This document shows, piece by piece, positions 1-64,000 of a DNA stretch of 64,000 nt. Numbering within the stretch: the stretch's first letter is position 1; each line of letters opens with the position of its first letter. Origin of the DNA: Pseudomonas chlororaphis subsp. aurantiaca (GTDB lineage Bacteria; Pseudomonadota; Gammaproteobacteria; Pseudomonadales; Pseudomonadaceae); NCBI RefSeq assembly GCF_013466605.1, contig NZ_CP059162.1:186001-250000 (forward strand). The letters run 5' to 3'. The translations under genes were made by a program, and so were the position numbers. Below the pieces are notes generated by a model that ran no database searches, was not told where the DNA came from, and saw only the letters and a program-made list of their open reading frames with translations.

Positions 1-1038
1 AAAATCGCCGTCAGCGTGGCGGCGGTCGCGGTCCTTGGCGTGCTAGTGTATCTGCTCACCGGCAAGGCCACCGAGCAGACCACCAACGATGCCTTCGTGA
101 GCGCCGACTACACCCTGGTGGCCCCGCGCGTGGCGGGTTTCATCAAGGAAGTGCTGGTGGAAGACAACCAGCGGGTCAAGGCCGGCCAGTTGCTGGCGCT
201 GATCGACGATCGCGACCTGCGCGCCGCGGCCCAGGCGGCGGACGCCGAAACCCTGGTGGCCAAGGCGCAGCTGCAGAACGCCCGCGCCACCCTCGACCGG
301 CAAAGCTCGGTGATCGCCCAGGCCCAGGCCTCGGTGGTGGCCGCGCGGGCGGAAATGGCCTTCGCCGAACATGAACTGAACCGCTACAACCACCTGGCCG
401 GAGTCGGCGCCGGCACGGTGCAGAATGCCCAGCAGGCCAGGACCCGCATCGACCAGGCCCGCGCGCGGCTGGCCACGGCCACCGCGGCGCTGGCGGCGGA
501 ACGCAAGCAGGTGGAGATCCTCACCGCCCAGCGCGATGCCGCCGAGGGCGGGCTGAAGCGCGCCCAGGCGGCCCTGGAAATGGCCAGTTACGAGCTGTCC
601 TACACGCGCATTGTCGCGCCGGTGGACGGCATGGTCGGCGAGCGCGCGGTGCGGGTCGGCGCCTATGTCACGCCGGGCAGCAAGATCCTCGCCGTGGTGC
701 CGCTGGAGCAGGCCTATGTGGTGGCCAACTTCCAGGAAACCCAGCTGGCCCGCATGCGCCCCGGGCAGCCGGTCGCGGTGCGGGTCGACAGCCTGGACGG
801 CGAAATCCTGCGCGGCCGGGTCGAGAGCCTGGCGCCAGCCACCGGGGTGACCTTCGCCGCGGTCAAGCCGGACAACGCCACCGGCAACTTCACCAAGGTG
901 GTACAGCGCATTCCGGTGAAGATCCTGCTGGAGCCCGGCCAACCCATGGCCGAGCGCCTGCGGGTCGGGATGTCGGTGGAAGCGAGCGTCGATACCCTGG
1001 GCAAGGCCAGCTCCGTGCGTGAGGTGGCGAAGCGATGA
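1..1038 (+). CDS. HlyD/EmrA-family membrane fusion protein, 5' truncated by window
   Basis: Periplasmic adaptor of a tripartite drug-efflux pump. The reading frame is open from base 1, so the true start lies upstream. The visible part begins inside the N-terminal transmembrane helix (AVAVLGVLVYLL), followed by a lipoyl half-motif (VAPRVAGFIKEVLVEDNQ), a long Ala/Gln-rich coiled-coil hairpin, the second lipoyl half (IVAPVDGMVGERAVRVG) and a beta-barrel segment (VVANFQETQLARMRPGQPV). This order and the ANFQETQ stretch are typical of EmrA-type partners of MFS exporters. The last four bases overlap the start of the outer-membrane factor gene (ATGA), so the two are translationally coupled. The inner-membrane transporter is presumably just upstream, outside the window. 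Confidence 0.9.
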   Translation, partial: KIAVSVAAVAVLGVLVYLLTGKATEQTTNDAFVSADYTLVAPRVAGFIKEVLVEDNQRVKAGQLLALIDDRDLRAAAQAADAETLVAKAQLQNARATLDRQSSVIAQAQASVVAARAEMAFAEHELNRYNHLAGVGAGTVQNAQQARTRIDQARARLATATAALAAERKQVEILTAQRDAAEGGLKRAQAALEMASYELSYTRIVAPVDGMVGERAVRVGAYVTPGSKILAVVPLEQAYVVANFQETQLARMRPGQPVAVRVDSLDGEILRGRVESLAPATGVTFAAVKPDNATGNFTKVVQRIPVKILLEPGQPMAERLRVGMSVEASVDTLGKASSVREVAKR

Positions 1039-2504
1039 GTCGTCTGCTCCAGCCGGTGTTCGCCCTGAGCCTGTTGTCCCTGGCCGCCTGCACTGTCGGC
1101 CCGGATTTCCAGCGCCCCGAAGGGCCGCGGGTCGAGGCCTGGGCCAGCCCGCAAAAGGCCGCGCCGAGCCAGGTGGTGACCAGCCCCCTGGACGAGCGCT
1201 GGTGGGATGTCTTCAACGATCCGCAGCTGTCGGCCCTGAGCCGGCGCGTGCTGACCGACAACCTCGATCTGCAACTGGCCACCAGCCGCCTGCAACAGAG
1301 CCGCGCGGCGCGCAAGGTGATCACCGCCGAGCGTTATCCGACCAGCAGCGCCAGCGGCGGCTATGCGCGCAAACGCAACAGCGGCGAAGGCCTGAACGAC
1401 CCGTCGGGTCACGAAGGCAAGTCCGCCTTCAGCCTGTGGGACGCCGGCTTCTCGGCTTCCTGGGAGCTGGACTTCTGGGGCCGCGTGCGACGCGAAACCG
1501 AGGCCGCCGACGCGACCCTGGAAGTCGCGGAAAACGATCGGCGCGGGGTGCTGCTGTCGGTGCTGGCCGAGACCGCCCAGGACTATATCCAGCTGCGCGG
1601 CGTGCAGAGCACCCGCGCGGTGACCGAGCAAAACCTCGACGTCGCCCGCCACAGCCTCAAGCTCTCGCAGCTGCGCCTGGCCGACGGCGTGGCCACCGAC
1701 CTGGACGTGGCCGAAGCCGCCGCGCAGGTGGCGACCATCGAGTCGCAACTGCCGGCCTTGCAGCAGCGCCAGGCGCAACTGATCAATGCCCTGAGCCTGC
1801 TGATGGGCGAGCCGCCCCAGGCCCTGCACGCCGAACTGGCAGCGGATGCGCCGGTGCCGCAAACCCCGACCCAGGTCGCCATCGGCCTGCCGTCGCAACT
1901 GGCCGAACGCCGCCCGGACATCCGCCAGGCCGAAGCCCGCCTGCATGCCGCCACCGCCAGCATCGGCGTGGCCAAGGGCGACTTTTATCCGCGCATCACC
2001 CTGTCGGGCAACTTCGGCTCCCAGGCCATGCAACTGTCGGACTTCGGCTCCTGGGGCTCGCGCCAGTTCGGTATCGGCCCGCAGTTCAGCCTGCCGCTGT
2101 TCGACGGTGGCCGCCTGCGCGGCATGCTGCACCTGCGCGAAGCCCAGCAGCAGGAAGCGGCCGTCGCCTACCAGCAGACCGTGCTGCGCGCCTGGCATGA
2201 AATCGACGACCAGCTGACCCGCTACAACAGCAGCCAACTGCGCCGCGACAGCCTCGCCGAAGCGGTACGGCAGAACCAGATCGCCCTGCGCACCGCGCAA
2301 CAGCAATACGTCGAAGGCGTGGTGGACTTCGTCAACGTCCTCACCGTCCAGGGCGCCCTGCTCGCCACCCAGGAACAACTGGTGGAAAGCTCGACCGGCG
2401 TTTCCCTGGCCATGGTCGGCCTGTACAAGGCGCTGGGCGGTGGCTGGGAGTCGGTGTATCCGTTGGCTAGCGCGGATTCTGCAAAAACACCACATACCCC
2501 CTGA
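1035..2504 (+). CDS. NodT-family outer-membrane efflux lipoprotein
   Basis: Outer-membrane channel of the tripartite pump encoded with the preceding adaptor. The 489-residue protein has a lipoprotein signal with lipobox (LSLAAC, Cys about 19), the family start TVGPDFQRP, and two outer-membrane-efflux repeats with characteristic stretches such as ERRPDIRQAEARLHAATA and the C-terminal ALGGGWE. Length is normal for the OprM/NodT family. The start is fixed by the ATGA overlap with the adaptor gene. Its last 38 bases overlap the convergent DUF3142 gene, so the tail after GGGWE is coded in antisense to that gene. Substrate unknown. Confidence 0.93.
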   Translation: MSRLLQPVFALSLLSLAACTVGPDFQRPEGPRVEAWASPQKAAPSQVVTSPLDERWWDVFNDPQLSALSRRVLTDNLDLQLATSRLQQSRAARKVITAERYPTSSASGGYARKRNSGEGLNDPSGHEGKSAFSLWDAGFSASWELDFWGRVRRETEAADATLEVAENDRRGVLLSVLAETAQDYIQLRGVQSTRAVTEQNLDVARHSLKLSQLRLADGVATDLDVAEAAAQVATIESQLPALQQRQAQLINALSLLMGEPPQALHAELAADAPVPQTPTQVAIGLPSQLAERRPDIRQAEARLHAATASIGVAKGDFYPRITLSGNFGSQAMQLSDFGSWGSRQFGIGPQFSLPLFDGGRLRGMLHLREAQQQEAAVAYQQTVLRAWHEIDDQLTRYNSSQLRRDSLAEAVRQNQIALRTAQQQYVEGVVDFVNVLTVQGALLATQEQLVESSTGVSLAMVGLYKALGGGWESVYPLASADSAKTPHTP

Positions 2505-3186
2505 ACCACGGGCTGTCTTTCAGGTAGTCCGGTTCCTGCCATTCGCCGCCCTGGATCAGGCCCACCTTGAATGGCAGGCCCATGCGGTCGAGGCGGGGCA
2601 GGTAGGCGGCGTAGTTGGGAATGCTGTGGCGGCCCTGGTAGGTCTGTACCACCACTTCGTCGACGACGCCCTTGAGGCCGGCGATGGCTTCGGGGTTGGC
2701 GTTGCTGCTCCAGTCCATCAGGCCGGTGATGCTCAGGCGGTACTGCGCGGGCAGGCGCTGGCGCAGGTCGCGCAGGAAACTGGTGTATTCGTCGAGGTAG
2801 CGGGTGCGGGCGTCGAAATCGATCTGGATGCCGACCACCGGGTTGCCGGCCTGCTGCCAGCGTTGCACCTGGCCCAGCAGTTGGCTGTAGACCGGCTCCG
2901 GCCAGTGCAGGGTGTGGGCGCGGTAGACCACCCAGACCTCGCCCTGGCGCAGGCGCGGAATGGCCATGCCCTGGGCGATGAAGTGCACGTTGCCACTCGG
3001 GTCGCGACGCGAGCGGCTGATCTGCCCTTGCAGGATGTACAGGGTCTTGGCCTGGTTCAGCACCGGTTGCGGGGCGACGCCGCTCCACAGCCAGAAGGCC
3101 TGGTGGTCGCGGGCGTCGACCGCCGCCTGGGCACTGCCGGTCAGCAACAGCCAGGCCGGCAGCAGGCATTTCCAGAAACCGCTCAT
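2467..3186 (-). CDS. DUF3142 domain-containing exported protein
   Basis: A 239-residue protein of unknown function, recognised from memory as DUF3142. An N-terminal signal peptide (CLLPAWLLLTGSAQA) predicts periplasmic location. The body has the alternating strand/helix character of a TIM-barrel glycoside-hydrolase-like fold, for instance VVGIQIDFDART, SITGLMDWSS and VDEVVVQTYQG, with acidic residues near strand ends, but no catalytic function can be assigned. The start ATG lies two bases after the stop of the upstream minus-strand gene, so both are probably one transcript. The 3' end overlaps the convergent efflux gene by 38 bp. Confidence 0.8.
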   Translation of the reverse strand: MSGFWKCLLPAWLLLTGSAQAAVDARDHQAFWLWSGVAPQPVLNQAKTLYILQGQISRSRRDPSGNVHFIAQGMAIPRLRQGEVWVVYRAHTLHWPEPVYSQLLGQVQRWQQAGNPVVGIQIDFDARTRYLDEYTSFLRDLRQRLPAQYRLSITGLMDWSSNANPEAIAGLKGVVDEVVVQTYQGRHSIPNYAAYLPRLDRMGLPFKVGLIQGGEWQEPDYLKDSPWFRGYVVFLQNPR

Positions 3187-3188
3187 GC

Positions 3189-5351
3189 TTACCAGTAGTA
3201 CTGCAGCGACTTGCCCCACTGGGTGTCGGCGAAGGTGCCTTTGAGCTGGCGGAACCAGGCCTTGCGCACCGCCGGTTCGACTTCCTTGCCACCACAACGG
3301 TTATTGCCCGACGGCGCATAGCAATTGATCGCGCGGTACAGGGCGTAGGCGCGGTCGTCGCGTGGTGCCTTGGTGTTGGCGATCACCTGCTTGTAGCCCT
3401 CGAGGCGGGAGAACAGTTCACCCTTGAAGGCCGTTGGCGTGCCGCCCAGGGACGGGCTGTCGGGCTGGCGATCCAGGGGCATGCCGTCCAGGCCGTTGCG
3501 CAGGATGAACTCACCGAAACAGTTCAGGCCTTGCGGGTTTTTCCCATCCTTCTCCAGGGTCGCCGCGGTTTGCGCGATGCTTGGGCAGGCGTAGCCGGAC
3601 TCGGCCGCATCACCGCTCCACTGGAACAGGGTGAGCGACGGGCCATCGCTGTAGACGGCACCCAGGCTGTAGCCGAGTTTTTCCTCGGATACGCTAGCGG
3701 GAAGCTGCTTGAGGTCGCTGGCGAAGGCCGCGTACTGGCTGCGCATCAGGTCCTTGTAGAGCAGCACGAATTGCGCGGTATTGCGCTCGACCGGGTCGGC
3801 GGCCTGGCCGATCTGCTGGCGTAGCAGATCGGCGCCAGCCACATGACGCAGCAGGATAAAGCGCACCTGCGGACTTTTGATCGGCGAGTCGGCGGCGAAC
3901 ACCTTGGCCAGTTGCTGGTTGCGTTCGTAGTTCATCGCCAGGGCCAGCTCCAGCTGTTCCCGTTGCAGCGGTTGCTTGGCCAGGGGCAGCAGTTGCAGCC
4001 ACAGGGCCTGGGCGCCAGCCCTGTCGTTCTTCGTTTCCAGGGCCAGGCCGCGCAGGGTCTGCTGGCTGAAGGCGAGGTAGTCGAGGTTGGCGGGCAGCTC
4101 GCCGGGCAGCAGTTTCAGCGCGGCGTCCGGGTTGTTATCCACATACAGGGCGAAGGCCGCCAGCAGGTAGTCGTGCAGCGCCGGTTGCGCGGCGAATGCC
4201 GCTTTCTGTTGCTGCAAGGCCTCGCGGGTCAGTCGAGGCTCGGGTTGCTCGCGCATCCACATCAGGTCGTTGACCGCCAGCAGCAGGGGCGTGCTGATCG
4301 GGTTGTGGTTGACCATCAGCAGCTTGGTGTCGACTTCTTCCACCAGATCGTTCAGCGACAGGTTGCGCTGCTCGTCGTTGGCCTGGGTCATCTGCCAGGC
4401 GTAGTCGGCGGCCAGTTTGTCCGGATTGCCGTCCAGCCAGTGCACCCGGCGCAGCAGGCCCTTGGCCGAAGCGGCGTAGGCACCCTGTGGATAAGTTTGC
4501 AGGTAGGCGTCGAAGCCGGTTTCGGCCTGTTGCAGCAGCGACTTATCCACATGCTCGAGCTCGGGCATGCCGTATTCGTCGAAGGCGTTCTGCTGCGCAT
4601 TGTTGAGGGTGCTGCGGGCGTTCATGTACAGCGCGGTTTCTTTCAGCCAGGCATTCGGGCTGTCCTTGAGGCTGGCGAACGCTGCGTCGGCCTCGCTGAA
4701 GCGCCCGCTGTAGAAGTCGCCGGCGGCTTGTAGATAAGTGGCGAAGTCCTTGCCCTGCGGGGTCTGTAGATTGGTTGGCAACAGGCTGGCCAGTTGTGGA
4801 CTTTCCCAGCTGCAGGCGGCGAGCAGCTTGACCCGGCTTTGCGCCAGCGCCTGGCGTTCGCTGCCCGGCAGGTCGGCGGCGATCAGCTGGTCGATGAAGG
4901 CCTGGGCGCTGGCGTCCGAGTTGCTGCGGCAACGGCTACCTTCGCCAGACAGAAACGCATCGCCGGCCGCTTGTGGGGTTTCGCGCACCACCTGCAAGGC
5001 TTCCAGGCGGCCGTTGAGGTCAGTGTCGTCCGTGGTAACTATGGGTTCGGAGCTGGACGGGGGGGACAGGTGCCACACGGGAAACGGCACCGCTCCATAC
5101 CCTTCGGCCAGGTCGTCGGCGTCCAGCGCTTTCGGCGCCAGGGGCAAGGCGCCGCTGTCGGCCAGCAACAGGCGCAGGTTCACCCGGCTGTCGTTGCCCG
5201 GGTTGAGAAACGGCAGGCTGCTGCAGCCTTCGAGGTTTTTTTTGAGCAGGGTCCAGCGCGGGTAACAGGAATCGTCGGAGCTGGCCTGGGCCTGATTGCA
5301 GAGGAGGGCGCCGAGCGCCAGTGTCAAAGACGACAAAAGACCGATACGCAT
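3189..5351 (-). CDS. large periplasmic helical-repeat protein of unknown function
   Basis: A 720-residue protein with a cleavable signal peptide (MRIGLLSSLTLALGALLC, cleavage probably after AQA). The rest is mostly helical, with TPR-like helix pairs such as FSEADAAFASLKDSPNAWLKETALYMNA split over several repeats, and a Cys-containing C-terminal region (YACPSIAQ, NCFGEFILRNG, NNRCGGKE). Relatives in Pseudomonas are often labelled outer-membrane assembly lipoprotein YfiO, but it is about three times the length of BamD and I see no proper lipobox, so I do not transfer that function. It precedes the DUF3142 gene by two bases, suggesting a two-gene operon. Confidence 0.75.
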   Translation of the reverse strand: MRIGLLSSLTLALGALLCNQAQASSDDSCYPRWTLLKKNLEGCSSLPFLNPGNDSRVNLRLLLADSGALPLAPKALDADDLAEGYGAVPFPVWHLSPPSSSEPIVTTDDTDLNGRLEALQVVRETPQAAGDAFLSGEGSRCRSNSDASAQAFIDQLIAADLPGSERQALAQSRVKLLAACSWESPQLASLLPTNLQTPQGKDFATYLQAAGDFYSGRFSEADAAFASLKDSPNAWLKETALYMNARSTLNNAQQNAFDEYGMPELEHVDKSLLQQAETGFDAYLQTYPQGAYAASAKGLLRRVHWLDGNPDKLAADYAWQMTQANDEQRNLSLNDLVEEVDTKLLMVNHNPISTPLLLAVNDLMWMREQPEPRLTREALQQQKAAFAAQPALHDYLLAAFALYVDNNPDAALKLLPGELPANLDYLAFSQQTLRGLALETKNDRAGAQALWLQLLPLAKQPLQREQLELALAMNYERNQQLAKVFAADSPIKSPQVRFILLRHVAGADLLRQQIGQAADPVERNTAQFVLLYKDLMRSQYAAFASDLKQLPASVSEEKLGYSLGAVYSDGPSLTLFQWSGDAAESGYACPSIAQTAATLEKDGKNPQGLNCFGEFILRNGLDGMPLDRQPDSPSLGGTPTAFKGELFSRLEGYKQVIANTKAPRDDRAYALYRAINCYAPSGNNRCGGKEVEPAVRKAWFRQLKGTFADTQWGKSLQYYW

Positions 5352-5538
5352 GAATTGTCCTTAATCCGAAACTATGGGAGCCGAAGGTCCAAGTGTGGCG
5401 CAAATCATACAGAAGGCATTCGCGGGCATCTAAAATACCCACACGACCCGATACACGCCGCGCCGGACAAGGCATCTATGCTGTCAGGCGGGTGCTCGAT
5501 GCCGTTGTCGGGATTGATAAAGATAGTGGCCATTTGCT

Positions 5539-5566
5539 TGACGCTTGCGCTTGCTGTCTTAGACTC
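5539..5566 (+). promoter_or_regulatory. candidate sigma-70 promoter of the 5593 operon
   Basis: TTGACG (5539-5544), a 16-nt spacer, and TAGACT (5561-5566) lie 27 bp upstream of the ATG at 5593, in the 241-bp divergent gap between the minus-strand gene ending its start at 5351 and the adaptor operon. The match is good at -35 and moderate at -10; it is inferred from sequence only. Confidence 0.45.
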
Positions 5567-5592
5567 CGCCCATCCGTCAGGGAGTTACGGTT

Positions 5593-6375
5593 ATGCGGCG
5601 ATTTCAAGGATTGGGATTGGGATTGACCTGCCTGGTGTGCGTGGCCCAGGCGCAGACGCCTGCACCAGACGATCCCCTGCTCAATGACACTGCTGCCGGC
5701 GCCGCCGTGGCGAGCGGCAGCGAAGCGCGAGGCGTGCTGCGGGCCAAGGATCAGGCGGTATTGGCCGGCGAACTGTCCGGGCGCATCGTCGAGTTGCCCT
5801 ACAGCGAAGGCGAGTCCTTCAAGAAAGGCGACGTGCTGGCCCGCTTCGATTGCTCGGCCTACCAGGCCCAGCTCAATGCCGCTCAGGCCGCCAGCCGCGG
5901 CGCCAACGAAGAGCTGGCGCACAACCGCCAATTGGCTTCGCTCAACTCGGTCGGCCGCTTCGAAGTGGCGCGAGCCGCGGCCAAGGTCTCCGAGACCCAG
6001 GCGCAATCCCAGGTCTATCAGGTGCAGGTCAAGCGTTGCAGCGTGGTCGCACCGTTCGACGGGCAGGTGGTGGAGCGCAAGGTGAAACGCTACGAAAGCG
6101 TGACGGCCGGCTCGCCCTTGCTGGAAATCGTCGACAACCGCTCCCTGGAAATCCACCTGCTGGTGCCGTCGAGCTGGATGGGCAAGCTCAAGGCCGGGCA
6201 GACCTTCAGCTTCGTCCCCGATGAAACCGGCAAGCCGCTGGCCGCCACGGTCAAGCGCCTCGGCGCGCGGATCGACGAGGGCAGCCAGACGCTGCTGCTG
6301 GTGGCGGCCGTGCCCAACGCCGAGGGCCTGCTGGCGGGCATGAGTGGCACGGCGCGGTTCGCGGAGCTCAAATGA
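5593..6375 (+). CDS. periplasmic adaptor-like protein (HlyD/RND-MFP type), first gene of export cluster
   Basis: A 260-residue exported adaptor. It has a signal peptide (LGLTCLVCVAQAQ) and no retained transmembrane anchor, then a lipoyl/barrel-sandwich motif (LAGELSGRIVELPYSEGESF), a short coiled coil and the second lipoyl half (VVAPFDGQVVERKVKRYES), and a beta-barrel. It is shorter than a standard RND adaptor because the hairpin is short and the membrane-proximal domain is minimal. It overlaps the next gene by four bases (ATGA at 6372), so it is co-translated with another HlyD-like protein and an M50-HlyD fusion. I infer that the three build one envelope export complex. A purely efflux role is the alternative. 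Confidence 0.85.
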   Translation: MRRFQGLGLGLTCLVCVAQAQTPAPDDPLLNDTAAGAAVASGSEARGVLRAKDQAVLAGELSGRIVELPYSEGESFKKGDVLARFDCSAYQAQLNAAQAASRGANEELAHNRQLASLNSVGRFEVARAAAKVSETQAQSQVYQVQVKRCSVVAPFDGQVVERKVKRYESVTAGSPLLEIVDNRSLEIHLLVPSSWMGKLKAGQTFSFVPDETGKPLAATVKRLGARIDEGSQTLLLVAAVPNAEGLLAGMSGTARFAELK

Positions 6376-7691
6376 ACGCACCGGTAGCGGGCGCCGCCGA
6401 ACAGGTCTTCGCCCGGTTCCTCGACCTGGAGCGCCAGACCCGCGCCGCGCGCACCGTCGAGCAACTGGCCTACAGCCTGGTCAACGACGGCCAGGCGCTG
6501 TTCGGCTTTCGCCACGCGGCGCTGGTGATCGCCGGCAAGGTCCGCGCGGTGACCGGCGTCAGCGCGCTCGACCCGAATGCGCCCTTCGTGGCTTTCGTCG
6601 AACAGGCGGTGGCCCAGCTGTTCAAGCTCGAACTCGTGCAACAGGCGCGGGTGGTCGCGGCCGAGCAACTGAGCGCCCCGGTGCGGGCCGACTGGCAGAG
6701 TCTGTCGGCGGCCCAGGTGTTCTGGTTGCCGCTGATCGATCGCCAGGGCGCGGTCTTTGGTGGCCTGTGGCTGGCCCGCGACACGCCGTGGAACCCTTCC
6801 GAACAGGTGCTGCTGGCGCAACTGGGCGACACCTACAGCCACGCCTGGCTGGCATTGCAACCGCGCAAGCCGTGGCGCCTGCGCTGGAATCGAAAGCGCC
6901 GCCTGGCGCTGCTGGCGGTGGTGTTGCTGGGGCTGCTGATTCCGGTGCGGCAATCAGTGCTGGCGCCGGCCGAAGTGGTGCCGTTGGGCGGGCGCGTGGT
7001 GGCGGCGCCGCTGGACGGGGTGATCGCCGAGTTCCTGGTCAAGCCCAACCAGACGGTGAAAGCCGGCGACCTGCTGCTGCGTTTCGAAAACACCACCCTC
7101 AACGCCCAGGCCGACGTCGCCGCCCGCGCCTTGGGCGTGGCCGAGGCGGAATTGAAGACCAACTCCCAGCGGGCCTTTGCCGATGCCGAATCCAGCTCGA
7201 AGATCGACCTGCTGGCGGCCCGGGTCGAACAGAAACGCGCCGAACGCGATTACGCCCGCGAGTTGCTCAAGCGCAGCGAAGTACGGGCCGAACGTGACGG
7301 TATCGCGGTGTTCGCCGATGCCGAGCGCTGGACCGGCAAACCGGTACAGACCGGCGAGCGGCTGATGGAAATCGCCGACCCGAGCCAGGCCGAGTTGCGC
7401 ATCGAACTGGCCGTGGGCGATGCCATTGCCCTGGAGCCCGGCGCGCAGGTGGCGCTGTTTCTCGACAGCGACCCGTTGCAGCGCCATCTGGCCAGCCTCG
7501 AACGGGCGGCCTACGAAGCGCAGCCGACGCCGGGCGGACAGCTGGCCTACCGCCTCGATGCGCGTTTTCGCGACGCGCCACCGCGGATCGGTCTGCGCGG
7601 CACGGCCAAGCTCTTCGGTGAGCGCGCGCCGCTGGCGCTGTACCTGCTGCGCCGGCCCCTGGCCGGTCTGCGGCAGAGCGTGGGGTTGTAA
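6372..7691 (+). CDS. HlyD-type adaptor with N-terminal GAF-like domain
   Basis: A 439-residue inner-membrane protein with an unusual layout. Residues about 1-165 form a cytoplasmic domain resembling GAF (ends with VFWLPLIDRQGAVFGGLWLA, the typical GAF strand pattern). A transmembrane helix follows (LALLAVVLLGLLIPV, about 178-192), then a lipoyl motif (VVAAPLDGVIAEFLVKPNQ), a coiled coil (AEAELKTNSQRAFADAES) and the matching half (EVRAERDGIAVFADAERW) before a beta-barrel. The stop overlaps the following ATG by one base. The GAF-like domain could sense a cytoplasmic ligand or dock the cargo; neither is shown by sequence. Confidence 0.82.
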   Translation: MNAPVAGAAEQVFARFLDLERQTRAARTVEQLAYSLVNDGQALFGFRHAALVIAGKVRAVTGVSALDPNAPFVAFVEQAVAQLFKLELVQQARVVAAEQLSAPVRADWQSLSAAQVFWLPLIDRQGAVFGGLWLARDTPWNPSEQVLLAQLGDTYSHAWLALQPRKPWRLRWNRKRRLALLAVVLLGLLIPVRQSVLAPAEVVPLGGRVVAAPLDGVIAEFLVKPNQTVKAGDLLLRFENTTLNAQADVAARALGVAEAELKTNSQRAFADAESSSKIDLLAARVEQKRAERDYARELLKRSEVRAERDGIAVFADAERWTGKPVQTGERLMEIADPSQAELRIELAVGDAIALEPGAQVALFLDSDPLQRHLASLERAAYEAQPTPGGQLAYRLDARFRDAPPRIGLRGTAKLFGERAPLALYLLRRPLAGLRQSVGL

Positions 7692-9787
7692 TGAACCTGC
7701 CGGGCCTGCGTGCGGACTTGCAGCTGTCGGCAGCGGCGCCGGCGCTGGATGGTTCGCCGCGCTGGACCCTGGCCGATCCGGTGCGCGGCCGTTATTTCAA
7801 GCTCGGAGCGGCGGCGATGCGCTTGCTCAGGCACTGGTCCCTGGGGGACGCCGGGCAGGTGCTGCACGCCGCCAACCGCGAACCGGGGCTGCCTCTGGGC
7901 GGCGCGGAGCTGGAAGAATTGCTGGGCTTTTTGCGCAGTCATGACCTGATCACCGCCCTCGATCCGCAACAGCGCGCCAGCTATGACCTCAAGGCCGCCG
8001 CGCAGCACCAGAGCCTCTGGCAGGTGCTGCTGCACCAATACCTGTTCTTTCGTATCCCGCTGTGGCGCCCGGACGCCTTTCTCAATCGCGCCTGGCCGTG
8101 GCTGGCGCGATTCGGGTCGGGGCTGCTGCGTTACGGCTTGCCCCTGACCCTGGGGCTGGGCGTGTTCCTGGTATCGCGGGACTGGCAGCGCTTCCTGGCG
8201 ACCTTCCCCCACCTGTTCAGCCTCGGCGGCGCCCTGGCGTTTGGCGTGGCGCTGTTCTTCGCCAAGCTGTGCCATGAGTTCGGCCACGCCTTCATGGCCA
8301 AGCGTGCCGGCTGCCGGGTACAGAGCATGGGGGTGGCGTTCATGGTGCTGCTGCCGATGTTCTACACCGACGTCAGCGATGCCTGGCGAGTCAACGATCG
8401 TCGCGCGCGCTTGCTGATCGGCGCCGGTGGCGTACTGGCCGAGCTGCTGCTGGCCAGCATCGCCCTGCTGGCCTGGTCGCTGCTGCCGGACGGCCCGGCG
8501 CGCACCGCGGCTTTCATGCTCGCCAGCGCGACCTGGATCACCACCCTGGTGATCAACCTGAACCCTTTCATGCGCTTCGATGGCTACTTTCTGCTCAGCG
8601 ACTTCTGGGAGGTGGACAATCTCCAGGGGCGGGCCTTCGCCCTCTGTCGCTGGCGCCTGCGCGAGGCCTTGTTCGGCTACCGGCAGCCCGCGCCGGAACC
8701 CTGGTCGCCGGCCATGCAGCGGCGTCTGCTGTGGTGGGGTTATGGCTCGTGGCTGTGGCGCGCGGTGCTGTTTTTCGGGATTGCGCTGGCGGTGTACCAC
8801 CTGTTTTTCAAGCTGCTGGGCATCTTCCTGATGCTGGTGGAACTGGTGTGGTTCATCTTCTTGCCCATCGTGCGCGAATGGCGCGAATGGTGGACGCGCC
8901 GCGAGCAGGCCGATGCGCCGCGGGTGTTGCTCAGCAGCCTGGGGCTGGTGGCGGCGCTGTTGCTGGTGGCGGTGCCCTGGCGCAGTTCGGTGGAGGTGCC
9001 GGCGATGCTTGAGGCCGGGCGTGCCAGCGCCTTGCATGCGCCGGTGGCGGCGCGGGTCCGGCAGGTCAATGTCAGCGACGGTCAGGCGGTGAGCAAGGGC
9101 CAGGTACTGGTGGAACTCGAGTCCCCGGACCTGGCGTCGCGCCAAGCCATCGCGCGCCGGGAAATCGAGATCCAGCAACTGCAGATGCGCCGCCGCGCCG
9201 GGCGCAGCGAGACCGCGGCCGACGCCGGGATTGTCGAGCAGCAGCTGGCCGAGGCGGTGGCCGAGTACCGCGGCCTGTCGGCGCAACGCGAGCGTTTGCT
9301 GCTGCGGGCGCCTGAGGCTGGCCAGTTGCGTGACCTGCTGCCGCAACTGCAGGTGGGCCGCTGGGTATCGTCCAAGGATCCGCTGGCCCGGGTGGTCGAG
9401 CCGGGGGCGCGCTTGCGCGGTTTTCTGGCCGAGGCCGAACTATGGCGAGTCGCGCCGGGCGCCACGGGGCGCTTTATCGCCGACGACCCGATGCATCCGG
9501 CGCTCGAGGTGCAACTGACCGAAGTCGACACCAACGGCGTGGCTTATATCGACCAGGAGGCGCTGACTTCCGATCACCATGGGCCGATTGCCGTGCGCCG
9601 CGATGAAAACCGCCGCGCCGAACCGGTCCAGGCGCAGTACGGCGCGCGGCTCAAGGTGCTCGACACCAGCGTCACCCCGAGCCAGCCGCTGCGCGGCGTG
9701 GTGGTGTTGCAGGGGCGTGGCGAGTCGCTGCTGGGCACGGCCTGGCGGCGTCTGGCGGCGCTCGGCGTGAGGGAAAGCGGGTTCTGA
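7691..9787 (+). CDS. M50 (site-2-type) membrane zinc protease fused to HlyD-like adaptor domain
   Basis: A 698-residue multi-spanning fusion. The first 100 residues resemble a PqqD-like winged-helix domain. The membrane part carries the M50 zinc motif HEFGH at residues 195-199 and the third ligand in LNPFMRFDG (Asp about 297), both intact, among several hydrophobic helices. The C-terminal third is periplasmic and HlyD-like: lipoyl half-motif (ALHAPVAARVRQVNVSDGQ), coiled coil (EIEIQQLQMRRRAG) and second half (LLLRAPEAGQLRD). Similar M50/biotinyl-lipoyl fusions occur with peptide or protein exporters. Here it is encoded with two other adaptors and, 10 kb on, a TolC homologue, while no ABC ATPase is present. 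I infer a role in processing or exporting the giant repeat protein. Confidence 0.88.
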   Translation: MNLPGLRADLQLSAAAPALDGSPRWTLADPVRGRYFKLGAAAMRLLRHWSLGDAGQVLHAANREPGLPLGGAELEELLGFLRSHDLITALDPQQRASYDLKAAAQHQSLWQVLLHQYLFFRIPLWRPDAFLNRAWPWLARFGSGLLRYGLPLTLGLGVFLVSRDWQRFLATFPHLFSLGGALAFGVALFFAKLCHEFGHAFMAKRAGCRVQSMGVAFMVLLPMFYTDVSDAWRVNDRRARLLIGAGGVLAELLLASIALLAWSLLPDGPARTAAFMLASATWITTLVINLNPFMRFDGYFLLSDFWEVDNLQGRAFALCRWRLREALFGYRQPAPEPWSPAMQRRLLWWGYGSWLWRAVLFFGIALAVYHLFFKLLGIFLMLVELVWFIFLPIVREWREWWTRREQADAPRVLLSSLGLVAALLLVAVPWRSSVEVPAMLEAGRASALHAPVAARVRQVNVSDGQAVSKGQVLVELESPDLASRQAIARREIEIQQLQMRRRAGRSETAADAGIVEQQLAEAVAEYRGLSAQRERLLLRAPEAGQLRDLLPQLQVGRWVSSKDPLARVVEPGARLRGFLAEAELWRVAPGATGRFIADDPMHPALEVQLTEVDTNGVAYIDQEALTSDHHGPIAVRRDENRRAEPVQAQYGARLKVLDTSVTPSQPLRGVVVLQGRGESLLGTAWRRLAALGVRESGF

Positions 9788-9835
9788 GACAAGGAATGTT
9801 CAGGGAGAGCGCATATGTTGCATAAGGATTCAGCC

Positions 9836-10318
9836 ATGTCCGATGGCCTGGTGGTACGTCCGTCGCGGCCCACCGACGGACCGTTCCTGCAAAGCCTTTA
9901 CCGTTCGGCGCGCAGCGATCTGCAATGGATCGACGGCGAACAGGAGCAGATCGAGCAGGTGATCGCCCAGCAGTTCCAGGTCCAGGAGCAGGGCGCGGGG
10001 GAGAATTTCCCCGGCGCCATGCAGTACGTGATCGAAAAACTCGGCAGCGCCATCGGTGCCTTGACCACCGATTTCGGCCCCAATGAAATCCGCGTGCTGT
10101 ACCTGGCGTTCATTCCCGCTGCCCGCGGTCGCGGCTATGGGCGCACCGTGCTGCGGGGTGTGCAGAAGGCCGCCGAGCAGGTGCGTTGCCCGGTGGCCAC
10201 GGTGGTCTGGGCCAGCAACCCCCATGCGCGCCGGCATTACCTGGCGCTGGGGTTTCAGGTCGAGGAAGCCAACCCGGCGGCCGAGCGGCTGGTGTGGTAT
10301 CCCGGTCCGCGCGGCTGA
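9836..10318 (+). CDS. GNAT-family N-acetyltransferase
   Basis: A 160-residue acetyltransferase of the GNAT fold. The acetyl-CoA-binding motif A is seen as LAFIPAARGRGYGRTVL (R/Q-x-x-G-x-G/A form RGRGYG), followed by a motif-B-like region ASNPHARRHYLALGFQ. The substrate cannot be read from the sequence; small molecule or protein amino groups are equally possible. It lies 49 bp after the M50-HlyD fusion in the same direction and may be the last gene of that operon. An ATG at 9815 with its own GGGAG ribosome site is an alternative start that adds seven residues. Confidence 0.85.
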   Translation: MSDGLVVRPSRPTDGPFLQSLYRSARSDLQWIDGEQEQIEQVIAQQFQVQEQGAGENFPGAMQYVIEKLGSAIGALTTDFGPNEIRVLYLAFIPAARGRGYGRTVLRGVQKAAEQVRCPVATVVWASNPHARRHYLALGFQVEEANPAAERLVWYPGPRG

Positions 10319-10345
10319 GCGGCGCAACCCGGCGGATTCGAGCCA

Positions 10346-10371
10346 GTGCCTGGGGCGATGCCGCCAGGCAC
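10346..10371. terminator. hairpin between convergent genes
   Basis: GTGCCTGG (10346-10353) and CCAGGCAC (10364-10371) form an 8-bp perfect stem with a 10-nt loop between the GNAT gene and the convergent gene ending at 10379. There is no T tract on either strand, so it would be a weak or Rho-assisted bidirectional terminator at best. Confidence 0.35.
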
Positions 10372-10378
10372 GCCCGGT

Positions 10379-10690
10379 TCAGTTGAAGGCGATATAGAAA
10401 TAACCCAGCGTCGGGTCGCGGCCCAGGGCCGGCACCCGCGACACGAACATGTCTTGCAGATGGCCGACGCCGGGCAGCTCCAGGTCGCACAGGCCGTCGA
10501 CGAACTCTGTCGGCTCCAGGCTGTTGAGTTCGACGCAGAAGGGCATGCGCGCGCTGTTCGGCATGCGGGCCTGGGGGGTGTCCTTGATGGACTCTATATG
10601 GACCGGCAAGACGCTGCCGTCCGGTAGCAACAGGTTGCAGGTTTGCCCCAGCAGAGGCTGGAAATGCTCACTTTGCAGCAGATGCAGCAT
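10379..10690 (-). CDS. small DUF6916-like protein next to phage-tail-collar gene
   Basis: A 103-residue protein beginning with LLQSEHFQPLLGQTCNLLL and containing PFCVELNSLEPTEF. It resembles the small beta-rich DUF6916-type proteins that accompany MdpB-like tail-collar genes in many environmental bacteria; this is from memory and moderately certain. It has no signal peptide or membrane segment and no catalytic motif. It is downstream of the tail-collar gene on the same strand, with a terminator-like hairpin in the 53-bp gap, so it is likely expressed below that gene. Confidence 0.65.
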   Translation of the reverse strand: MLHLLQSEHFQPLLGQTCNLLLPDGSVLPVHIESIKDTPQARMPNSARMPFCVELNSLEPTEFVDGLCDLELPGVGHLQDMFVSRVPALGRDPTLGYFYIAFN

Positions 10691-10708
10691 GGCGCCACTC
10701 CTGGCCGG

Positions 10709-10736
10709 AAAAAGGGCCGGGGGGACGTCCCCCGGC
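10709..10736 (-). terminator. terminator-like hairpin between tail-collar and DUF6916-like genes
   Basis: On the minus strand the 8-bp stem GCCGGGGG/CCCCCGGC (10716-10723 with 10729-10736, 5-nt loop) is followed by five T residues (read from 10713 down to 10709). This is a good Rho-independent terminator shape, placed inside a two-gene set, so it may act as an attenuator that lowers expression of the downstream small gene. Confidence 0.6.
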
Positions 10737-10743
10737 GCGAACT

Positions 10744-11331
10744 TCAATTGCGCGATGGGAACAGGCCGTTCAGGGCCACGCTGAAGTTGATCACCAGGAA
10801 CGGGTTCATCACCGGCAGCGGCAGCCCGTTGCCGGCGGGCGAGATGGTGCCGGTGATCGTGGTACTGACCCCCTGGAGCGGCACGGGCGTGGTGCCTTGC
10901 TTGTCGGAGTAGATGGTGGCGGTGCCCGGCCCGCCGCCGGAGGTGCCGATGAACGAGTTGGTGGCCGTCGGGGTACTGGCCGGGTTGCTGGCGGGGTTGG
11001 CCAGCTGCAGCGTGGTGGCGGCGCTCAGGCTGGCGAGGGTATGGGTGTGGGCAGGCAGGTTGTTGAGGGTGGGGGTGACGTTTTCGGTGCCGGAAACCTC
11101 GCCGATTACCCGGGGCGTCAGGCCCAGCCCGTTGCCCTGGCCGATGGGCAGGCGCCCTTGCAGGTTCGGCAGCTGGAAGTTGGTGGTGCCGTTGCCGCCG
11201 TAGTAGGTGCCCAGCAGCGAAAACAGCGCCTGGTACTGCGAGATCCCTAGGGTCTGGCCGTAACACGAGGCCCAGCCGTTGGGAGGGAAGTTAAAGGAAA
11301 AAGCTTGAATGGTGCCCATGAACACTTCCAT
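10744..11331 (-). CDS. phage tail collar-domain protein (MdpB-like)
   Basis: A 195-residue protein with the tail-collar domain. The N-terminus MEVFMGTIQAFSFNFPPNGW followed by CYGQTLGISQYQALFSLLG and YGGNGTTNFQLPNLQGR is the classic collar signature, and AHTHT at about residue 94 fits the His-rich stretch of fibre proteins. The family includes proteins first named microcystin-dependent protein and is common outside phages. No other phage structural genes occur here, so this is an orphan or domesticated copy. An AAGGA site supports the chosen ATG. It is transcribed away from the decayed glycosyltransferase. Role here unknown. Confidence 0.85.
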   Translation of the reverse strand: MEVFMGTIQAFSFNFPPNGWASCYGQTLGISQYQALFSLLGTYYGGNGTTNFQLPNLQGRLPIGQGNGLGLTPRVIGEVSGTENVTPTLNNLPAHTHTLASLSAATTLQLANPASNPASTPTATNSFIGTSGGGPGTATIYSDKQGTTPVPLQGVSTTITGTISPAGNGLPLPVMNPFLVINFSVALNGLFPSRN

Positions 11332-11553
11332 AGTTTTTTATCCTTCAGGTTAATCAGTGAAACTCCCTGAGCCGATCCCTGGTGTCTGGCCTGACAGCTT
11401 GACCGATACGGTCAGAACGCCAAGCGGGCTCATTGACCGCAGTGGTTAGCGTAGACGCTGTTCCGCCAGTCGCCCGAGGTGATGGGGTGCCTTATGTCTG
11501 GCCGGATAAACAGCGATGCTGTGCTGGCAAAACGCGGGTGCAGGGGACGATTC

Positions 11554-12255
11554 ATGGCGTTTCGCAGAGAGCCGCAATGGCTGGATACGGCCGAGCCGGG
11601 CATCACCCATCGGCTGACGAGCGACGCCCAGCGCCTGATCGCGCTGCTGCGGGCGTACTGGCTGCTGCCGATCCTGCTGCTGGCGGTGGCCACCCGTTTC
11701 TATGACCTGACCGCCGCGCCATCTGGGGCGATGAAGCCTCCAGCCTGCTGCCCACCGCCATGCGCTACAGCCAGGAAGTGCGCATGTATGCGTTGTTGGG
11801 AGTGTGGCTGCTCGGCCACCCTGGCCCTGGTGTACTGGGTCAGGCAGCCTCGGCGTCGGCGCTACCTGGTGTATTACACGCTACTGATGAGCGCGGCGTT
11901 CTACACCCACTATTTCACCGCGCTCTGCGTGCTTGCCCATTGGTTGTACCTGTTGCTGCTGCGCCTGCAAGCAACGCTCCAGAGCCGGGCGATCAACCGG
12001 TCGGGCTGGTGGCTGGCCAATGCTGCCATCGTCATGTTGTTCGCCCCCTGGCTGCCGGGACTGGTGGACCTGCTGCAACACATCGACCAGCTGAAAGCCA
12101 GCGGCGACGTGGGCTGGGAGCCGTCGGTGGACCTTTCCTCGCTGCCCTCGATGGTCTGGCAACTGCTGATCCAGGGCGATGGCGAAACCCGTTCTCCGCT
12201 GCTGTTCGCGAGCCTGCCGCTGCTGGTGCTGGGCGTCGGCGGAAATGCTGGGTAG
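11554..12255 (+). pseudogene. decayed GT39-type glycosyltransferase (dolichyl-phosphate-mannose transferase-like)
   Basis: Remnant of a multi-spanning GT39-type glycosyltransferase. From 11554 the frame reads through a first helix (YWLLPILLLAVATRFYDL). The expected catalytic-loop sequence IWGDEASSLL then appears in another frame (about 11721-11750). That frame continues directly into RYSQEVRMYALL, so roughly 90 residues normally lying between are missing. The original frame resumes near 11815 (ATLALVYWV) and continues through LLMSAAFYTHYFTALCVLAH to a stop at 12255, well short of the family's usual 450-550 residues. Two frameshifts, an internal deletion and a lost C-terminus make it non-functional as a GT39 enzyme. 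Once it may have glycosylated a product of the neighbouring export cluster. Confidence 0.8.
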
Positions 12256-12508
12256 CCAGCCAGGGAAACCTGCGGGATAGACGTCTTGGGCGATTTTTGC
12301 GCAAAAAAACGGCCTGTGAACCGGCCGGTGACGAAAGGCAGGATTCAGGGCGGTCAGGGGCTTAATCGATTCATGTTCAGTCCCAGAGCGGCTGCTGTTT
12401 TTTTGAGCACACATTTTTTGTGGTTTTGCTCCGAATTGATATCAAAACACCACTAGTTGGTTTTCTGAGCTTGCACTACGCTTTGCCACAAATGGACTTA
12501 TAGCTAGG

Positions 12509-13354
12509 GTGAAGGGATTGCCGCAGTTCCACTTTATCTCCGGTTTACCGCGCTCAGGGTCGACCCTGCTGTCCGCCATTCTGTTGCAGAACCCGCGCTT
12601 TCACGCCGGCATGACCAGCCCGGTGGGCGCGCTGTTCAGCGGCATCCTCGAACAATGCAGCGCCGGCAGCGAATTCGGCGCGGTCATCGATATCGACATG
12701 CGCCGCCGCTTGCTGCGCGGGCTGTTCGACTCCTACTACGCCGACAAGGCCGACAAACCGGTCATCTTCGACACCAACCGCCAGTGGTGCGCGCGCCTGC
12801 CGGCCTTGAAGGACCTGTTCCCCAAGGCCAGGACCATTGCCTGCGTGCGCAATGTCGCCTGGGTCATGGACAGCCTGGAACGGCTGTACCGGGCCAACCC
12901 CTTCGAAAACACCAAGCTGTTCGGCGATGCGGTCGAGCGCAATTCGGTCTACAGCCGCTGTGAAACCCTGGCCCAGCACAACCGCCTGGTGGGTTACGCC
13001 TGGACGGCCTTGAAAGAGGCCTATTACGGCGAAAACGCCGATTCGATGCTGATCGTCGACTACGACCTGCTGAGCCAGGCTCCGGAGCGGGTGATGCGGC
13101 TGATCTACGACTTTATCGGCGAACCCTGGTTCGAACACGATTTCGACAGCCTGGCCTACGACGCGCCCGAGTTCGACCAGGCGCTGGGGGTCGCGGGCCT
13201 GCACAAGGTCAAGGCGCGGGTGGCGCTGCAGTCGCGGCGCACCATCCTGCCGCCGGACCTGTTCGAGAAGTATGCGGAGTTGTCCTTCTGGAAAGACGGG
13301 GCATCCAGCGCCGCCAATGTCATTCGCATGAAATCCGACGCCGCGGTCCGTTGA
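12509..13354 (+). CDS. sulfotransferase family protein
   Basis: A 281-residue PAPS-dependent sulfotransferase. The 5'-phosphosulfate-binding loop is FISGLPRSGSTLLS at residues 9-22 and the 3'-phosphate-binding region is ACVRNVAWVMDSLERLY; YDLLSQAPERVMRLIYDFIG is the usual C-terminal helix pair. The best start is a GTG at 12509, since in-frame stops lie just upstream, and its ribosome site is weak. It is 43 bp upstream of the giant DUF4347 gene, on the same strand, with an APS kinase and a second sulfotransferase downstream. I infer that it sulfates the giant protein or something attached to it; small-molecule sulfation is the alternative. Confidence 0.85.
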   Translation: MKGLPQFHFISGLPRSGSTLLSAILLQNPRFHAGMTSPVGALFSGILEQCSAGSEFGAVIDIDMRRRLLRGLFDSYYADKADKPVIFDTNRQWCARLPALKDLFPKARTIACVRNVAWVMDSLERLYRANPFENTKLFGDAVERNSVYSRCETLAQHNRLVGYAWTALKEAYYGENADSMLIVDYDLLSQAPERVMRLIYDFIGEPWFEHDFDSLAYDAPEFDQALGVAGLHKVKARVALQSRRTILPPDLFEKYAELSFWKDGASSAANVIRMKSDAAVR

Positions 13355-13397
13355 TCGCGGTCTTTCAATTCGCACCTTTCAGCACGTTCGAGTCCGG

Positions 13398-16300
13398 GTG
13401 AGCATCATGTGGTGGAGCAAAGGCAAGTCGCGGGTCAATCAGCGGGCCACCGGACGGGCGAATGCCCTGGCCTCACCGATGATCATGCCCCTGGAGCCGC
13501 GCATGCTGTTCGACGGCGCGGTGGCGGCGACGGTGGCCGAGGCCGTCCAGCCGGACAGCCCCACCACCACGGACGTGGCCAAGACGCCGACCGCCGCCGA
13601 TCAGCCGAGCGTCAGCAAGGACACCCACGGCCAGGCCGATGCAGCGCCTGCCGCGGCCCCGACCGCGGTGCCGGGGCTGACGGTGGTGTTCGTCGATTCG
13701 CGGGTCAAGGACGCCGACAGCCTGCTCCAGGGCCTGGCGCCCGGCACCCGGGTGGTGCAACTGGGGGCGAACCAGGATGGCCTGCAGCAGATCGCCGATT
13801 ACCTGGACCAGCATCAGGGTGTCAGTTCGGTGCAGATCATCGCCCATGGCAACGCCGGGGACCTGTGGCTGGGCAACAGCTACCTCTCGGCTGACAACGT
13901 CCAGGCGCGCAGCTCGGTACTGGCGGACATCGGCCAGGACATGAACGCCGGCGGCGATATCCTGATCTACGGCTGCTACACCGCCGAGGGCGAACGCGGC
14001 CTGAGTTTCGTCGACTCGCTGGCACAGCTCACCGGTCGCGACGTGGCCGCCTCCAGCGACCGCACCGGCGTGGGTGGCGACTGGGAACTGGAGATCGCCA
14101 CCGGCAACATCGAAAGCGCCAACGTGCTGTCCACCCAGGCCATGCAGGATTATCAGTGGGGGCTGGCGACCTGGACCGCCACCAACAACGCCGACACCGG
14201 CGTGGGTTCGTTACGGGCGGCGCTGGCGTCGGCGCAGAACGGCGACATCGTCACCTTCAGCAGCGGCATGACGGTGCAGCTGACCTCCGAGCTGCTGGTC
14301 AACAAGAACGTGACTATCGACGGCGACCTGAACAACGACGGCGCGGCGGACGTGATCCTCGACGGCCAGTACCGCACCCGGGTCATCGAAGTGAGCGCGG
14401 GCAGTACCGTGACCCTCGACGGCCTGGTGATCACCCGGGGCCTGGTTTCCGGTAACGGCGGCAATGGCGGGTACGGCGCGACCGGCGCCATGGCCGGGGG
14501 GATTTTCAACGCCGGCAATCTCACCCTCAACAACGTCACCGTGACCTCCAACGCGGCTTCGGGCGGCGGTGGCGGCGGCGGTGTCACCAGCGCGTTCTAC
14601 GGCGGTGGCGGTGGCGGCGGCGGCGGGCTGGGTGGCCAGGGTGGCGGCCACGGCGGCTCCGCCGGCCCCGGCACCGGCACGCTCGGCGGCCAGGCTGGCG
14701 GTGGTGGCGTGGGCGGTTATGGCGGTGGCTACGACGCCACCCATATGGGCGGTCGCGGCGGTACCAGCACCGGCGGCGCGGGCGGTCTGGGCGTCTCCTA
14801 CTACAGCAACGGCGGCAACGGCGCCACGGCCACCAACGGCACGATTTCCATCGGCGGCGGTGGCGGCGGCGCGGGTTGGGACAAGGTCGGCGGCGCGGGC
14901 GGCAATGCCGCCGGCGGTATCTACAACGCCTCCAGCGGCACCATCACGGTGATCGGCACCTCGACCATCAGCAACAACATCGGCGCGGGCGGCGGTGGTG
15001 GCGGCGGTGGCGGCCAAGGCAGCAACGCCAGCAACGGCGGGATTGGCGGCCGGGGTGTCGGCGCGGTCTGGAACAAGGGCACCTTCCTGATCACCGCGGC
15101 CAACTTCGCCGCCCTGAGCGGCAACGCGGCGGCCAGTGGCGCCGGTGGCGTAGCGCTGGGCGGTGGCAGCACCGGTACTTCGCCGACTTCGGTGGCGACC
15201 ATCTACAACGACGGCGGCACCCTCAACACCGCCTATGCCCCACCGCCCACCGCGACCATAGTGGTGGCCGATACCACGTTGAGCATCGGCGAGACTTCGC
15301 TGGTGACCATCACTTTCTCGGAGGCGGTGACCGGTTTCACCAACGCCGACCTGACCATCGCCAACGGCACCTTGACCGCGGTCAGCAGCAGCGACGGCGG
15401 CATCACCTGGACCGCCACCTTCACCCCGACGTCGAGCATCACCGATACCAGCAACGTGATCACCCTGGATAACACCGGGGTGATCAATGGCCTTGGCACC
15501 GCCGGGGTCGGCACCACCACCTCCAACAACTACGTGGTCGATACCGTACGGCCGACCGCGACCATCGTGGTCGCGGACAACGCCTTGCGAGTCGGTGAAA
15601 CCTCGCTGGTGACCATCACCTTCAGCGAAGCGGTCAGCGGCTTCACCAACGCCGACCTGACCATCGCCAACGGTACCTTGACCGCGGTGAGCAGCAGCGA
15701 CGGCGGCATCACCTGGACCGGCACCTTCACCCCGAGCGCCAGCATCAGCGATACGACCAACCTGATCACCCTGGACAACACCGGCATCGCCGACCAGGCC
15801 GGCAACGCTGGCAGCGGCACCACCGATTCCAACAATTACGCCATCGACACCGTCCGCCCGACCGCGACCATAGTGGTCGCCGACAGCGCCCTTACGGCGG
15901 GCGAGACATCCCTGGTGACCATCACCTTCAGTGAGGCCGTCAGCGGCTTCACCAACGCCGACCTGACCATCGCCAACGGCACCTTGACTACGGTCAGCAG
16001 CAGCGACGGTGGCATCACCTGGACCGCCACCTTCACCCCGACCGTCGGCATCGCCGATGCCAGCAACCTGATCACCCTGAACAACACCGGGGTCACCGAT
16101 GTGGCCGGCAACACCGGCAGCGGTACCACCAACTCCAACAACTACGCCATCGATACCGTCCTGCCGACCGCGACCATAGTGGTCGCGGACAACGCCTTGA
16201 GGATCGGTGAAACCTCACTGGTGACCATCACCTTCAGCGAGGCGGTGAGTGGTTTCGACAACAGTGACCTGACGGTGGCCAACGGTACCTTGAGCGCGGT

Positions 16301-19300
16301 GAGCAGCAGCGATGGCGGTATTACCTGGATCGCCACCTTCACCCCGACCTCGAGCATCACCGATACCACTAACGTCATTACCTTGAACAACAGCGGCGTG
16401 ACCAACGCTTCCGGCAACGCCGGCAGCGGCACCACCGACTCCAACAACTACGCGATCGATACCGTACGGCCGACCGCGACCATCGTGGTCGCGGACAACG
16501 CCTTGCGAGTCGGTGAAACTTCGCTGGTGACCATCACCTTCAGCGAAGCGGTCAGCGGTTTCACCAACGCCGACCTGACCGTCGCCAACGGCACCCTGAC
16601 CGCGGTGAGCAGCAGCGACGGTGGCGTCACCTGGACCGCGACCTTCACTCCGAGCGCCAGCATCAGCGACAGCAGCAACCTGATCACCCTGAATAACACC
16701 GGCATCGCCGACCAGGCCGGCAACGCCGGCAGCGGCACCACCGATTCCAACAATTACGCGATCGATACGGTGCGGCCGATCGCGACTATCGTGGTCGCCG
16801 ACAGTGCTCTCAGCGCCGGTGAAACCTCGTTGGTGACCATTACCTTCAGCGAGGCGGTCAGCGGCTTCACCAACGCCGACCTGACCATCGCCAACGGCAC
16901 GCTGACCGCAGTGAGCAGCAGCGACGGCGGCATCACCTGGACCGCCACCTTCACTCCGACCGTCGGTATCGCCGATGCCAGCAACCTGATCACCCTGAAC
17001 AACACCGGGATCAGCGACCTGGCCGGCAACACCGGCAGCGGCACCACCAACTCCAACAACTACAGCATCGAAACCGTGGTGCCGACCGCGACCATAGTGG
17101 TCGCCGACAACGCCTTGAAGGTCGGTGAAACCTCACTGGTGACCATCACCTTCAGCGAAGCGGTCAGCGGTTTCAGCAATGCCGACCTGACCGTGGCCAA
17201 CGGCACGTTGAGCGCGGTCAGCAGCAGCGACGGCGGCATCACCTGGACCGCCACCTTCACCCCGACGTCGAGCATCACTGACACCAGCAACGTCATCACC
17301 CTGGATAACAGCGGGGTGACCAACGCCTCGGGCAATGCCGGCAGCGGCACCACCGATTCCAACAACTACGCCATCGATACTATTCGTCCGAGCGCGACTA
17401 TTGTGGTCGCCGACAGCGCCCTGGGCGTGGGCCAGACCAGTACCGTGACCATCACCTTCAGCGAGGCGGTGACCGGTTTCACCCTGGCCGACCTGACCGT
17501 GGCCAACGGTGTGCTGAGCGGCTTGAGCACCAGCGACAACATCACCTACACGGCGACCTTTACTCCGGCCGCCGGCATCACCGACAACAGCAACCTGATC
17601 ACCCTGGACAACACCGGGATGACGGATGGGGCGGGCAATACCGGCAGCGGCACCACCGACTCCAACAACTACGCCATCGACAGCCAACGTCCGACTGCCA
17701 CCATCGTCCTCTCCGACTCGACCCTCAAGGCCGGCGAAACCTCGGTGGTGACCATCACCTTCAGTGAAGCAGTGACCGGTTTCGACAACAGCGACCTGAC
17801 GGTGGCCAACGGTACCCTGAGCGCGGTGAGCAGCAGCAATGGCGGCATCACCTGGACCGCCACCTTCACCCCGACAGCCGGCATCACCGACCTGAGCAAC
17901 CTCATCACCCTGAACAACACCGGCACCACCGACGTGGCCGGCAACAGCGGTACCGGGACCACCAACTCAGCCAACTACAGCATCGAAACCGTGGTGCCGA
18001 CCGCCACCATCGTGATCGCCGACACGGCCTTGAAGGCCGGCGAAACCTCGCTGGTGACCATTACCTTCAGCGAGGCGGTCAGTGGTTTCGACAACAGCGA
18101 CCTGAGCATCGCCAACGGCACCTTGAGTGCGGTCAGCAGCAGCGACGGCGGTGTCACCTGGATCGCCACTTTCACCCCGACAGTCGGTATCACCGATACC
18201 AGCAACGTCATCACCCTGAACAACAGCGGCGTGATCAATGTCTCGGGGAATACGGGCAGCGGCACCACCGACTCGAACAACTACGTCATCGACACGGCTC
18301 GCCCAACCGCGACCATAGTGGTAGCCAACCCGATCCTGCCGATCGGCGAAACCAGCCTGGTGACCATCACCTTCAGCGAGGCGGTCAGCGGTTTCGACAA
18401 CAGCGACCTGACGGTGAGCAACGGCACCCTGAGCGCGGTCAGCAGCAGCGACGGCGGCATCACCTGGACCGCGACCTTCACCCCGAACGTCAACGTCAGC
18501 GACGCCACCAACCTGATCACCCTCAACAACAGCGGGGTCAGTGACGCGGCGGGCAACGCCGGCAGCGGCAGCACCGACTCGAACAACTTCATCATCGACA
18601 CCGGGCGGCCGACCGCCACCATCGTGCTGGCCGACACTGCCCTGAAGGCGGGCGAAACCACCACTGTGACCATCACCTTCAGCGAAGCGATCAGCGGCTT
18701 CACCAACTCGGACCTGACGGTGGCCAACGGTACCCTGGGGGCGCTGAGCAGCAGCGATGGCGGGGTTACCTGGACCGCCACCTTTACCCCGGCCATCAAC
18801 ATCAGCGACAGCAGCAATCAGATCACCCTGAACAACGCCGGAGTGATAGACGCCGTCGGCAACACCGGCAGCGGCACCACCGACTCGGCCAACTACGTCA
18901 TCGATACCCTGCGCCCCACCGCTACCGTGGTGGTCGCCAACCCGATGCTGGCCGTGGGCGACACGTCCCTGGTGACCATCACCTTCAGCAAGGCGGTCAG
19001 CGGTTTCGACAACAGCGACCTGACGGTGGCCACCGGCACGCTCAGCGCGCTGAGCAGCAGCGATGGCGGCATTACCTGGACCGCGACCTTCACGCCGAAC
19101 ACCGACGTCAGCGATACGACCAACCTGATCACGCTCAATGGCAGTGGCGTGACGGACGCCTCGGGCAATACCGGGCTGGGCAGCACGGATTCGAACAATT
19201 ACCTGATCGACACCCAGCGGCCGACGGCGACCATCGTGGTCGCCAACGGCAGCCTCGGCGTGGGCCAGACCAGCAGCGTGACCATCACCTTCAGCGAAGC

Positions 19301-20087
19301 GGTGAGCGGTTTCACCAACTCGGACCTGACGGTGGCCAACGGCACCTTGAGTGCCCTGAGCAGCAGCGACGGCGGCCGGACCTGGACCGCGACCCTGACG
19401 CCAACCGCCAACATCAGCGATACCAGCAACCTGATCACCCTGAACAACAGCGGGGTGAGCGACGCATTCGGCAATACCGGCACTGGCAGCACCGACTCCA
19501 ACAACTACGCGATCAACACCGTGCCGGCGGCCAACCCAGCCACGGAGCTGCCGGTGGGCGATCCGGAATTCCGCTCGAGCGACCCGGTGGTTCCGCCGCT
19601 GCCGCCTTATGTGCCGCTGCAGCCCACCATCACCACGTCACCAGTTGGCGACCTGGGCTCGCCATTGGCCTTCGCGCCGCTGTTCGAGCAGCGGGTGCTC
19701 GGCGATGGCATCCGGCCGTTGGGGGATATTTTTGTCAATAACGGCGCCCTGGCGCCGAGCTTCATTGCCCAGGTATTCGGCAGCAGCGATGCCGGTGGCG
19801 ACGGTAATGGCCATGGGTTCCTCGGCTTCGGTGGCGGCGATGGCGGGGTGTTCAGCCAAAGCACGCTGTCGGTGCTGTTCGGCCAGGACTCCACTGAGGA
19901 CGGCGGTTCGCTGAAGCCCTTCGGCGACAAGTCCAGGGCCGGCGATCTTTCCCAGGGTGGGCGCGGGGTGTTCGGGGCACCGTCGCTGACCCAGCAACTG
20001 CAAGTGATGCAAGACACGGAGCAACGGCCGATCCGCGATTTGGCCAAGGCGTTCGAACAGGCCGGCATCAGCGCAATGCAGGCCTGA
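13398..20087 (+). CDS. giant LEPR-motif/DUF4347 repeat protein, probable exported adhesin
   Basis: A 2229-residue protein. Layout: a Lys/Arg-rich start without Sec signal; the LEPRMLFDGA motif at 32-41 (LEPR-XLL type, frequent at the N-terminus of giant exported repeat proteins); a DUF4347 domain at about 93-250 with IIAHGNAGDLWLG (His150) and ILIYGCYTAEGERG (Cys193); a parallel-beta-helix-like region from 257 that starts SLRAALASAQNGDIVTF and turns into very Gly-rich stretches; fourteen about 102-residue Ig-like repeats (617-2042); and a Pro/Gly-rich tail with no RTX nonapeptides. It is flanked by a sulfotransferase and by TolC, APS kinase, hydroxylase and sulfotransferase genes. I infer a surface or secreted adhesin that is post-translationally modified. 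Its export route is not shown. Confidence 0.85.
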   Translation: MSIMWWSKGKSRVNQRATGRANALASPMIMPLEPRMLFDGAVAATVAEAVQPDSPTTTDVAKTPTAADQPSVSKDTHGQADAAPAAAPTAVPGLTVVFVDSRVKDADSLLQGLAPGTRVVQLGANQDGLQQIADYLDQHQGVSSVQIIAHGNAGDLWLGNSYLSADNVQARSSVLADIGQDMNAGGDILIYGCYTAEGERGLSFVDSLAQLTGRDVAASSDRTGVGGDWELEIATGNIESANVLSTQAMQDYQWGLATWTATNNADTGVGSLRAALASAQNGDIVTFSSGMTVQLTSELLVNKNVTIDGDLNNDGAADVILDGQYRTRVIEVSAGSTVTLDGLVITRGLVSGNGGNGGYGATGAMAGGIFNAGNLTLNNVTVTSNAASGGGGGGGVTSAFYGGGGGGGGGLGGQGGGHGGSAGPGTGTLGGQAGGGGVGGYGGGYDATHMGGRGGTSTGGAGGLGVSYYSNGGNGATATNGTISIGGGGGGAGWDKVGGAGGNAAGGIYNASSGTITVIGTSTISNNIGAGGGGGGGGGQGSNASNGGIGGRGVGAVWNKGTFLITAANFAALSGNAAASGAGGVALGGGSTGTSPTSVATIYNDGGTLNTAYAPPPTATIVVADTTLSIGETSLVTITFSEAVTGFTNADLTIANGTLTAVSSSDGGITWTATFTPTSSITDTSNVITLDNTGVINGLGTAGVGTTTSNNYVVDTVRPTATIVVADNALRVGETSLVTITFSEAVSGFTNADLTIANGTLTAVSSSDGGITWTGTFTPSASISDTTNLITLDNTGIADQAGNAGSGTTDSNNYAIDTVRPTATIVVADSALTAGETSLVTITFSEAVSGFTNADLTIANGTLTTVSSSDGGITWTATFTPTVGIADASNLITLNNTGVTDVAGNTGSGTTNSNNYAIDTVLPTATIVVADNALRIGETSLVTITFSEAVSGFDNSDLTVANGTLSAVSSSDGGITWIATFTPTSSITDTTNVITLNNSGVTNASGNAGSGTTDSNNYAIDTVRPTATIVVADNALRVGETSLVTITFSEAVSGFTNADLTVANGTLTAVSSSDGGVTWTATFTPSASISDSSNLITLNNTGIADQAGNAGSGTTDSNNYAIDTVRPIATIVVADSALSAGETSLVTITFSEAVSGFTNADLTIANGTLTAVSSSDGGITWTATFTPTVGIADASNLITLNNTGISDLAGNTGSGTTNSNNYSIETVVPTATIVVADNALKVGETSLVTITFSEAVSGFSNADLTVANGTLSAVSSSDGGITWTATFTPTSSITDTSNVITLDNSGVTNASGNAGSGTTDSNNYAIDTIRPSATIVVADSALGVGQTSTVTITFSEAVTGFTLADLTVANGVLSGLSTSDNITYTATFTPAAGITDNSNLITLDNTGMTDGAGNTGSGTTDSNNYAIDSQRPTATIVLSDSTLKAGETSVVTITFSEAVTGFDNSDLTVANGTLSAVSSSNGGITWTATFTPTAGITDLSNLITLNNTGTTDVAGNSGTGTTNSANYSIETVVPTATIVIADTALKAGETSLVTITFSEAVSGFDNSDLSIANGTLSAVSSSDGGVTWIATFTPTVGITDTSNVITLNNSGVINVSGNTGSGTTDSNNYVIDTARPTATIVVANPILPIGETSLVTITFSEAVSGFDNSDLTVSNGTLSAVSSSDGGITWTATFTPNVNVSDATNLITLNNSGVSDAAGNAGSGSTDSNNFIIDTGRPTATIVLADTALKAGETTTVTITFSEAISGFTNSDLTVANGTLGALSSSDGGVTWTATFTPAINISDSSNQITLNNAGVIDAVGNTGSGTTDSANYVIDTLRPTATVVVANPMLAVGDTSLVTITFSKAVSGFDNSDLTVATGTLSALSSSDGGITWTATFTPNTDVSDTTNLITLNGSGVTDASGNTGLGSTDSNNYLIDTQRPTATIVVANGSLGVGQTSSVTITFSEAVSGFTNSDLTVANGTLSALSSSDGGRTWTATLTPTANISDTSNLITLNNSGVSDAFGNTGTGSTDSNNYAINTVPAANPATELPVGDPEFRSSDPVVPPLPPYVPLQPTITTSPVGDLGSPLAFAPLFEQRVLGDGIRPLGDIFVNNGALAPSFIAQVFGSSDAGGDGNGHGFLGFGGGDGGVFSQSTLSVLFGQDSTEDGGSLKPFGDKSRAGDLSQGGRGVFGAPSLTQQLQVMQDTEQRPIRDLAKAFEQAGISAMQA
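15246..19523 (+). repeat. 14 tandem 306-bp coding repeats (Ig-like domains)
   Basis: Fourteen in-frame units, each starting near P-T-A-T-I-V-V and containing TFSEAVSGF, SSSDGGITWTATFTP and TDSNNY. All are 306 bp except unit 8 (303 bp, STSDNITYT replacing the SSSDGGITW form) and unit 14, which lacks its last residue. Units 2-4 (15552-16469) and 5-7 (16470-17387) correspond one to one, and 8-10 (17388-18302) keep part of the same order. Only units 3, 6 and 9 have TTNS where others have TTDS or STDS (TTTS in unit 1). This indicates amplification in blocks of three. It is protein-coding and not CRISPR. Confidence 0.95.
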
Positions 20088-20131
20088 AAATAATACATAA
20101 ATACGATGCGGCACCCAGGGGCGAGACGAGG

Positions 20132-21646
20132 ATGAATAAAAGTCAGAAGTTGTTTGGGGTCAGCTTGTTGGCGCTGATGGTCAGCGGTTGTGCCGTCAGC
20201 AGTAAACCGATTGAACGCAGTGTCAGCGAGCAGCGCGCCAGGAGCGACCTGCAGAGCATGTACAAGGACCAGGAACCGCTGAGCGGCCCGCTGACCCTGC
20301 ACCAGGCCATGGCCCGGGCAGTGAAATACAACCTCGAAGGCCGGTTGAAAATCATGGAAGAGGCCCTGGCCAAGCGCCAACTGGACCTCGCCAGTTTCGA
20401 CATGCTGCCGCGCATGGCCCTCTCCGCCGGCTACGTGGGGCGCAACAACGTCAGCGCCTCCAGCAGCCAGAGTGTGGAGACCGGTACCCAGTCCCTGGAA
20501 CCATCGACCTCCCAGGACCGGGACCGCAGAGTGGCCGACCTGACCATGGTCTGGAACGTCCTGGACTTCGGCGTCAGCTACATCAACGCCAAGCAGCAGG
20601 GCGACCAGCGGCTGATCGTCCAGGAACGCCGGCGCAAGGTGATCAACACCATCGTCCAGGACGTGCGCTCGGCCTATTGGCGGGCGGTGGCGGCCGAACG
20701 CCTGCTCAAGCAGATCGACAGCCTCGCGGGCCGGGTCGAGCAGGCCCGCAGCAACAGCCAGAGCATGAGCCAGCAACGCATCGGCGACCCGGTGCAGGCC
20801 CTGGCTTACCAGCGCTCGCTGATCGAGGCCACGCGCCAGCTGGAGGAGCAGCGCCGGGCGTTGTCCCTGGCCAAGACCGAGCTGGCGACCCTGATCAACC
20901 TGCCCATGGGCACTAACCTGACCCTGGCGACCACCGACGATTACCCGGTGCCGGAACTCAAGGTCGATATGTCCCGCCTCGAACACGAGGCCCTGACCAG
21001 TCGCCCGGAACTGCGCGAGCAGGATTACCAGAGCCGCATCAGCGCTGCGGAAACCCGCAAGGCCATGCTGCGCCTGCTGCCGGGCCTGGAGTTCTCCGCT
21101 GGCGGGCACTACGACAGCAACTCGTTCCTGGTCAACGACAAGTGGGCCGACTACGGGGTGAAGGTCACCTGGAACCTGTTCAATGTGCTCTCCGCGCCGG
21201 CGGCCATCGACACCGCCAAGGCCGGTGAAGACGTCGCCGCGGCGCGCCGGCAGGCCATGTCGATTGCCGTATTGGCCCAGGTCTATGTGGCCAACGCCAA
21301 CTACCGCGACGCGCTGCGCCAGTTCAAGACCAGCCAGGAACTGGCGGACATCGACGGGCAGATCGTCGGCCAGCTGCGCAACCGCTACCAGGCCAACGGC
21401 ATCGGCGAGCTGGACCTGATCCAGGGCGAGCTGAACACCTTGCAGGCGGACCTGCGGCGCGACCTGGCCTATGCCGACCTGCGCAACGCCTACGGGCAGA
21501 TCTTCGCCAGTGCCGGGCTCGACCCGCTGCCCAACGAGGTGCAATCGACCCAGGTGCAGTCCATCGCCTCGGCGCTGGCCAGCCGCGAGGCCGACTGGGC
21601 GGCGGGCAACATCAGCACGCCGGTGGCCCATGCCCAAAGACAATAA
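20132..21646 (+). CDS. TolC-family outer-membrane lipoprotein channel
   Basis: A 504-residue outer-membrane factor. A lipoprotein signal (LLALMVSGC, Cys about 20) is followed by two efflux-protein repeats with long amphipathic helices (LIEATRQLEEQRRALSLAK; TSRPELREQDYQSRISAAE) and a beta-strand pair (GLEFSAGGHYDSNSF). It resembles TolC partners of protein exporters and not the NodT drug-efflux type, lacking the VGPDY start and GGGW end. It begins 45 bp after the giant protein gene, so it is the likely channel for that protein. Its 3' end overlaps the APS kinase gene by 17 bp. Confidence 0.88.
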   Translation: MNKSQKLFGVSLLALMVSGCAVSSKPIERSVSEQRARSDLQSMYKDQEPLSGPLTLHQAMARAVKYNLEGRLKIMEEALAKRQLDLASFDMLPRMALSAGYVGRNNVSASSSQSVETGTQSLEPSTSQDRDRRVADLTMVWNVLDFGVSYINAKQQGDQRLIVQERRRKVINTIVQDVRSAYWRAVAAERLLKQIDSLAGRVEQARSNSQSMSQQRIGDPVQALAYQRSLIEATRQLEEQRRALSLAKTELATLINLPMGTNLTLATTDDYPVPELKVDMSRLEHEALTSRPELREQDYQSRISAAETRKAMLRLLPGLEFSAGGHYDSNSFLVNDKWADYGVKVTWNLFNVLSAPAAIDTAKAGEDVAAARRQAMSIAVLAQVYVANANYRDALRQFKTSQELADIDGQIVGQLRNRYQANGIGELDLIQGELNTLQADLRRDLAYADLRNAYGQIFASAGLDPLPNEVQSTQVQSIASALASREADWAAGNISTPVAHAQRQ

Positions 21647-22232
21647 CCTGCAGGCGCCCCAGGCCAGCGTCAGCCGAGCCCAGCGCGAGGCGCGCAACGG
21701 TCATCGTGGGGTGGCGATCCTGCTGACCGGCCTGCCGGCGGCGGGCAAGTCGACCCTGGCCCAGGCGCTGCAGGCCGGGCTGTTCCAGCACGGCCGGCAG
21801 AGCCTGGTGCTGGACGGCGATGCCTTGCGCGGCGGCCTGAACCGCGACCTGGGGTTCGCCGAGGCCGACCGCCGGGAAAACATCCGCCGCGCCAGCGAGC
21901 TGGCGGCCTTGCTGGTGGACAACGGGCAGATCGTGATCCTGGCGATGATCGCCCCGCTGATCGAGCAGCGCGAACTGTTCGCCCGGCGCCTGGGCGAGGA
22001 CTACCTGGAAGTCTGGTGCAGCGCTTCGCTGGCGGTCTGTGAACAGCGCGACCCCAAGGGCCACTACGCCCGCGCCCGCAGCGGCGAGTTGCCGGGGTTC
22101 ACCGGTATCTCGGCGCCCTACGAGCCGCCACGGGCCGCGCTGGAACTGGACACCGGCACCCAGTCGATCGAAGACTGCCAGCGGCAATTGCTCGGCTGGC
22201 TGGTCGAGCGCAAGGTGCTGCCTGCCTCATGA
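21630..22232 (+). CDS. cysC: adenylylsulfate (APS) kinase
   Basis: A 200-residue stand-alone APS kinase making PAPS from APS and ATP. The Walker A loop is GLPAAGKST, followed by LDGDALRGGLNRDLGF, the family REN motif (DRRENIRRASELA), and a C-terminal FTGISAPYEPP substrate region. The Pro/Ala at GLPAAGKST differ slightly from the usual GLSGSGKS but keep the P-loop. The ATG at 21630 overlaps the TolC gene by 17 bp, and its stop overlaps the hydroxylase start by 4 bp. Assimilatory sulfate reduction genes are absent, so local PAPS supply for the two neighbouring sulfotransferases is the best explanation. Confidence 0.92.
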   Translation: MPKDNNLQAPQASVSRAQREARNGHRGVAILLTGLPAAGKSTLAQALQAGLFQHGRQSLVLDGDALRGGLNRDLGFAEADRRENIRRASELAALLVDNGQIVILAMIAPLIEQRELFARRLGEDYLEVWCSASLAVCEQRDPKGHYARARSGELPGFTGISAPYEPPRAALELDTGTQSIEDCQRQLLGWLVERKVLPAS

Positions 22233-23020
22233 GCCGTCCGGCGTTCGCCCGGCTGCCGGTCAGCGTGGATCTGCCGCAGCTGTTGCGCGCCCTGGCGCGA
22301 ATCGACGCGAGCGCCTGGCAGGGCCACTTCAACGGCGGCTACTACGAGGGCGACTGGAGCGGCGTGGCCTTGATCTCGGCGGTTGACGCGCCCTCCGAGC
22401 TGGCGCCGGGCAAGGGCCAACCGGTGCCGCGCGAACCCTGGCGCCAGGACCCGGACTGGCAACAGGCATTGCGCCACCTGCCCTTGCGGATCGTCTCGGC
22501 GCGCCTGCTGCGGCTGGGTCCGGGGGCGCGGATCCATGAGCACCGCGACTACGACCTGGGCGGCCCGGACGCCGACCTGCGCCTGCATATCCCCTTGCTC
22601 AGTCCGCCGCGGGTGGACTTCCTGCTCGACGGGCAGCGCATGCCGATGCTGGCGGGGGAGTGCTGGTTTCTCGACCTGTCGCGCCCGCACCGTGTGGACA
22701 ATCACGACAGCGAGCAACGCATTCACCTGGTGATCGATTGTCGCCCCGATTCCTGGCTGGAGCAGATGATTGCCGAGGGTGTGCCGACTACGCCGACGCC
22801 TGGCCTGGGCCGCGCCGCCGTGGACTTCGCGCGGTTTTGTCGGTTGCTCGAAGAGGACCCCGCGCTGTGCCAGGTCTTGCAGACGCTGACCGACAGCGAA
22901 GCCTTTATCGAGCGCGCCCTGGTCCTGGCGGCGGAGCGCGGCCTGGCGTTCACCCGCGAAGACCTGCGTTCGGCCATGCGCCAGGGGCGGCGTCTGTGGA
23001 ATGAACAATGGACGGCCTGA
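22229..23020 (+). CDS. aspartyl/asparaginyl beta-hydroxylase with C-terminal Nif11-like domain
   Basis: A 263-residue Fe(II)/2-oxoglutarate oxygenase. The iron ligands appear as HRD at 105-107 within RIHEHRDYDL and His154 in RPHRVDN; Arg164 in QRIHLVID fits the 2-oxoglutarate-binding Arg. The family hydroxylates Asp or Asn side chains in proteins. After a linker, residues about 197-252 (DFARFCRLLEEDPALCQVL ... AAERGLAFTREDLRSAM) match the shape of a Nif11 domain, otherwise known as a peptide leader or recognition domain in RiPP precursors. Start overlaps the APS kinase stop by 4 bp, and its end overlaps the next gene by 13 bp. The giant protein, rich in Asp and Asn, is the obvious candidate substrate. 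Confidence 0.87.
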   Translation: MSRPAFARLPVSVDLPQLLRALARIDASAWQGHFNGGYYEGDWSGVALISAVDAPSELAPGKGQPVPREPWRQDPDWQQALRHLPLRIVSARLLRLGPGARIHEHRDYDLGGPDADLRLHIPLLSPPRVDFLLDGQRMPMLAGECWFLDLSRPHRVDNHDSEQRIHLVIDCRPDSWLEQMIAEGVPTTPTPGLGRAAVDFARFCRLLEEDPALCQVLQTLTDSEAFIERALVLAAERGLAFTREDLRSAMRQGRRLWNEQWTA

Positions 23021-24003
23021 ACCTGCACGGCTGGTTGCCGATCCGCCTCTGGCAGCCGCGTGACGAGTGGCGCGTCGACTGGTGCTGGTTCGGCGACAGG
23101 CCGCTGTCGCAGCCGTTTTTCCGCGAAGCGGTCGAAGAGGCCCTGCGCCTGCCGTTCAATCAGGCGTTCCGGCGCCAGACGTCGTTGTCTGCCCTGACTG
23201 AATGGCGCCAACGTAGCCCGGGCCTGGTTCCCAGTGCCTTTATCTTCCACGCCTCGCGCTGCGGTTCGACCCTGGTCAGCCAGATGCTGGCCTGCCTGGA
23301 CGAGCATATCGTGGTGTCCGAACCGCCGCCGTTGGATGCCTTGCTACGCAGTTCGCTGGCGCCACAGGAGCGGGCTGCCGCGCTTGTGGGCTTGTTGTCG
23401 GCCTATGGGCAGGCGCGCCGCGGCACTGAGCAGCGGCTGGTGATCAAGCTCGATGCCTGGAACATCGGCGAACTGCCGCTGCTGCGCCAGTGCTTTGCCG
23501 ATACGCCGTGGCTGTTCCTGTATCGCGACCCGCTGGAAATCGCCGTGTCGCATCTGCGCCGCGCCGGCATGCACATGACGCCGGGCCTGATCGGGCCTAG
23601 CGCTTTGGACGACGGTGAACCTTTCCAGGACCGGGAAAGCTGGATCGCCCGGCGTCTGGGGCGCTTGTTGCAGCTGGGGCTGGAGCACTGCCGCGAACAC
23701 CATGGCCTGGTGCTGAACTACAGCGAGCTGCCCGCCGCCATGGACAGCCATCTGGGCGATTTTTTCGGCCTGAGCGCCGAGCAACGCCGGGCGGCATTCG
23801 CCTGTGTCGGCCAGCATGCCAAGCAGCCGGCCCAGGTCTTTGTCGATGACCGCCAGGGCAAGCGGCAACAGGCTTCAGCGCGATTGCGGGAGCAGCTGGA
23901 GCAATGGGCGCAGGCGCCTTACGCGGCGCTGGAGCAGTGGCGCAGCTGCGCGGTTCCGCAACCCCGGTTCAGTTTTTCGGCGACAACTCCGCCATGCCCT
24001 TGA
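23008..24003 (+). CDS. second sulfotransferase family protein
   Basis: A 331-residue sulfotransferase-like protein. The phosphosulfate-binding loop is [17 protein letters not shown] (about 78-94) and a 3'-phosphate region is seen as [19 protein letters not shown]. It carries an extra N-terminal domain of about 75 residues ([20 protein letters not shown]) before the nucleotide loop. It overlaps the hydroxylase gene by 13 bp in another frame, so co-expression is certain if the operon is transcribed. It differs clearly from the 12509 sulfotransferase, which suggests two acceptors or two steps. Its 3' end overlaps the convergent slipin gene by 35 bp. Confidence 0.83.
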
Positions 24004-24727
24004 GGAGCTCGATGGGCAGCGGGAAAACGATGGTCGAGCTTTTGTCGCCGGCAATCGCGCCCAGGGTCTGCATGTAGCGCAGTTGCATGGCGCCGGGCTG
24101 GCGGCCGAGCATTTCGGCGGCCTGCATGAGCTTTTCCGAGGCCTGCAATTCGCCTTCGGCGTGGATCACCTTGGCCCGACGTTCCCGCTCGGCTTCGGCC
24201 TGTTTGGCGATGGCGCGGATCATCGATTCGTTGAGGTCGACATGCTTGATCTCGACGTTCGCCACCTTGATGCCCCAGGCGTCGGTCTGGGCGTCGAGCA
24301 CCTGCTGGATATCGGCGTTCAGGCGTTCGCGCTCGGCCAGCAGTTCGTCCAGCTCATGCTTGCCCAGCACCGCGCGCAGGGTGGTCTGGGCCAGTTGGCT
24401 GGTGGCCATGAGGAAATCCTCGACCTGGATGATCGCCTTCTGCGCGTCCAGCACGCGGAAGTACAGCACGGCGTTGACCTTGACCGAGACGTTGTCGCGG
24501 GTGATCACATCCTGGGTCGGCACGTCGAGCACCACGGTGCGCAAATCGACGCGGACCATCTGTTGGACGACCGGGATCAGCAGGACCAGCCCCGGTCCCT
24601 TGACTCGCCAGAAGCGCCCAAGCTGGAACACCACCCCGCGTTCGTATTCGCGCAGGATGCGAAACGCTGAGACCGCCAGCGCCAACAGCAGCGCCAGCAG
24701 CGCGCCAAAACCCAATTCCAGACCCAT
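23969..24727 (-). CDS. slipin (stomatin/prohibitin SPFH family)
   Basis: A 252-residue SPFH membrane protein. An N-terminal hydrophobic segment ([18 protein letters not shown]) is followed by [20 protein letters not shown] and [20 protein letters not shown], which are diagnostic for slipins, then a long Ala/Glu-rich helix ([19 protein letters not shown]). Such proteins oligomerise in membrane microdomains and act with NfeD-type partners, encoded here one base upstream. The 3' end lies antisense to the last 35 bp of the sulfotransferase gene. Confidence 0.92.
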
Positions 24728-24728
24728 T

Positions 24729-26114
24729 TCATCCTCCTCGCGGCGCGGCCTCGGCCGTCGTCACTTCCAGAAGCAGCCCCTTGCGCGCCACCACCCGGAC
24801 CCATTGCCCGGTTTGCAGCGGCGTTGCGCTCAGGACCTGCCAGTGTTCGCCCTGCAACAGCACCCAGCCGTTGTAAGGGTTGCCCGCCTGCACCGCGGTG
24901 ATCGCCGTTATGCTGCCCACCAGCCCCGCGTCGCCAGCCACCTGTTGGCGCTGTCGCGCGCGCACCGCCATGCTCGCCAGTGTCGCCAGGAGCAGCGCAC
25001 TGATCACCGCCAGGCTGACGATGAGCGGCAGGGGAATGCCATAGCCCGGGACATCGGTGTCCATCAGGATCACCGCGCCGACCACAAAGGAGACGATGCC
25101 GCCAAAGCCGATGACGCCGAAGGTCGGTAGAAAGGCTTCGGCGACCATGAAGGCGATGCCCAGCAGGATCAGGGCCACGCCGGCGTAGTTCACCGGCAGC
25201 AGCTGCAAGGCATACAGGCCGAGCAGCAGGCAGATGCCGCCGAGCACGCCGGGCACCGCGGTGCCCGGGTTGACGAACTCGAAGAACAGCCCGTAGATGC
25301 CGATCATCATCAGGATCAGCGCCACGCTGGGGTGGGTGATGACCGACAGCAGCCGCGTGCGCCAGTCCGGGTCGTGATGGATCACCGTCGCGCCCAGGGT
25401 ATGCAGCTGCACCGCCTGGCCGGCGGCGATGAGGAACTTGCCGTCGAGTTGCCTGAGCAGGCCGTTCAGGTCATCGGCGACATAGTCGACCACCTTCAGC
25501 TTCAAAGCTTCCTGGGCCGGCAGGCTGACGGCCTCGCGCACAGCCTGTTCCGCCCACTCGACGTTGCGTCCGCGCAATTGCGCCAGGCCACGGATATAGG
25601 CCGCGGCGTCGTTGATCTGCTTCTGGCTGAGGGTGTCGGGTTCCGGTTCCGGGTTTTTGTCCGAGCGCGGCGCGGCGGGCGGGTTGGCGCCCGGTTCGGG
25701 CTGCCCCGGCATGCCGACCCGCACCGGGGTGGCGGCCCCGAGGTTGGTGCCCGGGGCCATGGCGGCGATATGGCTGGCATACAGGATGTAGGTGCCGGCG
25801 CTGGCGGCGCGGGCGCCACTGGGGGCGACGTAGCTGGCCACCGGCACCGGGCTGGCGAGGATCGCCTTGATGATCGAGCGCATCGAGGTATCGAGGCCGC
25901 CCGGGGTGTCGATACCCAGCACCACCAGTTGGGCGTGTTCGTCGGCGGCCTTGTCCAGGCCGCGCACTACGTAGTCGGCGCTGGCGGGGCTGATCACATC
26001 GCTGACCGTGAGCACCACCACCGGCTTCACGGCCTGGGCGTGCCCGGTCGGCAGGCCGATCAGCACAGCCAGCAGCAGCCCTTTCAATGTTGCCCGCCAC
26101 CCACGCCCGTTCAT
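24729..26114 (-). CDS. NfeD-family membrane-bound serine protease (ClpP class)
   Basis: A 461-residue long-form NfeD. A signal peptide ([16 protein letters not shown]) precedes a ClpP-like protease domain with [12 protein letters not shown], the Ser-containing [17 protein letters not shown], and [13 protein letters not shown]. Four to five transmembrane helices follow ([40 protein letters not shown]) and an OB-fold C-terminal domain ([19 protein letters not shown]). The family cleaves stomatin-like partners, matching the slipin gene downstream. An AGGAGG six bases upstream fixes the ATG at 26114 in preference to one seven codons earlier. Confidence 0.92.
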
Positions 26115-26337
26115 CCGACCCTCCTGGAGAGTCATGTGTCTCGGTTGCCAGCCGTTCGCTGGCTTTGTCCTTGAGTCTAGTAGAGCGTGGGATTGAGCGA
26201 ATTTTGAGCAGCCTCTTGCTCGCGTGCCGTTCGGAAGTTCGTCAGTAGGCGAGGGCGGCGCGGCCTAGACTTTGTGAAGGGAATGACAGTCGTTAACCCA
26301 TCGTCCTGCAAAGCCGTTCAGGACACCGAGGTGCATC

Positions 26338-26799
26338 ATGCGTATGGCAAAAACCGTGCAATGCAGCCTGGAACAGGCGCATTGCGATTTTGACGTGGTG
26401 GCTCATCCACATTCTTCGAGCAGCCTGGAGACCGCCCGGGTCGCGGGAGTTCCCGCCGAACGCGTGGCCAAGTCGGTGATCCTCGACGACAGTCACGGCC
26501 ACTACCTGATGGCCGTGCTGCCGGCCAGCCGCCACCTGGATCTGAGCAAGGTGCGCGGCAGCAACGAATGGCAGATCACCCGGGAAAGCACCCTGGCGCA
26601 TCTGTTCAACGATTGCGAACGCGGCGCGGTACCGGCCCTGGGCGAATCCTATGGGCTGGACGTGGTGATCGATCCGCTGCTGACCCGGCAGAAAGACATC
26701 TACCTGGAAGCCGGCAACCACAACAACCTGGTGCATCTGAGCATGGACGAGTACCTGAAAATGGTGCCTCATGCCGAGGTGTGCGAGGTCAGCTACTAG
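26338..26799 (+). CDS. YbaK/EbsC-family aminoacyl-tRNA deacylase-like protein
   Basis: A 153-residue YbaK/ProX-type editing-domain protein that would hydrolyse mischarged aminoacyl-tRNA in the cytoplasm. Visible family features are VAKSVILDDSHGHYLMAVLP with the conserved Lys, SRHLDLSKVRG, and GAVPALGESYGLDVVID. It is a stand-alone domain. The tRNA specificity cannot be read. A perfect stem-loop follows at 26839-26865. Confidence 0.85.
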   Translation: MRMAKTVQCSLEQAHCDFDVVAHPHSSSSLETARVAGVPAERVAKSVILDDSHGHYLMAVLPASRHLDLSKVRGSNEWQITRESTLAHLFNDCERGAVPALGESYGLDVVIDPLLTRQKDIYLEAGNHNNLVHLSMDEYLKMVPHAEVCEVSY

Positions 26800-26838
26800 C
26801 GCCGTCGGTGCCAGTAGCAATCCTTTGCTGGTTGACTC

Positions 26839-26865
26839 GCTCCTGCAGGCTGTTTCTGCAGGAGC
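26839..26865. terminator. perfect 10-bp stem-loop after the YbaK-like gene
   Basis: GCTCCTGCAG (26839-26848), loop GCTGTTT, CTGCAGGAGC (26856-26865). It lies 40 bp after the YbaK stop in the 130-bp gap before the DUF2789 gene. No T tract follows, so it may be a Rho-dependent end, an RNA-stabilising hairpin or a small dispersed palindrome. Confidence 0.45.
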
Positions 26866-26929
26866 GCGGCTGCACGCGATCGACCGCGCGGCAGTCGTCC
26901 GACATTCCCAACCCATTCAGGAGCCCCCC

Positions 26930-27175
26930 ATGGAATCCCCATCCCACAGCCTGCCCGCCCTGTTCAAACAACTCGGCCTGTCCGACGACCCTGTGGACAT
27001 CGATCGTTTCATCGCCACCCATTCGCCGCTCAAGCCGGAACTGCACCTGGCGGATGCCTTCTTCTGGACCCCCAGCCAGGCGGACTTCCTGCGCAACGAG
27101 ATCCTCGACGACGCCGACTGGGCGGAAGTGGTGGATCAGCTGGATGTGTTGTTGAGGAAGGGGCGGGGTGTTTGA
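26930..27175 (+). CDS. DUF2789 family protein
   Basis: An 81-residue acidic cytoplasmic protein of the DUF2789 family: LPALFKQLGLSDDPVDIDRF, HSPLKPELHLADAFFWTPSQ and FLRNEILDDADWAEVVDQLD are typical. Function unknown; the size is normal for the family. A CAGGAG site precedes the ATG. It converges with the toxin gene with only four bases between stops. Confidence 0.85.
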   Translation: MESPSHSLPALFKQLGLSDDPVDIDRFIATHSPLKPELHLADAFFWTPSQADFLRNEILDDADWAEVVDQLDVLLRKGRGV

Positions 27176-27179
27176 GGCA

Positions 27180-27464
27180 TCAGGCTTCGGTTGGAGGCCA
27201 CTGGCGCGAGGTATGCACCAGCGCCAGGATCCACACCGCATCCTGATGGAGTTGGTAGACCAGGCGGTAGCTTTGATGAGGGATCAGTTCGCGGGTGCCG
27301 GCGATCAATCCGGCGCGTCCGGCTTGAGGATGTTGCACCAGCTGCGTAGCCGATTGGCTGAAGCGTATGTCCATGTCCAGCGCCGCCTGCGGATTCAGGG
27401 CATGCAGGTAATCCCATATGTCTGCACGATCCTGTGCGGCTTGCGGCGTCCAGATCACCTTCAT
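27180..27464 (-). CDS. RelE/ParE-family toxin
   Basis: A 94-residue type II toxin of the RelE/ParE superfamily. Family features are WTPQAAQDRADIWDYLHALNP near the N-terminus, PQAGRAGLIAGTRELI in the middle and YRLVYQLHQDAVWILALVHTSRQWP at the end. Members block either translation (RelE) or gyrase (ParE). The sequence does not decide between them, although pairing with a ribbon-helix-helix-like antitoxin favours ParE. The start overlaps the antitoxin stop by 4 bp. Confidence 0.85.
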   Translation of the reverse strand: MKVIWTPQAAQDRADIWDYLHALNPQAALDMDIRFSQSATQLVQHPQAGRAGLIAGTRELIPHQSYRLVYQLHQDAVWILALVHTSRQWPPTEA

Positions 27465-27739
27465 TGCCGGGGCGTTACCTGTGCCCTGCGGGCCGCGAAG
27501 GTGGCTTCCAGGTCATCGTTGGCGATGCCTTTTCCAGCGGTCATGGATGCGCGTGCGGTGTCGACCTTCCGTTGCAGAAAGGCCTCGTACTCCCGGGCTT
27601 CCCGTTGTTCCTGCACGAATTGACGCATCATTTCCCGGACGATCTGCGATGCGGGGCGGTGGCTGGCCTCGGCCTCGGCCATAAACTGATCGCGCAAGTC
27701 GGCTTCGAGTTTCATCGTGAAAACAGCGTGTTTGGGCAT
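27461..27739 (-). CDS. ribbon-helix-helix antitoxin (ParD/CopG-like)
   Basis: A 92-residue antitoxin. Its N-terminus HAVFTMKLEADLRDQFMAEA and ASQIVREMMRQFVQEQ read as a ribbon-helix-helix DNA-binding domain, and the acidic/helical remainder should bind the toxin. It is the upstream gene of the pair and overlaps the toxin gene by 4 bp. A double palindrome at 27759-27777, just upstream of its ATG, is the likely autoregulatory operator. The ATG at 27739 is chosen because an earlier in-frame start would place the operator inside the gene. Confidence 0.82.
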   Translation of the reverse strand: MPKHAVFTMKLEADLRDQFMAEAEASHRPASQIVREMMRQFVQEQREAREYEAFLQRKVDTARASMTAGKGIANDDLEATFAARRAQVTPRQ

Positions 27740-27758
27740 GGGACAGTTCCTGTGAAAC

Positions 27759-27777
27759 GTATATACCAAGTATATAC
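27759..27777 (-). promoter_or_regulatory. double-palindrome operator of the toxin-antitoxin pair
   Basis: Two copies of the self-palindrome GTATATAC (27759-27766 and 27770-27777) separated by CAA lie 20 bp upstream of the antitoxin ATG. Spacing of 11 bp centre to centre puts both on one DNA face, as expected for two cooperating ribbon-helix-helix dimers. The TATA-rich sequence may also contain the -10 element. Confidence 0.7.
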
Positions 27778-27872
27778 ATCTTCAGTATCTGAGCCGGCCC
27801 CGGTTTCCCGATGACGACGATCGGTCGGTTAATTGTTTCAAAACTTGACTGAAACCCCATGCACCATTGATA

Positions 27873-27886
27873 GTTAGCAAACTAAC
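27873..27886 (+). promoter_or_regulatory. candidate MarR operator
   Basis: GTTAG (27873-27877), CAAA, CTAAC (27882-27886): an inverted repeat directly upstream of the MarR-family gene at 27904. Such AT-containing palindromes overlapping the promoter are usual for autoregulated MarR operons. The assignment rests on position and symmetry only. Confidence 0.55.
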
Positions 27887-27903
27887 AGTGTGCGAACTTT
27901 CCT

Positions 27904-28359
27904 TTGCCCGACTCTCTCGAATCACTCCAGATGAATATCAGCAGTGGCATGGTGGTCGCCGCCCGGCATTGGCGGCGGATCTGCCAGAGCACGCTGGTCA
28001 ACTATGGAATCTCCGAAGCCTGTGCCGTGCCCCTGCTGATGATCGGGCGCCTGGGCGAGGGCGTGCGCCAGGTGACGGTGGCGCAGGCATCGGGGATGGA
28101 AAGCCCGTCCCTGGTGCGTTTGCTGGACCAGCTGTGCAGCGCCGGTTACGCCTGCCGTACCGAGGATCCCCACGATCGCCGGGCCAAGTGCCTGAGCCTG
28201 ACCGATACCGGCCGCGAGCTGGTGCAGTCGGTGGAAGCTGAATTGGTGCGCCTGCGCCGCGAGGTGCTGGAAGGCATCACACCGGCGGACCTTGAGGCCG
28301 CGTTGCGGGTGATCCGCGCCTTCGAGTCGGCTGTCCAGACGCCGGCGGTGCCTTCTTGA
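27904..28359 (+). CDS. MarR-family transcriptional regulator of efflux operon
   Basis: A 151-residue winged-helix repressor. The DNA-binding part is VTVAQASGMESPSLVRLLDQLCSAG followed by the wing TEDPHDRRAKCLSLTDTGRE, the standard MarR D-x-R-D-x-R signature. A TTG at 27904 is taken as start by similarity to family N-termini; ATG at 27931 is the alternative, and neither has a good ribosome site. The stop overlaps the FUSC gene by 4 bp, so the regulator is co-transcribed with the pump it probably represses. Confidence 0.88.
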   Translation: MPDSLESLQMNISSGMVVAARHWRRICQSTLVNYGISEACAVPLLMIGRLGEGVRQVTVAQASGMESPSLVRLLDQLCSAGYACRTEDPHDRRAKCLSLTDTGRELVQSVEAELVRLRREVLEGITPADLEAALRVIRAFESAVQTPAVPS

Positions 28360-30440
28360 GCGGATTCTTCACCGGCGTCCCCCCAGCACGCGACTGGTTC
28401 TACGGCGTGCGCACCTTTGCCGCGTCGATGATCGCGCTGTACATCGCCATGCTCATGCAGATGCCGCGTCCGTACTGGGCGATGGCCACGGTGTACATCG
28501 TCTCCAGCCCGTTCGTCGGGCCCACCAGTTCCAAGGCGCTGTACCGCGCCATCGGCACCTTGCTCGGCGCCTCGGCGGCGGTGCTGTTCGTGCCGATGTT
28601 CGTGCAGAGCCCCTATCTGCTGGTGGTGATCATCGCCCTGTGGACCGGAATCCTGCTGTTCCTTTCCCTGCACCTGCGTACCGCCAACAGCTATGCGCTG
28701 ATGCTGGCCGGCTACAGCCTGCCGCTGATCGCCCTGCCGGTGGTGGATAATCCGCTGGGGGTGTGGGACGTGGCGGAAGCCCGCACCGAGGAGATCTTCC
28801 TCGGCATCGTCTGCGCGGCCATGGTCGGCAGCATGTTCTGGCCACGGCGGCTGGCGCCGGTGTTCGTCAATTCGGCGGGCAAATGGTTCGCCGACGCATC
28901 CACCTACAGTCAGTGCTTTCTCACTCGCGATGTGCAGCCAGAAGAAGTCAGCGCCTTGCGCGCGTCCATGGTCGCCACCTTCAACAGCCTGGAGCTGATG
29001 ATCGGCCAGTTGCCCCACGAAGGCGCGCGCCCGCAGACCGTGCGCAATACCAAGGAACTGCGCGGGCGCATGATCCACCTGCTGCCCGTGGTCGACGCCC
29101 TGGACGACGCCCTGTACGCCCTGGAGCGGCGCACCCCGGAACTGGTGGAGCAGTTCGCGCCGCTGCTGGCCCAGGCCGGGCAATGGCTGGAAATCACCGC
29201 CCAGGGCGCGTCGGTCGAGCGCTGGCAGGCCCTGCGCAGTCAGCTCGAAGCGCTGCAACCCGATGCCGAAGCCCTCGACGACCGGCGCCAGTTGCTGTTT
29301 TCCAACGCCCTGTACCGCCTCGGCGAGTGGATTGACTTGTGGCAGGACTGCCGCAGCCTGCAACACGCCATCCAGTGCGAAAGCCAGGACATCTGGCGCG
29401 CGGTCTATCGCCACTGGCGCCTGGGCCGCCTGACACCGTTCCTCGACCGCGGGCTGATGTTGTATTCGGTGGCTTCCACGGTCCTGGCGATCATCGTCGC
29501 CTCGGTGCTGTGGATCCTCTTGGGCTGGACCGACGGCGGCAGCGCGGTGATCCTCGCGGCGGTGGCCTGCAGTTTCTTCGCCTCGATGGACGACCCGGCG
29601 CCGCAGATCTACCGGTTCTTCTTCTGGACCGCGATGTCGGTGCTGTTCGCCAGCCTCTACCTGTTCCTGATCCTGCCCAACCTGCACGATTTCCCGATGC
29701 TGGTGCTGGCCTTTGCCGTGCCCTTCATCTGCGTCGGTACCCTGACGGTGCAGCCGCGCTTTTACCTGGGCATGCTGCTGACCATCGTCAACACCTCGTC
29801 CTTCATCAGCATCCAGGGCGCCTACGACGCCGACTTCATGAGCTTCGCCAACTCCAACCTGGCCGGACCCATGGGCTTGCTGTTCGCCTTTGTCTGGACC
29901 CTGGTCGCGCGGCCGTTCGGCTCGGAACTGGCGGCCAAGCGCCTGACCCGTTTCAGCTGGCAGGACATCGTCGGCATGACCGAACCCGCCAACCTGGCCG
30001 AACACCGCCAGCTGGGCGTGCAGATGCTCGACCGCCTGATGCAGCACCTGCCGCGGCTGGCCATGACCGGCCAGGACACCGGCGCCGCCCTGCGCGAAGT
30101 GCGCGTCGGCCTGAACCTGCTGGACCTGCTGGCCTACGCCCCGCGGGCCCAGGGCAACGCGCAGGCGCTGTTGCGCCAGGTGGTGGCCGAGGTCGGCGCC
30201 TACTTCAAGGCCTGCCTCAAGGCCGGCGAACGCCTGCCGGCGCCGAGCGGCCTGCTGATGACCCTGGACCGCGCCCGCCGCACCCTGGATGCCAGGAGCC
30301 AGGACGACCGCGAAACCCGTTTGCACCTGCTGCACGCCCTCAGCGGCCTGCGCCTGGCCCTGCTGCCCGGCGTGGAGTTCGTCGGCGGTGGCGAGCTTGA
30401 AGAACCGCTGCCCCATGGCATCGATGGAGCGCCCTTATGA
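28356..30440 (+). CDS. FUSC-family inner-membrane transporter (AaeB-like)
   Basis: A 694-residue inner-membrane transporter of the fusaric-acid/aromatic-acid exporter family. Two blocks of transmembrane helices (about 15-180, for example MATVYIVSSPFVGPTSSKAL; and about 365-520, for example WILLGWTDGGSAVILAAVAC) flank a long cytoplasmic helical region, as expected. The following genes supply a DUF1656 small membrane protein, an adaptor and an outer-membrane factor, giving a full aae-like system with an outer-membrane factor. Aromatic or phenolic acids are the likely substrates by family; none is shown here. Confidence 0.92.
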   Translation: MSGFFTGVPPARDWFYGVRTFAASMIALYIAMLMQMPRPYWAMATVYIVSSPFVGPTSSKALYRAIGTLLGASAAVLFVPMFVQSPYLLVVIIALWTGILLFLSLHLRTANSYALMLAGYSLPLIALPVVDNPLGVWDVAEARTEEIFLGIVCAAMVGSMFWPRRLAPVFVNSAGKWFADASTYSQCFLTRDVQPEEVSALRASMVATFNSLELMIGQLPHEGARPQTVRNTKELRGRMIHLLPVVDALDDALYALERRTPELVEQFAPLLAQAGQWLEITAQGASVERWQALRSQLEALQPDAEALDDRRQLLFSNALYRLGEWIDLWQDCRSLQHAIQCESQDIWRAVYRHWRLGRLTPFLDRGLMLYSVASTVLAIIVASVLWILLGWTDGGSAVILAAVACSFFASMDDPAPQIYRFFFWTAMSVLFASLYLFLILPNLHDFPMLVLAFAVPFICVGTLTVQPRFYLGMLLTIVNTSSFISIQGAYDADFMSFANSNLAGPMGLLFAFVWTLVARPFGSELAAKRLTRFSWQDIVGMTEPANLAEHRQLGVQMLDRLMQHLPRLAMTGQDTGAALREVRVGLNLLDLLAYAPRAQGNAQALLRQVVAEVGAYFKACLKAGERLPAPSGLLMTLDRARRTLDARSQDDRETRLHLLHALSGLRLALLPGVEFVGGGELEEPLPHGIDGAPL

Positions 30441-30646
30441 TCGGTGACCTGGATATCAGCGGGGTGTTCCTGCCCACGCTGCTGGTGCTGATGGGCCTTA
30501 CCTATGGCTTGTACCTGGTGGTCCACGGGTTGCTGACGCGCCTGCATTTCTATCGCCTGGTCTGGCACCGGGCTTTGTTCAACGTTGGTCTGTACGCTTT
30601 GCTGCTCGGCGCCGTGGACTCACTCAGTCGATACCTGATGACATGA
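30437..30646 (+). CDS. DUF1656 small membrane protein (AaeX-like)
   Basis: A 69-residue protein with two predicted transmembrane helices (FLPTLLVLMGLTYGLYLVV and ALFNVGLYALLLGAV). It belongs to the DUF1656/AaeX family that accompanies FUSC pumps. It overlaps both neighbours by 4 bp (ATGA). Its exact role in the pump is not established. Confidence 0.92.
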   Translation: MIGDLDISGVFLPTLLVLMGLTYGLYLVVHGLLTRLHFYRLVWHRALFNVGLYALLLGAVDSLSRYLMT

Positions 30647-31539
30647 AAAAACCTTTATTGACCATCGGCCGTGTGGTCCTGACCTTGCTGGTGGTGGGCT
30701 TCGCGGTCGTGGTGGTCTGGCGCATGGTGATGTACTACATGTTCGCGCCCTGGACCCGGGACGGGCATATCCGTGCCGACATCGTGCAGATCGCCCCGGA
30801 CGTCTCCGGGCTGATCCAGCAGGTGCAGGTGCGGGACAACCAGCTGGTCAAGCGCGGCCAGGTGCTGTTCAGCATCGACCAGGACCGTTTCAGCCTGGCC
30901 CTGCGCCAGGCCAAGGCGTCCCTGGCCGACCGCCAGGAAACCCTGGCCCAGGTCCAGCGCGAGGCCAGGCGCAACCTTGGCCTGGGCAACCTGGTGCCCC
31001 GCGAGCAGCTGGAAGAAAGCCAGTCCCGGGTGGCCCGTGCCCAGTCGGCCCTGGCCGAAGCCCAGGTGGCGGTGGACAGCGCTCAGTTGAATCTCGACCG
31101 TTCGGTGATCCGCAGCCCGGTGGATGGCTACGTCAACGACCGCGCGCCGCGCGCCCAGGAATTCGTCACCGCCGGTCGCCCGGTATTGTCGGTGGTGGAC
31201 AGCAACTCCTTTCACATCGACGGTTATTTCGAAGAAACCAAGCTCGACGGCATTCACATCGGCCAGAGCGTCGATATCCGGGTGATCGGCGATCGCGCGC
31301 GGCTGCGCGGGCATGTCGAAAGCATCGTCGCCGGCATCGAGGACCGCGACCGCAGCAGCGGTTCCAACCTGCTGCCCAACGTCAACCCGGCCTTCAGTTG
31401 GGTGCGCCTGGCCCAGCGGATTCCGGTGCGCATTGCCTTTGACGAGGTGCCGGAAGACTTCCGCATGATCGCCGGGCGCACCGCCACCGTGTCGATCATC
31501 GACGATCAGGCGCCAATCCGGTCGGAGCCGGCGCAATGA
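30643..31539 (+). CDS. HlyD-family adaptor of FUSC pump (AaeA-like)
   Basis: A 298-residue periplasmic adaptor anchored by one N-terminal helix (LTLLVVGFAVVVVWRMVMYY). The WTRDGHIRADIVQIAPDVSG start, lipoyl half-motifs around a short hairpin (VIRSPVDGYVNDRAPRAQ) and the barrel sequence HIDGYFEETKLDGIHIGQ are typical of AaeA/EmrA-like partners. It overlaps the outer-membrane factor gene by 4 bp and is translationally coupled to it. Confidence 0.93.
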   Translation: MKKPLLTIGRVVLTLLVVGFAVVVVWRMVMYYMFAPWTRDGHIRADIVQIAPDVSGLIQQVQVRDNQLVKRGQVLFSIDQDRFSLALRQAKASLADRQETLAQVQREARRNLGLGNLVPREQLEESQSRVARAQSALAEAQVAVDSAQLNLDRSVIRSPVDGYVNDRAPRAQEFVTAGRPVLSVVDSNSFHIDGYFEETKLDGIHIGQSVDIRVIGDRARLRGHVESIVAGIEDRDRSSGSNLLPNVNPAFSWVRLAQRIPVRIAFDEVPEDFRMIAGRTATVSIIDDQAPIRSEPAQ

Positions 31540-32987
31540 ACAGCGCCCTGCGTTTGGCCACCGTCGGGCTCGGCTATTTGCTGCTGTCGGCCTGCCAGAT
31601 GGTCGGCCCGGACTACCGGCTGCCGGACGACGCGGCGCTGCATCGCAGCGATTTGCAGGGCGACCTGGCCGGTTCGGGCGAAAGCGTGGTCTCGGCGCCG
31701 GTCCCGGCGGACTGGTGGCGCTTGTACCAGGACCCGCGCCTGGACCAGCTGGTGCAGCAGGCCATGGCCTCCAACACCGACCTGCGGGTCGCGGCGGCCA
31801 ACCTGGCGCGGGCCCGCGCCCAGGTCGACGAGGCCCAGGCGGCCGGCGGCTGGAGTGGCGGGGTCAAGGCCGGGGTCGAGCGCCTGCAGGAGTCCGGCGA
31901 AGCCTTCCTGCTGCCGGAGAAAGTGCCGGTGGCCAACGTCGGCAACCTGTCCGTCAGCACCTCTTATCAGTTCGACCTGTTCGGCACCCTGCAGCGCGGC
32001 ATCGAGGCGGCCCAGGCCAACGCCGACGCGACCCAGGCGGCGGCCGATACCGCGCGCATCACCCTGGTGGCGGATGTGGTACGGGCCTACACGCAGGTCT
32101 GTGCGGCCAACGAAGAGCGCGAGATCGCCGAGCATTCCCTGGACCTGCAAGCCCAGAGCACAGAACTCACCCAGCGCCTGCGCGACGCCGGGCGCGGCGA
32201 CGAAACCCAGGTCACCCGCTCCCAGACCCAGTTCAAGTCCCTGCGCGCCGAACTGCCGCGCTACGAGGCGGCGCGCCAGTCGGCGCTGTTCCGCCTGTCG
32301 ATGCTGCTGGCCAAACCGGTGGAACAACTGCCCGCTGGCACCGGCAGTTGCGCCGAGTTGCCGCACATTGCGCAATTGTTGCCGGTGGGTGACGGCGCGG
32401 CGCTGCTCAAGCGCCGCCCGGATGTCCGCCAGGCCGAGCGCCGGCTGGCCGCTGCCACCGCGGAAATCGGCGTGGCCACCGGCGCCCTGTACCCGGACAT
32501 CAGCATCGGCGCGACCGTTGGTACCGTGGGCATCGTCGATAACCTCGGCAAACCCTCCAGCAACCGCTGGGGCTTCGGCCCGCTGATCAGCTGGACGGTC
32601 CCGGCCAACGGCGCCCGCGAACGCATTCATCAGGCCGAAGCCGCCAGCCAGGGCGCCCTGGCGCATTTCGACGGGGTGGTGCTCAACGCCATCCGCGAAA
32701 CCCAGACCGGCCTGGCCCAATACAGCGCCCAGCTGCAACGCCGTGACGCCCTGGCCGATGCCGAGCAGTCGGCGCGGCAGGCCGCCGACCAGACCCACCG
32801 CTTCTTCCAGGCCGGCCGCGAGTCGTTCCTCGCCGACCTGCAGGCGACCCGCACCTATACCGACGTACGGGCCCAGCTGGCGGCGGCCAACACCCAGGTG
32901 GCGATGAGCCAGATCGACCTGTTCCTGGCCCTGGGCGGTGGCTGGGAAAGCGGACGAACGCAAGCCTCGAACCCCGGCAAACCCTGA
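31536..32987 (+). CDS. NodT-family outer-membrane efflux lipoprotein of FUSC pump
   Basis: A 483-residue outer-membrane channel with a lipobox (LLLSAC), the family start MVGPDYRLPDD, two efflux repeats (RRPDVRQAERRLAAATAEIG) and the end LALGGGWE. It closes the five-gene operon. It is about as far from the 1035 NodT protein as expected for separate pump families, so the window encodes two independent tripartite pumps. Confidence 0.93.
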   Translation: MNSALRLATVGLGYLLLSACQMVGPDYRLPDDAALHRSDLQGDLAGSGESVVSAPVPADWWRLYQDPRLDQLVQQAMASNTDLRVAAANLARARAQVDEAQAAGGWSGGVKAGVERLQESGEAFLLPEKVPVANVGNLSVSTSYQFDLFGTLQRGIEAAQANADATQAAADTARITLVADVVRAYTQVCAANEEREIAEHSLDLQAQSTELTQRLRDAGRGDETQVTRSQTQFKSLRAELPRYEAARQSALFRLSMLLAKPVEQLPAGTGSCAELPHIAQLLPVGDGAALLKRRPDVRQAERRLAAATAEIGVATGALYPDISIGATVGTVGIVDNLGKPSSNRWGFGPLISWTVPANGARERIHQAEAASQGALAHFDGVVLNAIRETQTGLAQYSAQLQRRDALADAEQSARQAADQTHRFFQAGRESFLADLQATRTYTDVRAQLAAANTQVAMSQIDLFLALGGGWESGRTQASNPGKP

Positions 32988-33079
32988 GGCCGTTGCTATG
33001 CTTTGATCAGTTGGGTGAGCACCTTGCGTCCAGTGCTCGGCCAGCGGTCAGGCACGTGATGGTCATGGGGATTCCAATA

Positions 33080-33721
33080 ATGAAAAACCCTTATGCTCTC
33101 GGCTTCTGGTGCGCCATCGTTGCACTGGTGCTGCTTTCTGCGACTTATTTCTACGGCGTCATGCTGGCGCACCAGATCGACAAGGCAATGATCTTTCTCG
33201 ACAGCGCCAGCGCGCTGATTGCGGTGAGCGCCATCGTCTTCGTTGCCTGGACGTCGTTCCAGACCCAGAAAATCAAGAAAAAACAGCTGGAACAGGGCAA
33301 GACCCTGGTGGCGATCTGGGACACCAAAGTCGCCCTGCGCCGCGTTGAAACCGTGTTCGACCGTTACTTCTGGGGCAGTTACTGGCAGCCGGGGCGGACC
33401 TTTCAGGAAGTCATGGGCGAGTTGACCGGCACCCCCCTGGAAAAAAGCCTCGAAGCCCTGAAAAAACAGTGCGTACTACTGGATAAACAGGCCGCCGACG
33501 GTCGCCACTGGCTGAACAATGCCCGCGAGCTGTCCGATGTCGCCGCCGCCATGGCCCGCGAACGTTATCAACTGGACTTCTGCGACCCGCGTTCGGAAAC
33601 ACCGGGTGGCGCGGTGATCAACCGCGATTTCGAAGTGCTGGTCTACACTTGGACCGCCCGCCTGAAAAGCTTCGATCATCAGCTCGACGCACTGGAAGTC
33701 GAATACTCCGAACATGCCTAG
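33080..33721 (+). CDS. two-helix inner-membrane protein of unknown function
   Basis: A 213-residue protein with two transmembrane helices close to the N-terminus (WCAIVALVLLSATYFYG and ASALIAVSAIVFVAWTSF) and a hydrophilic, largely helical C-terminal part (TQKIKKKQLEQGKTLVAIWD). No domain recognised. I prefer ATG 33080 with a GGGGAT upstream; in-frame ATGs at 33059 and 33065 are possible. It is 92 bp after the efflux operon and followed by a REPIN-like element. Confidence 0.65.
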   Translation: MKNPYALGFWCAIVALVLLSATYFYGVMLAHQIDKAMIFLDSASALIAVSAIVFVAWTSFQTQKIKKKQLEQGKTLVAIWDTKVALRRVETVFDRYFWGSYWQPGRTFQEVMGELTGTPLEKSLEALKKQCVLLDKQAADGRHWLNNARELSDVAAAMARERYQLDFCDPRSETPGGAVINRDFEVLVYTWTARLKSFDHQLDALEVEYSEHA

Positions 33722-33745
33722 CGGCCGAAGGGAGGCACGCAAACC

Positions 33746-33867
33746 CTGTAGCCGCTGCCGAGCGTGCGAGGCTGCGACCGGTTGCAAAGCAGCCGCAAAA
33801 CCTGAATCCGCTATCCACCTGGAAAAATGCGTCGTCTGGCCTACGACGGCTGCGCCAGCGGCTACAG
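33746..33867. repeat. REPIN-like palindromic element 1
   Basis: A 122-bp element bounded by CTGTAGCCGCTG (33746-33757) and its exact complement CAGCGGCTACAG (33856-33867). Inner sequence GCGAGGCTGCGACC matches the inner arms of the other two copies in this window. It fills most of the 306-bp gap 33722-34027. The rest, 33868-34027, shows no gene and presumably holds the promoter of the next gene. Confidence 0.85.
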
Positions 33868-34027
33868 GAACCGTCCCGTACATTCACTACTTTTCACATG
33901 GAAAGGTTGGGCCGCCTGGCCCGGCCGGTGCTAATCTTCGGCAGTTTTACGCACAGTCGAGCCACAACCCGTACCGGGTTCAGGGAAGACGACCACACAT
34001 TCAACAACGGATCGATCGGGTCAAATA

Positions 34028-35536
34028 ATGAATAAATCAGCAGGCGTACTGTTAGGAATCGTCGTCGCAGTGGGGGCTATCAGCGCCGGCGGCGCCTGGT
34101 ATACCGGGACCAAGCTGGAAGGGGTGCTGCAAACCTCTATCGCTGATGCCAACAAGGAACTCCAGGCAGCCATGGTCGGTTCCAACGGTACCGCCAGCCT
34201 GGAGCTGGTATCGCTGGAGCGCAATCTGTTCAGCAGCACCGCGCGCTACCGCCTCAAGGGCCAGGGCGAGATGTTCGGCGACAGCGCCGAGGGCGTCGAA
34301 CTGCTGTTCGTCGACCGCATCGAACACGGCCCGCTGCCGTTCTCGCGCCTGATGACCCTGAAATGGCTGCCGGTCATGGCCACCAGTCACTACGAGCTGG
34401 AAAAGAACGCCCTGACCGAAAAATGGTTCGCCGCCACCAAGGATGTTTCCCCGCTCAAGGGCGTGGTCAACCTGGGTTACGACCGTTCCGCCACCGGCAA
34501 CCTGGAGTTGCTGCCGCTGGACACGGCCCTGGACGACAAGTCGACCCTCAAGTTCTCCGGGCTGAAGCTGGACCTCTCGACCAGCGCCGAAGCGCAGAAG
34601 GTCAAGGCCGAAGGCTACATGGACAGCCTCAAGCTCAACAGCGTCGCCGAAGACCAGACCCCGGTGCAGGTCGAGCTCAACGGCCTGACCCTGGCCAGCA
34701 ACCTGACCAAGAGCAACTATGGCTTCTACGTCGGCGACAACACCCTGGAGCTGACCAGCACCAAGGCCACGTTCGGCGAGAAACAGTCGGTGCTCAGCTT
34801 CAAGAATTCGCAAATCAAGAGCGCCACCGACGAGACCGGCGCCCACCTGGCCGGCCGCGCCGACTACAAGATCGGCGAAGTCGCCCTCAACGGCAAAGCC
34901 GTCGGTTCGGCGCAAATGACCTGGAGCATGAAGAACCTCGACATCGCCTCCGGCATGTCGCTGATGCAGGTCTACCAGAACAAGCTGCAACCCTACGAAG
35001 ACGCCGTCGCCGCGGCCGAAGCCGCCGGTGAGCCAGCGCCCGAGCTGAACCTGAGCGAGGCCGAGCAGGCCCAGGTCAAGGCCGACCTGGACAAGCTGCT
35101 GGCTGCCCAGCCGCACATCGCCCTGGAAAACCTCTCGTTCAAGACCACCAACGGCGAAAGCCGCCTGAGCCTGGTGGTGGACCTGAACAAGCCGCAATCC
35201 ATGGAACTGCCACCGGCCGAACTGAGCAAGCAACTGCTCACCCAGCTGAACCTGAACCTGCTGCTGTCCAAGCCGATGATCGCCGACGTGGCGGCGTTGC
35301 AGGCGCAACTGGACGGTGTGACCGACGCCAAGGCGATCGCCGACCAGGGCAGCATGGCCGCCGACATGGTCAGCGGCATGGCGCTGGGCACCCAGCTGGC
35401 CAAGCTGGAAGGCAACGACATCGTCTCCAAGGTGCGCTACGCCAACAACGAAGTGGACTTCAACGGCCAGAAAATGACGCCTGAGCAGTTCGTCGGTTTT
35501 GTCATGAGCAAACTGGGACCAGTCACCATCCAGTAA
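34028..35536 (+). CDS. YdgA-family (DUF945) membrane-anchored periplasmic protein
   Basis: A 502-residue protein of the DUF945/YdgA family. A single N-terminal anchor (GVLLGIVVAVGAISAGGAWY) is followed by a long beta-rich periplasmic part, with typical YKIGEVALNGKAVGSAQMTW and LLLSKPMIADVAALQAQL, and the end KMTPEQFVGFVMSKLG. Family function is poorly defined. A strong terminator pair follows. Confidence 0.85.
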   Translation: MNKSAGVLLGIVVAVGAISAGGAWYTGTKLEGVLQTSIADANKELQAAMVGSNGTASLELVSLERNLFSSTARYRLKGQGEMFGDSAEGVELLFVDRIEHGPLPFSRLMTLKWLPVMATSHYELEKNALTEKWFAATKDVSPLKGVVNLGYDRSATGNLELLPLDTALDDKSTLKFSGLKLDLSTSAEAQKVKAEGYMDSLKLNSVAEDQTPVQVELNGLTLASNLTKSNYGFYVGDNTLELTSTKATFGEKQSVLSFKNSQIKSATDETGAHLAGRADYKIGEVALNGKAVGSAQMTWSMKNLDIASGMSLMQVYQNKLQPYEDAVAAAEAAGEPAPELNLSEAEQAQVKADLDKLLAAQPHIALENLSFKTTNGESRLSLVVDLNKPQSMELPPAELSKQLLTQLNLNLLLSKPMIADVAALQAQLDGVTDAKAIADQGSMAADMVSGMALGTQLAKLEGNDIVSKVRYANNEVDFNGQKMTPEQFVGFVMSKLGPVTIQ

Positions 35537-35542
35537 ACCTCG

Positions 35543-35613
35543 AAAACCCCTTCGCGGGGTTTTCAGCCAGAAACGCCCGGCCTCCGTAGTACGGATCCGC
35601 CGGGCGTTTTTTT
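35543..35613 (+). terminator. two tandem terminators after the YdgA gene
   Basis: First hairpin AAAACCCC/GGGGTTTT (35543-35550 with 35556-35563). Second: AAACGCCCGGC (35571-35581) with GCCGGGCGTTT (35599-35609) followed by a T tract to 35613, a strong Rho-independent terminator. The rest of the 313-bp gap up to pgaA, 35614-35849, contains no gene that I can support and presumably carries the pga promoter and leader. Confidence 0.85.
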
Positions 35614-35849
35614 GCCTGCATCCGACTGGAGAACCCCCGCCCAGAGCCTCCTTGAATAGGGCTACAGGCCACGTCATTCGTGGGTTCGGGCAGAAACGAA
35701 TCTGAAGAAATATTGCATTTGCGCATCTGCATCAGCCTTGCATGGAAGACTCCGCCCCAATCTGGCCGAGTCATCTGATTCGGCTTCCTGGCACGTATCA
35801 GGCGGGGGGACACAAGACCCCGGCCAGCCATGTAAGGACGCTGAAGAAA

Positions 35850-38327
35850 ATGCCGCCCATTGTTCACCCCGTTCGCCTTTATGGTTTGCGACCGCTGCTG
35901 CGCCTGGCGTTATGCAGCCAATTGCTGTGGCCGACCCTGGCCCTCGCCGACCCGGCGTACGACCGCCTGATTCTCGACGCCCGCGCCGGCAGCTATGCGC
36001 CAGCCCTGAGCCATTTGCGCCAGGTGCCGGCCGACCGCCTGAACACCGGGCTGGTCAGCGACCACCTGCAGATCGCCAGCTGGGCCGGCCTCGACGCCGA
36101 GGTGGTGAATGTCTATGAAACCCAGGCCCGTGGCCGGGTGCTGCCGATCCAGGCGCTGACCGCCACCGCCCGTGCCTACCGCAATCTGCAGCGCTGGGAC
36201 TCGGCGATCCAGGTCTACCGCCTGGCCCTCGAACGCGACCCGCGCAATCCCGACCTGCAACTGGGTCTGGCCCTGACCCAGGCCGACGCCGGCAAGCCCG
36301 AGGAAGCCGTGCGCCGCGCCCGCGAGTTGGTGGCGGCCAAGCCTGACGATGCCACCCGCCGCCTGGCCCTGGGCTACGCCCTGACCCGCGCCGGTTCGAC
36401 GTATGACGCGCTGTTCGAGTTCGACCAGGCGTTCATCCGCGCCGGCAACCGGCCGGAAGTCGCCCGCGAATACGTGTTCGCCCTGCAACGGGCACGCCTG
36501 CCGGAGCCGGCCTTGCGCCTGGCCCGCCAGCGCCCGGGGCTGATCGATCCGGTGATTGAGCGTCGCCTGCAAGGCGACCTGGCCGCCGAGCGCGTGCGCC
36601 TGGCCGAGCTGGCCACCCGCAGCGAGAAGGAGCGGTATGTCATCGCCGACCGTGCCCTGGCCGATTACGACCAACTGCTCGCCACCTGGACCCCGGACCC
36701 GGCGGCCAAGGACGACGTGACCCGCTGGCGCATCGACCGCATGGGCGCGCTCAAGGCCCGGGCGCGCACCGCCCAGGTGATCGACCAATACCACGAGCTG
36801 ACCGCCGAAGACGTGGCTATCCCCACCTACGCCCTGCGCTGGGTGGCGGCCTCCTACCTGGACCAGCGCCAGCCGGAGATCGCCAGCGACCTCTATCGCC
36901 AGGTGCTGGCGGCGCCGGATGCCGATGTCGGCGACCGCGTCGAAGACAGCACCGCGCTGTATTACGCCTTGCTGGAAAACGACCGCCCACAGGAGGCGCA
37001 ACAGGTCGCCGACGACCTGGCCAGGAACCAGAAACCGCGGGTCGAGCTCAAGGGCCTGCCGGTGGGCAACCCCAACGATGAATGGATGGACGCCCAGCAA
37101 CTCGCCGCCCAGTCCGGTACCTACAGCGCCGACCTGCCGGGCAGCGAGCAGCGCCTGGCCAGCCTGGTGGACCAGGCGCCGGGCAATATCGGCTTGCGCG
37201 TGGCCCAGGCCAACCTGTACCTGGCCCGGGACTGGCCGCGTCGCGCCGAGGGCCTGCTCAAGGAAACCGAGAGCATGGCGCCGCGCGATGTCGGCCTCGA
37301 GGTCGCCCAGGGTCACACCGCCCAGGACCTGCAGGAATGGCGTCAGCTCGATGCCCTGACCGACGATGTGGTGCAGCGTTATCCCGACAACCGTCAGGTG
37401 CAGCGCCTGGCCCGCCAGCGCCAAGTGCACGACATGGCCGAGCTGCGGGTCGAGACCTATGGCGGCAAGAGCTACGGCGGCGGCAACAACGGCGCCGGCG
37501 CGGTTTCCGGCAGCAAGGATTTCGGCATCGAGACGGTGCTCTACAGCCCGCCGATCGATGAAGACTGGCGGCTGTTCGGCGGCCTCGGCTATGCCACCGG
37601 CGACTTCCAGGAAGGCACCGGGCATCACCGCTGGCAGCGTATCGGCGTGGAACGCCGGACCCGCGACATGACCCTGGAAGCGGAAGTCTCCAACCATTCC
37701 TACGGCTTCGACGACAAGCAGGGCGCGCGGCTGTCCCTGGCCCGCGACATCGATGATCACTGGCAGTACGGCGCCAGCCTGGAATACCTCTCGGCCAATA
37801 CCCCGCTACGGGCGCTCAACAGCAACATCTACGCCAATGGCGGCAGCGCGTTCCTGCGCTGGCGGGCCAACGAGAGCCGTGAATGGCGGCTGGCCCTGAG
37901 CCCCTCGCACTTCAGCGACGGCAACAACCGTTTCGAAGCCCTGCTCACCGGTCGCGAGGGCATCTATGCCACGCCGCATGTGCAGGTCGACCTGGGGCTG
38001 GAAGTCGGCGCCAGCCGCAACACCAAGGAAGACACGCCCTACTTCAACCCCAAGTCGGACTTCACGGTGCTGCCGACGGTGAACGTCAACCACGTGCTCT
38101 ATCACCGCTACGAAACCTCCTGGAGCCAGCAGTTCCAGGCGGGCGCCGGTACCTACAGCCAGCGCGATTACTCCACCGGGGCGATCGGCCTGCTCAGCTA
38201 TGGCCAGCGCGTGACCTGGAACGACGTGTTCGAAGCCGGGGCCGCCCTGAGCGTGCTCAACCGGCCTTACGACGGCGACCGGGAAACCGACCTGCGCCTG
38301 CTCCTCGACCTTACCTATCGCTTCTAG
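35850..38327 (+). CDS. pgaA: PgaA, outer-membrane PNAG export porin
   Basis: An 825-residue outer-membrane protein exporting poly-beta-1,6-N-acetylglucosamine. A signal peptide (LLRLALCSQLLWPTLALA) precedes TPR helices (RWDSAIQVYRLALERDPRNP; RLALGYALTRAGSTYDALFE) that bind the deacetylated polymer in the periplasm; the last about 300 residues form a beta-barrel ending in LRLLLDLTYRF with the C-terminal Phe. The start is placed at ATG 35850 because the signal peptide begins there; an earlier in-frame ATG at 35742 would prepend an unlikely 36-residue tail. First gene of pgaABCD, 12 bp before pgaB. Confidence 0.95.
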   Translation: MPPIVHPVRLYGLRPLLRLALCSQLLWPTLALADPAYDRLILDARAGSYAPALSHLRQVPADRLNTGLVSDHLQIASWAGLDAEVVNVYETQARGRVLPIQALTATARAYRNLQRWDSAIQVYRLALERDPRNPDLQLGLALTQADAGKPEEAVRRARELVAAKPDDATRRLALGYALTRAGSTYDALFEFDQAFIRAGNRPEVAREYVFALQRARLPEPALRLARQRPGLIDPVIERRLQGDLAAERVRLAELATRSEKERYVIADRALADYDQLLATWTPDPAAKDDVTRWRIDRMGALKARARTAQVIDQYHELTAEDVAIPTYALRWVAASYLDQRQPEIASDLYRQVLAAPDADVGDRVEDSTALYYALLENDRPQEAQQVADDLARNQKPRVELKGLPVGNPNDEWMDAQQLAAQSGTYSADLPGSEQRLASLVDQAPGNIGLRVAQANLYLARDWPRRAEGLLKETESMAPRDVGLEVAQGHTAQDLQEWRQLDALTDDVVQRYPDNRQVQRLARQRQVHDMAELRVETYGGKSYGGGNNGAGAVSGSKDFGIETVLYSPPIDEDWRLFGGLGYATGDFQEGTGHHRWQRIGVERRTRDMTLEAEVSNHSYGFDDKQGARLSLARDIDDHWQYGASLEYLSANTPLRALNSNIYANGGSAFLRWRANESREWRLALSPSHFSDGNNRFEALLTGREGIYATPHVQVDLGLEVGASRNTKEDTPYFNPKSDFTVLPTVNVNHVLYHRYETSWSQQFQAGAGTYSQRDYSTGAIGLLSYGQRVTWNDVFEAGAALSVLNRPYDGDRETDLRLLLDLTYRF

Positions 38328-38339
38328 AAGAGTCCGAAG

Positions 38340-40337
38340 ATGCCTCCGATGACCCGTTGCATCCTCCTGCTGGGAGCCCTGATTCTCAGCGCCTGCGCCC
38401 AGCCCGCCGCGGATTTCCTGCCGCCGGCGCAACGCCCCGTGCCCGCCAGCGAAACCCCGTGGCCGAAAAACCACGTGCTGGGCATTGCCTACCACGACGT
38501 CGAAGACCGCGACCCCGACCAGGCGGTGGTGGCCGTGCGCACCGAACGCTTGATCGAACAGCTGGCCTGGCTGCGCGAGAACGGCTACCAGCCGGTCACC
38601 GTGGACCAGATCATGGCGGCGCGCAAAGGCGGCCCCGAGCTGCCGGCCAAGGCCGTGCTGCTGAGCTTCGACGACGGTTATGCGAGCTTCTACACCCGCG
38701 TGCTGCCGGTGCTGCGCAGCTACAACTGGCATGCCCTGCTGGCGCCGGTGGGGGCGTGGGTCGATACCCCGCTGAACCAGCCGGTGGATTTTGCCGGCAC
38801 CCCGCGCAAGCGCTCGGACTTCCTGACCTGGCAGCAGGTCCGCGAGATCTCCCGTTCCGGCCTGGTGGAAATCGCCGCCCACACCGATGCCAACCACAAA
38901 GGTGTGCTGGCCAACCCCCAGGGCAACCTGCAACCGGCCGCCGCCACCCGGCGCTATGACGCCAGCAGCGGGCGCTATGAAAGCGAGGCCGAGTTCGAGG
39001 CGCGTCTGCGCAGCGACGTGGCGGCGATCTCGAAAAAAATCCGCGCCGCCACCGGCTACAGCCCGCGCGTCTGGGTCTGGCCATACGGCGCCGCCGACGG
39101 CACGGCGCTGCGGGTGGTGGGCGAGCAGGGCTACGACATGGCCCTGACCCTCGACGACGGCCTCGATACCCTCGACAACCTGATGAGCAGCCCGCGGTTC
39201 CTGGTGTCCTCGGACCCGGATGGCATCCATTTCTCCAACAGCATCGTCGGCGTCGAAGCCAGCAACCCGATGCGCGTGGCCCATGTCGACCTGGACAACG
39301 TCTACGACCCGGACCCGCAGCAGCAGGAAATCAACCTCGGCAAGCTGGTCCAGCGCATGGCCGACCTGGGCGTGAATACCGTGTTCCTGCAAGCCTTCGC
39401 CGACCCCAAGGGCGATGGCCTGGTGCACTCGCTGTACTTCGCCAACCGTCACCTGCCGGTGCGCGCCGACATCTTCGACCGGGTCGCCTGGCAACTGCGC
39501 ACCCGGGCCAACGTCAAGGTGTTCGCCTGGATGCCGGTGCTGAGTTTCGCCCTCGACCCGAGCCTGCCGCGCGTGACCCGCTGGGACCCGGAAACCGGCC
39601 AGGTCGCGGTCGACCCCGACCAGTACCGGCGCCTGTCGCCGTTCGACCCGAAGGTGCGGCGCATCATCGGTGAGATCTACCAAGACGTGGCGCGCCTGAC
39701 CTCGGTGGACGGCATCCTCTACCATGACGACGCGGTGCTCTCCGACTTCGAAGACGCCAGCCCCGAAGCGCTGCGCACCTACGCCGCCAATGGCTTGCCC
39801 GGCTCGATCGCCGCCTTGCGCGCCGATCCGGCGACCCTGCAGCGCTGGACCCGCTTCAAGAGCCGCTACCTGATCGACTTCACCCATGAGCTGACCGCCA
39901 AGGTCAAGGCGATCCGCGGGCCGCAGGTGCTGACCGCGCGCAACCTGTTCGCCGAGCCGATGCTCAACCCGCAGAGCGAAGCCTGGTTCGCCCAGAACCT
40001 CGACGACTTCCTCGCCCACTACGACTGGACCGCGCCGATGGCCATGCCGTTGATGGAGGGCCAGCAGCGCAAGGCTTCCGGCGCCTGGCTGGAGCAACTG
40101 GTGGCCACGGTCAAGGCACGCCCCGGCGCGCTCAACCGTACCGTCTTCGAACTGCAGGCCCGGGACTGGGCGCAAAAACCGGCGAGCGATATCGACGCCG
40201 CGCAGATGGCCGACTGGATGGGCCGACTCAAGCGCCAGGGCGCGACCAGTTTCGGCTACTACCCGGATAACTTTCTCGAGAACTCGCCGGACCTGAAGAC
40301 CATCCGTCCTGCGCTCTCCACCAAGTGGAATCCTTAA
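38340..40337 (+). CDS. pgaB: PgaB, poly-GlcNAc N-deacetylase lipoprotein
   Basis: A 665-residue outer-membrane lipoprotein (lipobox LILSAC) with an N-terminal family-4 polysaccharide deacetylase domain: LGIAYHDVEDRD, LLSFDDGYASFY with the catalytic Asp pair, and a His motif in IAAHTDANHKG. The C-terminal half is a glycoside-hydrolase-like domain (DVARLTSVDGILYHDDAV; YDWTAPMAMPLMEG) that binds and cleaves PNAG. It partially deacetylates the polymer before export through PgaA. Full length. Confidence 0.95.
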   Translation: MPPMTRCILLLGALILSACAQPAADFLPPAQRPVPASETPWPKNHVLGIAYHDVEDRDPDQAVVAVRTERLIEQLAWLRENGYQPVTVDQIMAARKGGPELPAKAVLLSFDDGYASFYTRVLPVLRSYNWHALLAPVGAWVDTPLNQPVDFAGTPRKRSDFLTWQQVREISRSGLVEIAAHTDANHKGVLANPQGNLQPAAATRRYDASSGRYESEAEFEARLRSDVAAISKKIRAATGYSPRVWVWPYGAADGTALRVVGEQGYDMALTLDDGLDTLDNLMSSPRFLVSSDPDGIHFSNSIVGVEASNPMRVAHVDLDNVYDPDPQQQEINLGKLVQRMADLGVNTVFLQAFADPKGDGLVHSLYFANRHLPVRADIFDRVAWQLRTRANVKVFAWMPVLSFALDPSLPRVTRWDPETGQVAVDPDQYRRLSPFDPKVRRIIGEIYQDVARLTSVDGILYHDDAVLSDFEDASPEALRTYAANGLPGSIAALRADPATLQRWTRFKSRYLIDFTHELTAKVKAIRGPQVLTARNLFAEPMLNPQSEAWFAQNLDDFLAHYDWTAPMAMPLMEGQQRKASGAWLEQLVATVKARPGALNRTVFELQARDWAQKPASDIDAAQMADWMGRLKRQGATSFGYYPDNFLENSPDLKTIRPALSTKWNP

Positions 40338-40340
40338 ATC

Positions 40341-41690
40341 ATGTTGGATCGACTGTTAGCCCTGCTCGTTCTGGCGATTGTCCTCGGTGTGCCGCTGGGC
40401 CTGATCTTCCTGGTGACCGGCCAGTTCCTGATGGACTTCGTGTTCTTCTACCCGCTGTTCATGTCCGGCCTGTGGATCGCCGGCGGCCTGTACTTCTGGC
40501 TGCACTGGGAACGCCACTGGCCCTGGAAGGACGACACCTTGCCGCCGGCGCTGGCGGGCGAGCCGCTGATCAGCATCCTGATCCCTTGCTACAACGAGGG
40601 CGACAACGCGGCGGACACCATCCACGCGGCGTTGGCCCAGCACTACCCGAACATCGAAGTCATCGCGATCAACGACGGCTCCAAGGACAACACCGCGCAA
40701 GTGCTGGATGCCCTGGCGCTGGAGGATCCACGGCTGCGGGTGGTGCACCTGGCCCAAAACCAGGGCAAGGCCGTGGCCCTGCGCATGGGCGCCGTGGCGG
40801 CGCGCAGCGAATACCTGGTGTGTATCGACGGCGACGCGCTGCTGGCGCCGAACACCGCGGCCTACCTGGTGGCGCCGCTGCTGGAGAATGCGCGCCTGGG
40901 CGCGGTGACCGGCAACCCGCGGATCCGCACCCGCTCGACCCTGGTGGGCCGGGTCCAAGTGGGCGAGTTCTCCTCGATCATCGGCCTGATCAAGCGCACC
41001 CAGCGGGTGTTCGGGCGGATCTTCACGGTCTCCGGGGTGATTGTCGCCTTCCGCCGTTCGGCCCTGCACCGGGTCGGCTACTGGAGCCCGGACATGATCA
41101 CCGAAGACATCGACATCAGCTGGAAGCTGCAGCTCGATCACTGGAGCATCTTCTACGAGCCACGGGCGCTGTGCTGGATCCTCATGCCGGAAACCCTGCA
41201 CGGCTTGTGGAAGCAGCGCCTGCGCTGGGCCCAGGGCGGCGCCGAGGTGCTGTTCAAGAACATCCGCGGGATCTGGCAATGGCGCCACCGCTACCTCTGG
41301 CCGCTGTTGTTCGAGTACTGCCTGTCCACCGGCTGGGCCTTCACCTTCCTGCTGTCGGTGATCTTCTGGGGCGTCGGCAAGTTCATCGTCATGCCCGAAG
41401 CCATCGCCGTCGACCGCCTGATGCCGCCGGCCTTCACCGGGCTGGTGCTGGCGATGGTCTGCCTGCTGCAGTTCGCGGTCAGCATCCTGATCGACCGCCG
41501 GTATGAAAAGGGCTTGGGCAAGACCATGTTCTGGGTGGTCTGGTACCCCCTGGTGTTCTGGTTCGTCAGCCTGCTCACCACGCTTGTCAGTTTCCCCAAG
41601 GTGCTGTTCAGCCAACACCAGAAGCGTGCGCGCTGGATCAGCCCCGACCGTGGCATCAAGCCCATAGATGATGAAGAGGAGGCTCGCTGA
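40341..41690 (+). CDS. pgaC: PgaC, processive beta-1,6-GlcNAc transferase
   Basis: A 449-residue inner-membrane GT2 synthase that polymerises UDP-GlcNAc. Two N-terminal helices lead to the GT domain with [38 protein letters not shown] and QRLRWAQGG, i.e. all D, D, TED and QxxRW motifs intact, followed by C-terminal helices. Activity in the family needs PgaD and is stimulated by c-di-GMP, which fits the GGDEF/EAL genes near the window's end without proving a link. Stop and pgaD start share one base. Confidence 0.96.
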
Positions 41691-42166
41691 TGAAGATCAT
41701 CAGAACCCGTCAACGCCCATTGCTGGTGCTCGTCGATGCGGCGTTCACCGTGCTGGCCTGGATCGGCCTGGTGTACCTGCTGGCGCGCGGCCTGTGGCCG
41801 CTGATCGACACCCACGACGGCCCGCGTATCGAAATCGGCGTGCTCGAGGCGCTGGGCACCTTGCAGATCTACCTGTGGGTGGCCCTGCTCAATGCCGCCG
41901 TGCTGATCCTCTGGGCGCGTTACCAGCAGCGCAAGAGCAAAAGTTTTTCCCGGCGCCGCCTGCCGTCGCCGGCGGTGGACGACCGGCGCCTGAGCGAAAG
42001 CTTCAAGCTCAGCGCCGCCAACTTTGCGCGCATGCGCCAGCCCGGGACCATGACGGTGCACAACGACGAGGAGGGCGGCATCAGCCTTGTCACCACCGGC
42101 TTCATGCGCCTCAACGCCGAACGTGCGCCGCATGCGCCGGTGCTGGCGGATGCCATGGAGCGCTGA
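41690..42166 (+). CDS. pgaD: PgaD, c-di-GMP-responsive partner of PgaC
   Basis: A 158-residue protein with two transmembrane helices (VDAAFTVLAWIGLVYLLA and TLQIYLWVALLNAAVLIL) and a basic cytosolic tail (YQQRKSKSFSRRR). PgaD binds c-di-GMP together with PgaC in E. coli. The start is fused to the pgaC stop in TGATG. It is the last gene of the operon and is followed by a terminator. Confidence 0.93.
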   Translation: MKIIRTRQRPLLVLVDAAFTVLAWIGLVYLLARGLWPLIDTHDGPRIEIGVLEALGTLQIYLWVALLNAAVLILWARYQQRKSKSFSRRRLPSPAVDDRRLSESFKLSAANFARMRQPGTMTVHNDEEGGISLVTTGFMRLNAERAPHAPVLADAMER

Positions 42167-42228
42167 TTCAGCCGCTGATTGAAGGTGGCAGGTCAGGGCG
42201 GCCGGGTAAAAATCCCGGTTGCCGTCGA

Positions 42229-42264
42229 AAAAAGCCCCGGAGTTGAAAAAATCCGGGGTTTTTT
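42229..42264 (+). terminator. terminator of pgaABCD
   Basis: A CCCCGGA (42235-42241) and TCCGGGG (42252-42258) stem, preceded by an A tract and followed by six T residues (42259-42264). This is a canonical Rho-independent structure 63 bp after pgaD. Confidence 0.85.
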
Positions 42265-42397
42265 CGTTTACAAGCGGCTGCGGCTCAAGCTCAATCAGCG
42301 GCAATATCGCTCAAGCGCAACGCTTCGCCGCGCAGCTATAGTCTCCAGGCTCCTGTTTCCAGGCTCCGATGAACCCATTCGCAGAAGGTGCTCGCGT

Positions 42398-42958
42398 ATG
42401 TCCCGTTTTGCTTCTTTCAATACCTGGCTGGCCGCCAGCGCCGTCCTGCTGTGCCTGCAATTGCCGGCCCAGGCCCAGGAGCGTTTCACCCTGAACGTGC
42501 CCGGTGTCTCGGACAACCGCCTCTTCACCCCGGCCAGCGCCAGCGATGCCAAGGGCTGCGGCGGGCATAACCTGTCGCCGGCCCTGGCCTGGACCGCCGG
42601 CCCCGAAGGCACCCGCAGCTACGCCATCGTGATGCACGACCCGGACGGCGCCAAAGGCCAGGGTATCGACCACTGGGTGCATTACGGGATCAAGGCCACG
42701 ACCCGGCAGATCGCCACGGGCGCGGGGGCCAAGGGCACCCTGGAAGGGCTGGGCGGCACCAACAGCAAGGGCACCACCACCTACGTCGGCCCGTGCCCGC
42801 CGGTGGGCGACAGCGCGCACCACTACATCATCCAGATCTACGCCCTGGAGCTGGCGCCCGATGCCTTGCCGGCCGGCCTGACCCGCGCCCAGCTGCTGGA
42901 GAAGATCAACGGCCACGTGCTGCGTAACAGCAGCGTGGTGCGGCGCTATCTGCGCTAA
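42398..42958 (+). CDS. YbhB/YbcL-family (PEBP-like) periplasmic protein
   Basis: A 186-residue phosphatidylethanolamine-binding/Raf-kinase-inhibitor-like protein. A signal peptide (AVLLCLQLPAQAQ) is followed by the family signature HNLSPALAWTAGPEGTRSYA, MHDPDG and DHWVHYGI, with the pocket residues Asp-Pro-Asp and His present. Ligand unknown. AGAAGG lies before the ATG. Confidence 0.9.
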   Translation: MSRFASFNTWLAASAVLLCLQLPAQAQERFTLNVPGVSDNRLFTPASASDAKGCGGHNLSPALAWTAGPEGTRSYAIVMHDPDGAKGQGIDHWVHYGIKATTRQIATGAGAKGTLEGLGGTNSKGTTTYVGPCPPVGDSAHHYIIQIYALELAPDALPAGLTRAQLLEKINGHVLRNSSVVRRYLR

Positions 42959-43046
42959 GAAAAAAATTTTCCGGGGCTTAACCCGAATCGCCCAGGGGCT
43001 TCGTCTGAAGGGGGGAATGGATCAATTTCTCCCGAGGTCAGCTCCC

Positions 43047-44798
43047 ATGTTCCTTCCTCCGTACTACCTTCGCCCCGCCGTTCACGGGTGCGCCGCCGGG
43101 TTGCTGTTGGCCATGGCCGGTTGCGGCCCGTCCGCGCCGGATACCCGGGGCGGCGCCTTGCCCGTCGAGGAAACGGTCGCACCCCAGGCTACCGTGCCCT
43201 CGCCGAGCGAGGCCCAGCGCGCCGATGTGATCCTGGCCGGATCCAACCACGCCAAGGCGCTCGCCCCGACGCCCATGCACACCTCGATGATGACGCGCGA
43301 ATCGCTGCCCGGCGGCTACCGCGCCGAGCCGCGGGAGCAGTACCGGAACCTGCCGGACAACCCGATCCAGAGCGTGGCGCAGGCCCCGGTCTCGACCTTC
43401 AGCGTCGACGTCGATACCGGCGCCTACGCCAACGTCCGGCGCCTGCTCAACCAGGGCAGCCTGCCGCCGCAAGGCGCGGTGCGCCTGGAGGAACTGGTCA
43501 ATTACTTCCCCTACGATTACGCCCTGCCCGGCGATGGCTCGCCGTTTGGCGTGACCACCGAGATCGCGCCGTCGCCCTGGAACCCCCACACCCGCCTGCT
43601 GCGCATCGGTATCAAGGCTTCGGATCGCGCCGTTGCCGAGCTGGCGCCGGCCAACCTGGTGTTCCTGGTGGACGTATCCGGCTCCATGGATCGCCGCGAA
43701 GGCCTGCCGCTGGTGCAAAGCACCCTCAAGCTGCTGGTCGACCAGTTGCGCGAGCAGGACCGGGTGTCGCTGGTGGTGTATGCCGGCGAATCGCGGGTGG
43801 TGCTGGAGCCCACTTCCGGGCGCGACAAGGCGAAGATCCGCAACGCCATCGAGCAACTGACGGCGGGCGGTTCCACCGCCGGCGCCTCGGGCATCCAGCT
43901 GGCGTACCAGATGGCCCGCCAGGGCTTCATCAAGAACGGCATCAACCGCATCCTGCTGGCCACCGACGGTGACTTCAACGTCGGCATCAGCGACTTCGAC
44001 CGCCTCAAGCAGATGGCCGTCGAGCAGCGTAAAAGCGGAGTGTCGCTGACCACCCTCGGTTTTGGCGTGGACAACTACAACGAGCACCTGATGGAGCAAC
44101 TGGCCGACGCCGGCGATGGCAACTACGCCTACATCGACAATCTGCGCGAGGCGCGCAAGGTCCTGGTGGACCAGCTCGGCTCGACCCTGGCGGTGGTGGC
44201 CAAGGACGTGAAGTTGCAGGTGGAATTCAACCCGGCCCAGGTCAGTGAATATCGCCTGCTGGGCTACGAGAACCGCGCGCTGAAACGCGAGGACTTCAAC
44301 AACGACAAGGTCGATGCCGGCGAAATCGGGGCCGGGCATACGGTCACCGCGCTGTATGAAATCGTGCCCAAGGGCGAGCGGGGCTGGCTGGAGCCGCTGC
44401 GTTATGGCCAGGCCCAGGCGTCGTCGGAATCGAACAGCAAGGGCGACGAGCTGGCCATGCTGCGGGTGCGCTACCAGGCACCGCAGGGCGGCGGCAGCCG
44501 GCTGATCGAGCGGCCGATCCTGGCTTCGCAGCAGCACGGCAAACTCGCCCAGGCCAGCGATGATCTAAGATTTGCCGCAGCCGTGGCGGCGTTCGCCCAG
44601 CAGCTCAAGGACGGTCGCTACACCGGCGACTTCGGCCTCAAGGACACTGTGGCCCTGGCCCGCGGCGCCAAGGGCGAAGACCGTTTCGGCCTGCGCGGCG
44701 AGTTCGTGCAACTGGTGGAACTGGCGCAGAGCCTGCAGACTGCCGCTCCGGCGGATCAACCGGGACGCTCCGCGCAGGCCCTGAGCCGCCGTGAGTAA
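43047..44798 (+). CDS. vWA-domain lipoprotein (YfbK-like, DUF3520)
   Basis: A 583-residue lipoprotein (lipobox LLLAMAGC). After a low-complexity linker come the YfbK N-terminal domain (VSTFSVDVDTGAYANVRR, VRLEELVNYFPYDY), a von Willebrand A domain with intact MIDAS (LVDVSGSMD, and TAGGSTAGASG), and a C-terminal DUF3520 domain (VEFNPAQVSEYRLLGYENR; GAGHTVTALYEIVP). An ATG at 43017 preceded by a G-rich stretch is an alternative start, but 43047 gives a normal signal peptide. It is followed by an ECF sigma factor and a probable anti-sigma factor, suggesting an envelope stress module. Confidence 0.88.
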   Translation: MFLPPYYLRPAVHGCAAGLLLAMAGCGPSAPDTRGGALPVEETVAPQATVPSPSEAQRADVILAGSNHAKALAPTPMHTSMMTRESLPGGYRAEPREQYRNLPDNPIQSVAQAPVSTFSVDVDTGAYANVRRLLNQGSLPPQGAVRLEELVNYFPYDYALPGDGSPFGVTTEIAPSPWNPHTRLLRIGIKASDRAVAELAPANLVFLVDVSGSMDRREGLPLVQSTLKLLVDQLREQDRVSLVVYAGESRVVLEPTSGRDKAKIRNAIEQLTAGGSTAGASGIQLAYQMARQGFIKNGINRILLATDGDFNVGISDFDRLKQMAVEQRKSGVSLTTLGFGVDNYNEHLMEQLADAGDGNYAYIDNLREARKVLVDQLGSTLAVVAKDVKLQVEFNPAQVSEYRLLGYENRALKREDFNNDKVDAGEIGAGHTVTALYEIVPKGERGWLEPLRYGQAQASSESNSKGDELAMLRVRYQAPQGGGSRLIERPILASQQHGKLAQASDDLRFAAAVAAFAQQLKDGRYTGDFGLKDTVALARGAKGEDRFGLRGEFVQLVELAQSLQTAAPADQPGRSAQALSRRE

Positions 44799-44835
44799 CG
44801 TCATGACTCACCACCAGAAGGAGTTCGGCACGACC

Positions 44836-45417
44836 ATGCCTGCGGTGAACCGGTCAGGACCCGCCAGCAGCGACGAAACGCTGCTGGCGCGTTATCGCGC
44901 GGGTGACAGTGCGGCCTTCGAGGTCCTCTACCAGCGCCATCGCCAGGGGCTGTACCGGTTTCTGCTGAGCCTGTGCGACAAGGCCGAGCTGGCCGACGAG
45001 GTCTACCAGGACACCTGGCTCAGCCTGATCCGCACCACCAGCGCGCCACAGGGCCGGGCCAGTTTTCGCACCTGGCTGTACCAGATCGCCCGCAATCGCC
45101 TGATCGACCACTGGCGCAAGCACGGCCTGCGCAACCCGCTGCACGATAGCTACGACGAGCAGTTGCATGAGCTGGCCGATGACGCCAGCGGCCCGGAACA
45201 GCACCTGAGCCTGAGCCGTGAACGGCAACGCATCGACGCCGCTTTGCAGGACCTGCCCGCCGACCAGCGCGAAGTGTTCCTGCTGCGCGCCCACGGCGAA
45301 CTGGAATTGCCACAGATCGCCAGTCTTACCGATACGCCGCTGGAAACGGTGAAAAGCCGTTTCCGTTATGCGCTGAAAAAACTGCGTCGGCTCCTGGCCG
45401 AGGAGGTACTGACATGA
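44836..45417 (+). CDS. ECF sigma-70 factor
   Basis: A 193-residue (from this start) extracytoplasmic-function sigma factor. Region 2 is LARYRAGDSAAFEVLYQRHR through DEVYQDTWLSLIRTT and FRTWLYQIARNRLIDHWRK; region 4 is LPADQREVFLLRAHGELELP and ETVKSRFRYALKKLRRLL. The start is unclear: ATG 44836 has AAGGAG 12 nt upstream, while GTG 44791 and ATG 44803 overlap or abut the vWA gene. The stop overlaps the next gene by 4 bp, coupling it to its likely anti-sigma factor. Confidence 0.9.
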   Translation: MPAVNRSGPASSDETLLARYRAGDSAAFEVLYQRHRQGLYRFLLSLCDKAELADEVYQDTWLSLIRTTSAPQGRASFRTWLYQIARNRLIDHWRKHGLRNPLHDSYDEQLHELADDASGPEQHLSLSRERQRIDAALQDLPADQREVFLLRAHGELELPQIASLTDTPLETVKSRFRYALKKLRRLLAEEVLT

Positions 45418-46142
45418 CTGACGCCCGACAGCTTCCGCCCACTGAAGAAGAGCGCATGCTCGAGCATATTCGCCAGCACAGCCACGGCGAACCGCCGGCC
45501 AGCCTGGACGCCCTGATCATGGCCACGGCCCGTCGCGAAGCCCCGACCCCCAAGCCTTCCCTGTGGCAACGCTGGTTCGATCTGTGCCGCCAGCCGCGCT
45601 GGCAAGTAGCGTTCGCCGGCCTGTTCGGCGTGACCCTGTTGCTGGGCGTGTTGCAGCGCACTCCAGAGCCTGCGCCCCGCCAGGTGCTTGCCCCGGCGCC
45701 CATGGCCAAGGCCGCGGCCCCCCAACTGGCGCGCCGCCAGGCCGAATCCACTGCGGCCGACGCCGCCCCCGCAGAATCGGCCCGTGCCGAATCAAGCGTG
45801 GAAGCATCGGATCGTTTCGAACTGGCCACCACGCCACATGCCAGCGGCGCCTTGTCGGCGCCCGCTCCCGCCGCCCCCGTGGCGGGCCTGCCGCTGACCC
45901 GGGACACCGAAGCCTTCGCCGCCAAACCTTATGAGTCCCTGGGGCACCTGGCGTCGTTTCCGGGCAAGGAGCAGGGCGAGCGCGAGGCGCCGGAGTCGAT
46001 TCTCGACGACGCCCTGCGCGAGGTGTTGCGGCTGCGCCAGACCGGCCAGGACAAGGTCGCCGACCAGTACATCAGCGCCCTGAAACAGCGCTTCCCCCAT
46101 GAGGACATCGACGCCCGGCTGCGGGCTTTGCAGCAACCCTGA
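45414..46142 (+). CDS. probable membrane anti-sigma factor
   Basis: A 242-residue single-pass protein. A cytoplasmic N-terminus (RMLEHIRQHSHGEPPASLD) leads to one transmembrane helix (WQVAFAGLFGVTLLLGVL, about 63-80) and an Ala/Pro-rich periplasmic region ending in a helical segment (ILDDALREVLRLRQTGQD). I see no ZAS zinc motif, so the anti-sigma role is inferred from topology and the 4-bp overlap with the ECF sigma gene. Confidence 0.7.
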   Translation: MTDARQLPPTEEERMLEHIRQHSHGEPPASLDALIMATARREAPTPKPSLWQRWFDLCRQPRWQVAFAGLFGVTLLLGVLQRTPEPAPRQVLAPAPMAKAAAPQLARRQAESTAADAAPAESARAESSVEASDRFELATTPHASGALSAPAPAAPVAGLPLTRDTEAFAAKPYESLGHLASFPGKEQGEREAPESILDDALREVLRLRQTGQDKVADQYISALKQRFPHEDIDARLRALQQP

Positions 46143-46224
46143 GGGTAAAACGCGCGCAAGTAATGGCCTGGCACCCGGAAAACGCGCACTATCGAGCCAG
46201 TTTCCTGAAAGTGAGAGGCTGGCC

Positions 46225-46416
46225 ATGGCGCCACGCATCGACCGTATCGCTGCACTGCTGAATTGCCCGACCAAGGGCGCGGATATCCGCCAGGCCATCA
46301 AGGAGAGTCGCAAGGACTTTCTGCTCGAGGCCGACGAAGAAGATGAAGACCCGCAGCAGGCCCAGCCTGTCGCGGATCAGGATGAGTCGACGCAGAAGCG
46401 GCAGACGCCAGACTGA
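46225..46416 (+). CDS. small acidic hypothetical protein
   Basis: A 63-residue protein starting MAPRIDRIAALLNCPTKGAD with an acidic tail rich in Glu, Asp and Gln. It has an AGAGG ribosome site four bases upstream of its ATG and codon use like its neighbours, so I think it is real. Family not recognised; perhaps a conserved Pseudomonas protein. It converges with the 46429 gene. Confidence 0.6.
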   Translation: MAPRIDRIAALLNCPTKGADIRQAIKESRKDFLLEADEEDEDPQQAQPVADQDESTQKRQTPD

Positions 46417-46428
46417 AACCCGGCGCGT

Positions 46429-46980
46429 TTACTTGCGGGCGGGCGCGCGTTTCACGTTCTGGCCCTTGGCCTCGATGGCCAGGGCGATCGCCTTGTAGCA
46501 GTCGTAGAACAGCTCCTGGTTCTTGAACATGTTCTCCACCAGTTCCATCTTGCCGTCGCTGTGCTGGACGCGGATGAAACGCTGGTTGAAGACTTCCACC
46601 AGCTCGACGTCCGAGATATTGATCAGGCGAATCTCGCGGATCTTCGAACTGAAGTTGCTGACCGGGGCCACCAGCTTCTTATCCGTCAGCACCACATAAC
46701 GATTGCCGGCACCGCGCAGGAAGATCAGCGCACCCGCGACGGCGACTGTCATGGCCAGGCCCAGGACGCCGATCAGTTGCATGACCAGATGACCATTGAG
46801 CCCCAGGGCCTCTATCAGCCGGATCACGCTGTTGTTCTCGCTGGGTGTGCCGAACACCGCGAACAGCGAAAGCCCACCGAAGACCAGGCCCGCCAGGGTC
46901 ATTTTCTTGTAGTTGGGCCCGTAGTAATAACGCGCCTGGTGCGATGGCGCGGTATTAGCGGAAAGGTTCGAGATATTCAT
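46429..46980 (-). CDS. two-helix membrane protein with bacterial PH-like domain
   Basis: A 183-residue protein. Two hydrophobic segments (MTLAGLVFGGLSLFAVFG; LVMQLIGVLGLAMTVAVAGA) are followed by a beta-rich domain (RYVVLTDKKLVAPVSNFSSK; INISDVELVEVFNQRFIRVQ) that reads like a bacterial PH domain, and a basic C-terminus. Function unknown. ATG 46980 is chosen because the sequence upstream of it is not protein-like. Confidence 0.7.
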   Translation of the reverse strand: MNISNLSANTAPSHQARYYYGPNYKKMTLAGLVFGGLSLFAVFGTPSENNSVIRLIEALGLNGHLVMQLIGVLGLAMTVAVAGALIFLRGAGNRYVVLTDKKLVAPVSNFSSKIREIRLINISDVELVEVFNQRFIRVQHSDGKMELVENMFKNQELFYDCYKAIALAIEAKGQNVKRAPARK

Positions 46981-47426
46981 CGTGTGGGATCTTCCATGAG
47001 TCTGGCCGAGAAAAGGCGGGTATCCGCTCGGTAATGGGCAGCGCGCAGGCATCATCGCAAAAAAGATCGGAGACACCTAAAGGGTTTTCGGGGAGAAAAG
47101 GCTTCAGCAAGAAGCGAAATGCCTCACAACGAATGCAGCCAATCCGCTTTGCTCTTCCCAAACCTCAATCCCTATAGTTCCCCTTGTTGCTGAAAAATCA
47201 GCGACCGGATTTGGCGATCCGTTTAAAGTTAGGCGCAGTCGTGTCATCGACTCCTTGCGCGTGCATTTCTGTACGGGTGATGGCAATCAATGGCGGCTGT
47301 GCGCGGGAGACCTTTGGGTCTGCCGGGTTTACTAACTTACCGGTTCGCCAACCTGCGTACAGCTGCCACCCTCTCGTTTGGCGACGAGATCGGCAGTCTT
47401 CTTAATCAAGTTAGGGATGGCATGTC
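46981..47426 (+). promoter_or_regulatory. 446-bp non-coding stretch with structured leader candidate (about 47300-47425)
   Basis: No convincing protein gene. The 3' part looks like a structured RNA leader: hairpin AGACC/GGTCT (47308-47312 with 47317-47321, TTTG loop); nested stem CTGCC/GGCAG (47363-47367 with 47392-47396) enclosing TCTCG/CGAGA (47372-47376 with 47385-47389); then an AG-rich segment directly before the ATG of a small broken gene. I believe similar segments recur upstream of small Pseudomonas genes, but that is from memory. Open frames crossing it look like chance. Confidence 0.5.
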
Positions 47427-47683
47427 ATGTCGAAGTACATACCGCTGCAAACCAATTTTCCTGATTGCCCTGTTCTGCTAATCGATAGCGATGAGCCGGT
47501 GCGCATGTGTTGGATTGTGCTCATCAGAGGATCAAGGCGGGGACAGATCTTTTGGAAAGCCTCACCTCAGTGACGATCAAGGGCATTGAGGATGGTGATC
47601 TTTACCGATTGACCAACGCGGCTTATTTGCTGCTCAGGGAAGGAGTGGATCTATTGGAGGTGGCACGGCGAGGTATTGATTGA
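47427..47683 (+). pseudogene. frameshifted small Pseudomonas-type protein gene
   Basis: From ATG 47427 the frame gives MSKYIPLQTNFPDCPVLLID, then DSDEPVRM, and later runs to an early stop at 47571. A different frame starting near 47505 gives VLDCAHQRIKAGTDLLES, later NAAYLLLREGVDLLEVARRG and a stop at 47681-47683. Joined, they make an about 85-residue helical protein of a type I recall from Pseudomonas genomes (function unknown). One frameshift near 47500 explains both halves. A sequencing error is the alternative. Confidence 0.65.
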
Positions 47684-47844
47684 ACCTCGGGCCACAATAC
47701 TCCTTCGTTTTTTAGCCATAGAAACGCGGATTGCATCGTCGGCCCTGCTCCATTGGTTAAGTGTACTTAGCTATAGCGTCGTGGCCGGCAAGATAAAAGT
47801 GTCGGGCGTGGTGAACCCGAGGCGTAGAACAGGGAGGAGACGTG

Positions 47845-49272
47845 ATGGGTATGCAGCAGCAACTACAGCGCTTGCTCGCCAGTGCGGGCGAGAGCGAAGT
47901 AGTGGAGTTCAAGGAGGCCAAAAACGGCTATGACTTTGGCAGGCTCGGTAAATATTTCTCTGCCTTGAGTAACGAAGCGAACCTCAAAGGCCTGCTCAGC
48001 GCCTGGCTGGTATTTGGTGTGAAGGATAATCACCAAGTGGTGGGCACCAAGTTCCGCGAGGCATTCAAGGACCTGCAGGCATTGAAGAAAGAAGTAGCCG
48101 ACAAGACTGCACACCCTGCCGAGTTGGAGTGACGAGACCTTTCTCAATAAGGCCAAGCTGATCATCCAGGGGAAGATCACCCGCACCGCTATCCTGTTGC
48201 TGGGTAAGTCGGAAGCAGCGCACTGGCTCAACCCTGCCTCTCCTACCTTGAGTTGGATTCTCAAGGATCGTGATGGCCTGGAGCGCGACTACCAGCACTT
48301 CTCCTGCCCGCTGCTGGTCAGCGCGGATGCGCTCTACCGCAAGATCCGCAATCTGAAATACCGCTATATGGCCGAAGGCTCGCTGTTCCCCGAGGAGGTC
48401 GACCAGTACGACCCCTTTATCATCCGCGAGGCTCTGAACAATGCTATTGCCCATCAGGACTACGAACTGGGCGGCAAGGTCTTGGTAGTGGAGTTCGAGG
48501 ATGGGCGGCTGTGTTTCAGTAATCCCGGTATCTTATCCCCGGTTCAGTGGAGCAGGTGATTCAGGCCGACGCACCGGAAAGCCGCTACCGTAACCGCTTT
48601 CTCAGCGATGCCATGGTCAACCTGAACATGATCGACACCATTGGCAGTGGCATTCGCAAGATGTTCCTGATCCAGAAGAGCCGCTTCTTCCCCCTACCCG
48701 AGTACCAACTGGAGCAGAACCGCGTGCAGGTGACCATCACCGGGCGCGTGCTGGACATCAGCTATGCACGCAAATTGGCTGAACTGCCCAGCCTGGTGCT
48801 GGACGACATCATCCTGCTGGACCGGGTGCAGAAGCAAAAGCCGCTGACCGATGTGCAGATTCAACACCTCAAGGCTCAGGGGCTGATCGAGGGACGCAAA
48901 CCCAATTTCCATATCTCCGCTCAAGTGGCACGGCACAGTGATGACAAGGCGCAGTACATTCTGAATCGGGGCTTCGATGATGATCACTACAAGCTGCTGA
49001 TCCGCCAGCTAATCGAGAAATTTGACTCGGCCAGGCGCGCCGATATCGACAAACTGCTGCTAGACAAACTGCCCAAGGTTCTAGACCGTCAGCAGAAGGC
49101 CAACAAGATCAAGAACCTATTGCAGGCCCTTAAAAATCAAGGTGTTATCGAGGTTAAAGGCAAACTTTGGAAAATGTCTAAAGGCTGGTTTTTAGACATT
49201 TCTAGACATTCGCATCCCATGTCAGGCTTGCTTGGCGACGACGTGGTAGGTACACGCTCACTGATTCTTTGA
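47845..49272 (+). pseudogene. decayed AlbA_2/Schlafen-like ATP-binding regulator
   Basis: Remnant of an about 550-residue putative transcriptional regulator with an AlbA_2 domain. Part 1 (47845-48132) carries ASAGESEVVEFKEAKNGYDF. A frame change near 48127 joins it to SDETFLNKAKLIIQGKITRT, so about 100 residues of the middle are lost. Part 2 runs through YDPFIIREALNNAIAHQDYE until a one-base loss near 48535. Part 3 starts SVEQVIQADAPESRYRN and continues NLNMIDTIGSGIRKMF into a C-terminal winged-helix region. The last residues after KLWKMSKGW do not look native. AGGGAGGAG precedes the start. Confidence 0.8.
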
Positions 49273-49283
49273 GCCACTCAAAT

Positions 49284-49337
49284 GCCAGAAACGAAAAAGC
49301 CCCAGGCCATGCGACCTGGGGCTTTTGCGTTTCTGGC
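49284..49337 (-). terminator. long compound terminator hairpin abutting tRNA-Arg
   Basis: AAAAGCCCCAGG (49295-49306) pairs with CCTGGGGCTTTT (49315-49326), and outside it GCCAGAAACG (49284-49293) pairs with CGTTTCTGGC (49328-49337), leaving one mismatch between the two stems. Read on the minus strand it directly follows the encoded CCA of the tRNA and ends in five T residues (49298-49294), so it terminates tRNA-Arg. Confidence 0.85.
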
Positions 49338-49414
49338 TGGCGCACTCGGCGGGATTCGAACCCACGACCCCTGCCTTCGGAGGGCAGTACTCTATCCAGC
49401 TGAGCTACGAGTGC
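49338..49414 (-). tRNA. tRNA-Arg (anticodon CCG)
   Basis: A complete 77-nt tRNA including encoded CCA. Acceptor stem GCACTCG (5' end at 49414) pairs with CGAGTGC; the D arm starts with AGCTCAGCTGGATAGAG; the anticodon stem CTGCC/GGCAG encloses the loop CTCCGAA, giving anticodon CCG, which reads the Arg codon CGG; the T arm is GTGGGTTCGAATCCCGC. It sits next to the decayed accessory segment and is therefore a possible integration site. Confidence 0.97.
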
Positions 49415-49647
49415 AGTGCGGGCGACATCATACCCATGTCGGCCTGGGGCGTCCATGCGGTTTTTTCTCGCGTGATGATTGGTCGTCGCCTCGTTGTTTA
49501 TCTTGTCCTTCGCGATACCCGAAAGCCCCTTCGCCCTATTCACAAGTCCTCCCGTCGGACGTCCCTTTGTTTGCTTTGCTCTATGGCTTCAAGCGTTCTA
49601 ACCGCTGCGTGCTGGCGCAGCGATTTCCTACCAGTCAAGGCGAACGC

Positions 49648-50361
49648 ATGCATTCAAAAGGCGCGGTAATGCTCGATTTTTCGTTGCGTCAGACTCTGCT
49701 GGCACGCTCCGATCTGTTCAGGGGGATGCCGGACACATTGATCCATTATGTGGCCACCCATTCCGTGGAGCGCTCGTTGAGTGACCGGGAGGTGCTCTAT
49801 CTCAAGAGCGAGGCGCTGGATTTCATTGCGCTGGTCGCCGAAGGGCAGGTGTATTCGGTGATTCATGGCCCGGACGGGCGCGAGCAGATTGTCGGCAGCG
49901 CCGGCGTCGGCCAGGTGGTGGGCGAGTCCGCGCTGATCGAGGGCCACGCCCGGGAAACTTCGGCCTTCGCCTGTGGCCCGACCCGGGTGCTGCTGTTGGG
50001 GCGGCGGCATTTCAGGGTGCTGTATGACGAGCCGCTGTTCTGGCAGCGGGTCTTGATGCTGCTGATGACGCGCCTGATGAAGGTCCTGGAGTTGCTCGAA
50101 CTGGTTTGCCTGCACCGCCTGGAGTCGCGGTTGGCGCGGTTCCTGCTGGCCAGTATCGATGACTTCGAGCTAGCCCCGCTGACCTGTGCAGCGGTGCCGC
50201 GCAACCAGGGCATCCTGGCCGCGATGCTCAACACCAGCCGGCCCAAGCTGAATGTCCAGTTGCAGCTGTGGCGGCGTTCGGGGGTGATCAGTTGCCAGAG
50301 CGGCCGGCTGGTGATCAACGATGTCGAGCATCTGCGGCGTAAGGCTTGCTCGCTGAATTAA
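49648..50361 (+). CDS. Crp/Fnr-family transcriptional regulator
   Basis: A 237-residue regulator. The cyclic-nucleotide-binding-like domain is seen in [39 protein letters not shown] and [12 protein letters not shown]; residues 180-230 form a winged helix with [20 protein letters not shown] and [20 protein letters not shown]. No Fnr-type N-terminal Cys cluster is seen. AAGG seven bases upstream favours ATG 49648. It precedes the sigma factor and R-body genes on the same strand and is the likely regulator of that locus. Confidence 0.88.
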
Positions 50362-50450
50362 TTGTCCAACTGTTCCCCAGGTAACAGCGAACGCCTGTTG
50401 CGCGATCAGAGACTGTCGGCTCATCAAGGAATGCACAGGGAGTGCTGGCG

Positions 50451-50981
50451 ATGGGATCTTTTCGTGAAGTGGCGGCGGTCGATCGGTTGTTCGAGGCAAG
50501 CTGGCGAGCGGTATACCCCGAGTTGATGCGCCGGGCCAATCGGCGAGCCAGGGGCAACCTGACATTGGCCCAGGAATGGCTGTCCAACACGGCCGTGAAA
50601 GCCCTGCTGTTCTTCAGGCGTTCCCCGGAACGCATCCGAGAGCCGCAGGGTTTTCTGTTTCTGGTGCTGGACCACGTCTTCCTCGACAGCCTGCGGCGCA
50701 GCAAGCGCGAAGGGCAGGTGTTCGATCATTCGGTCGACCTTGAGCACGATCACCAGGCCCTGCTCGCCGCGCCTTGCCTGTCGGTGCTCGAGTATGTCGA
50801 GCAGTTCGAGCGACTGACGCAACTGGGCAGTCGCGTGGCGCAGTTGCCATTGCTCCAGCGGCGGTTGTTTGAAATGCGTTTTGTCGAGGAACTGCCGTAC
50901 CCGCAGATCGCCGCCGAGTTGGGCATCGCCCAGCCCCTGGCGCGCAAGCGCGTGCAGTTGCTGCGCGAGGCGCTGCGCTGA
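50451..50981 (+). CDS. sigma-70-like factor at R-body locus
   Basis: A 176-residue ECF-type sigma factor, rather divergent. Region 2 is FEASWRAVYPELMRRANRRA to FLFLVLDHVFLDSLRRSKRE; region 4 is LPLLQRRLFEMRFVEELPYP followed by IAAELGIAQPLARKRVQLL. GGGAG eight bases before ATG 50451 supports the start. It lies between the Crp/Fnr gene and the first rebB gene; sigma factors and Crp-like regulators accompany reb clusters elsewhere. Confidence 0.83.
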   Translation: MGSFREVAAVDRLFEASWRAVYPELMRRANRRARGNLTLAQEWLSNTAVKALLFFRRSPERIREPQGFLFLVLDHVFLDSLRRSKREGQVFDHSVDLEHDHQALLAAPCLSVLEYVEQFERLTQLGSRVAQLPLLQRRLFEMRFVEELPYPQIAAELGIAQPLARKRVQLLREALR

Positions 50982-51100
50982 AAGCACCTTTGCATTCACA
51001 GCCGCGGATGTCAGGCGTTCTTGTTTCATGAGCACCTGAAACCGTCGACGAGTTCACCGCCAGCGCGCCTGCGCTGGCGTCTTCCATCAAGGAGAGATGT

Positions 51101-51328
51101 ATGCCAGAGGTCAACAGCCAGATTACTGACGCTGTAACGCAAACCAACGTCAAGGTGGTGGCCGAGGCGCCGGCCCAGGCCATTGCCTCGCTGTACCAGG
51201 TGGCCAGCCATTCGGCGGGGCTGTCCCTGCAGAACGCGGTCAACAGCCAGCAGGCGTTGAATCAGATCTCCAACGCGGTGATCTCCAAGGCTGTGTCGCT
51301 GATCATGCAGATCGGCGAGAAGGCCTGA
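51101..51328 (+). CDS. rebB: RebB-family R-body protein
   Basis: A 75-residue RebB homologue: VNSQITDAVTQTNVKVVAEA and LYQVASHSAGLSLQNAVNSQ are the family signature. Reb proteins assemble into R-bodies, coiled ribbons that extend suddenly with pH and were first known as anti-paramecium weapons of Caedibacter. AAGGAGAG precedes the ATG. It is shorter than the two copies at 53333 and 53698 because it lacks their C-terminal TTAGAAATEKV-type segment. Confidence 0.92.
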   Translation: MPEVNSQITDAVTQTNVKVVAEAPAQAIASLYQVASHSAGLSLQNAVNSQQALNQISNAVISKAVSLIMQIGEKA

Positions 51329-51346
51329 CGCCTGGGGAGATACCTC

Positions 51347-52009
51347 ATGTTCTGGTTCAAGAAAAAACCTGCTGCCACCGCCGAGCCGGAGACTGACGCC
51401 ACGCCGGCGACCGACCCCGAGGCAGCCGATTCCAAGCCGACCAATCCCGAAGCCGCTGGCCCCCAGGTTGCCGATCCCGCCGCAGCGGGCGCCGCCCCGC
51501 CGCCCAGCGCTCCCGCCAAGCCGCCGCGCACGGTGATGGACCGCATGAACGAGCACCTGCTGGCCCAGGTCGCGGCGCCGCCGACCGGCAGCACCGATGC
51601 GCTGAACAGCCAGATCGTCGAGGCGGTGGAGTTCACCAACGCGCAGACCTTCAGCTATGCCCCGGCGCAGATCGCCATCGCCCCGGACATGATGATCAGC
51701 CAGGCCGCCGGCCTGGTCGCGCAATCGGCGGCGGGCTATTTCGACGGGGTCAGCAAGCTGGCGCTGGCGGCCCAGGCGGTATTGCTCGAGCAGATGACGA
51801 AAAACATCGTCGAGAACCATCCCGAAAAAGCCGCCGAGGACGCCTTGGGTGCCCTGGCCACCGACCTGCTGGTGGGGGCGGCGGCGGCTGTCGCCGCGGC
51901 GGCTGGCGCCCTGGAGGCGACAGCGGCGGGCATCGCCATCGACAAGATCGACGAGAGCATCGCCAAGTACAGCAACACCCTGGCCAACCGCGGCGCGCCG
52001 CCGTCCTGA
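51347..52009 (+). CDS. RebB-like protein with proline-rich N-terminus
   Basis: A 220-residue protein. Residues 1-60 are low complexity (Ala, Pro, Glu, Asp); residues about 85-145 resemble a RebB unit (ALNSQIVEAVEFTNAQTFSY, MMISQAAGLVAQSAAGYF); the C-terminal part is an Ala-rich, hydrophobic segment (ALATDLLVGAAAAVAAAAGA) that could insert in a membrane or pack in the ribbon. Located 18 bp after rebB, so it is probably an R-body accessory or assembly component. No other domain recognised. Confidence 0.72.
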   Translation: MFWFKKKPAATAEPETDATPATDPEAADSKPTNPEAAGPQVADPAAAGAAPPPSAPAKPPRTVMDRMNEHLLAQVAAPPTGSTDALNSQIVEAVEFTNAQTFSYAPAQIAIAPDMMISQAAGLVAQSAAGYFDGVSKLALAAQAVLLEQMTKNIVENHPEKAAEDALGALATDLLVGAAAAVAAAAGALEATAAGIAIDKIDESIAKYSNTLANRGAPPS

Positions 52010-52110
52010 TTCACGCCGTCCCGGCGTCATGAGCACCCAGTCCCGGAGCCCCTCCGGGACTGTGCAGCAGCACGTTCAACAAGCACTTTTCTTCAATGAG
52101 GAGCGACATC

Positions 52111-52749
52111 ATGCAGCCTGGAGATATTGTTTTTTCAGTAGCCCAAGTGGACGACAAGCTGTCCACCAGCATTCCCCGCGCGTTCATTCGCGCGGGGCAG
52201 TGGATCAAGGCCAAGATGTTCGGTGACGGTTCGCCGAATGTGCCCGTGGTGCACGCGGCCATCGCGATCAGCGATACCTGTGTGATCGAAAGCGTCGGCA
52301 GTGGCATCCAGATGACCGATCTGTCGAGCGAGGCGGTCAAGCGCTCGGCGATGGTCTATTCCTGCGCTGACGACGATCTTGCCCGGGCCGCCGTGGTGGC
52401 CGCCGAGCAATTCAACGGCGACGTCGGCAGTACCCAGATCAGTGGTCGCTACAGCGTATGGAACGCGGCGTTGTCGGTGTTCAAGCGCACCCCGTTCACC
52501 CCCGAGCTACAGGCGCGGATCAACGAGTCGGTGGCGATCGGTAACGTCTCGTTCTGTTCGCAATTTGTCGCCAACAGCTACGAGGTCGGCAACCTCTACA
52601 ACAACGCCAACCTGCTGCCACCGCCGCCCGCGGTCTTCGATACCCGGCCTACCGCCATGACCCCCTGGGACCTGGCCTCGTCCTGCGACAGCGACGGCAA
52701 GTTCTACTTCGCCGGTTTCTGGCAGGACGGCATCGAGGTGCGGCTTTAG
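52111..52749 (+). CDS. permuted NlpC/P60-like (papain-like) hydrolase in R-body locus
   Basis: A 212-residue protein with the order of the YiiX/YaeF-type papain-like enzymes: MQPGDIVFSVAQ at the start, VVHAAIAISDTCVIES with a His in the usual position, and SFCSQFVANSYEVGN with the candidate Cys nucleophile. Such enzymes act on peptides, amide bonds or acyl groups. No signal peptide. GAGGAG upstream of ATG 52111 fixes the start. It sits in the middle of the reb genes in the same direction. It may process R-body proteins or be a cargo effector; neither is shown. Confidence 0.72.
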   Translation: MQPGDIVFSVAQVDDKLSTSIPRAFIRAGQWIKAKMFGDGSPNVPVVHAAIAISDTCVIESVGSGIQMTDLSSEAVKRSAMVYSCADDDLARAAVVAAEQFNGDVGSTQISGRYSVWNAALSVFKRTPFTPELQARINESVAIGNVSFCSQFVANSYEVGNLYNNANLLPPPPAVFDTRPTAMTPWDLASSCDSDGKFYFAGFWQDGIEVRL

Positions 52750-52783
52750 CGGCGCGGCCCCGTGCCTGAAGGAGGACGTCCAG

Positions 52784-53248
52784 ATGCCCCAGGAAAACCA
52801 GGACTCGCTAGCGGGTCTCTACCAATTGGCCGATGCGCTCAACCTGAGCCTGTCGGCGGGTGAAAAGCAGATTCTCGAAGCCTGGATGCGCAGTCAGCCG
52901 CAGACGGGTGTCATCGACCAGGTGCTCACCCAGACCCAGCACCTGATCGACAACGAGAAACAGCGCACCAGCGAGTTGATGGCGCAGGCCAAGGCCAGCG
53001 AAGGCGCACTGCAGCAGAGCGCCCAGCAGCGCGAAGCGGTGATTCGCCAGTGGCTGGCGGCCAAGCAACAGGCGGCTGCCGCCGAGGCGGGCGCCAAGCC
53101 CGCGCAGGCGCTGACACCCGAGCAGACCGAGCTGATCCAGCAGGCTGTCAATGCGGCCGTCCAGGCGCGGATGCAGGGGCTGGTCGAGCAGGTCGAGGCG
53201 GTGATTTCCCGTCTCGGCCAGCCAGCCGGCGCCCCGGCGGAGCATTGA
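52784..53248 (+). CDS. helical hypothetical protein of R-body locus
   Basis: A 154-residue, Gln/Ala-rich, almost entirely helical protein (LIDNEKQRTSELMAQAKASE; EQTELIQQAVNAAVQARMQG) without membrane segments, likely a coiled coil. No family recognised. AAGGAGG precedes the ATG, 35 bp after the NlpC/P60-like gene. It is presumably expressed with the reb genes and may be structural or a chaperone. Confidence 0.7.
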   Translation: MPQENQDSLAGLYQLADALNLSLSAGEKQILEAWMRSQPQTGVIDQVLTQTQHLIDNEKQRTSELMAQAKASEGALQQSAQQREAVIRQWLAAKQQAAAAEAGAKPAQALTPEQTELIQQAVNAAVQARMQGLVEQVEAVISRLGQPAGAPAEH

Positions 53249-53332
53249 GCGTTTGCGTATTCACAGCCTGTGTTTTGCCACGTTCATTGATTAACACGGA
53301 ACCCGCCGTGTACTAACAAAGGAAGTTGAACC

Positions 53333-53647
53333 ATGCCATTAGTCAACGAGCAAATTACCGACGCGGTCACCCAGACCAACGTCAAAGTGGTGGCTGAAGC
53401 GCCAGCGATGGCCATGAGCACCATCTACCAGTCCATGGCCCAGGCCACGGCGATCCTGTTCCAGAACTCCGTTTCTGCGCAGCAGCAGCAAAACACCCTG
53501 GCCCAGGCGGCCACCAACCAGGGCGTGATGCAGATCTACAGCGTCGATACCACCGCCGGCGCGGCGGCGACCGAAAAAGTCGCTCAGGGCGGCGTGGCCG
53601 ATAACCTGACCAGCCTGCTGACGATCCTCAAGTCGTTCAACCCTTGA
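53333..53647 (+). CDS. rebB: RebB-family R-body protein, copy 2
   Basis: A 104-residue RebB homologue: NEQITDAVTQTNVKVVAEAP, TIYQSMAQATAILFQNSVSA, QQQQNTLAQAATNQGVMQIY. It is nearly the same as the next gene over most of its length and much more similar to it than to the 51101 copy. These two are likely the main ribbon subunits, like the RebA/RebB pair in Caedibacter. Confidence 0.93.
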   Translation: MPLVNEQITDAVTQTNVKVVAEAPAMAMSTIYQSMAQATAILFQNSVSAQQQQNTLAQAATNQGVMQIYSVDTTAGAAATEKVAQGGVADNLTSLLTILKSFNP

Positions 53648-53697
53648 TCGGGCGAACGCTAACGGAAGTTGTTCTTTCTCAATAAGGAGTTTCATCT

Positions 53698-54009
53698 ATG
53701 AGTACAGTCAGTCCGCAAATCACCGATGCCGTCACCCAGACCAACGTCAAGGTCGTGGCCGAAGCGCCGGCCATGTCGATGGGCACCATCTACCAGTCAA
53801 TGGGGCAATCCGTAGCGATCCTGTTCCAGAACTCGGTCTCGGCCCAGCAGCAGCAAAACACCCTGGCCCAGGCGGCCACCAACCAGGGCGTGATGCAGAT
53901 CTACAGTGTCGACACCACCGCCGGCGCCTCGGCCACCGAGAAAGTGGCCCAGGGCGGTGTAGGCGACAACCTCACCAGCCTGCTGACAGTGCTCAAGTCG
54001 TTCACTTAA
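53698..54009 (+). CDS. rebB: RebB-family R-body protein, copy 3
   Basis: A 103-residue tandem paralogue of the 53333 gene, differing mainly at the N-terminus (STVSPQITDAV) and in a few central positions (SMGQSVAILFQNSVSAQQQQ). AAGGAG precedes the ATG. It is the last gene of the locus and is followed by a strong terminator. Confidence 0.93.
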   Translation: MSTVSPQITDAVTQTNVKVVAEAPAMSMGTIYQSMGQSVAILFQNSVSAQQQQNTLAQAATNQGVMQIYSVDTTAGASATEKVAQGGVGDNLTSLLTVLKSFT

Positions 54010-54023
54010 GACCTGGCCCTGAG

Positions 54024-54057
54024 AAAACCCCGCAGCCTTCCGGCTGCGGGGTTTTTT
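54024..54057 (+). terminator. terminator of the R-body locus
   Basis: Stem AAAACCCCGCAGCC (54024-54037) with GGCTGCGGGGTTTT (54042-54055), TTCC loop and a six-T tract from 54052. One of the strongest terminators in the window. The gap 54058-54380 up to gabD has no gene; it contains a palindrome at 54210-54227. Confidence 0.95.
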
Positions 54058-54209
54058 GCGTTTGTACGCGCGCGGTGAGCGCCAGGCCCGGAGCCCCGGC
54101 GTTCATCCGCCGGGGCGGTGTCGTTGATCCGAAAGGTTCTGCCAAAGCGGCGTTTTCGTTCTTTTTTTCGAACAGCCTATTGCCCTGTCCCCCGGTTGAC
54201 CCTAGGATT

Positions 54210-54227
54210 CGTTTGAGATTTCAAACG
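54210..54227. promoter_or_regulatory. operator-like palindrome upstream of gabD
   Basis: CGTTTGA (54210-54216), GATT, TCAAACG (54221-54227): a perfect 7-bp inverted repeat, 154 bp before the gabD start, with a TTGACC just upstream (54196-54201) that could be a -35 box. Symmetry and position suggest a regulator site for gabDT. No regulator gene is adjacent. Confidence 0.45.
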
Positions 54228-54380
54228 CTCTTGTCTGAGAGCCGATCCGCCCGTCTATTCTGATAGGCGCTATTTCTGTGCTTGAGCCCGGTAACAGTTT
54301 TTCCTGACGGCAGCCTGTCAAGGCGCCTTTCAACAATCACAATTCGCTCCGCCCCGCGCGGTGCTGTTAAGGAAACCGAC

Positions 54381-55823
54381 ATGCAGCTTAAAGACGCCCA
54401 GTTGTTCCGCCAGCAAGCCTTCATCGATGGGGCTTGGGTCGACGCGGATAACGGCCAGACCATCAAAGTGAACAACCCGGCCACGGGCGAAATCCTCGGC
54501 ACCGTGCCGAAGATGGGCGCGGCCGAAACCCGCCGTGCCATCGAAGCCGCCGACAAGGCCCTGCCGGCCTGGCGCGCGCTGACCGCCAAGGAGCGGGCGA
54601 CCAAGCTGCGTCGCTGGTATGAGCTGCTGATCGAAAACCAGGACGACCTCGGTCGCCTGATGACCCTGGAGCAGGGCAAGCCACTGGCCGAAGCCAAGGG
54701 CGAAATCGCCTACGCCGCCTCCTTCATCGAATGGTTCGCCGAAGAAGCCAAGCGCATCTACGGCGATGTGATTCCCGGCCACCAGCCGGACAAGCGCCTG
54801 ATCGTGATCAAGCAGCCGATCGGTGTGACCGCGGCCATCACCCCGTGGAACTTCCCGGCGGCGATGATCACCCGTAAAGCCGGCCCGGCCCTGGCCGCAG
54901 GCTGCACCATGGTGATCAAGCCGGCTTCGCAGACCCCGTTCTCCGCCCTGGCCCTGGTCGAGCTGGCGCATCGTGCCGGCATCCCGAAAGGCGTGCTGAG
55001 CGTGGTCACCGGCAGCGCCGGCGACATCGGCGGCGAGCTGACCAGCAACCCGATCGTGCGCAAGCTGTCCTTCACCGGCTCGACCGAAATCGGTCGCCAG
55101 CTGATGGCCGAATGCGCCAAGGACATCAAGAAAGTCTCCCTGGAACTGGGTGGCAACGCGCCATTTATCGTGTTCGACGACGCGGACCTGGATAAGGCCG
55201 TCGAAGGCGCGATCATCTCCAAGTACCGCAACAACGGCCAGACCTGCGTCTGCGCCAACCGCCTGTACATCCAGGATTCGGTCTACGACGCCTTCGCCGA
55301 GAAGCTCAAGGCCGCGGTGGCCAAGCTGAAGATCGGCAACGGCCTGGAAGACGGCACCACCACCGGTCCTTTGATCGACGAAAAAGCCGTGGCCAAGGTC
55401 CAGGAACATATCGCCGACGCCCTGGGCAAAGGCGCGACCCTGCTGGCCGGCGGCAAGCCGATGGAAGGCAACTTCTTCGAGCCGACCATCCTGGTCAACG
55501 TGTCGAAAGACGCGGCCGTGGCCAAGGAAGAAACCTTCGGCCCGCTGGCGCCGCTGTTCCGTTTCAAGGACGAAGCCGAAGTGATCGCCATGTCCAACGA
55601 TACCGAGTTCGGCCTGGCCTCGTACTTCTACGCTCGCGACCTGGGCCGTGTGTTCCGTGTGGCCGAAGCCCTGGAATACGGCATGGTCGGCGTCAACACC
55701 GGGTTGATCTCCAACGAAGTCGCGCCGTTCGGCGGCATCAAGGCTTCGGGCCTGGGCCGTGAAGGATCCAAGTACGGCATCGAGGATTACCTGGAAATCA
55801 AATACCTCTGCCTGGGCATCTGA
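54381..55823 (+). CDS. gabD: GabD, succinate-semialdehyde dehydrogenase (NADP+)
   Basis: A 480-residue aldehyde dehydrogenase converting succinate semialdehyde to succinate in GABA catabolism. Motifs: ITPWNFPAAMITRKAGPALA, FTGSTEIGRQL, LELGGNAPFIVFDDAD with the general base Glu, and NNGQTCVCANR with the catalytic Cys; the end GIEDYLEIKYLCLGI is typical of GabD. The ATG at 54381 follows AAGGA. It is 185 bp ahead of gabT in the same direction, so gabT may also have its own promoter. Confidence 0.97.
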   Translation: MQLKDAQLFRQQAFIDGAWVDADNGQTIKVNNPATGEILGTVPKMGAAETRRAIEAADKALPAWRALTAKERATKLRRWYELLIENQDDLGRLMTLEQGKPLAEAKGEIAYAASFIEWFAEEAKRIYGDVIPGHQPDKRLIVIKQPIGVTAAITPWNFPAAMITRKAGPALAAGCTMVIKPASQTPFSALALVELAHRAGIPKGVLSVVTGSAGDIGGELTSNPIVRKLSFTGSTEIGRQLMAECAKDIKKVSLELGGNAPFIVFDDADLDKAVEGAIISKYRNNGQTCVCANRLYIQDSVYDAFAEKLKAAVAKLKIGNGLEDGTTTGPLIDEKAVAKVQEHIADALGKGATLLAGGKPMEGNFFEPTILVNVSKDAAVAKEETFGPLAPLFRFKDEAEVIAMSNDTEFGLASYFYARDLGRVFRVAEALEYGMVGVNTGLISNEVAPFGGIKASGLGREGSKYGIEDYLEIKYLCLGI

Positions 55824-56008
55824 TACCCGCGCCAAGGCATGGTTTTAAACGCCAGGGGCACGAGAGCGCTGTCCCCTGGCGTGCTGCAAACGCTATTTGA
55901 GTAGTGCCGGGATAGCCGGGGCAGTCGATCATCGCATGCTGCCGCGGTTGCCTCCCCGCCACGTCATCCTTGAACCACGCCGACCGATGAGCGGCGAATG
56001 AGGACACT

Positions 56009-57286
56009 ATGAGCAAGACCAACGCATCCCTGATGAAACGCCGTGAAGCCGCCGTACCGCGCGGTGTCGGCCAGATTCACCCGATCTTCGCCGATTCCGC
56101 GAAGAACGCCACGGTAACCGACGTTGAAGGTCGCGAGTTCATCGACTTCGCCGGCGGTATCGCCGTGCTCAACACCGGCCACCTGCACCCGAAAGTCGTC
56201 GCCGCGGTGACCGAGCAGCTGAACAAGCTGACCCACACCTGCTTCCAGGTCCTGGCCTACGAGCCTTACGTGGAACTGTGCGAAAAAGTGAACGCCAAGG
56301 TGCCTGGCGATTTCGCCAAGAAAACCCTGCTGGTGACCACCGGTTCCGAAGCCGTGGAAAACTCCGTGAAGATCGCCCGTGCCGCCACTGGCCGCGCCGG
56401 CGTGATCGCCTTCACCGGCGCCTACCACGGCCGCACCATGATGACCCTGGGCCTGACCGGCAAGGTCGTGCCTTACTCGGCCGGCATGGGCCTGATGCCA
56501 GGCGGCATCTTCCGCGCGCTGTACCCGAACGAGCTGCACGGTGTGAGCATCGACGATTCGATCGCCAGCATCGAGCGCATTTTCAAGAACGATGCCGAGC
56601 CACGTGACATCGCCGCGATCATCATCGAGCCGGTGCAGGGCGAAGGCGGTTTCTACGTCGCGCCTAAAGAGTTCATGAAGCGTCTGCGTGCCCTGTGCGA
56701 CCAGCACGGCATCCTGCTGATCGCCGACGAAGTGCAGACCGGCGCAGGCCGTACCGGCACCTTCTTCGCCATGGAGCAGATGGGCGTCGCCGCCGACCTG
56801 ACCACCTTCGCCAAGTCCATCGCTGGCGGCTTCCCGCTGGCCGGTGTCTGCGGCAAGGCCGAATACATGGACGCCATCGCGCCAGGCGGCCTGGGCGGCA
56901 CCTACGCCGGTAGCCCGATCGCCTGCGCCGCGGCCCTGGCCGTGATGGAAGTGTTCGAGGAAGAGCACCTGCTGGACCGTTGCAAGGCGGTCGGCGAGCG
57001 TCTGGTGACCGGCCTCAAGGCCATCCAGGCCAAGTACCCGGTGATCGGCGATGTGCGTGCCCTGGGCGCGATGATCGCGGTCGAGCTGTTCGAGAACGGC
57101 GACAGCCACAAGCCGAACGCCGCCGCCGTGGCACAGGTAGTCGCCAAGGCGCGCGACAAGGGCCTGATCCTGCTGTCCTGCGGCACCTACGGCAACGTGT
57201 TGCGCGTGCTGGTTCCGCTGACCTCGCCGGACGAGCAGCTGGACAAGGGCCTGGCGATCATCGAAGAGTGCTTCTCCGAACTCTGA
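56009..57286 (+). CDS. gabT: GabT, 4-aminobutyrate-2-oxoglutarate aminotransferase
   Basis: A 425-residue class III PLP aminotransferase that makes succinate semialdehyde from GABA. Motifs: GGIAVLNTGHLHPKV, VTTGSEAVENSVKIAR, FTGAYHGRT, LIADEVQTGAGRTGTFFAME with the PLP Asp, and TTFAKSIAGGFPLAGVCG with the PLP Lys. It works directly before GabD in the pathway. Terminator follows at 57312-57336. Confidence 0.97.
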   Translation: MSKTNASLMKRREAAVPRGVGQIHPIFADSAKNATVTDVEGREFIDFAGGIAVLNTGHLHPKVVAAVTEQLNKLTHTCFQVLAYEPYVELCEKVNAKVPGDFAKKTLLVTTGSEAVENSVKIARAATGRAGVIAFTGAYHGRTMMTLGLTGKVVPYSAGMGLMPGGIFRALYPNELHGVSIDDSIASIERIFKNDAEPRDIAAIIIEPVQGEGGFYVAPKEFMKRLRALCDQHGILLIADEVQTGAGRTGTFFAMEQMGVAADLTTFAKSIAGGFPLAGVCGKAEYMDAIAPGGLGGTYAGSPIACAAALAVMEVFEEEHLLDRCKAVGERLVTGLKAIQAKYPVIGDVRALGAMIAVELFENGDSHKPNAAAVAQVVAKARDKGLILLSCGTYGNVLRVLVPLTSPDEQLDKGLAIIEECFSEL

Positions 57287-57311
57287 TCCCGCTTGTGACC
57301 CGATCGACAAA

Positions 57312-57336
57312 AAGACCCGCTTCGGCGGGTTTTTTT
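57312..57336 (+). terminator. terminator after gabT
   Basis: CCCGC (57316-57320), TTCG tetraloop, GCGGG (57325-57329), then seven T residues to 57336, with an A tract upstream. Canonical Rho-independent terminator. Confidence 0.88.
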
Positions 57337-57425
57337 GTGCCGATCGAGGCTGCGCGGTGCATTTGCGTTGTATGGAAGCCCTGGCATTGACTAAGGTGCA
57401 AGGGATTGCCCAGGGAGCGTGCTGC

Positions 57426-58640
57426 ATGACTGCTGTGGATTTACCCGCTGTACCGCGAGTGTTGATTGCCGAGGCGGACCCTTGGTCTCGCGATTTGCTC
57501 AAGCAAGTGTTGTTGAGTGTACGTTGCGACGCGCGGCTGGATGTGTGCGCCGACGGTCAGGAAGCCCTGCAACTGCTGGCCGAAAACCCCTATGACCTGG
57601 TGATCGCCGACTGGGAGTTGCCCGGCGTCGACGGCCTTGGCCTGCTGCGCAGCGTGCGCCAGCGCAAGCGCAACCCGGTGCTGCCTTTTATCCTCATGAG
57701 CACCCGCAACGACAGTGCCAGCGTGCGCGAAGCCCTGCCGCTGGCGCCGACGGCCTACCTGACCAGGCCGCTGAACATGGAAGGCCTGACCCAGCGCCTG
57801 CAGGACCTGCTGCTGGACGCTGGCCAGGAAGTCTCGTGCGAGGTTCCGACCCTGGCGCCGGGCATGACCCTGTGGACCTTTCTCGAGCGCCGTCGCGAGC
57901 TGGCCGACGGCGCGCCGTTGCTCGCCGATGTGCAGCTGGCGGTGAAGCGCAGCCTCAACCCCAACGGTCTCGACCTCAAGCTGTTGGAGGAAGAGGTGCG
58001 TACCGACCCGCAGATCACCGCGGTGCTGATCGCCGCGGCCAACAGCGCCGCCCAGCACCATGGCAGCGCCGTGCAGACCCTGGCCCAGGCCCTGCACCGG
58101 CTGGGTACCGGGCAGAGCATGAACCTGATTCTCGACCTGGCGCTCAAGCGTAGCGCGCGCCTGAGCGACCCGGCCCTGGGCGATTACGCCGAGCGTTACT
58201 GGGAGCTGTCGCTGCACACCGCGGAATACGGCCGGACCCTGGCCCGCTTGCTGGACCTGGACCAGGAGCGCTGCTATTGCGCCGGCATGCTGCATCGCCT
58301 GGGTGACCTGGCGCTGCTGCGTTGCCTGCAAGAGTGGAAACAGGCCGGTGGCGCGCTGGACGACATGGAAGAGATCGGCGATGCCCTGGAACAGTTCGGT
58401 GCGGCCTACGGTTCGGCCCTGCGCACCCGCTGGCGCCTGCCGCTGGAGCTGCGCGAGTTGATTGCCTCGGCCTACCAGCTCGGTGGCGGGGTTTATTCCC
58501 GCGAGGCGCTGGTGATGAACCTCTCCGCCCAGCTCGCGCGCCTGCGGCCATCCGAGGGCCTCGAAGAGCTGGCCAACAGCAAGACCGCGCGCCTGCTCAA
58601 GATCGGCCTGCCGGAGCTGACCCTCCTGCGCAAAAGCTGA
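57426..58640 (+). CDS. response regulator with REC and HDOD domains
   Basis: A 404-residue cytoplasmic regulator. Residues about 10-130 are a receiver domain (RVLIAEADPWSRDLLKQVLL; phosphoacceptor Asp in DLVIADWELPGVDG; AYLTRPLN with Arg in place of the usual Lys-Pro Lys). From about 150 an HDOD domain follows (PLLADVQLAVKRSLNPNG; CYCAGMLHRLGDLALLRCL), a non-enzymatic relative of HD phosphohydrolases. No histidine kinase is adjacent. AGGGAG fixes ATG 57426. Replacement of the Lys at TRP should be noted, as this Lys normally takes part in activation. Confidence 0.85.
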   Translation: MTAVDLPAVPRVLIAEADPWSRDLLKQVLLSVRCDARLDVCADGQEALQLLAENPYDLVIADWELPGVDGLGLLRSVRQRKRNPVLPFILMSTRNDSASVREALPLAPTAYLTRPLNMEGLTQRLQDLLLDAGQEVSCEVPTLAPGMTLWTFLERRRELADGAPLLADVQLAVKRSLNPNGLDLKLLEEEVRTDPQITAVLIAAANSAAQHHGSAVQTLAQALHRLGTGQSMNLILDLALKRSARLSDPALGDYAERYWELSLHTAEYGRTLARLLDLDQERCYCAGMLHRLGDLALLRCLQEWKQAGGALDDMEEIGDALEQFGAAYGSALRTRWRLPLELRELIASAYQLGGGVYSREALVMNLSAQLARLRPSEGLEELANSKTARLLKIGLPELTLLRKS

Positions 58641-58671
58641 TACCTCGGCCGGCGGCTGGCGCAGCACATCG

Positions 58672-58831
58672 GTAGCCGCTGCCGAGCCCCGCGAGGCTGC
58701 GATCGGCTGCGAAGCAGCCGTAAAACCCGGCAACTTGTTCTTCCTGACAAAACGCGTGCTCAGGTTTTGCGAGGACTTCGTCGGAATGCCGCCCACCTCG
58801 ATCGCAGCCTCGCCAGCTCGGCAGCGGCTAC
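58672..58831. repeat. REPIN-like palindromic element 2
   Basis: A 160-bp element bounded by GTAGCCGCTGCCGAGC (58672-58687) and its exact complement (58816-58831), with a second inner pair GCGAGGCTGCGATCG (58691-58705) and CGATCGCAGCCTCGC (58799-58813). It occupies the gap between the REC-HDOD gene and the convergent PAS-GGDEF gene, where it could also limit read-through. Confidence 0.9.
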
Positions 58832-58840
58832 AGAGGCCTT

Positions 58841-59833
58841 CTACCCCGAAACGATCCGGTTCTTGCCCTGGCGCTTGGCCTCGTACATCGCCGCGTCGGC
58901 GCGGGCGAAGAGGCTGTCGAGTTTTTCGTCGTCGGTGGTGAGGCTGGTCAGGCCCTGGCTGACGGTGATGCTGAACTGCTCCTCGCCATGGTTGAAGGTC
59001 AGGCGCTGGATTTCCCGTTGCAGGCGTTCGGCAACCTGGCGTGCCATGTCCGGGGCGCAGCCGGGGAAGAGGGCGGCGAACTCCTCGCCGCCGATACGCC
59101 CGAACAGGTCGCCACGGCGCAGGGTGGCGCGGCCGGTTTCGGCGATGCGTTGCAGGACGTTGTCGCCCTCGGGGTGGCCGTAGGTGTCGTTGACCACCTT
59201 GAAGTCATCGATATCCAGCAACAGGAAGGCCAGCGGCGTGCCTTGCTGGCGCGCCTGCTCGAATTCGCGGTTGGCGCACTCGAAGAAGTGCCGGCGGTTG
59301 CTGCTCTGGGTCAGCACGTCGGTGGTGGCCAGGCGTTGCAGCTCGGTTTCCAGGTGCTTTTTCTCGGTGATGTCCTCGGCGAGGCCGACGATGATCACCC
59401 GGTCCCCGGGGGCGGCATTGCGATTGATGAAGCACTTGTCGCTGAGCCAGCGGACCTGGCCCTGGGCGTCGATGATGCGGTATTCGCGGTCTTCCACCGC
59501 GCCTTTTTCCAGTACCTGGGCCAGGGTCCGCTCGGCGTATTCGAGGTCGTCGGGGTAGACGCTGTCGCGCCATTCGTTGGCGTCGGCCAGCAGCAGGCCG
59601 GCGGAGCGGCCGAAGATACGCTCATATGCCGGGCTGACATACAGCACCTGGCGGGCTTCCCAGTCGAAGGCCCAGAGCACGGCATTGACGCTGACCAGCA
59701 ACGAGCTGAACAACTGTTCGCGTTCCGTCAGCCGGGCGACCTCGCCCTGGGCGTGCATCAGTGCCATCAGGGTTTGCGCGGCCTCGGGCCATTGGGGAAA
59801 AGCGGATGGGAGTTGTGGGTTCTTGTTGACCAT
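58841..59833 (-). CDS. PAS-GGDEF diguanylate cyclase
   Basis: A 330-residue cytoplasmic protein making c-di-GMP. A PAS domain (about 45-165: LLVSVNAVLWAFDWEARQVL, YVSPAYERIFGRSAGLLLAD, VGLAEDITEKKHLE) is followed by a GGDEF domain with the active form IGGEEF. RRGD stands five residues before GGEEF, so the inhibitory I-site (RxxD) is intact, implying product feedback. The ATG at 59833 is preferred to a TTG five codons upstream. No transmembrane helix. Confidence 0.93.
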   Translation of the reverse strand: MVNKNPQLPSAFPQWPEAAQTLMALMHAQGEVARLTEREQLFSSLLVSVNAVLWAFDWEARQVLYVSPAYERIFGRSAGLLLADANEWRDSVYPDDLEYAERTLAQVLEKGAVEDREYRIIDAQGQVRWLSDKCFINRNAAPGDRVIIVGLAEDITEKKHLETELQRLATTDVLTQSSNRRHFFECANREFEQARQQGTPLAFLLLDIDDFKVVNDTYGHPEGDNVLQRIAETGRATLRRGDLFGRIGGEEFAALFPGCAPDMARQVAERLQREIQRLTFNHGEEQFSITVSQGLTSLTTDDEKLDSLFARADAAMYEAKRQGKNRIVSG

Positions 59834-60081
59834 CGGCACCGATCTCAAAGCGCATGCCGCTCGGGAAACGAAGCGGCCACAGAAAGCCCGCCTGGATGGC
59901 GAAGTGTTGCTTGAGATAGGGGATTGGCGACGAAGTTCCCGGTTTCCGTGGTCTGGGAGCCGGCAGCCGCTGGGCGGTCACGGTGCCGCGGATGACGGGC
60001 TGGAACTCATGGGGCCGCGAGGGTAGCGAAGCCCACCGGCCACGGCAGCAGAGCTTACCGTGGCAGGTGAACGGGCCAGCG

Positions 60082-61266
60082 TCAGGTGGTGGCGGGGCGT
60101 AGCGAGTAGGTTTTCAGCTGGCTGGCGAAGTCGCGCAGCGATTGGATCCCGCTGGCTTCGGCTTCGTGGACCCAGTCCTTGATCGCCGCCAGCATGTCGT
60201 GGCCGTTGGAACTGGTCTTGGCCCAGATCTGTTGCAGCGCCAGGCGTTTTTCGTAGATCACTTTCAGGGCCTGGCTGTGTTCCAGCATGTTCTGGATGCG
60301 CGCATGGTGACGCTCTTCCAGCAGGCTGGTCTCCCGCGACAGCAGGCGCTTGGCGCGGTGGAACTGATGGCGCACCGAGTGATCGACCTTGTCCAGCTCC
60401 TGCTTGACCAGCGGCGCGATCACCAGCTTGCGGTACTGCGCCATGATCTGGAAACGGTTGTTGAGGATCGCCATCGCCGTGTCCATGTCCAGGTGGCCCT
60501 TGCCTTCGACCCGGTGGGCGATCGGCGCGACCCGCTGCACCTTGGCCAGGCGCAGGTAGCTGAACACCTTGATCCAGGCCCAGCCCAGGTCGAACTCCCA
60601 CTTCTTCACCGACAGCTTGGCCGAGTTGGGGTAGGTGTGATGGTTGTTGTGCAGCTCTTCGCCGCCGACCAGGATGCCCCAGGGCACCAGGTTGGTGGCC
60701 GCGTCGCGGCATTCGAAGTTGCGATAGCCGACCGCGTGGCCCAGGCCGTTGATCACCCCGGCGGCCCAGAACGGGATCCACATCATCTGGATTGCCCAGA
60801 TGGTGATGCCGATGGTGCCGAACAGCAGCAGGTCGATCACCGCCATCAGCGCCACGCCGCCCAGCTTGTAGCGCGAGTAGAGGTTGCGCTCGATCCAGTC
60901 GTCCGGGCAGTTCTTGCCGTAGATACGCAGGGTTTCCGGGTTTTTCGCCTCTTCGCGGTACAGCTCGGCGCCTTTGCGCAGCACCGTGGACAGGCCCTTG
61001 ATCACCGGGCTGTGGGGGTCGTCCGCGGTTTCGCATTTGGCGTGGTGCTTGCGGTGGATGGCGGTCCACTCGCGGGTGTTCTGCGCCGTGGTCAGCCACA
61101 GCCAGAAGCGGAAGAAATGTTTCAGGCCTGCGTTGAGCTCCAGGGAACGGTGGGCTGAATAGCGATGCAGGTAAACCGTGACCGCAACGATGGTCACGTG
61201 AGTCATTAACAGGGTGACTGCCACCAGTTGCCAGGCCGACAAGCCAAGAAAACCTTCGTACCACAT
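60082..61266 (-). CDS. desA: fatty-acid desaturase (DesA-type)
   Basis: A 394-residue membrane desaturase. The three His boxes are intact: HRYSAHR, HRKHH and HNNHH; hydrophobic pairs (WQLVAVTLLMTHVTIVAVTV; GVALMAVIDLLLFGTIGITI) anchor the enzyme. Family members put a delta-9 double bond into membrane lipid or acyl-CoA chains. The C-terminal about 130 residues form a charged helical tail (LLEERHHARIQNMLEHSQAL) longer than in basic family members. The start is set to ATG 61266 (MWYEGF). It is divergent from the PAS-GGDEF-EAL gene across 145 bp, as I recall for P. aeruginosa desA. Confidence 0.9.
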   Translation of the reverse strand: MWYEGFLGLSAWQLVAVTLLMTHVTIVAVTVYLHRYSAHRSLELNAGLKHFFRFWLWLTTAQNTREWTAIHRKHHAKCETADDPHSPVIKGLSTVLRKGAELYREEAKNPETLRIYGKNCPDDWIERNLYSRYKLGGVALMAVIDLLLFGTIGITIWAIQMMWIPFWAAGVINGLGHAVGYRNFECRDAATNLVPWGILVGGEELHNNHHTYPNSAKLSVKKWEFDLGWAWIKVFSYLRLAKVQRVAPIAHRVEGKGHLDMDTAMAILNNRFQIMAQYRKLVIAPLVKQELDKVDHSVRHQFHRAKRLLSRETSLLEERHHARIQNMLEHSQALKVIYEKRLALQQIWAKTSSNGHDMLAAIKDWVHEAEASGIQSLRDFASQLKTYSLRPATT

Positions 61267-61411
61267 AGGCTGTAGGGCCCTCGATAAAGAAAAAACAGCA
61301 GTCGCATTATCACCAAGCCTACAGAGAAAACCAGTCGCCCTTTCAGATAAGAGTGGCGAGATGTTTCTTCCTCTATAATCCCTAGCTTTCCGTAAGGACA
61401 TTGACGACCTT

Positions 61412-63331
61412 ATGTCGGTTTCTTCTCGCGACGCTTTGCGTGCAGCCCTGCTCTACCTCTTGCTATCTGTGTTGTGGTTGCAGTTCAGTGGTCATTTATT
61501 GAGCAGTTTCTTCGATGAGTCGAACGATCTGGCGCGCTGGCAACTGATCAACGGGTATCTCTGGGCCCTGGTCAGCGCGGTCCTGATTTTCATCGCGCGG
61601 GGCCGTCTGTTGCGTTTGCTGGGCGCCGACTCCTGGCTGCATCACCAGCGCGAGGACCGCGAGCGTCTGCGCCAGGCGGCCGCGGTGTTCGATTGCACCC
61701 GCGAAGGGGTGCTGGTCAGCGACCGCCGGGGCCAGATCGTCCATGTGAACCGCGCGTTCATCGAGATCACCGGCTATCAGCGCGACGAGGTGCTGGGCCG
61801 CCAGCCGAGCATGTTCAAGTCCGGGCACCACACGGCGGATTTCTACCAGGCCATGTTCGATTCGCTGAACGCCACGGGCGAGTGGAGCGGCGAGATCTGG
61901 AACCGGCGCAAATGCGGCGAGATCTACCCGCAGTGGCAGACCATCCGCGCCATCCGCGATGACGACGGCCAGCTCAGCCATTATGTCGCGGTGTTCTCCG
62001 ACATCAGCGCGATCAAGGATTCCGAGCACGAACTGGCCCACCTGGCGCACCACGACCCGCTGACCGACCTGCCCAATCGCCTGCTGTTCACCGACCGCGC
62101 CGAGCAGGCCCTGGCGTCGGCGCAGATCCACAAGCGCGGCTGCGCGCTGCTGATGGTCGACCTGGATCACTTCAAGATGATCAACGACAGCCTCGGGCAC
62201 AATGTCGGCGACCGCCTGCTCAAAGCCGTGGCCCAGCGCCTGCAGGGCATGTTCGGCCCGGGCATCACCCTGGCGCGGCTGGGCGGCGACGAGTTCGCGG
62301 TGCTGGTCGAGAGCTGCGCGCAGCCGGGGCAGGCCGCGGTGCTGGCGCAGCGCATCATCGACGGGGTGAAGCAGCCTTTCCTGATGGACGAGAATCAGCT
62401 GTTCATCAATACCAGCATCGGCATCAGCCTGTTTCCCAGCGATGCCCTGAGCGCCGAGCAACTGTTGCGCAATGCCGACACGGCCCTGTTCAAGGCCAAG
62501 AGCGCCGGGCGCGACAGTTACGCGCTGTACACCGAGGAACTGACGGCCCACGCCCAGCAACGGGTGGAGATTGCCTTCGAATTGCGCCGCGCCCTGGAGC
62601 AGCAGGAGCTGCGGGTGTTCTACCAGCCGGTACACGACCTCGCCAGCAGCCGTCTGGTCGGGGTCGAGGCGCTGGTGCGCTGGGAGCATCCGCAGCGTGG
62701 CCTGGTGCCGCCTGGCGAGTTCATTCCGATTGCCGAGCGCACCGGGCTGATCGCCGAGATCGATGCCTGGGTCATGCAGCAGGCCTGTCGGCAGATGTGC
62801 CAATGGCAGGCGGCCGGCATGGCGTTGTCCTTCGTCGCGGTGAACGTCTCCAGCCGGCTGTTCGCCCGCCGTGAGCTGTACCAGCAAGTGGCCCAGGTGC
62901 TGCACGATACCGGCCTCGACCCGGCCTACCTGGAGCTGGAAGTCACCGAAAGCGCGGTGATGGAAGACCCGGAAGTCGCCCTGGAGCAGATGCATCGCCT
63001 GCGCGAACTGGGGCTGCGCCTGGCCATCGACGACTTCGGCACCGGTTATTCCTCGCTGCTGCGGCTCAAGCGCCTGCCGGTGCAGAAGCTGAAGATCGAC
63101 CAGGGTTTTGTCGCCGGCCTGCCGTGGGACGAAGACGATGCGGCGATCTCCCGGGTGATCATCGCCCTGGCCCAGAGCATGGGCATGCAGGTGCACGCCG
63201 AAGGCATCGAGCAGGCGGAACAGGCGCGCTTCCTGCTCGACCAGGGTTGCGACCTGGGCCAGGGCTACTGGTTTGGCCGCCCGGTACCGGCGGCGCAACT
63301 GGAATGGGGCCGGGTGCTGCAGATCCACTGA
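61412..63331 (+). CDS. membrane PAS-GGDEF-EAL protein
   Basis: A 639-residue c-di-GMP enzyme. Two N-terminal helices (ALLYLLLSVLWLQFSGHLL; LINGYLWALVSAVLIFIA) form a membrane anchor; a PAS domain (about 90-205) is followed by GGDEF (LARLGGDEFAVL, consensus active site but with no RxxD before it) and EAL (GVEALVRWEHP, VTESAVMED, IDDFGTGYSSL, KLKIDQGF, EGIEQ), with the catalytic residues for phosphodiesterase activity present. Net activity cannot be predicted, but the complete EAL and missing I-site favour a phosphodiesterase. Its position between desA and oscA matches what I recall for PA0285 of P. aeruginosa. Confidence 0.93.
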   Translation: MSVSSRDALRAALLYLLLSVLWLQFSGHLLSSFFDESNDLARWQLINGYLWALVSAVLIFIARGRLLRLLGADSWLHHQREDRERLRQAAAVFDCTREGVLVSDRRGQIVHVNRAFIEITGYQRDEVLGRQPSMFKSGHHTADFYQAMFDSLNATGEWSGEIWNRRKCGEIYPQWQTIRAIRDDDGQLSHYVAVFSDISAIKDSEHELAHLAHHDPLTDLPNRLLFTDRAEQALASAQIHKRGCALLMVDLDHFKMINDSLGHNVGDRLLKAVAQRLQGMFGPGITLARLGGDEFAVLVESCAQPGQAAVLAQRIIDGVKQPFLMDENQLFINTSIGISLFPSDALSAEQLLRNADTALFKAKSAGRDSYALYTEELTAHAQQRVEIAFELRRALEQQELRVFYQPVHDLASSRLVGVEALVRWEHPQRGLVPPGEFIPIAERTGLIAEIDAWVMQQACRQMCQWQAAGMALSFVAVNVSSRLFARRELYQQVAQVLHDTGLDPAYLELEVTESAVMEDPEVALEQMHRLRELGLRLAIDDFGTGYSSLLRLKRLPVQKLKIDQGFVAGLPWDEDDAAISRVIIALAQSMGMQVHAEGIEQAEQARFLLDQGCDLGQGYWFGRPVPAAQLEWGRVLQIH

Positions 63332-63357
63332 TTGCCGGACTTGCATCGATTCCACCC

Positions 63358-63458
63358 TGTAGCCGCTGCCGCAGGCTGCGATCGGCCGGGACGGCCGTGA
63401 CGCTTGTGAGGACGTAGGAGGACCTGCGGTCCTATCGCAGCCTGCGGCAGCGGCTACA
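63358..63458. repeat. REPIN-like palindromic element 3
   Basis: A 101-bp element whose two ends are perfect 25-bp complements (63358-63382 and 63434-63458, starting TGTAGCCGCTGCCGCAGG). It is the most symmetrical of the three copies. It lies 27 bp after the PAS-GGDEF-EAL stop. The remaining gap to oscA, 63459-63630, is AT-rich and looks like a promoter region. Confidence 0.95.
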
Positions 63459-63526
63459 AGGTTTTCTGCCGTCTGAAGAGACGCAACCTCGTGTCAATTC
63501 AAATAATTTCTTTTGGTTATATAAAA

Positions 63527-63551
63527 ATTCTTAAATAGTATTTTTAAGAAT
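63527..63551 (+). promoter_or_regulatory. AT-rich palindrome in the oscA promoter region
   Basis: ATTCTTAAA (63527-63535) and TTTAAGAAT (63543-63551) form a perfect 9-bp inverted repeat with a 7-nt spacer, inside a stretch of very low GC (about 63495-63560) in an otherwise GC-rich genome. A sulfur-limitation regulator such as CysB is a reasonable candidate because oscA and sbp follow; there is no direct proof. Confidence 0.5.
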
Positions 63552-63630
63552 ATCTGCGCCTATCTACTATTGCCCTCACGCCGTAAGCAGTGCCGCCACT
63601 GCCAGGCACATCTCATTCAGGAGCAACACC

Positions 63631-63813
63631 ATGAGCGCATCTCTTCGTAGCGTTGACGGCCAGGACGAACAAACCATCTTGCGCGAGATTCAAAGCGCGT
63701 TGCGCGACCTGCGTTTCGGCGCGGTGGAAATCACCGTGCACAACGCCCAGGTCGTGCAGATCGAACGCAAGGAAAAATTCCGCCTGCAAAACCCTGGCAA
63801 CAAACCAAGCTGA
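63631..63813 (+). CDS. oscA: OscA-type small protein (DUF2292)
   Basis: A 60-residue protein of the DUF2292 family: EQTILREIQSALRDLRFGAV and EITVHNAQVVQIERKEKFRL are characteristic. In Pseudomonas oscA is needed for growth on organosulfur sources under chromate stress and is found upstream of the sulfate-binding protein gene sbp, as here. Molecular function unknown. CAGGAG lies before the ATG. Confidence 0.9.
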   Translation: MSASLRSVDGQDEQTILREIQSALRDLRFGAVEITVHNAQVVQIERKEKFRLQNPGNKPS

Positions 63814-63967
63814 ATTCCGCACTACCTCTCGCCGCGAGAGGCCCGACTGGACCACCGGAGGGCGTCATCCATGACCCCCAACCTCAACCCCAGCGTTCGC
63901 CCACGAATGCGGGCCTGATTCGCCATAAGAAAAATGCCAGCACATTAAAAAATTCGGGAGCTCCATC

Positions 63968-64000
63968 ATGTCGTCGATTCGCCGTTATGCCCTGGCCGCC
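63968..64000 (+). CDS. sbp: sulfate ABC transporter substrate-binding protein, 3' truncated by window
   Basis: Only the first eleven codons are visible (MSSIRRYALAA), the start of a signal peptide, with GGGAG upstream. Assignment to sbp rests on the oscA neighbour and on family synteny, not on the eleven residues alone. The 154-bp gap from oscA holds no further gene. Confidence 0.65.
   Translation, partial: MSSIRRYALAA

What the first reader, a model, noticed from the sequence alone, without database searches (positions are those of the whole stretch)
5593..24003. Candidate export-and-modification system for a giant LEPR/DUF4347 protein
Two gene groups frame the giant 2229-residue protein: three adaptor-like proteins, one fused to an M50 protease (5593-9787), and a sulfotransferase, TolC, APS kinase, beta-hydroxylase and second sulfotransferase (12509-24003), most with overlapping ends. 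Family knowledge gives the parts (PAPS synthesis, sulfation, Asp/Asn hydroxylation, envelope adaptors, outer-membrane channel). That they work together to modify and export the giant protein is inference. I know of no description of such a combined system.
Basis: partly seen in the sequence, partly recalled or inferred. Interest (0 to 1): 0.9.

Follow-up and report, generated by a model that had tools for sequence, protein, structure and literature searches.

The report
Leader-guided giant-protein exporter with modifying enzymes
A Pseudomonas carries a conserved gene set that appears to recognise giant surface proteins by a short front tag, process and export them, and chemically decorate them and a partner protein, which would give a job to a tag family that has none assigned.

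Summary
In detail: three HlyD-type adaptors (one fused to an M50 protease), a 2229-aa LEPR/DUF4347 giant, TolC, APS kinase, Asp/Asn hydroxylase and two sulfotransferases lie at the stated coordinates.

(1) The LEPR N-terminus behaves as the leader of the M50-HlyD system: of 51 DUF4347 loci, 32 LEPR giants lie within 25 kb of an M50-HlyD gene; none without LEPR does. The M50-HlyD N-terminus models as a RiPP recognition element, a leader-binding fold. The leader's D or S residue follows the M50 subfamily in 39 of 39.

(2) DUF4347 has a Tce1/CHAT-like cysteine-protease fold with invariant His and Cys.

(3) The enzymes form two sub-modules. Sulfotransferase 1 tracks a glycine-rich segment of the giant.

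Export, cleavage and modification are inferred, not shown. My literature searches listed no description of this system.

The parts
5593..6375 (+). HlyD1: short periplasmic HlyD/RND-type adaptor with a signal-peptide-like N-terminus (by eye)
   Evidence: Pfam HlyD_3 73 bits; conserved next to HlyD2 and M50-HlyD in relatives
6372..7691 (+). HlyD2: adaptor with an extra N-terminal ~170-residue cytoplasmic-looking domain (GAF-like by eye; no Pfam match)
   Evidence: Pfam HlyD_3 57.7 bits; N-terminal part no Pfam match at E<=1
7691..9787 (+). M50-HlyD fusion: N-terminal RRE-like domain, M50 intramembrane metalloprotease (HEFGH), C-terminal HlyD barrel
   Evidence: Pfam M50 and HlyD_3; H195, E196, H199, N289, P292, D297 invariant in 20 homologues; NCBIfam daptide M50 model 151 bits, below its 300 cut-off
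7697..7951 (+). RRE-like (PqqD-like) domain of M50-HlyD, proposed leader binder
9815..10318 (+). GNAT acetyltransferase, part of the collar module
   Evidence: Pfam Acetyltransf_1 34.6 bits; cluster of 17 genomes in 75 fetched blocks
10379..10690 (-). DUF6916 protein, part of the collar module
   Evidence: Pfam DUF6916 35.3 bits; beside collar genes in relatives
10744..11331 (-). Phage-tail-collar-domain protein ending ...GLFPSRN; proposed substrate of the hydroxylase and ST2 at its C-terminal Asn
   Evidence: PF07484 89.4 bits; terminal RN in 39 of 39 hydroxylase-positive genus genomes vs 3 of 17 without
11479..12255 (+). Remnant of a PMT_2-type glycosyltransferase gene that is full length at this place in many relatives
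   Evidence: 230 bits to the 528-aa protein of relative G147; PMT_2 39 bits for that relative
12509..13354 (+). Sulfotransferase 1 (ST1), proposed to act on the giant's Gly-rich segment
   Evidence: Sulfotransfer_3 62.4 bits; 40 of 40 genus copies within 2 kb of DUF4347; tracks the Gly-rich segment
13398..20087 (+). Giant 2229-aa cargo protein
13491..13520 (+). LEPR leader motif LEPRMLFDGA (residues 32-41)
   Evidence: co-segregation with M50-HlyD
13683..14159 (+). DUF4347 domain: Tce1/CHAT-like cysteine-protease fold, His and Cys invariant in 39 homologues
14562..14861 (+). Gly-rich core (53% Gly over residues 389-488) of a beta-helix-like segment (by eye) with recurrent Tyr
15261..19488 (+). 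Tandem Big_12 Ig-like repeats of about 102 aa
   Evidence: 14 matched stretches, 1717 bits; limits approximate, read
20132..21646 (+). TolC/NodT-type outer-membrane factor with a lipobox-like start (by eye)
   Evidence: OEP 142 bits; orthologue beside the giant in relatives
21630..22232 (+). APS kinase (PAPS supply)
   Evidence: APS_kinase 171.5 bits; start corrected; matches in 12 of 20 fetched genus clusters (L127 ends before that point)
22229..23020 (+). Asp/Asn beta-hydroxylase with C-terminal Nif11 domain (AspHyd)
   Evidence: Asp_Arg_Hydrox 55.5 bits, Nif11 26.8 bits; strong matches in the same 39 of 149 genomes as ST2
23008..24003 (+). Sulfotransferase 2 (ST2), constant partner of the hydroxylase
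   Evidence: Sulfotransfer_3 23.8 bits, under the 27 cut-off; pairing

Best explanation
The locus encodes a leader-guided export system for a giant surface protein plus a modification cassette. The LEPR segment near the giant's N-terminus is a leader peptide. The RRE-like domain at the N-terminus of M50-HlyD binds it, and the M50 intramembrane protease probably removes it. The M50-HlyD, HlyD2 and HlyD1 adaptors dock to the TolC-type factor to carry the giant out. The DUF4347 domain just after the leader has a Tce1/CHAT-like cysteine-protease fold and may process the giant after export. ST1 sulfates the giant's Gly-rich segment, probably tyrosines. The hydroxylase acts on the C-terminal Asn of the adjacent tail-collar protein, and its partner ST2 may sulfate the new hydroxyl, with APS kinase supplying PAPS. 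SHOWN here: gene content, co-segregation, fold matches, invariant catalytic-type residues. INFERRED: leader binding and cleavage (about 0.75 and 0.6), export route (0.65), ST1 target (0.5), hydroxylase target (0.5), ST2 target (0.35). The source of energy for crossing the inner membrane is unknown.
Against: No experiment. No ABC energiser was found in the exporter gene run by pattern, so how the giant crosses the inner membrane is unexplained. A Vibrio LEPR-XLL giant with C-terminal RTX and serralysin domains is reported (PMC10868602, passage), so LEPR proteins are not always free of type I-like ends. Hydropathy does not cleanly separate LEPR N-termini (maximum 0.74-1.62, 8 examples) from the others (1.46-3.01, 7 examples). 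Four ST1 orthologues (G057, G006, G098, G173) sit upstream of DUF4347 giants without a Gly-rich stretch (0.20-0.24), so ST1 may read something else. Three hydroxylase-negative genomes (G304, G200, one of three collars in G305) still have a collar ending RN, and counted by terminal Asn alone it is four (G269 ends HN). Two named M50 loci, L187 and L192, show a giant or DUF4347 protein without a visible leader. The RRE match has Foldseek E 3.3e-3 at best. Related genomes are not independent, so the Fisher values overstate certainty.
Confidence: 0.6

Rival explanations
1. One reading: all the enzymes (both sulfotransferases and the hydroxylase) modify the giant itself, and the collar protein is a bystander.
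For: All genes are co-located with the giant; ST1 lies directly upstream of it, and all 39 hydroxylase/ST2 genomes also carry DUF4347.
Against: ST2 is absent from all 26 DUF4347 places without a collar while ST1 is present at 3 of them; the collar's last residue differs where the hydroxylase is missing; in G006 an ST2/hydroxylase/collar cluster stands by a giant with a signal-peptide-like start and no DUF4347 match there.
Confidence: 0.25
2. M50-HlyD is a processing and anchoring factor only; the giant crosses the inner membrane by Sec or by an ABC transporter encoded elsewhere, as in type I secretion.
For: No energiser found in the cluster; tripartite systems have an energised inner-membrane transporter (PMC8277102, abstract start in a listing); a Vibrio LEPR giant has C-terminal RTX domains (PMC10868602, passage).
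Against: LEPR N-termini look unlike Sec signals by eye, though hydropathy overlaps; none of 27 complete LEPR giants here has RTX repeats in its last 400 residues.
Confidence: 0.3
3. The sulfotransferases act on glycans or a small molecule rather than on protein side chains; a PMT_2-type glycosyltransferase sits in the same cluster in relatives.
For: PMT_2-type gene beside the collar and ST1 in many Pseudomonas (22 full-length ORFs, some of the same genomes); ST1 has a weak NoeE match, 27.6 bits.
Against: In this genome that gene is only a remnant while ST1 and ST2 are open; G061 has ST1 without collar and without such a gene in its block.
Confidence: 0.15
4. Chance neighbourhood of a drug-efflux-type adaptor set and an unrelated adhesin.
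For: HlyD/TolC families are common, and a separate HlyD/outer-membrane-factor gene pair lies at window 16-2504.
Against: Co-segregation of leader, subfamily and exporter across the order and in named genomes from several proteobacterial classes and Nitrospira.
Confidence: 0.03

Closest known systems
Type I secretion of giant Ig-like adhesins (e.g. SiiE of Salmonella; PMC5466336, abstract start seen in a search listing only)
   Same: Giant protein of Ig-like repeats; HlyD-type adaptors and TolC-type outer factor.
   Different: No ABC transporter found in the cluster; three adaptors, one fused to RRE-like and M50 domains; N-terminal leader and no RTX repeats near the C-terminus here.
RaxX / RaxST-RaxA-RaxB system of Xanthomonas (PMC4216712, PMC6637879; abstract starts seen in a search listing)
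   Same: Sulfotransferase linked to a type I-like export system.
   Different: Rax sulfates a 60-residue peptide precursor; here a giant protein and a collar protein, two sulfotransferases and a hydroxylase, and M50-HlyD where Rax has an ABC peptidase (RaxB: recalled).
RiPP M50 proteases (NCBIfam NF041824 daptide HExxH) and RRE/PqqD domains
   Same: RRE-like N-terminal domain and M50 intramembrane protease in one chain; 151 bits to NF041824.
   Different: Below the family cut-off of 300; fused to a HlyD adaptor; cargo is a protein of thousands of residues, not a peptide.
LEPR-XLL domain (NCBIfam NF012209, LEPR-8K)
   Same: LExRxLL-type motif near the N-terminus of giant proteins.
   Different: This copy scores 12.7 bits against a cut-off of 17; I know of no assigned function (recalled).
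Tce1 (PA0256), DUF4347 type VI effector (PMC13323088 passages; PMC8262886 passage)
   Different: Tce1 is a 310-aa T6SS cargo; here the domain follows a leader in a giant protein.

Membership tests
Type I secretion system | HlyD-type adaptor and TolC-type outer factor encoded with the substrate | tested here: met
Type I secretion system | Dedicated ABC transporter encoded with them | tested here: not met
   24 ORFs with Walker A plus LSGG-type signature in 80 named loci, none between the adaptor and M50 genes; the nearest starts about 125 bases after M50 in L194 and looks RecF/SMC-like by eye; 13 scattered ones in the order blocks. A pattern test only; an unlinked transporter is not excluded.
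Type I secretion system | C-terminal secretion signal, often with RTX repeats | tested here: inconclusive
   0 of 27 complete LEPR giants have RTX in the last 400 residues; other C-terminal signals not excluded
RiPP leader-RRE system | RRE fold in a processing protein | tested here: met
   Pfam PqqD in 4 of 19
RiPP leader-RRE system | Leader peptide physically bound by the RRE and cleaved | not testable with these tools
   Only co-segregation and leader/subfamily matching
M50 intramembrane metalloprotease | HExxH and distal N-x-x-P-x-x-x-F-D-G motif | tested here: met
   H195, E196, H199, N289, P292, D297 invariant in 20; F296, G298 in 90% or more
LEPR-XLL domain NF012209 | Score over the curated cut-off | tested here: not met
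   12.7 bits, cut-off 17; the motif itself is present
Tce1/CHAT-like (clan CD) cysteine protease fold (DUF4347) | Fold and invariant His and Cys | tested here: met
Tce1/CHAT-like (clan CD) cysteine protease fold (DUF4347) | Peptidase activity | not testable with these tools
   no biochemistry
Rax-type sulfation/export system | ABC peptidase exporter and small RaxX-like peptide substrate | tested here: not met
   no such genes in the cluster as read; small peptides under 90 aa were not searched for
Asp/Asn beta-hydroxylase (PF05118) | Score over Pfam cut-off | tested here: met
   55.5 bits, cut-off 22.6

The most novel reading that the evidence does not exclude
A secretion system of its own kind: a LEPR leader on giant proteins is read by an RRE-M50-HlyD protein that recognises, cleaves and exports them through HlyD/TolC without an ABC transporter; coupled to it, a hydroxylase and its partner sulfotransferase convert the C-terminal Asn of a tail-collar protein into a sulfated hydroxy-Asn cap, and a second sulfotransferase decorates the giant's Gly-rich segment.
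Probability: 0.3. Interest if true: 0.95.

Novelty: new variant of a known kind. Interest (0 to 1): 0.85.

Why it matters
It gives a concrete, testable job to two families named only by motif or number in the libraries used (LEPR-XLL and DUF4347) and links RiPP-style leader recognition to the export of proteins of thousands of residues. The terminal-Asn correlation makes a precise chemical prediction (+16, then +80 Da at the last residue of one small protein) that mass spectrometry on a wild type and a deletion strain could settle. If the exporter works without an ABC transporter, it would be a new bacterial secretion route.

Tried and rejected
DUF4347 as the exporter's recognition mark: rejected, because DUF4347 giants without LEPR have no M50-HlyD nearby (0 of 14) and G065 and G043 have LEPR giants at an M50 locus without a DUF4347 match there.

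A conserved ABC energiser: searched by Walker A/LSGG pattern; most ORFs found in the named loci are about 7-11 kb upstream in Pseudomonas, the rest scattered. MFS and RND genes were not searched for systematically. Hydropathy as a Sec test: the two groups overlap, and no signal-peptide predictor was run. Pfam scan of the HlyD2 N-terminal domain: no match, so 'GAF-like' is only by eye. Collar residues beyond the last three did not clearly separate hydroxylase-positive from -negative sets. Conserved Tyr in the Gly-rich part: only three columns over 75% in 45 segments, so no site is claimed. VIA-align rows are a second look at Foldseek matches only; families not listed there are not excluded.

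Literature: DUF4347 4 papers, LEPR-XLL 2 papers, HlyD/M50/TolC/giant, PqqD/HlyD/M50, tail collar/sulfotransferase/HlyD, sulfotransferase/type I secretion/tyrosine sulfation, Tce1, RRE/HlyD/adhesin: no description of this system in the listings, which are capped; passages were read in PMC8277102, PMC4446572, PMC8262886, PMC12322963, PMC10868602 and PMC13323088. Preprints and most subscription papers are not held.

Rows dropped: the second DUF4347 match of one G026 ORF and a 350-aa G065 fragment; one locus counted there as 'no LEPR' (G164) has LEKRIVFDA, missed by the regular expression. In one search four minor rows were left out (a second piece in G233 and three matches under 27 bits), and the collar list was the stronger part, whose listing is capped. 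In the 'no ST1' set, G283 has an ST1-like gene (47% identity) 37 kb from its giant. In the collar count, 56 of the 75 genus genomes with a PF07484 match were read (39 hydroxylase-positive, 17 negative); the other 19, as far as listed, have larger open frames or E near 1e-4 and were not fetched; for G253 and G243 the pattern caught only some of the collars.

Full report
WHAT IS THERE. The window is 186001-250000 of a single-contig 6.95 Mb genome. Its M50-HlyD protein is up to 87% identical to that of named Pseudomonas, so the host is a Pseudomonas (inference). Reading from the left: HlyD1 (5593-6375), HlyD2 (6372-7691) and M50-HlyD (7691-9787), overlapping end to end; a GNAT (9815-10318); on the other strand a DUF6916 protein (10379-10690) and a tail-collar protein (10744-11331); a glycosyltransferase remnant (11479-12255); sulfotransferase ST1 (12509-13354); the giant (13398-20087); a TolC-type factor (20132-21646); APS kinase (21630-22232); Asp/Asn hydroxylase with a Nif11 domain (22229-23020); and ST2 (23008-24003).

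LEADER AND EXPORTER. In 194 genomes of the order DUF4347 occurs in 41. I fetched surroundings and scored 51 loci: giants with an LExR-type motif and M50-HlyD within 25 kb 32; motif without M50 in range 5 (four at contig edges, one 29 kb away, all with M50-HlyD in the genome); no motif with M50 in range 0; no motif and no M50 in range 14 (one of these, G164, carries LEKRIVFDA, missed by the pattern, and its M50-HlyD is on another contig). By eye the motif-less giants start with Sec-like signal peptides or directly with DUF4347. In G065 and G043 an M50 locus has a LEPR-type giant with no DUF4347 match there. A separate scan of named genomes gave 80 M50-HlyD loci (the best 80 of 565) from several proteobacterial classes and Nitrospira records. 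A LEPR-type ORF is visible in 45 by the strict pattern and in 5 more with LE[QP]RIAFDAA. Of the other 30, 20 have a neighbouring ORF of 490 aa or more whose start is cut off, 8 have no giant in view, and 2 are exceptions (L187, L192). The leader's eighth residue is Asp at 26 of 26 loci whose M50 scores 204-1557 bits against the window's, and Ser at 13 of 13 whose M50 scores 115-178 (the cut was set after seeing the scores, and 5 contig-edge giants were paired with an M50 elsewhere in the genome). G043 and the 51 named giants scored also have Asp. That is the pattern expected if leader and reader evolve together.

NO ENERGISER FOUND. A pattern for ABC ATPases hits 24 ORFs in the 80 named loci; none lies between the adaptor and M50 genes, and the nearest starts about 125 bases after M50 in L194 (RecF/SMC-like by eye). 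None of 27 complete LEPR giants has RTX repeats in its last 400 residues, but PMC10868602 (passage) reports a Vibrio LEPR-XLL giant with C-terminal RTX domains. How the giant crosses the inner membrane is open.

SULFOTRANSFERASE 1. In the order, strong ST1 orthologues (over 250 bits) occur in 10 of 194 genomes; 7 lie immediately upstream of a DUF4347 gene. In the genus, 40 of 149 genomes have ST1 over 400 bits, and all 40 lie within 2 kb of DUF4347. The five most Gly-rich ORFs of the 75 blocks (0.46-0.54 Gly over 100 residues) are all beside ST1, two of them not DUF4347 proteins. In genus and family 23 of 23 giants beside ST1 have such a stretch (at least 0.42) and 0 of 10 window-like giants without it do (at most 0.24). 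In the named set it is 25 of 25 (at least 0.41) against 0 of 20 (at most 0.31) (some giants are cut, and the sets overlap in part). Against: four more distant ST1 copies (G057, G006, G098, G173) sit by giants without the stretch, and G079 has no giant beside ST1.

HYDROXYLASE, ST2 AND THE COLLAR. Strong ST2 and AspHyd matches fall in the same 39 of 149 genomes. In 34 of the 39 the ST2 gene lies within 15 kb of DUF4347 and within 20 kb of a collar; in the other 5 it is on another contig. Of 78 DUF4347 places, ST2 occurs at 34 of 52 with a collar and 0 of 26 without. ST1 does occur without collar (3 places, G061 among them). In every hydroxylase-positive genome read (39 of 39) a collar protein of the locus ends in RN, against 3 of 17 hydroxylase-negative genomes; by terminal Asn alone it is 4 of 17. 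Where the hydroxylase is missing inside otherwise close clusters the last residues are RG (G214/L157, L160), RD (L163), HD (G197) and RS (G292). Named genomes with AspHyd status: RN in 15 of 15 with it, 1 of 8 without (L180; L181 ends PN). On a tree of 44 M50 proteins the label needs 6 changes, at least 5 forced by well-supported branches; without three long rows, 5, all forced. Four of those five hydroxylase-free branches show only non-Asn ends; the fifth is mixed (L172, L174 RD; L180 RN). Outside the genus, AspHyd loci G006-C3 (three collars), G049, G094 and G170 also end RN. The simplest reading is that the hydroxylase modifies the collar's terminal Asn and that ST2, its constant partner, uses the hydroxyl. 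This is inference from correlation.

MODULARITY. The set survives rearrangement: L140 and L141 have the genes in a different order but keep HlyD2, M50, TolC, giant, ST1, ST2, AspHyd, collar, GNAT and APS-kinase matches (HlyD1 is not in view in L140; the L140 kinase match is in two short ORFs). APS kinase is optional (12 of 20 fetched genus clusters, L127 ending before that point), and this genome has three other strong APS kinase matches, so the cluster copy is extra PAPS supply, not the only one. Collar/GNAT/giant groups also exist without the exporter (G043-C20, G136, G178, G132; DUF6916 in the first two).

VERDICT. The neighbourhood is real, conserved and specific. The exporter goes with LEPR rather than DUF4347, and the hydroxylase/ST2 pair more likely serves the collar protein. 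Nothing here is experimental.

Noticed in passing
window 11479-12255 (+): Remnant of a PMT_2-type glycosyltransferase gene that is full length (523-615 aa, 22 ORFs) at the same place in many relatives: gene decay in this genome.
   Followed up: partly
giant C-termini in L004, L045, L048, L049, L051, L060, L064, L067 and window 19974-20084: LEPR giants with the D-type leader often end with an [FL]xxQL motif about 15-45 residues before the stop (for example SLTQQLQ, NFNEQLQ, GFRAQLR, by eye), a possible second export or anchoring signal.
   Followed up: no
giant C-termini in L017, L027, L029, L036, L088: Giants with the S-type leader end with a hydrophobic stretch and a charged tail, suggesting membrane retention (by eye); their clusters show no TolC relative in view and often carry c2-family genes (PAS/sensor-like by eye).
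   Followed up: no
L114 (G006:C3): A cluster of giant with signal-peptide-like start, DUF6916-cluster gene, three collars ending SRN, ST2-like, AspHyd-like and GNAT genes without M50-HlyD: the modification cassette can stand alone.
   Followed up: partly
L103 (G079) and L117 (G130): Related Hint-like-domain proteins (by eye) lie beside ST1 (L103) and near a collar gene (L117).
   Followed up: no
window 16-2504 (+): A separate HlyD adaptor (16-1038) and NodT-type outer-membrane factor (1035-2504), apparently a multidrug pump; a similar set lies just upstream of the exporter in L153, but such a pump was not seen beside the exporters of distant relatives.
   Followed up: partly
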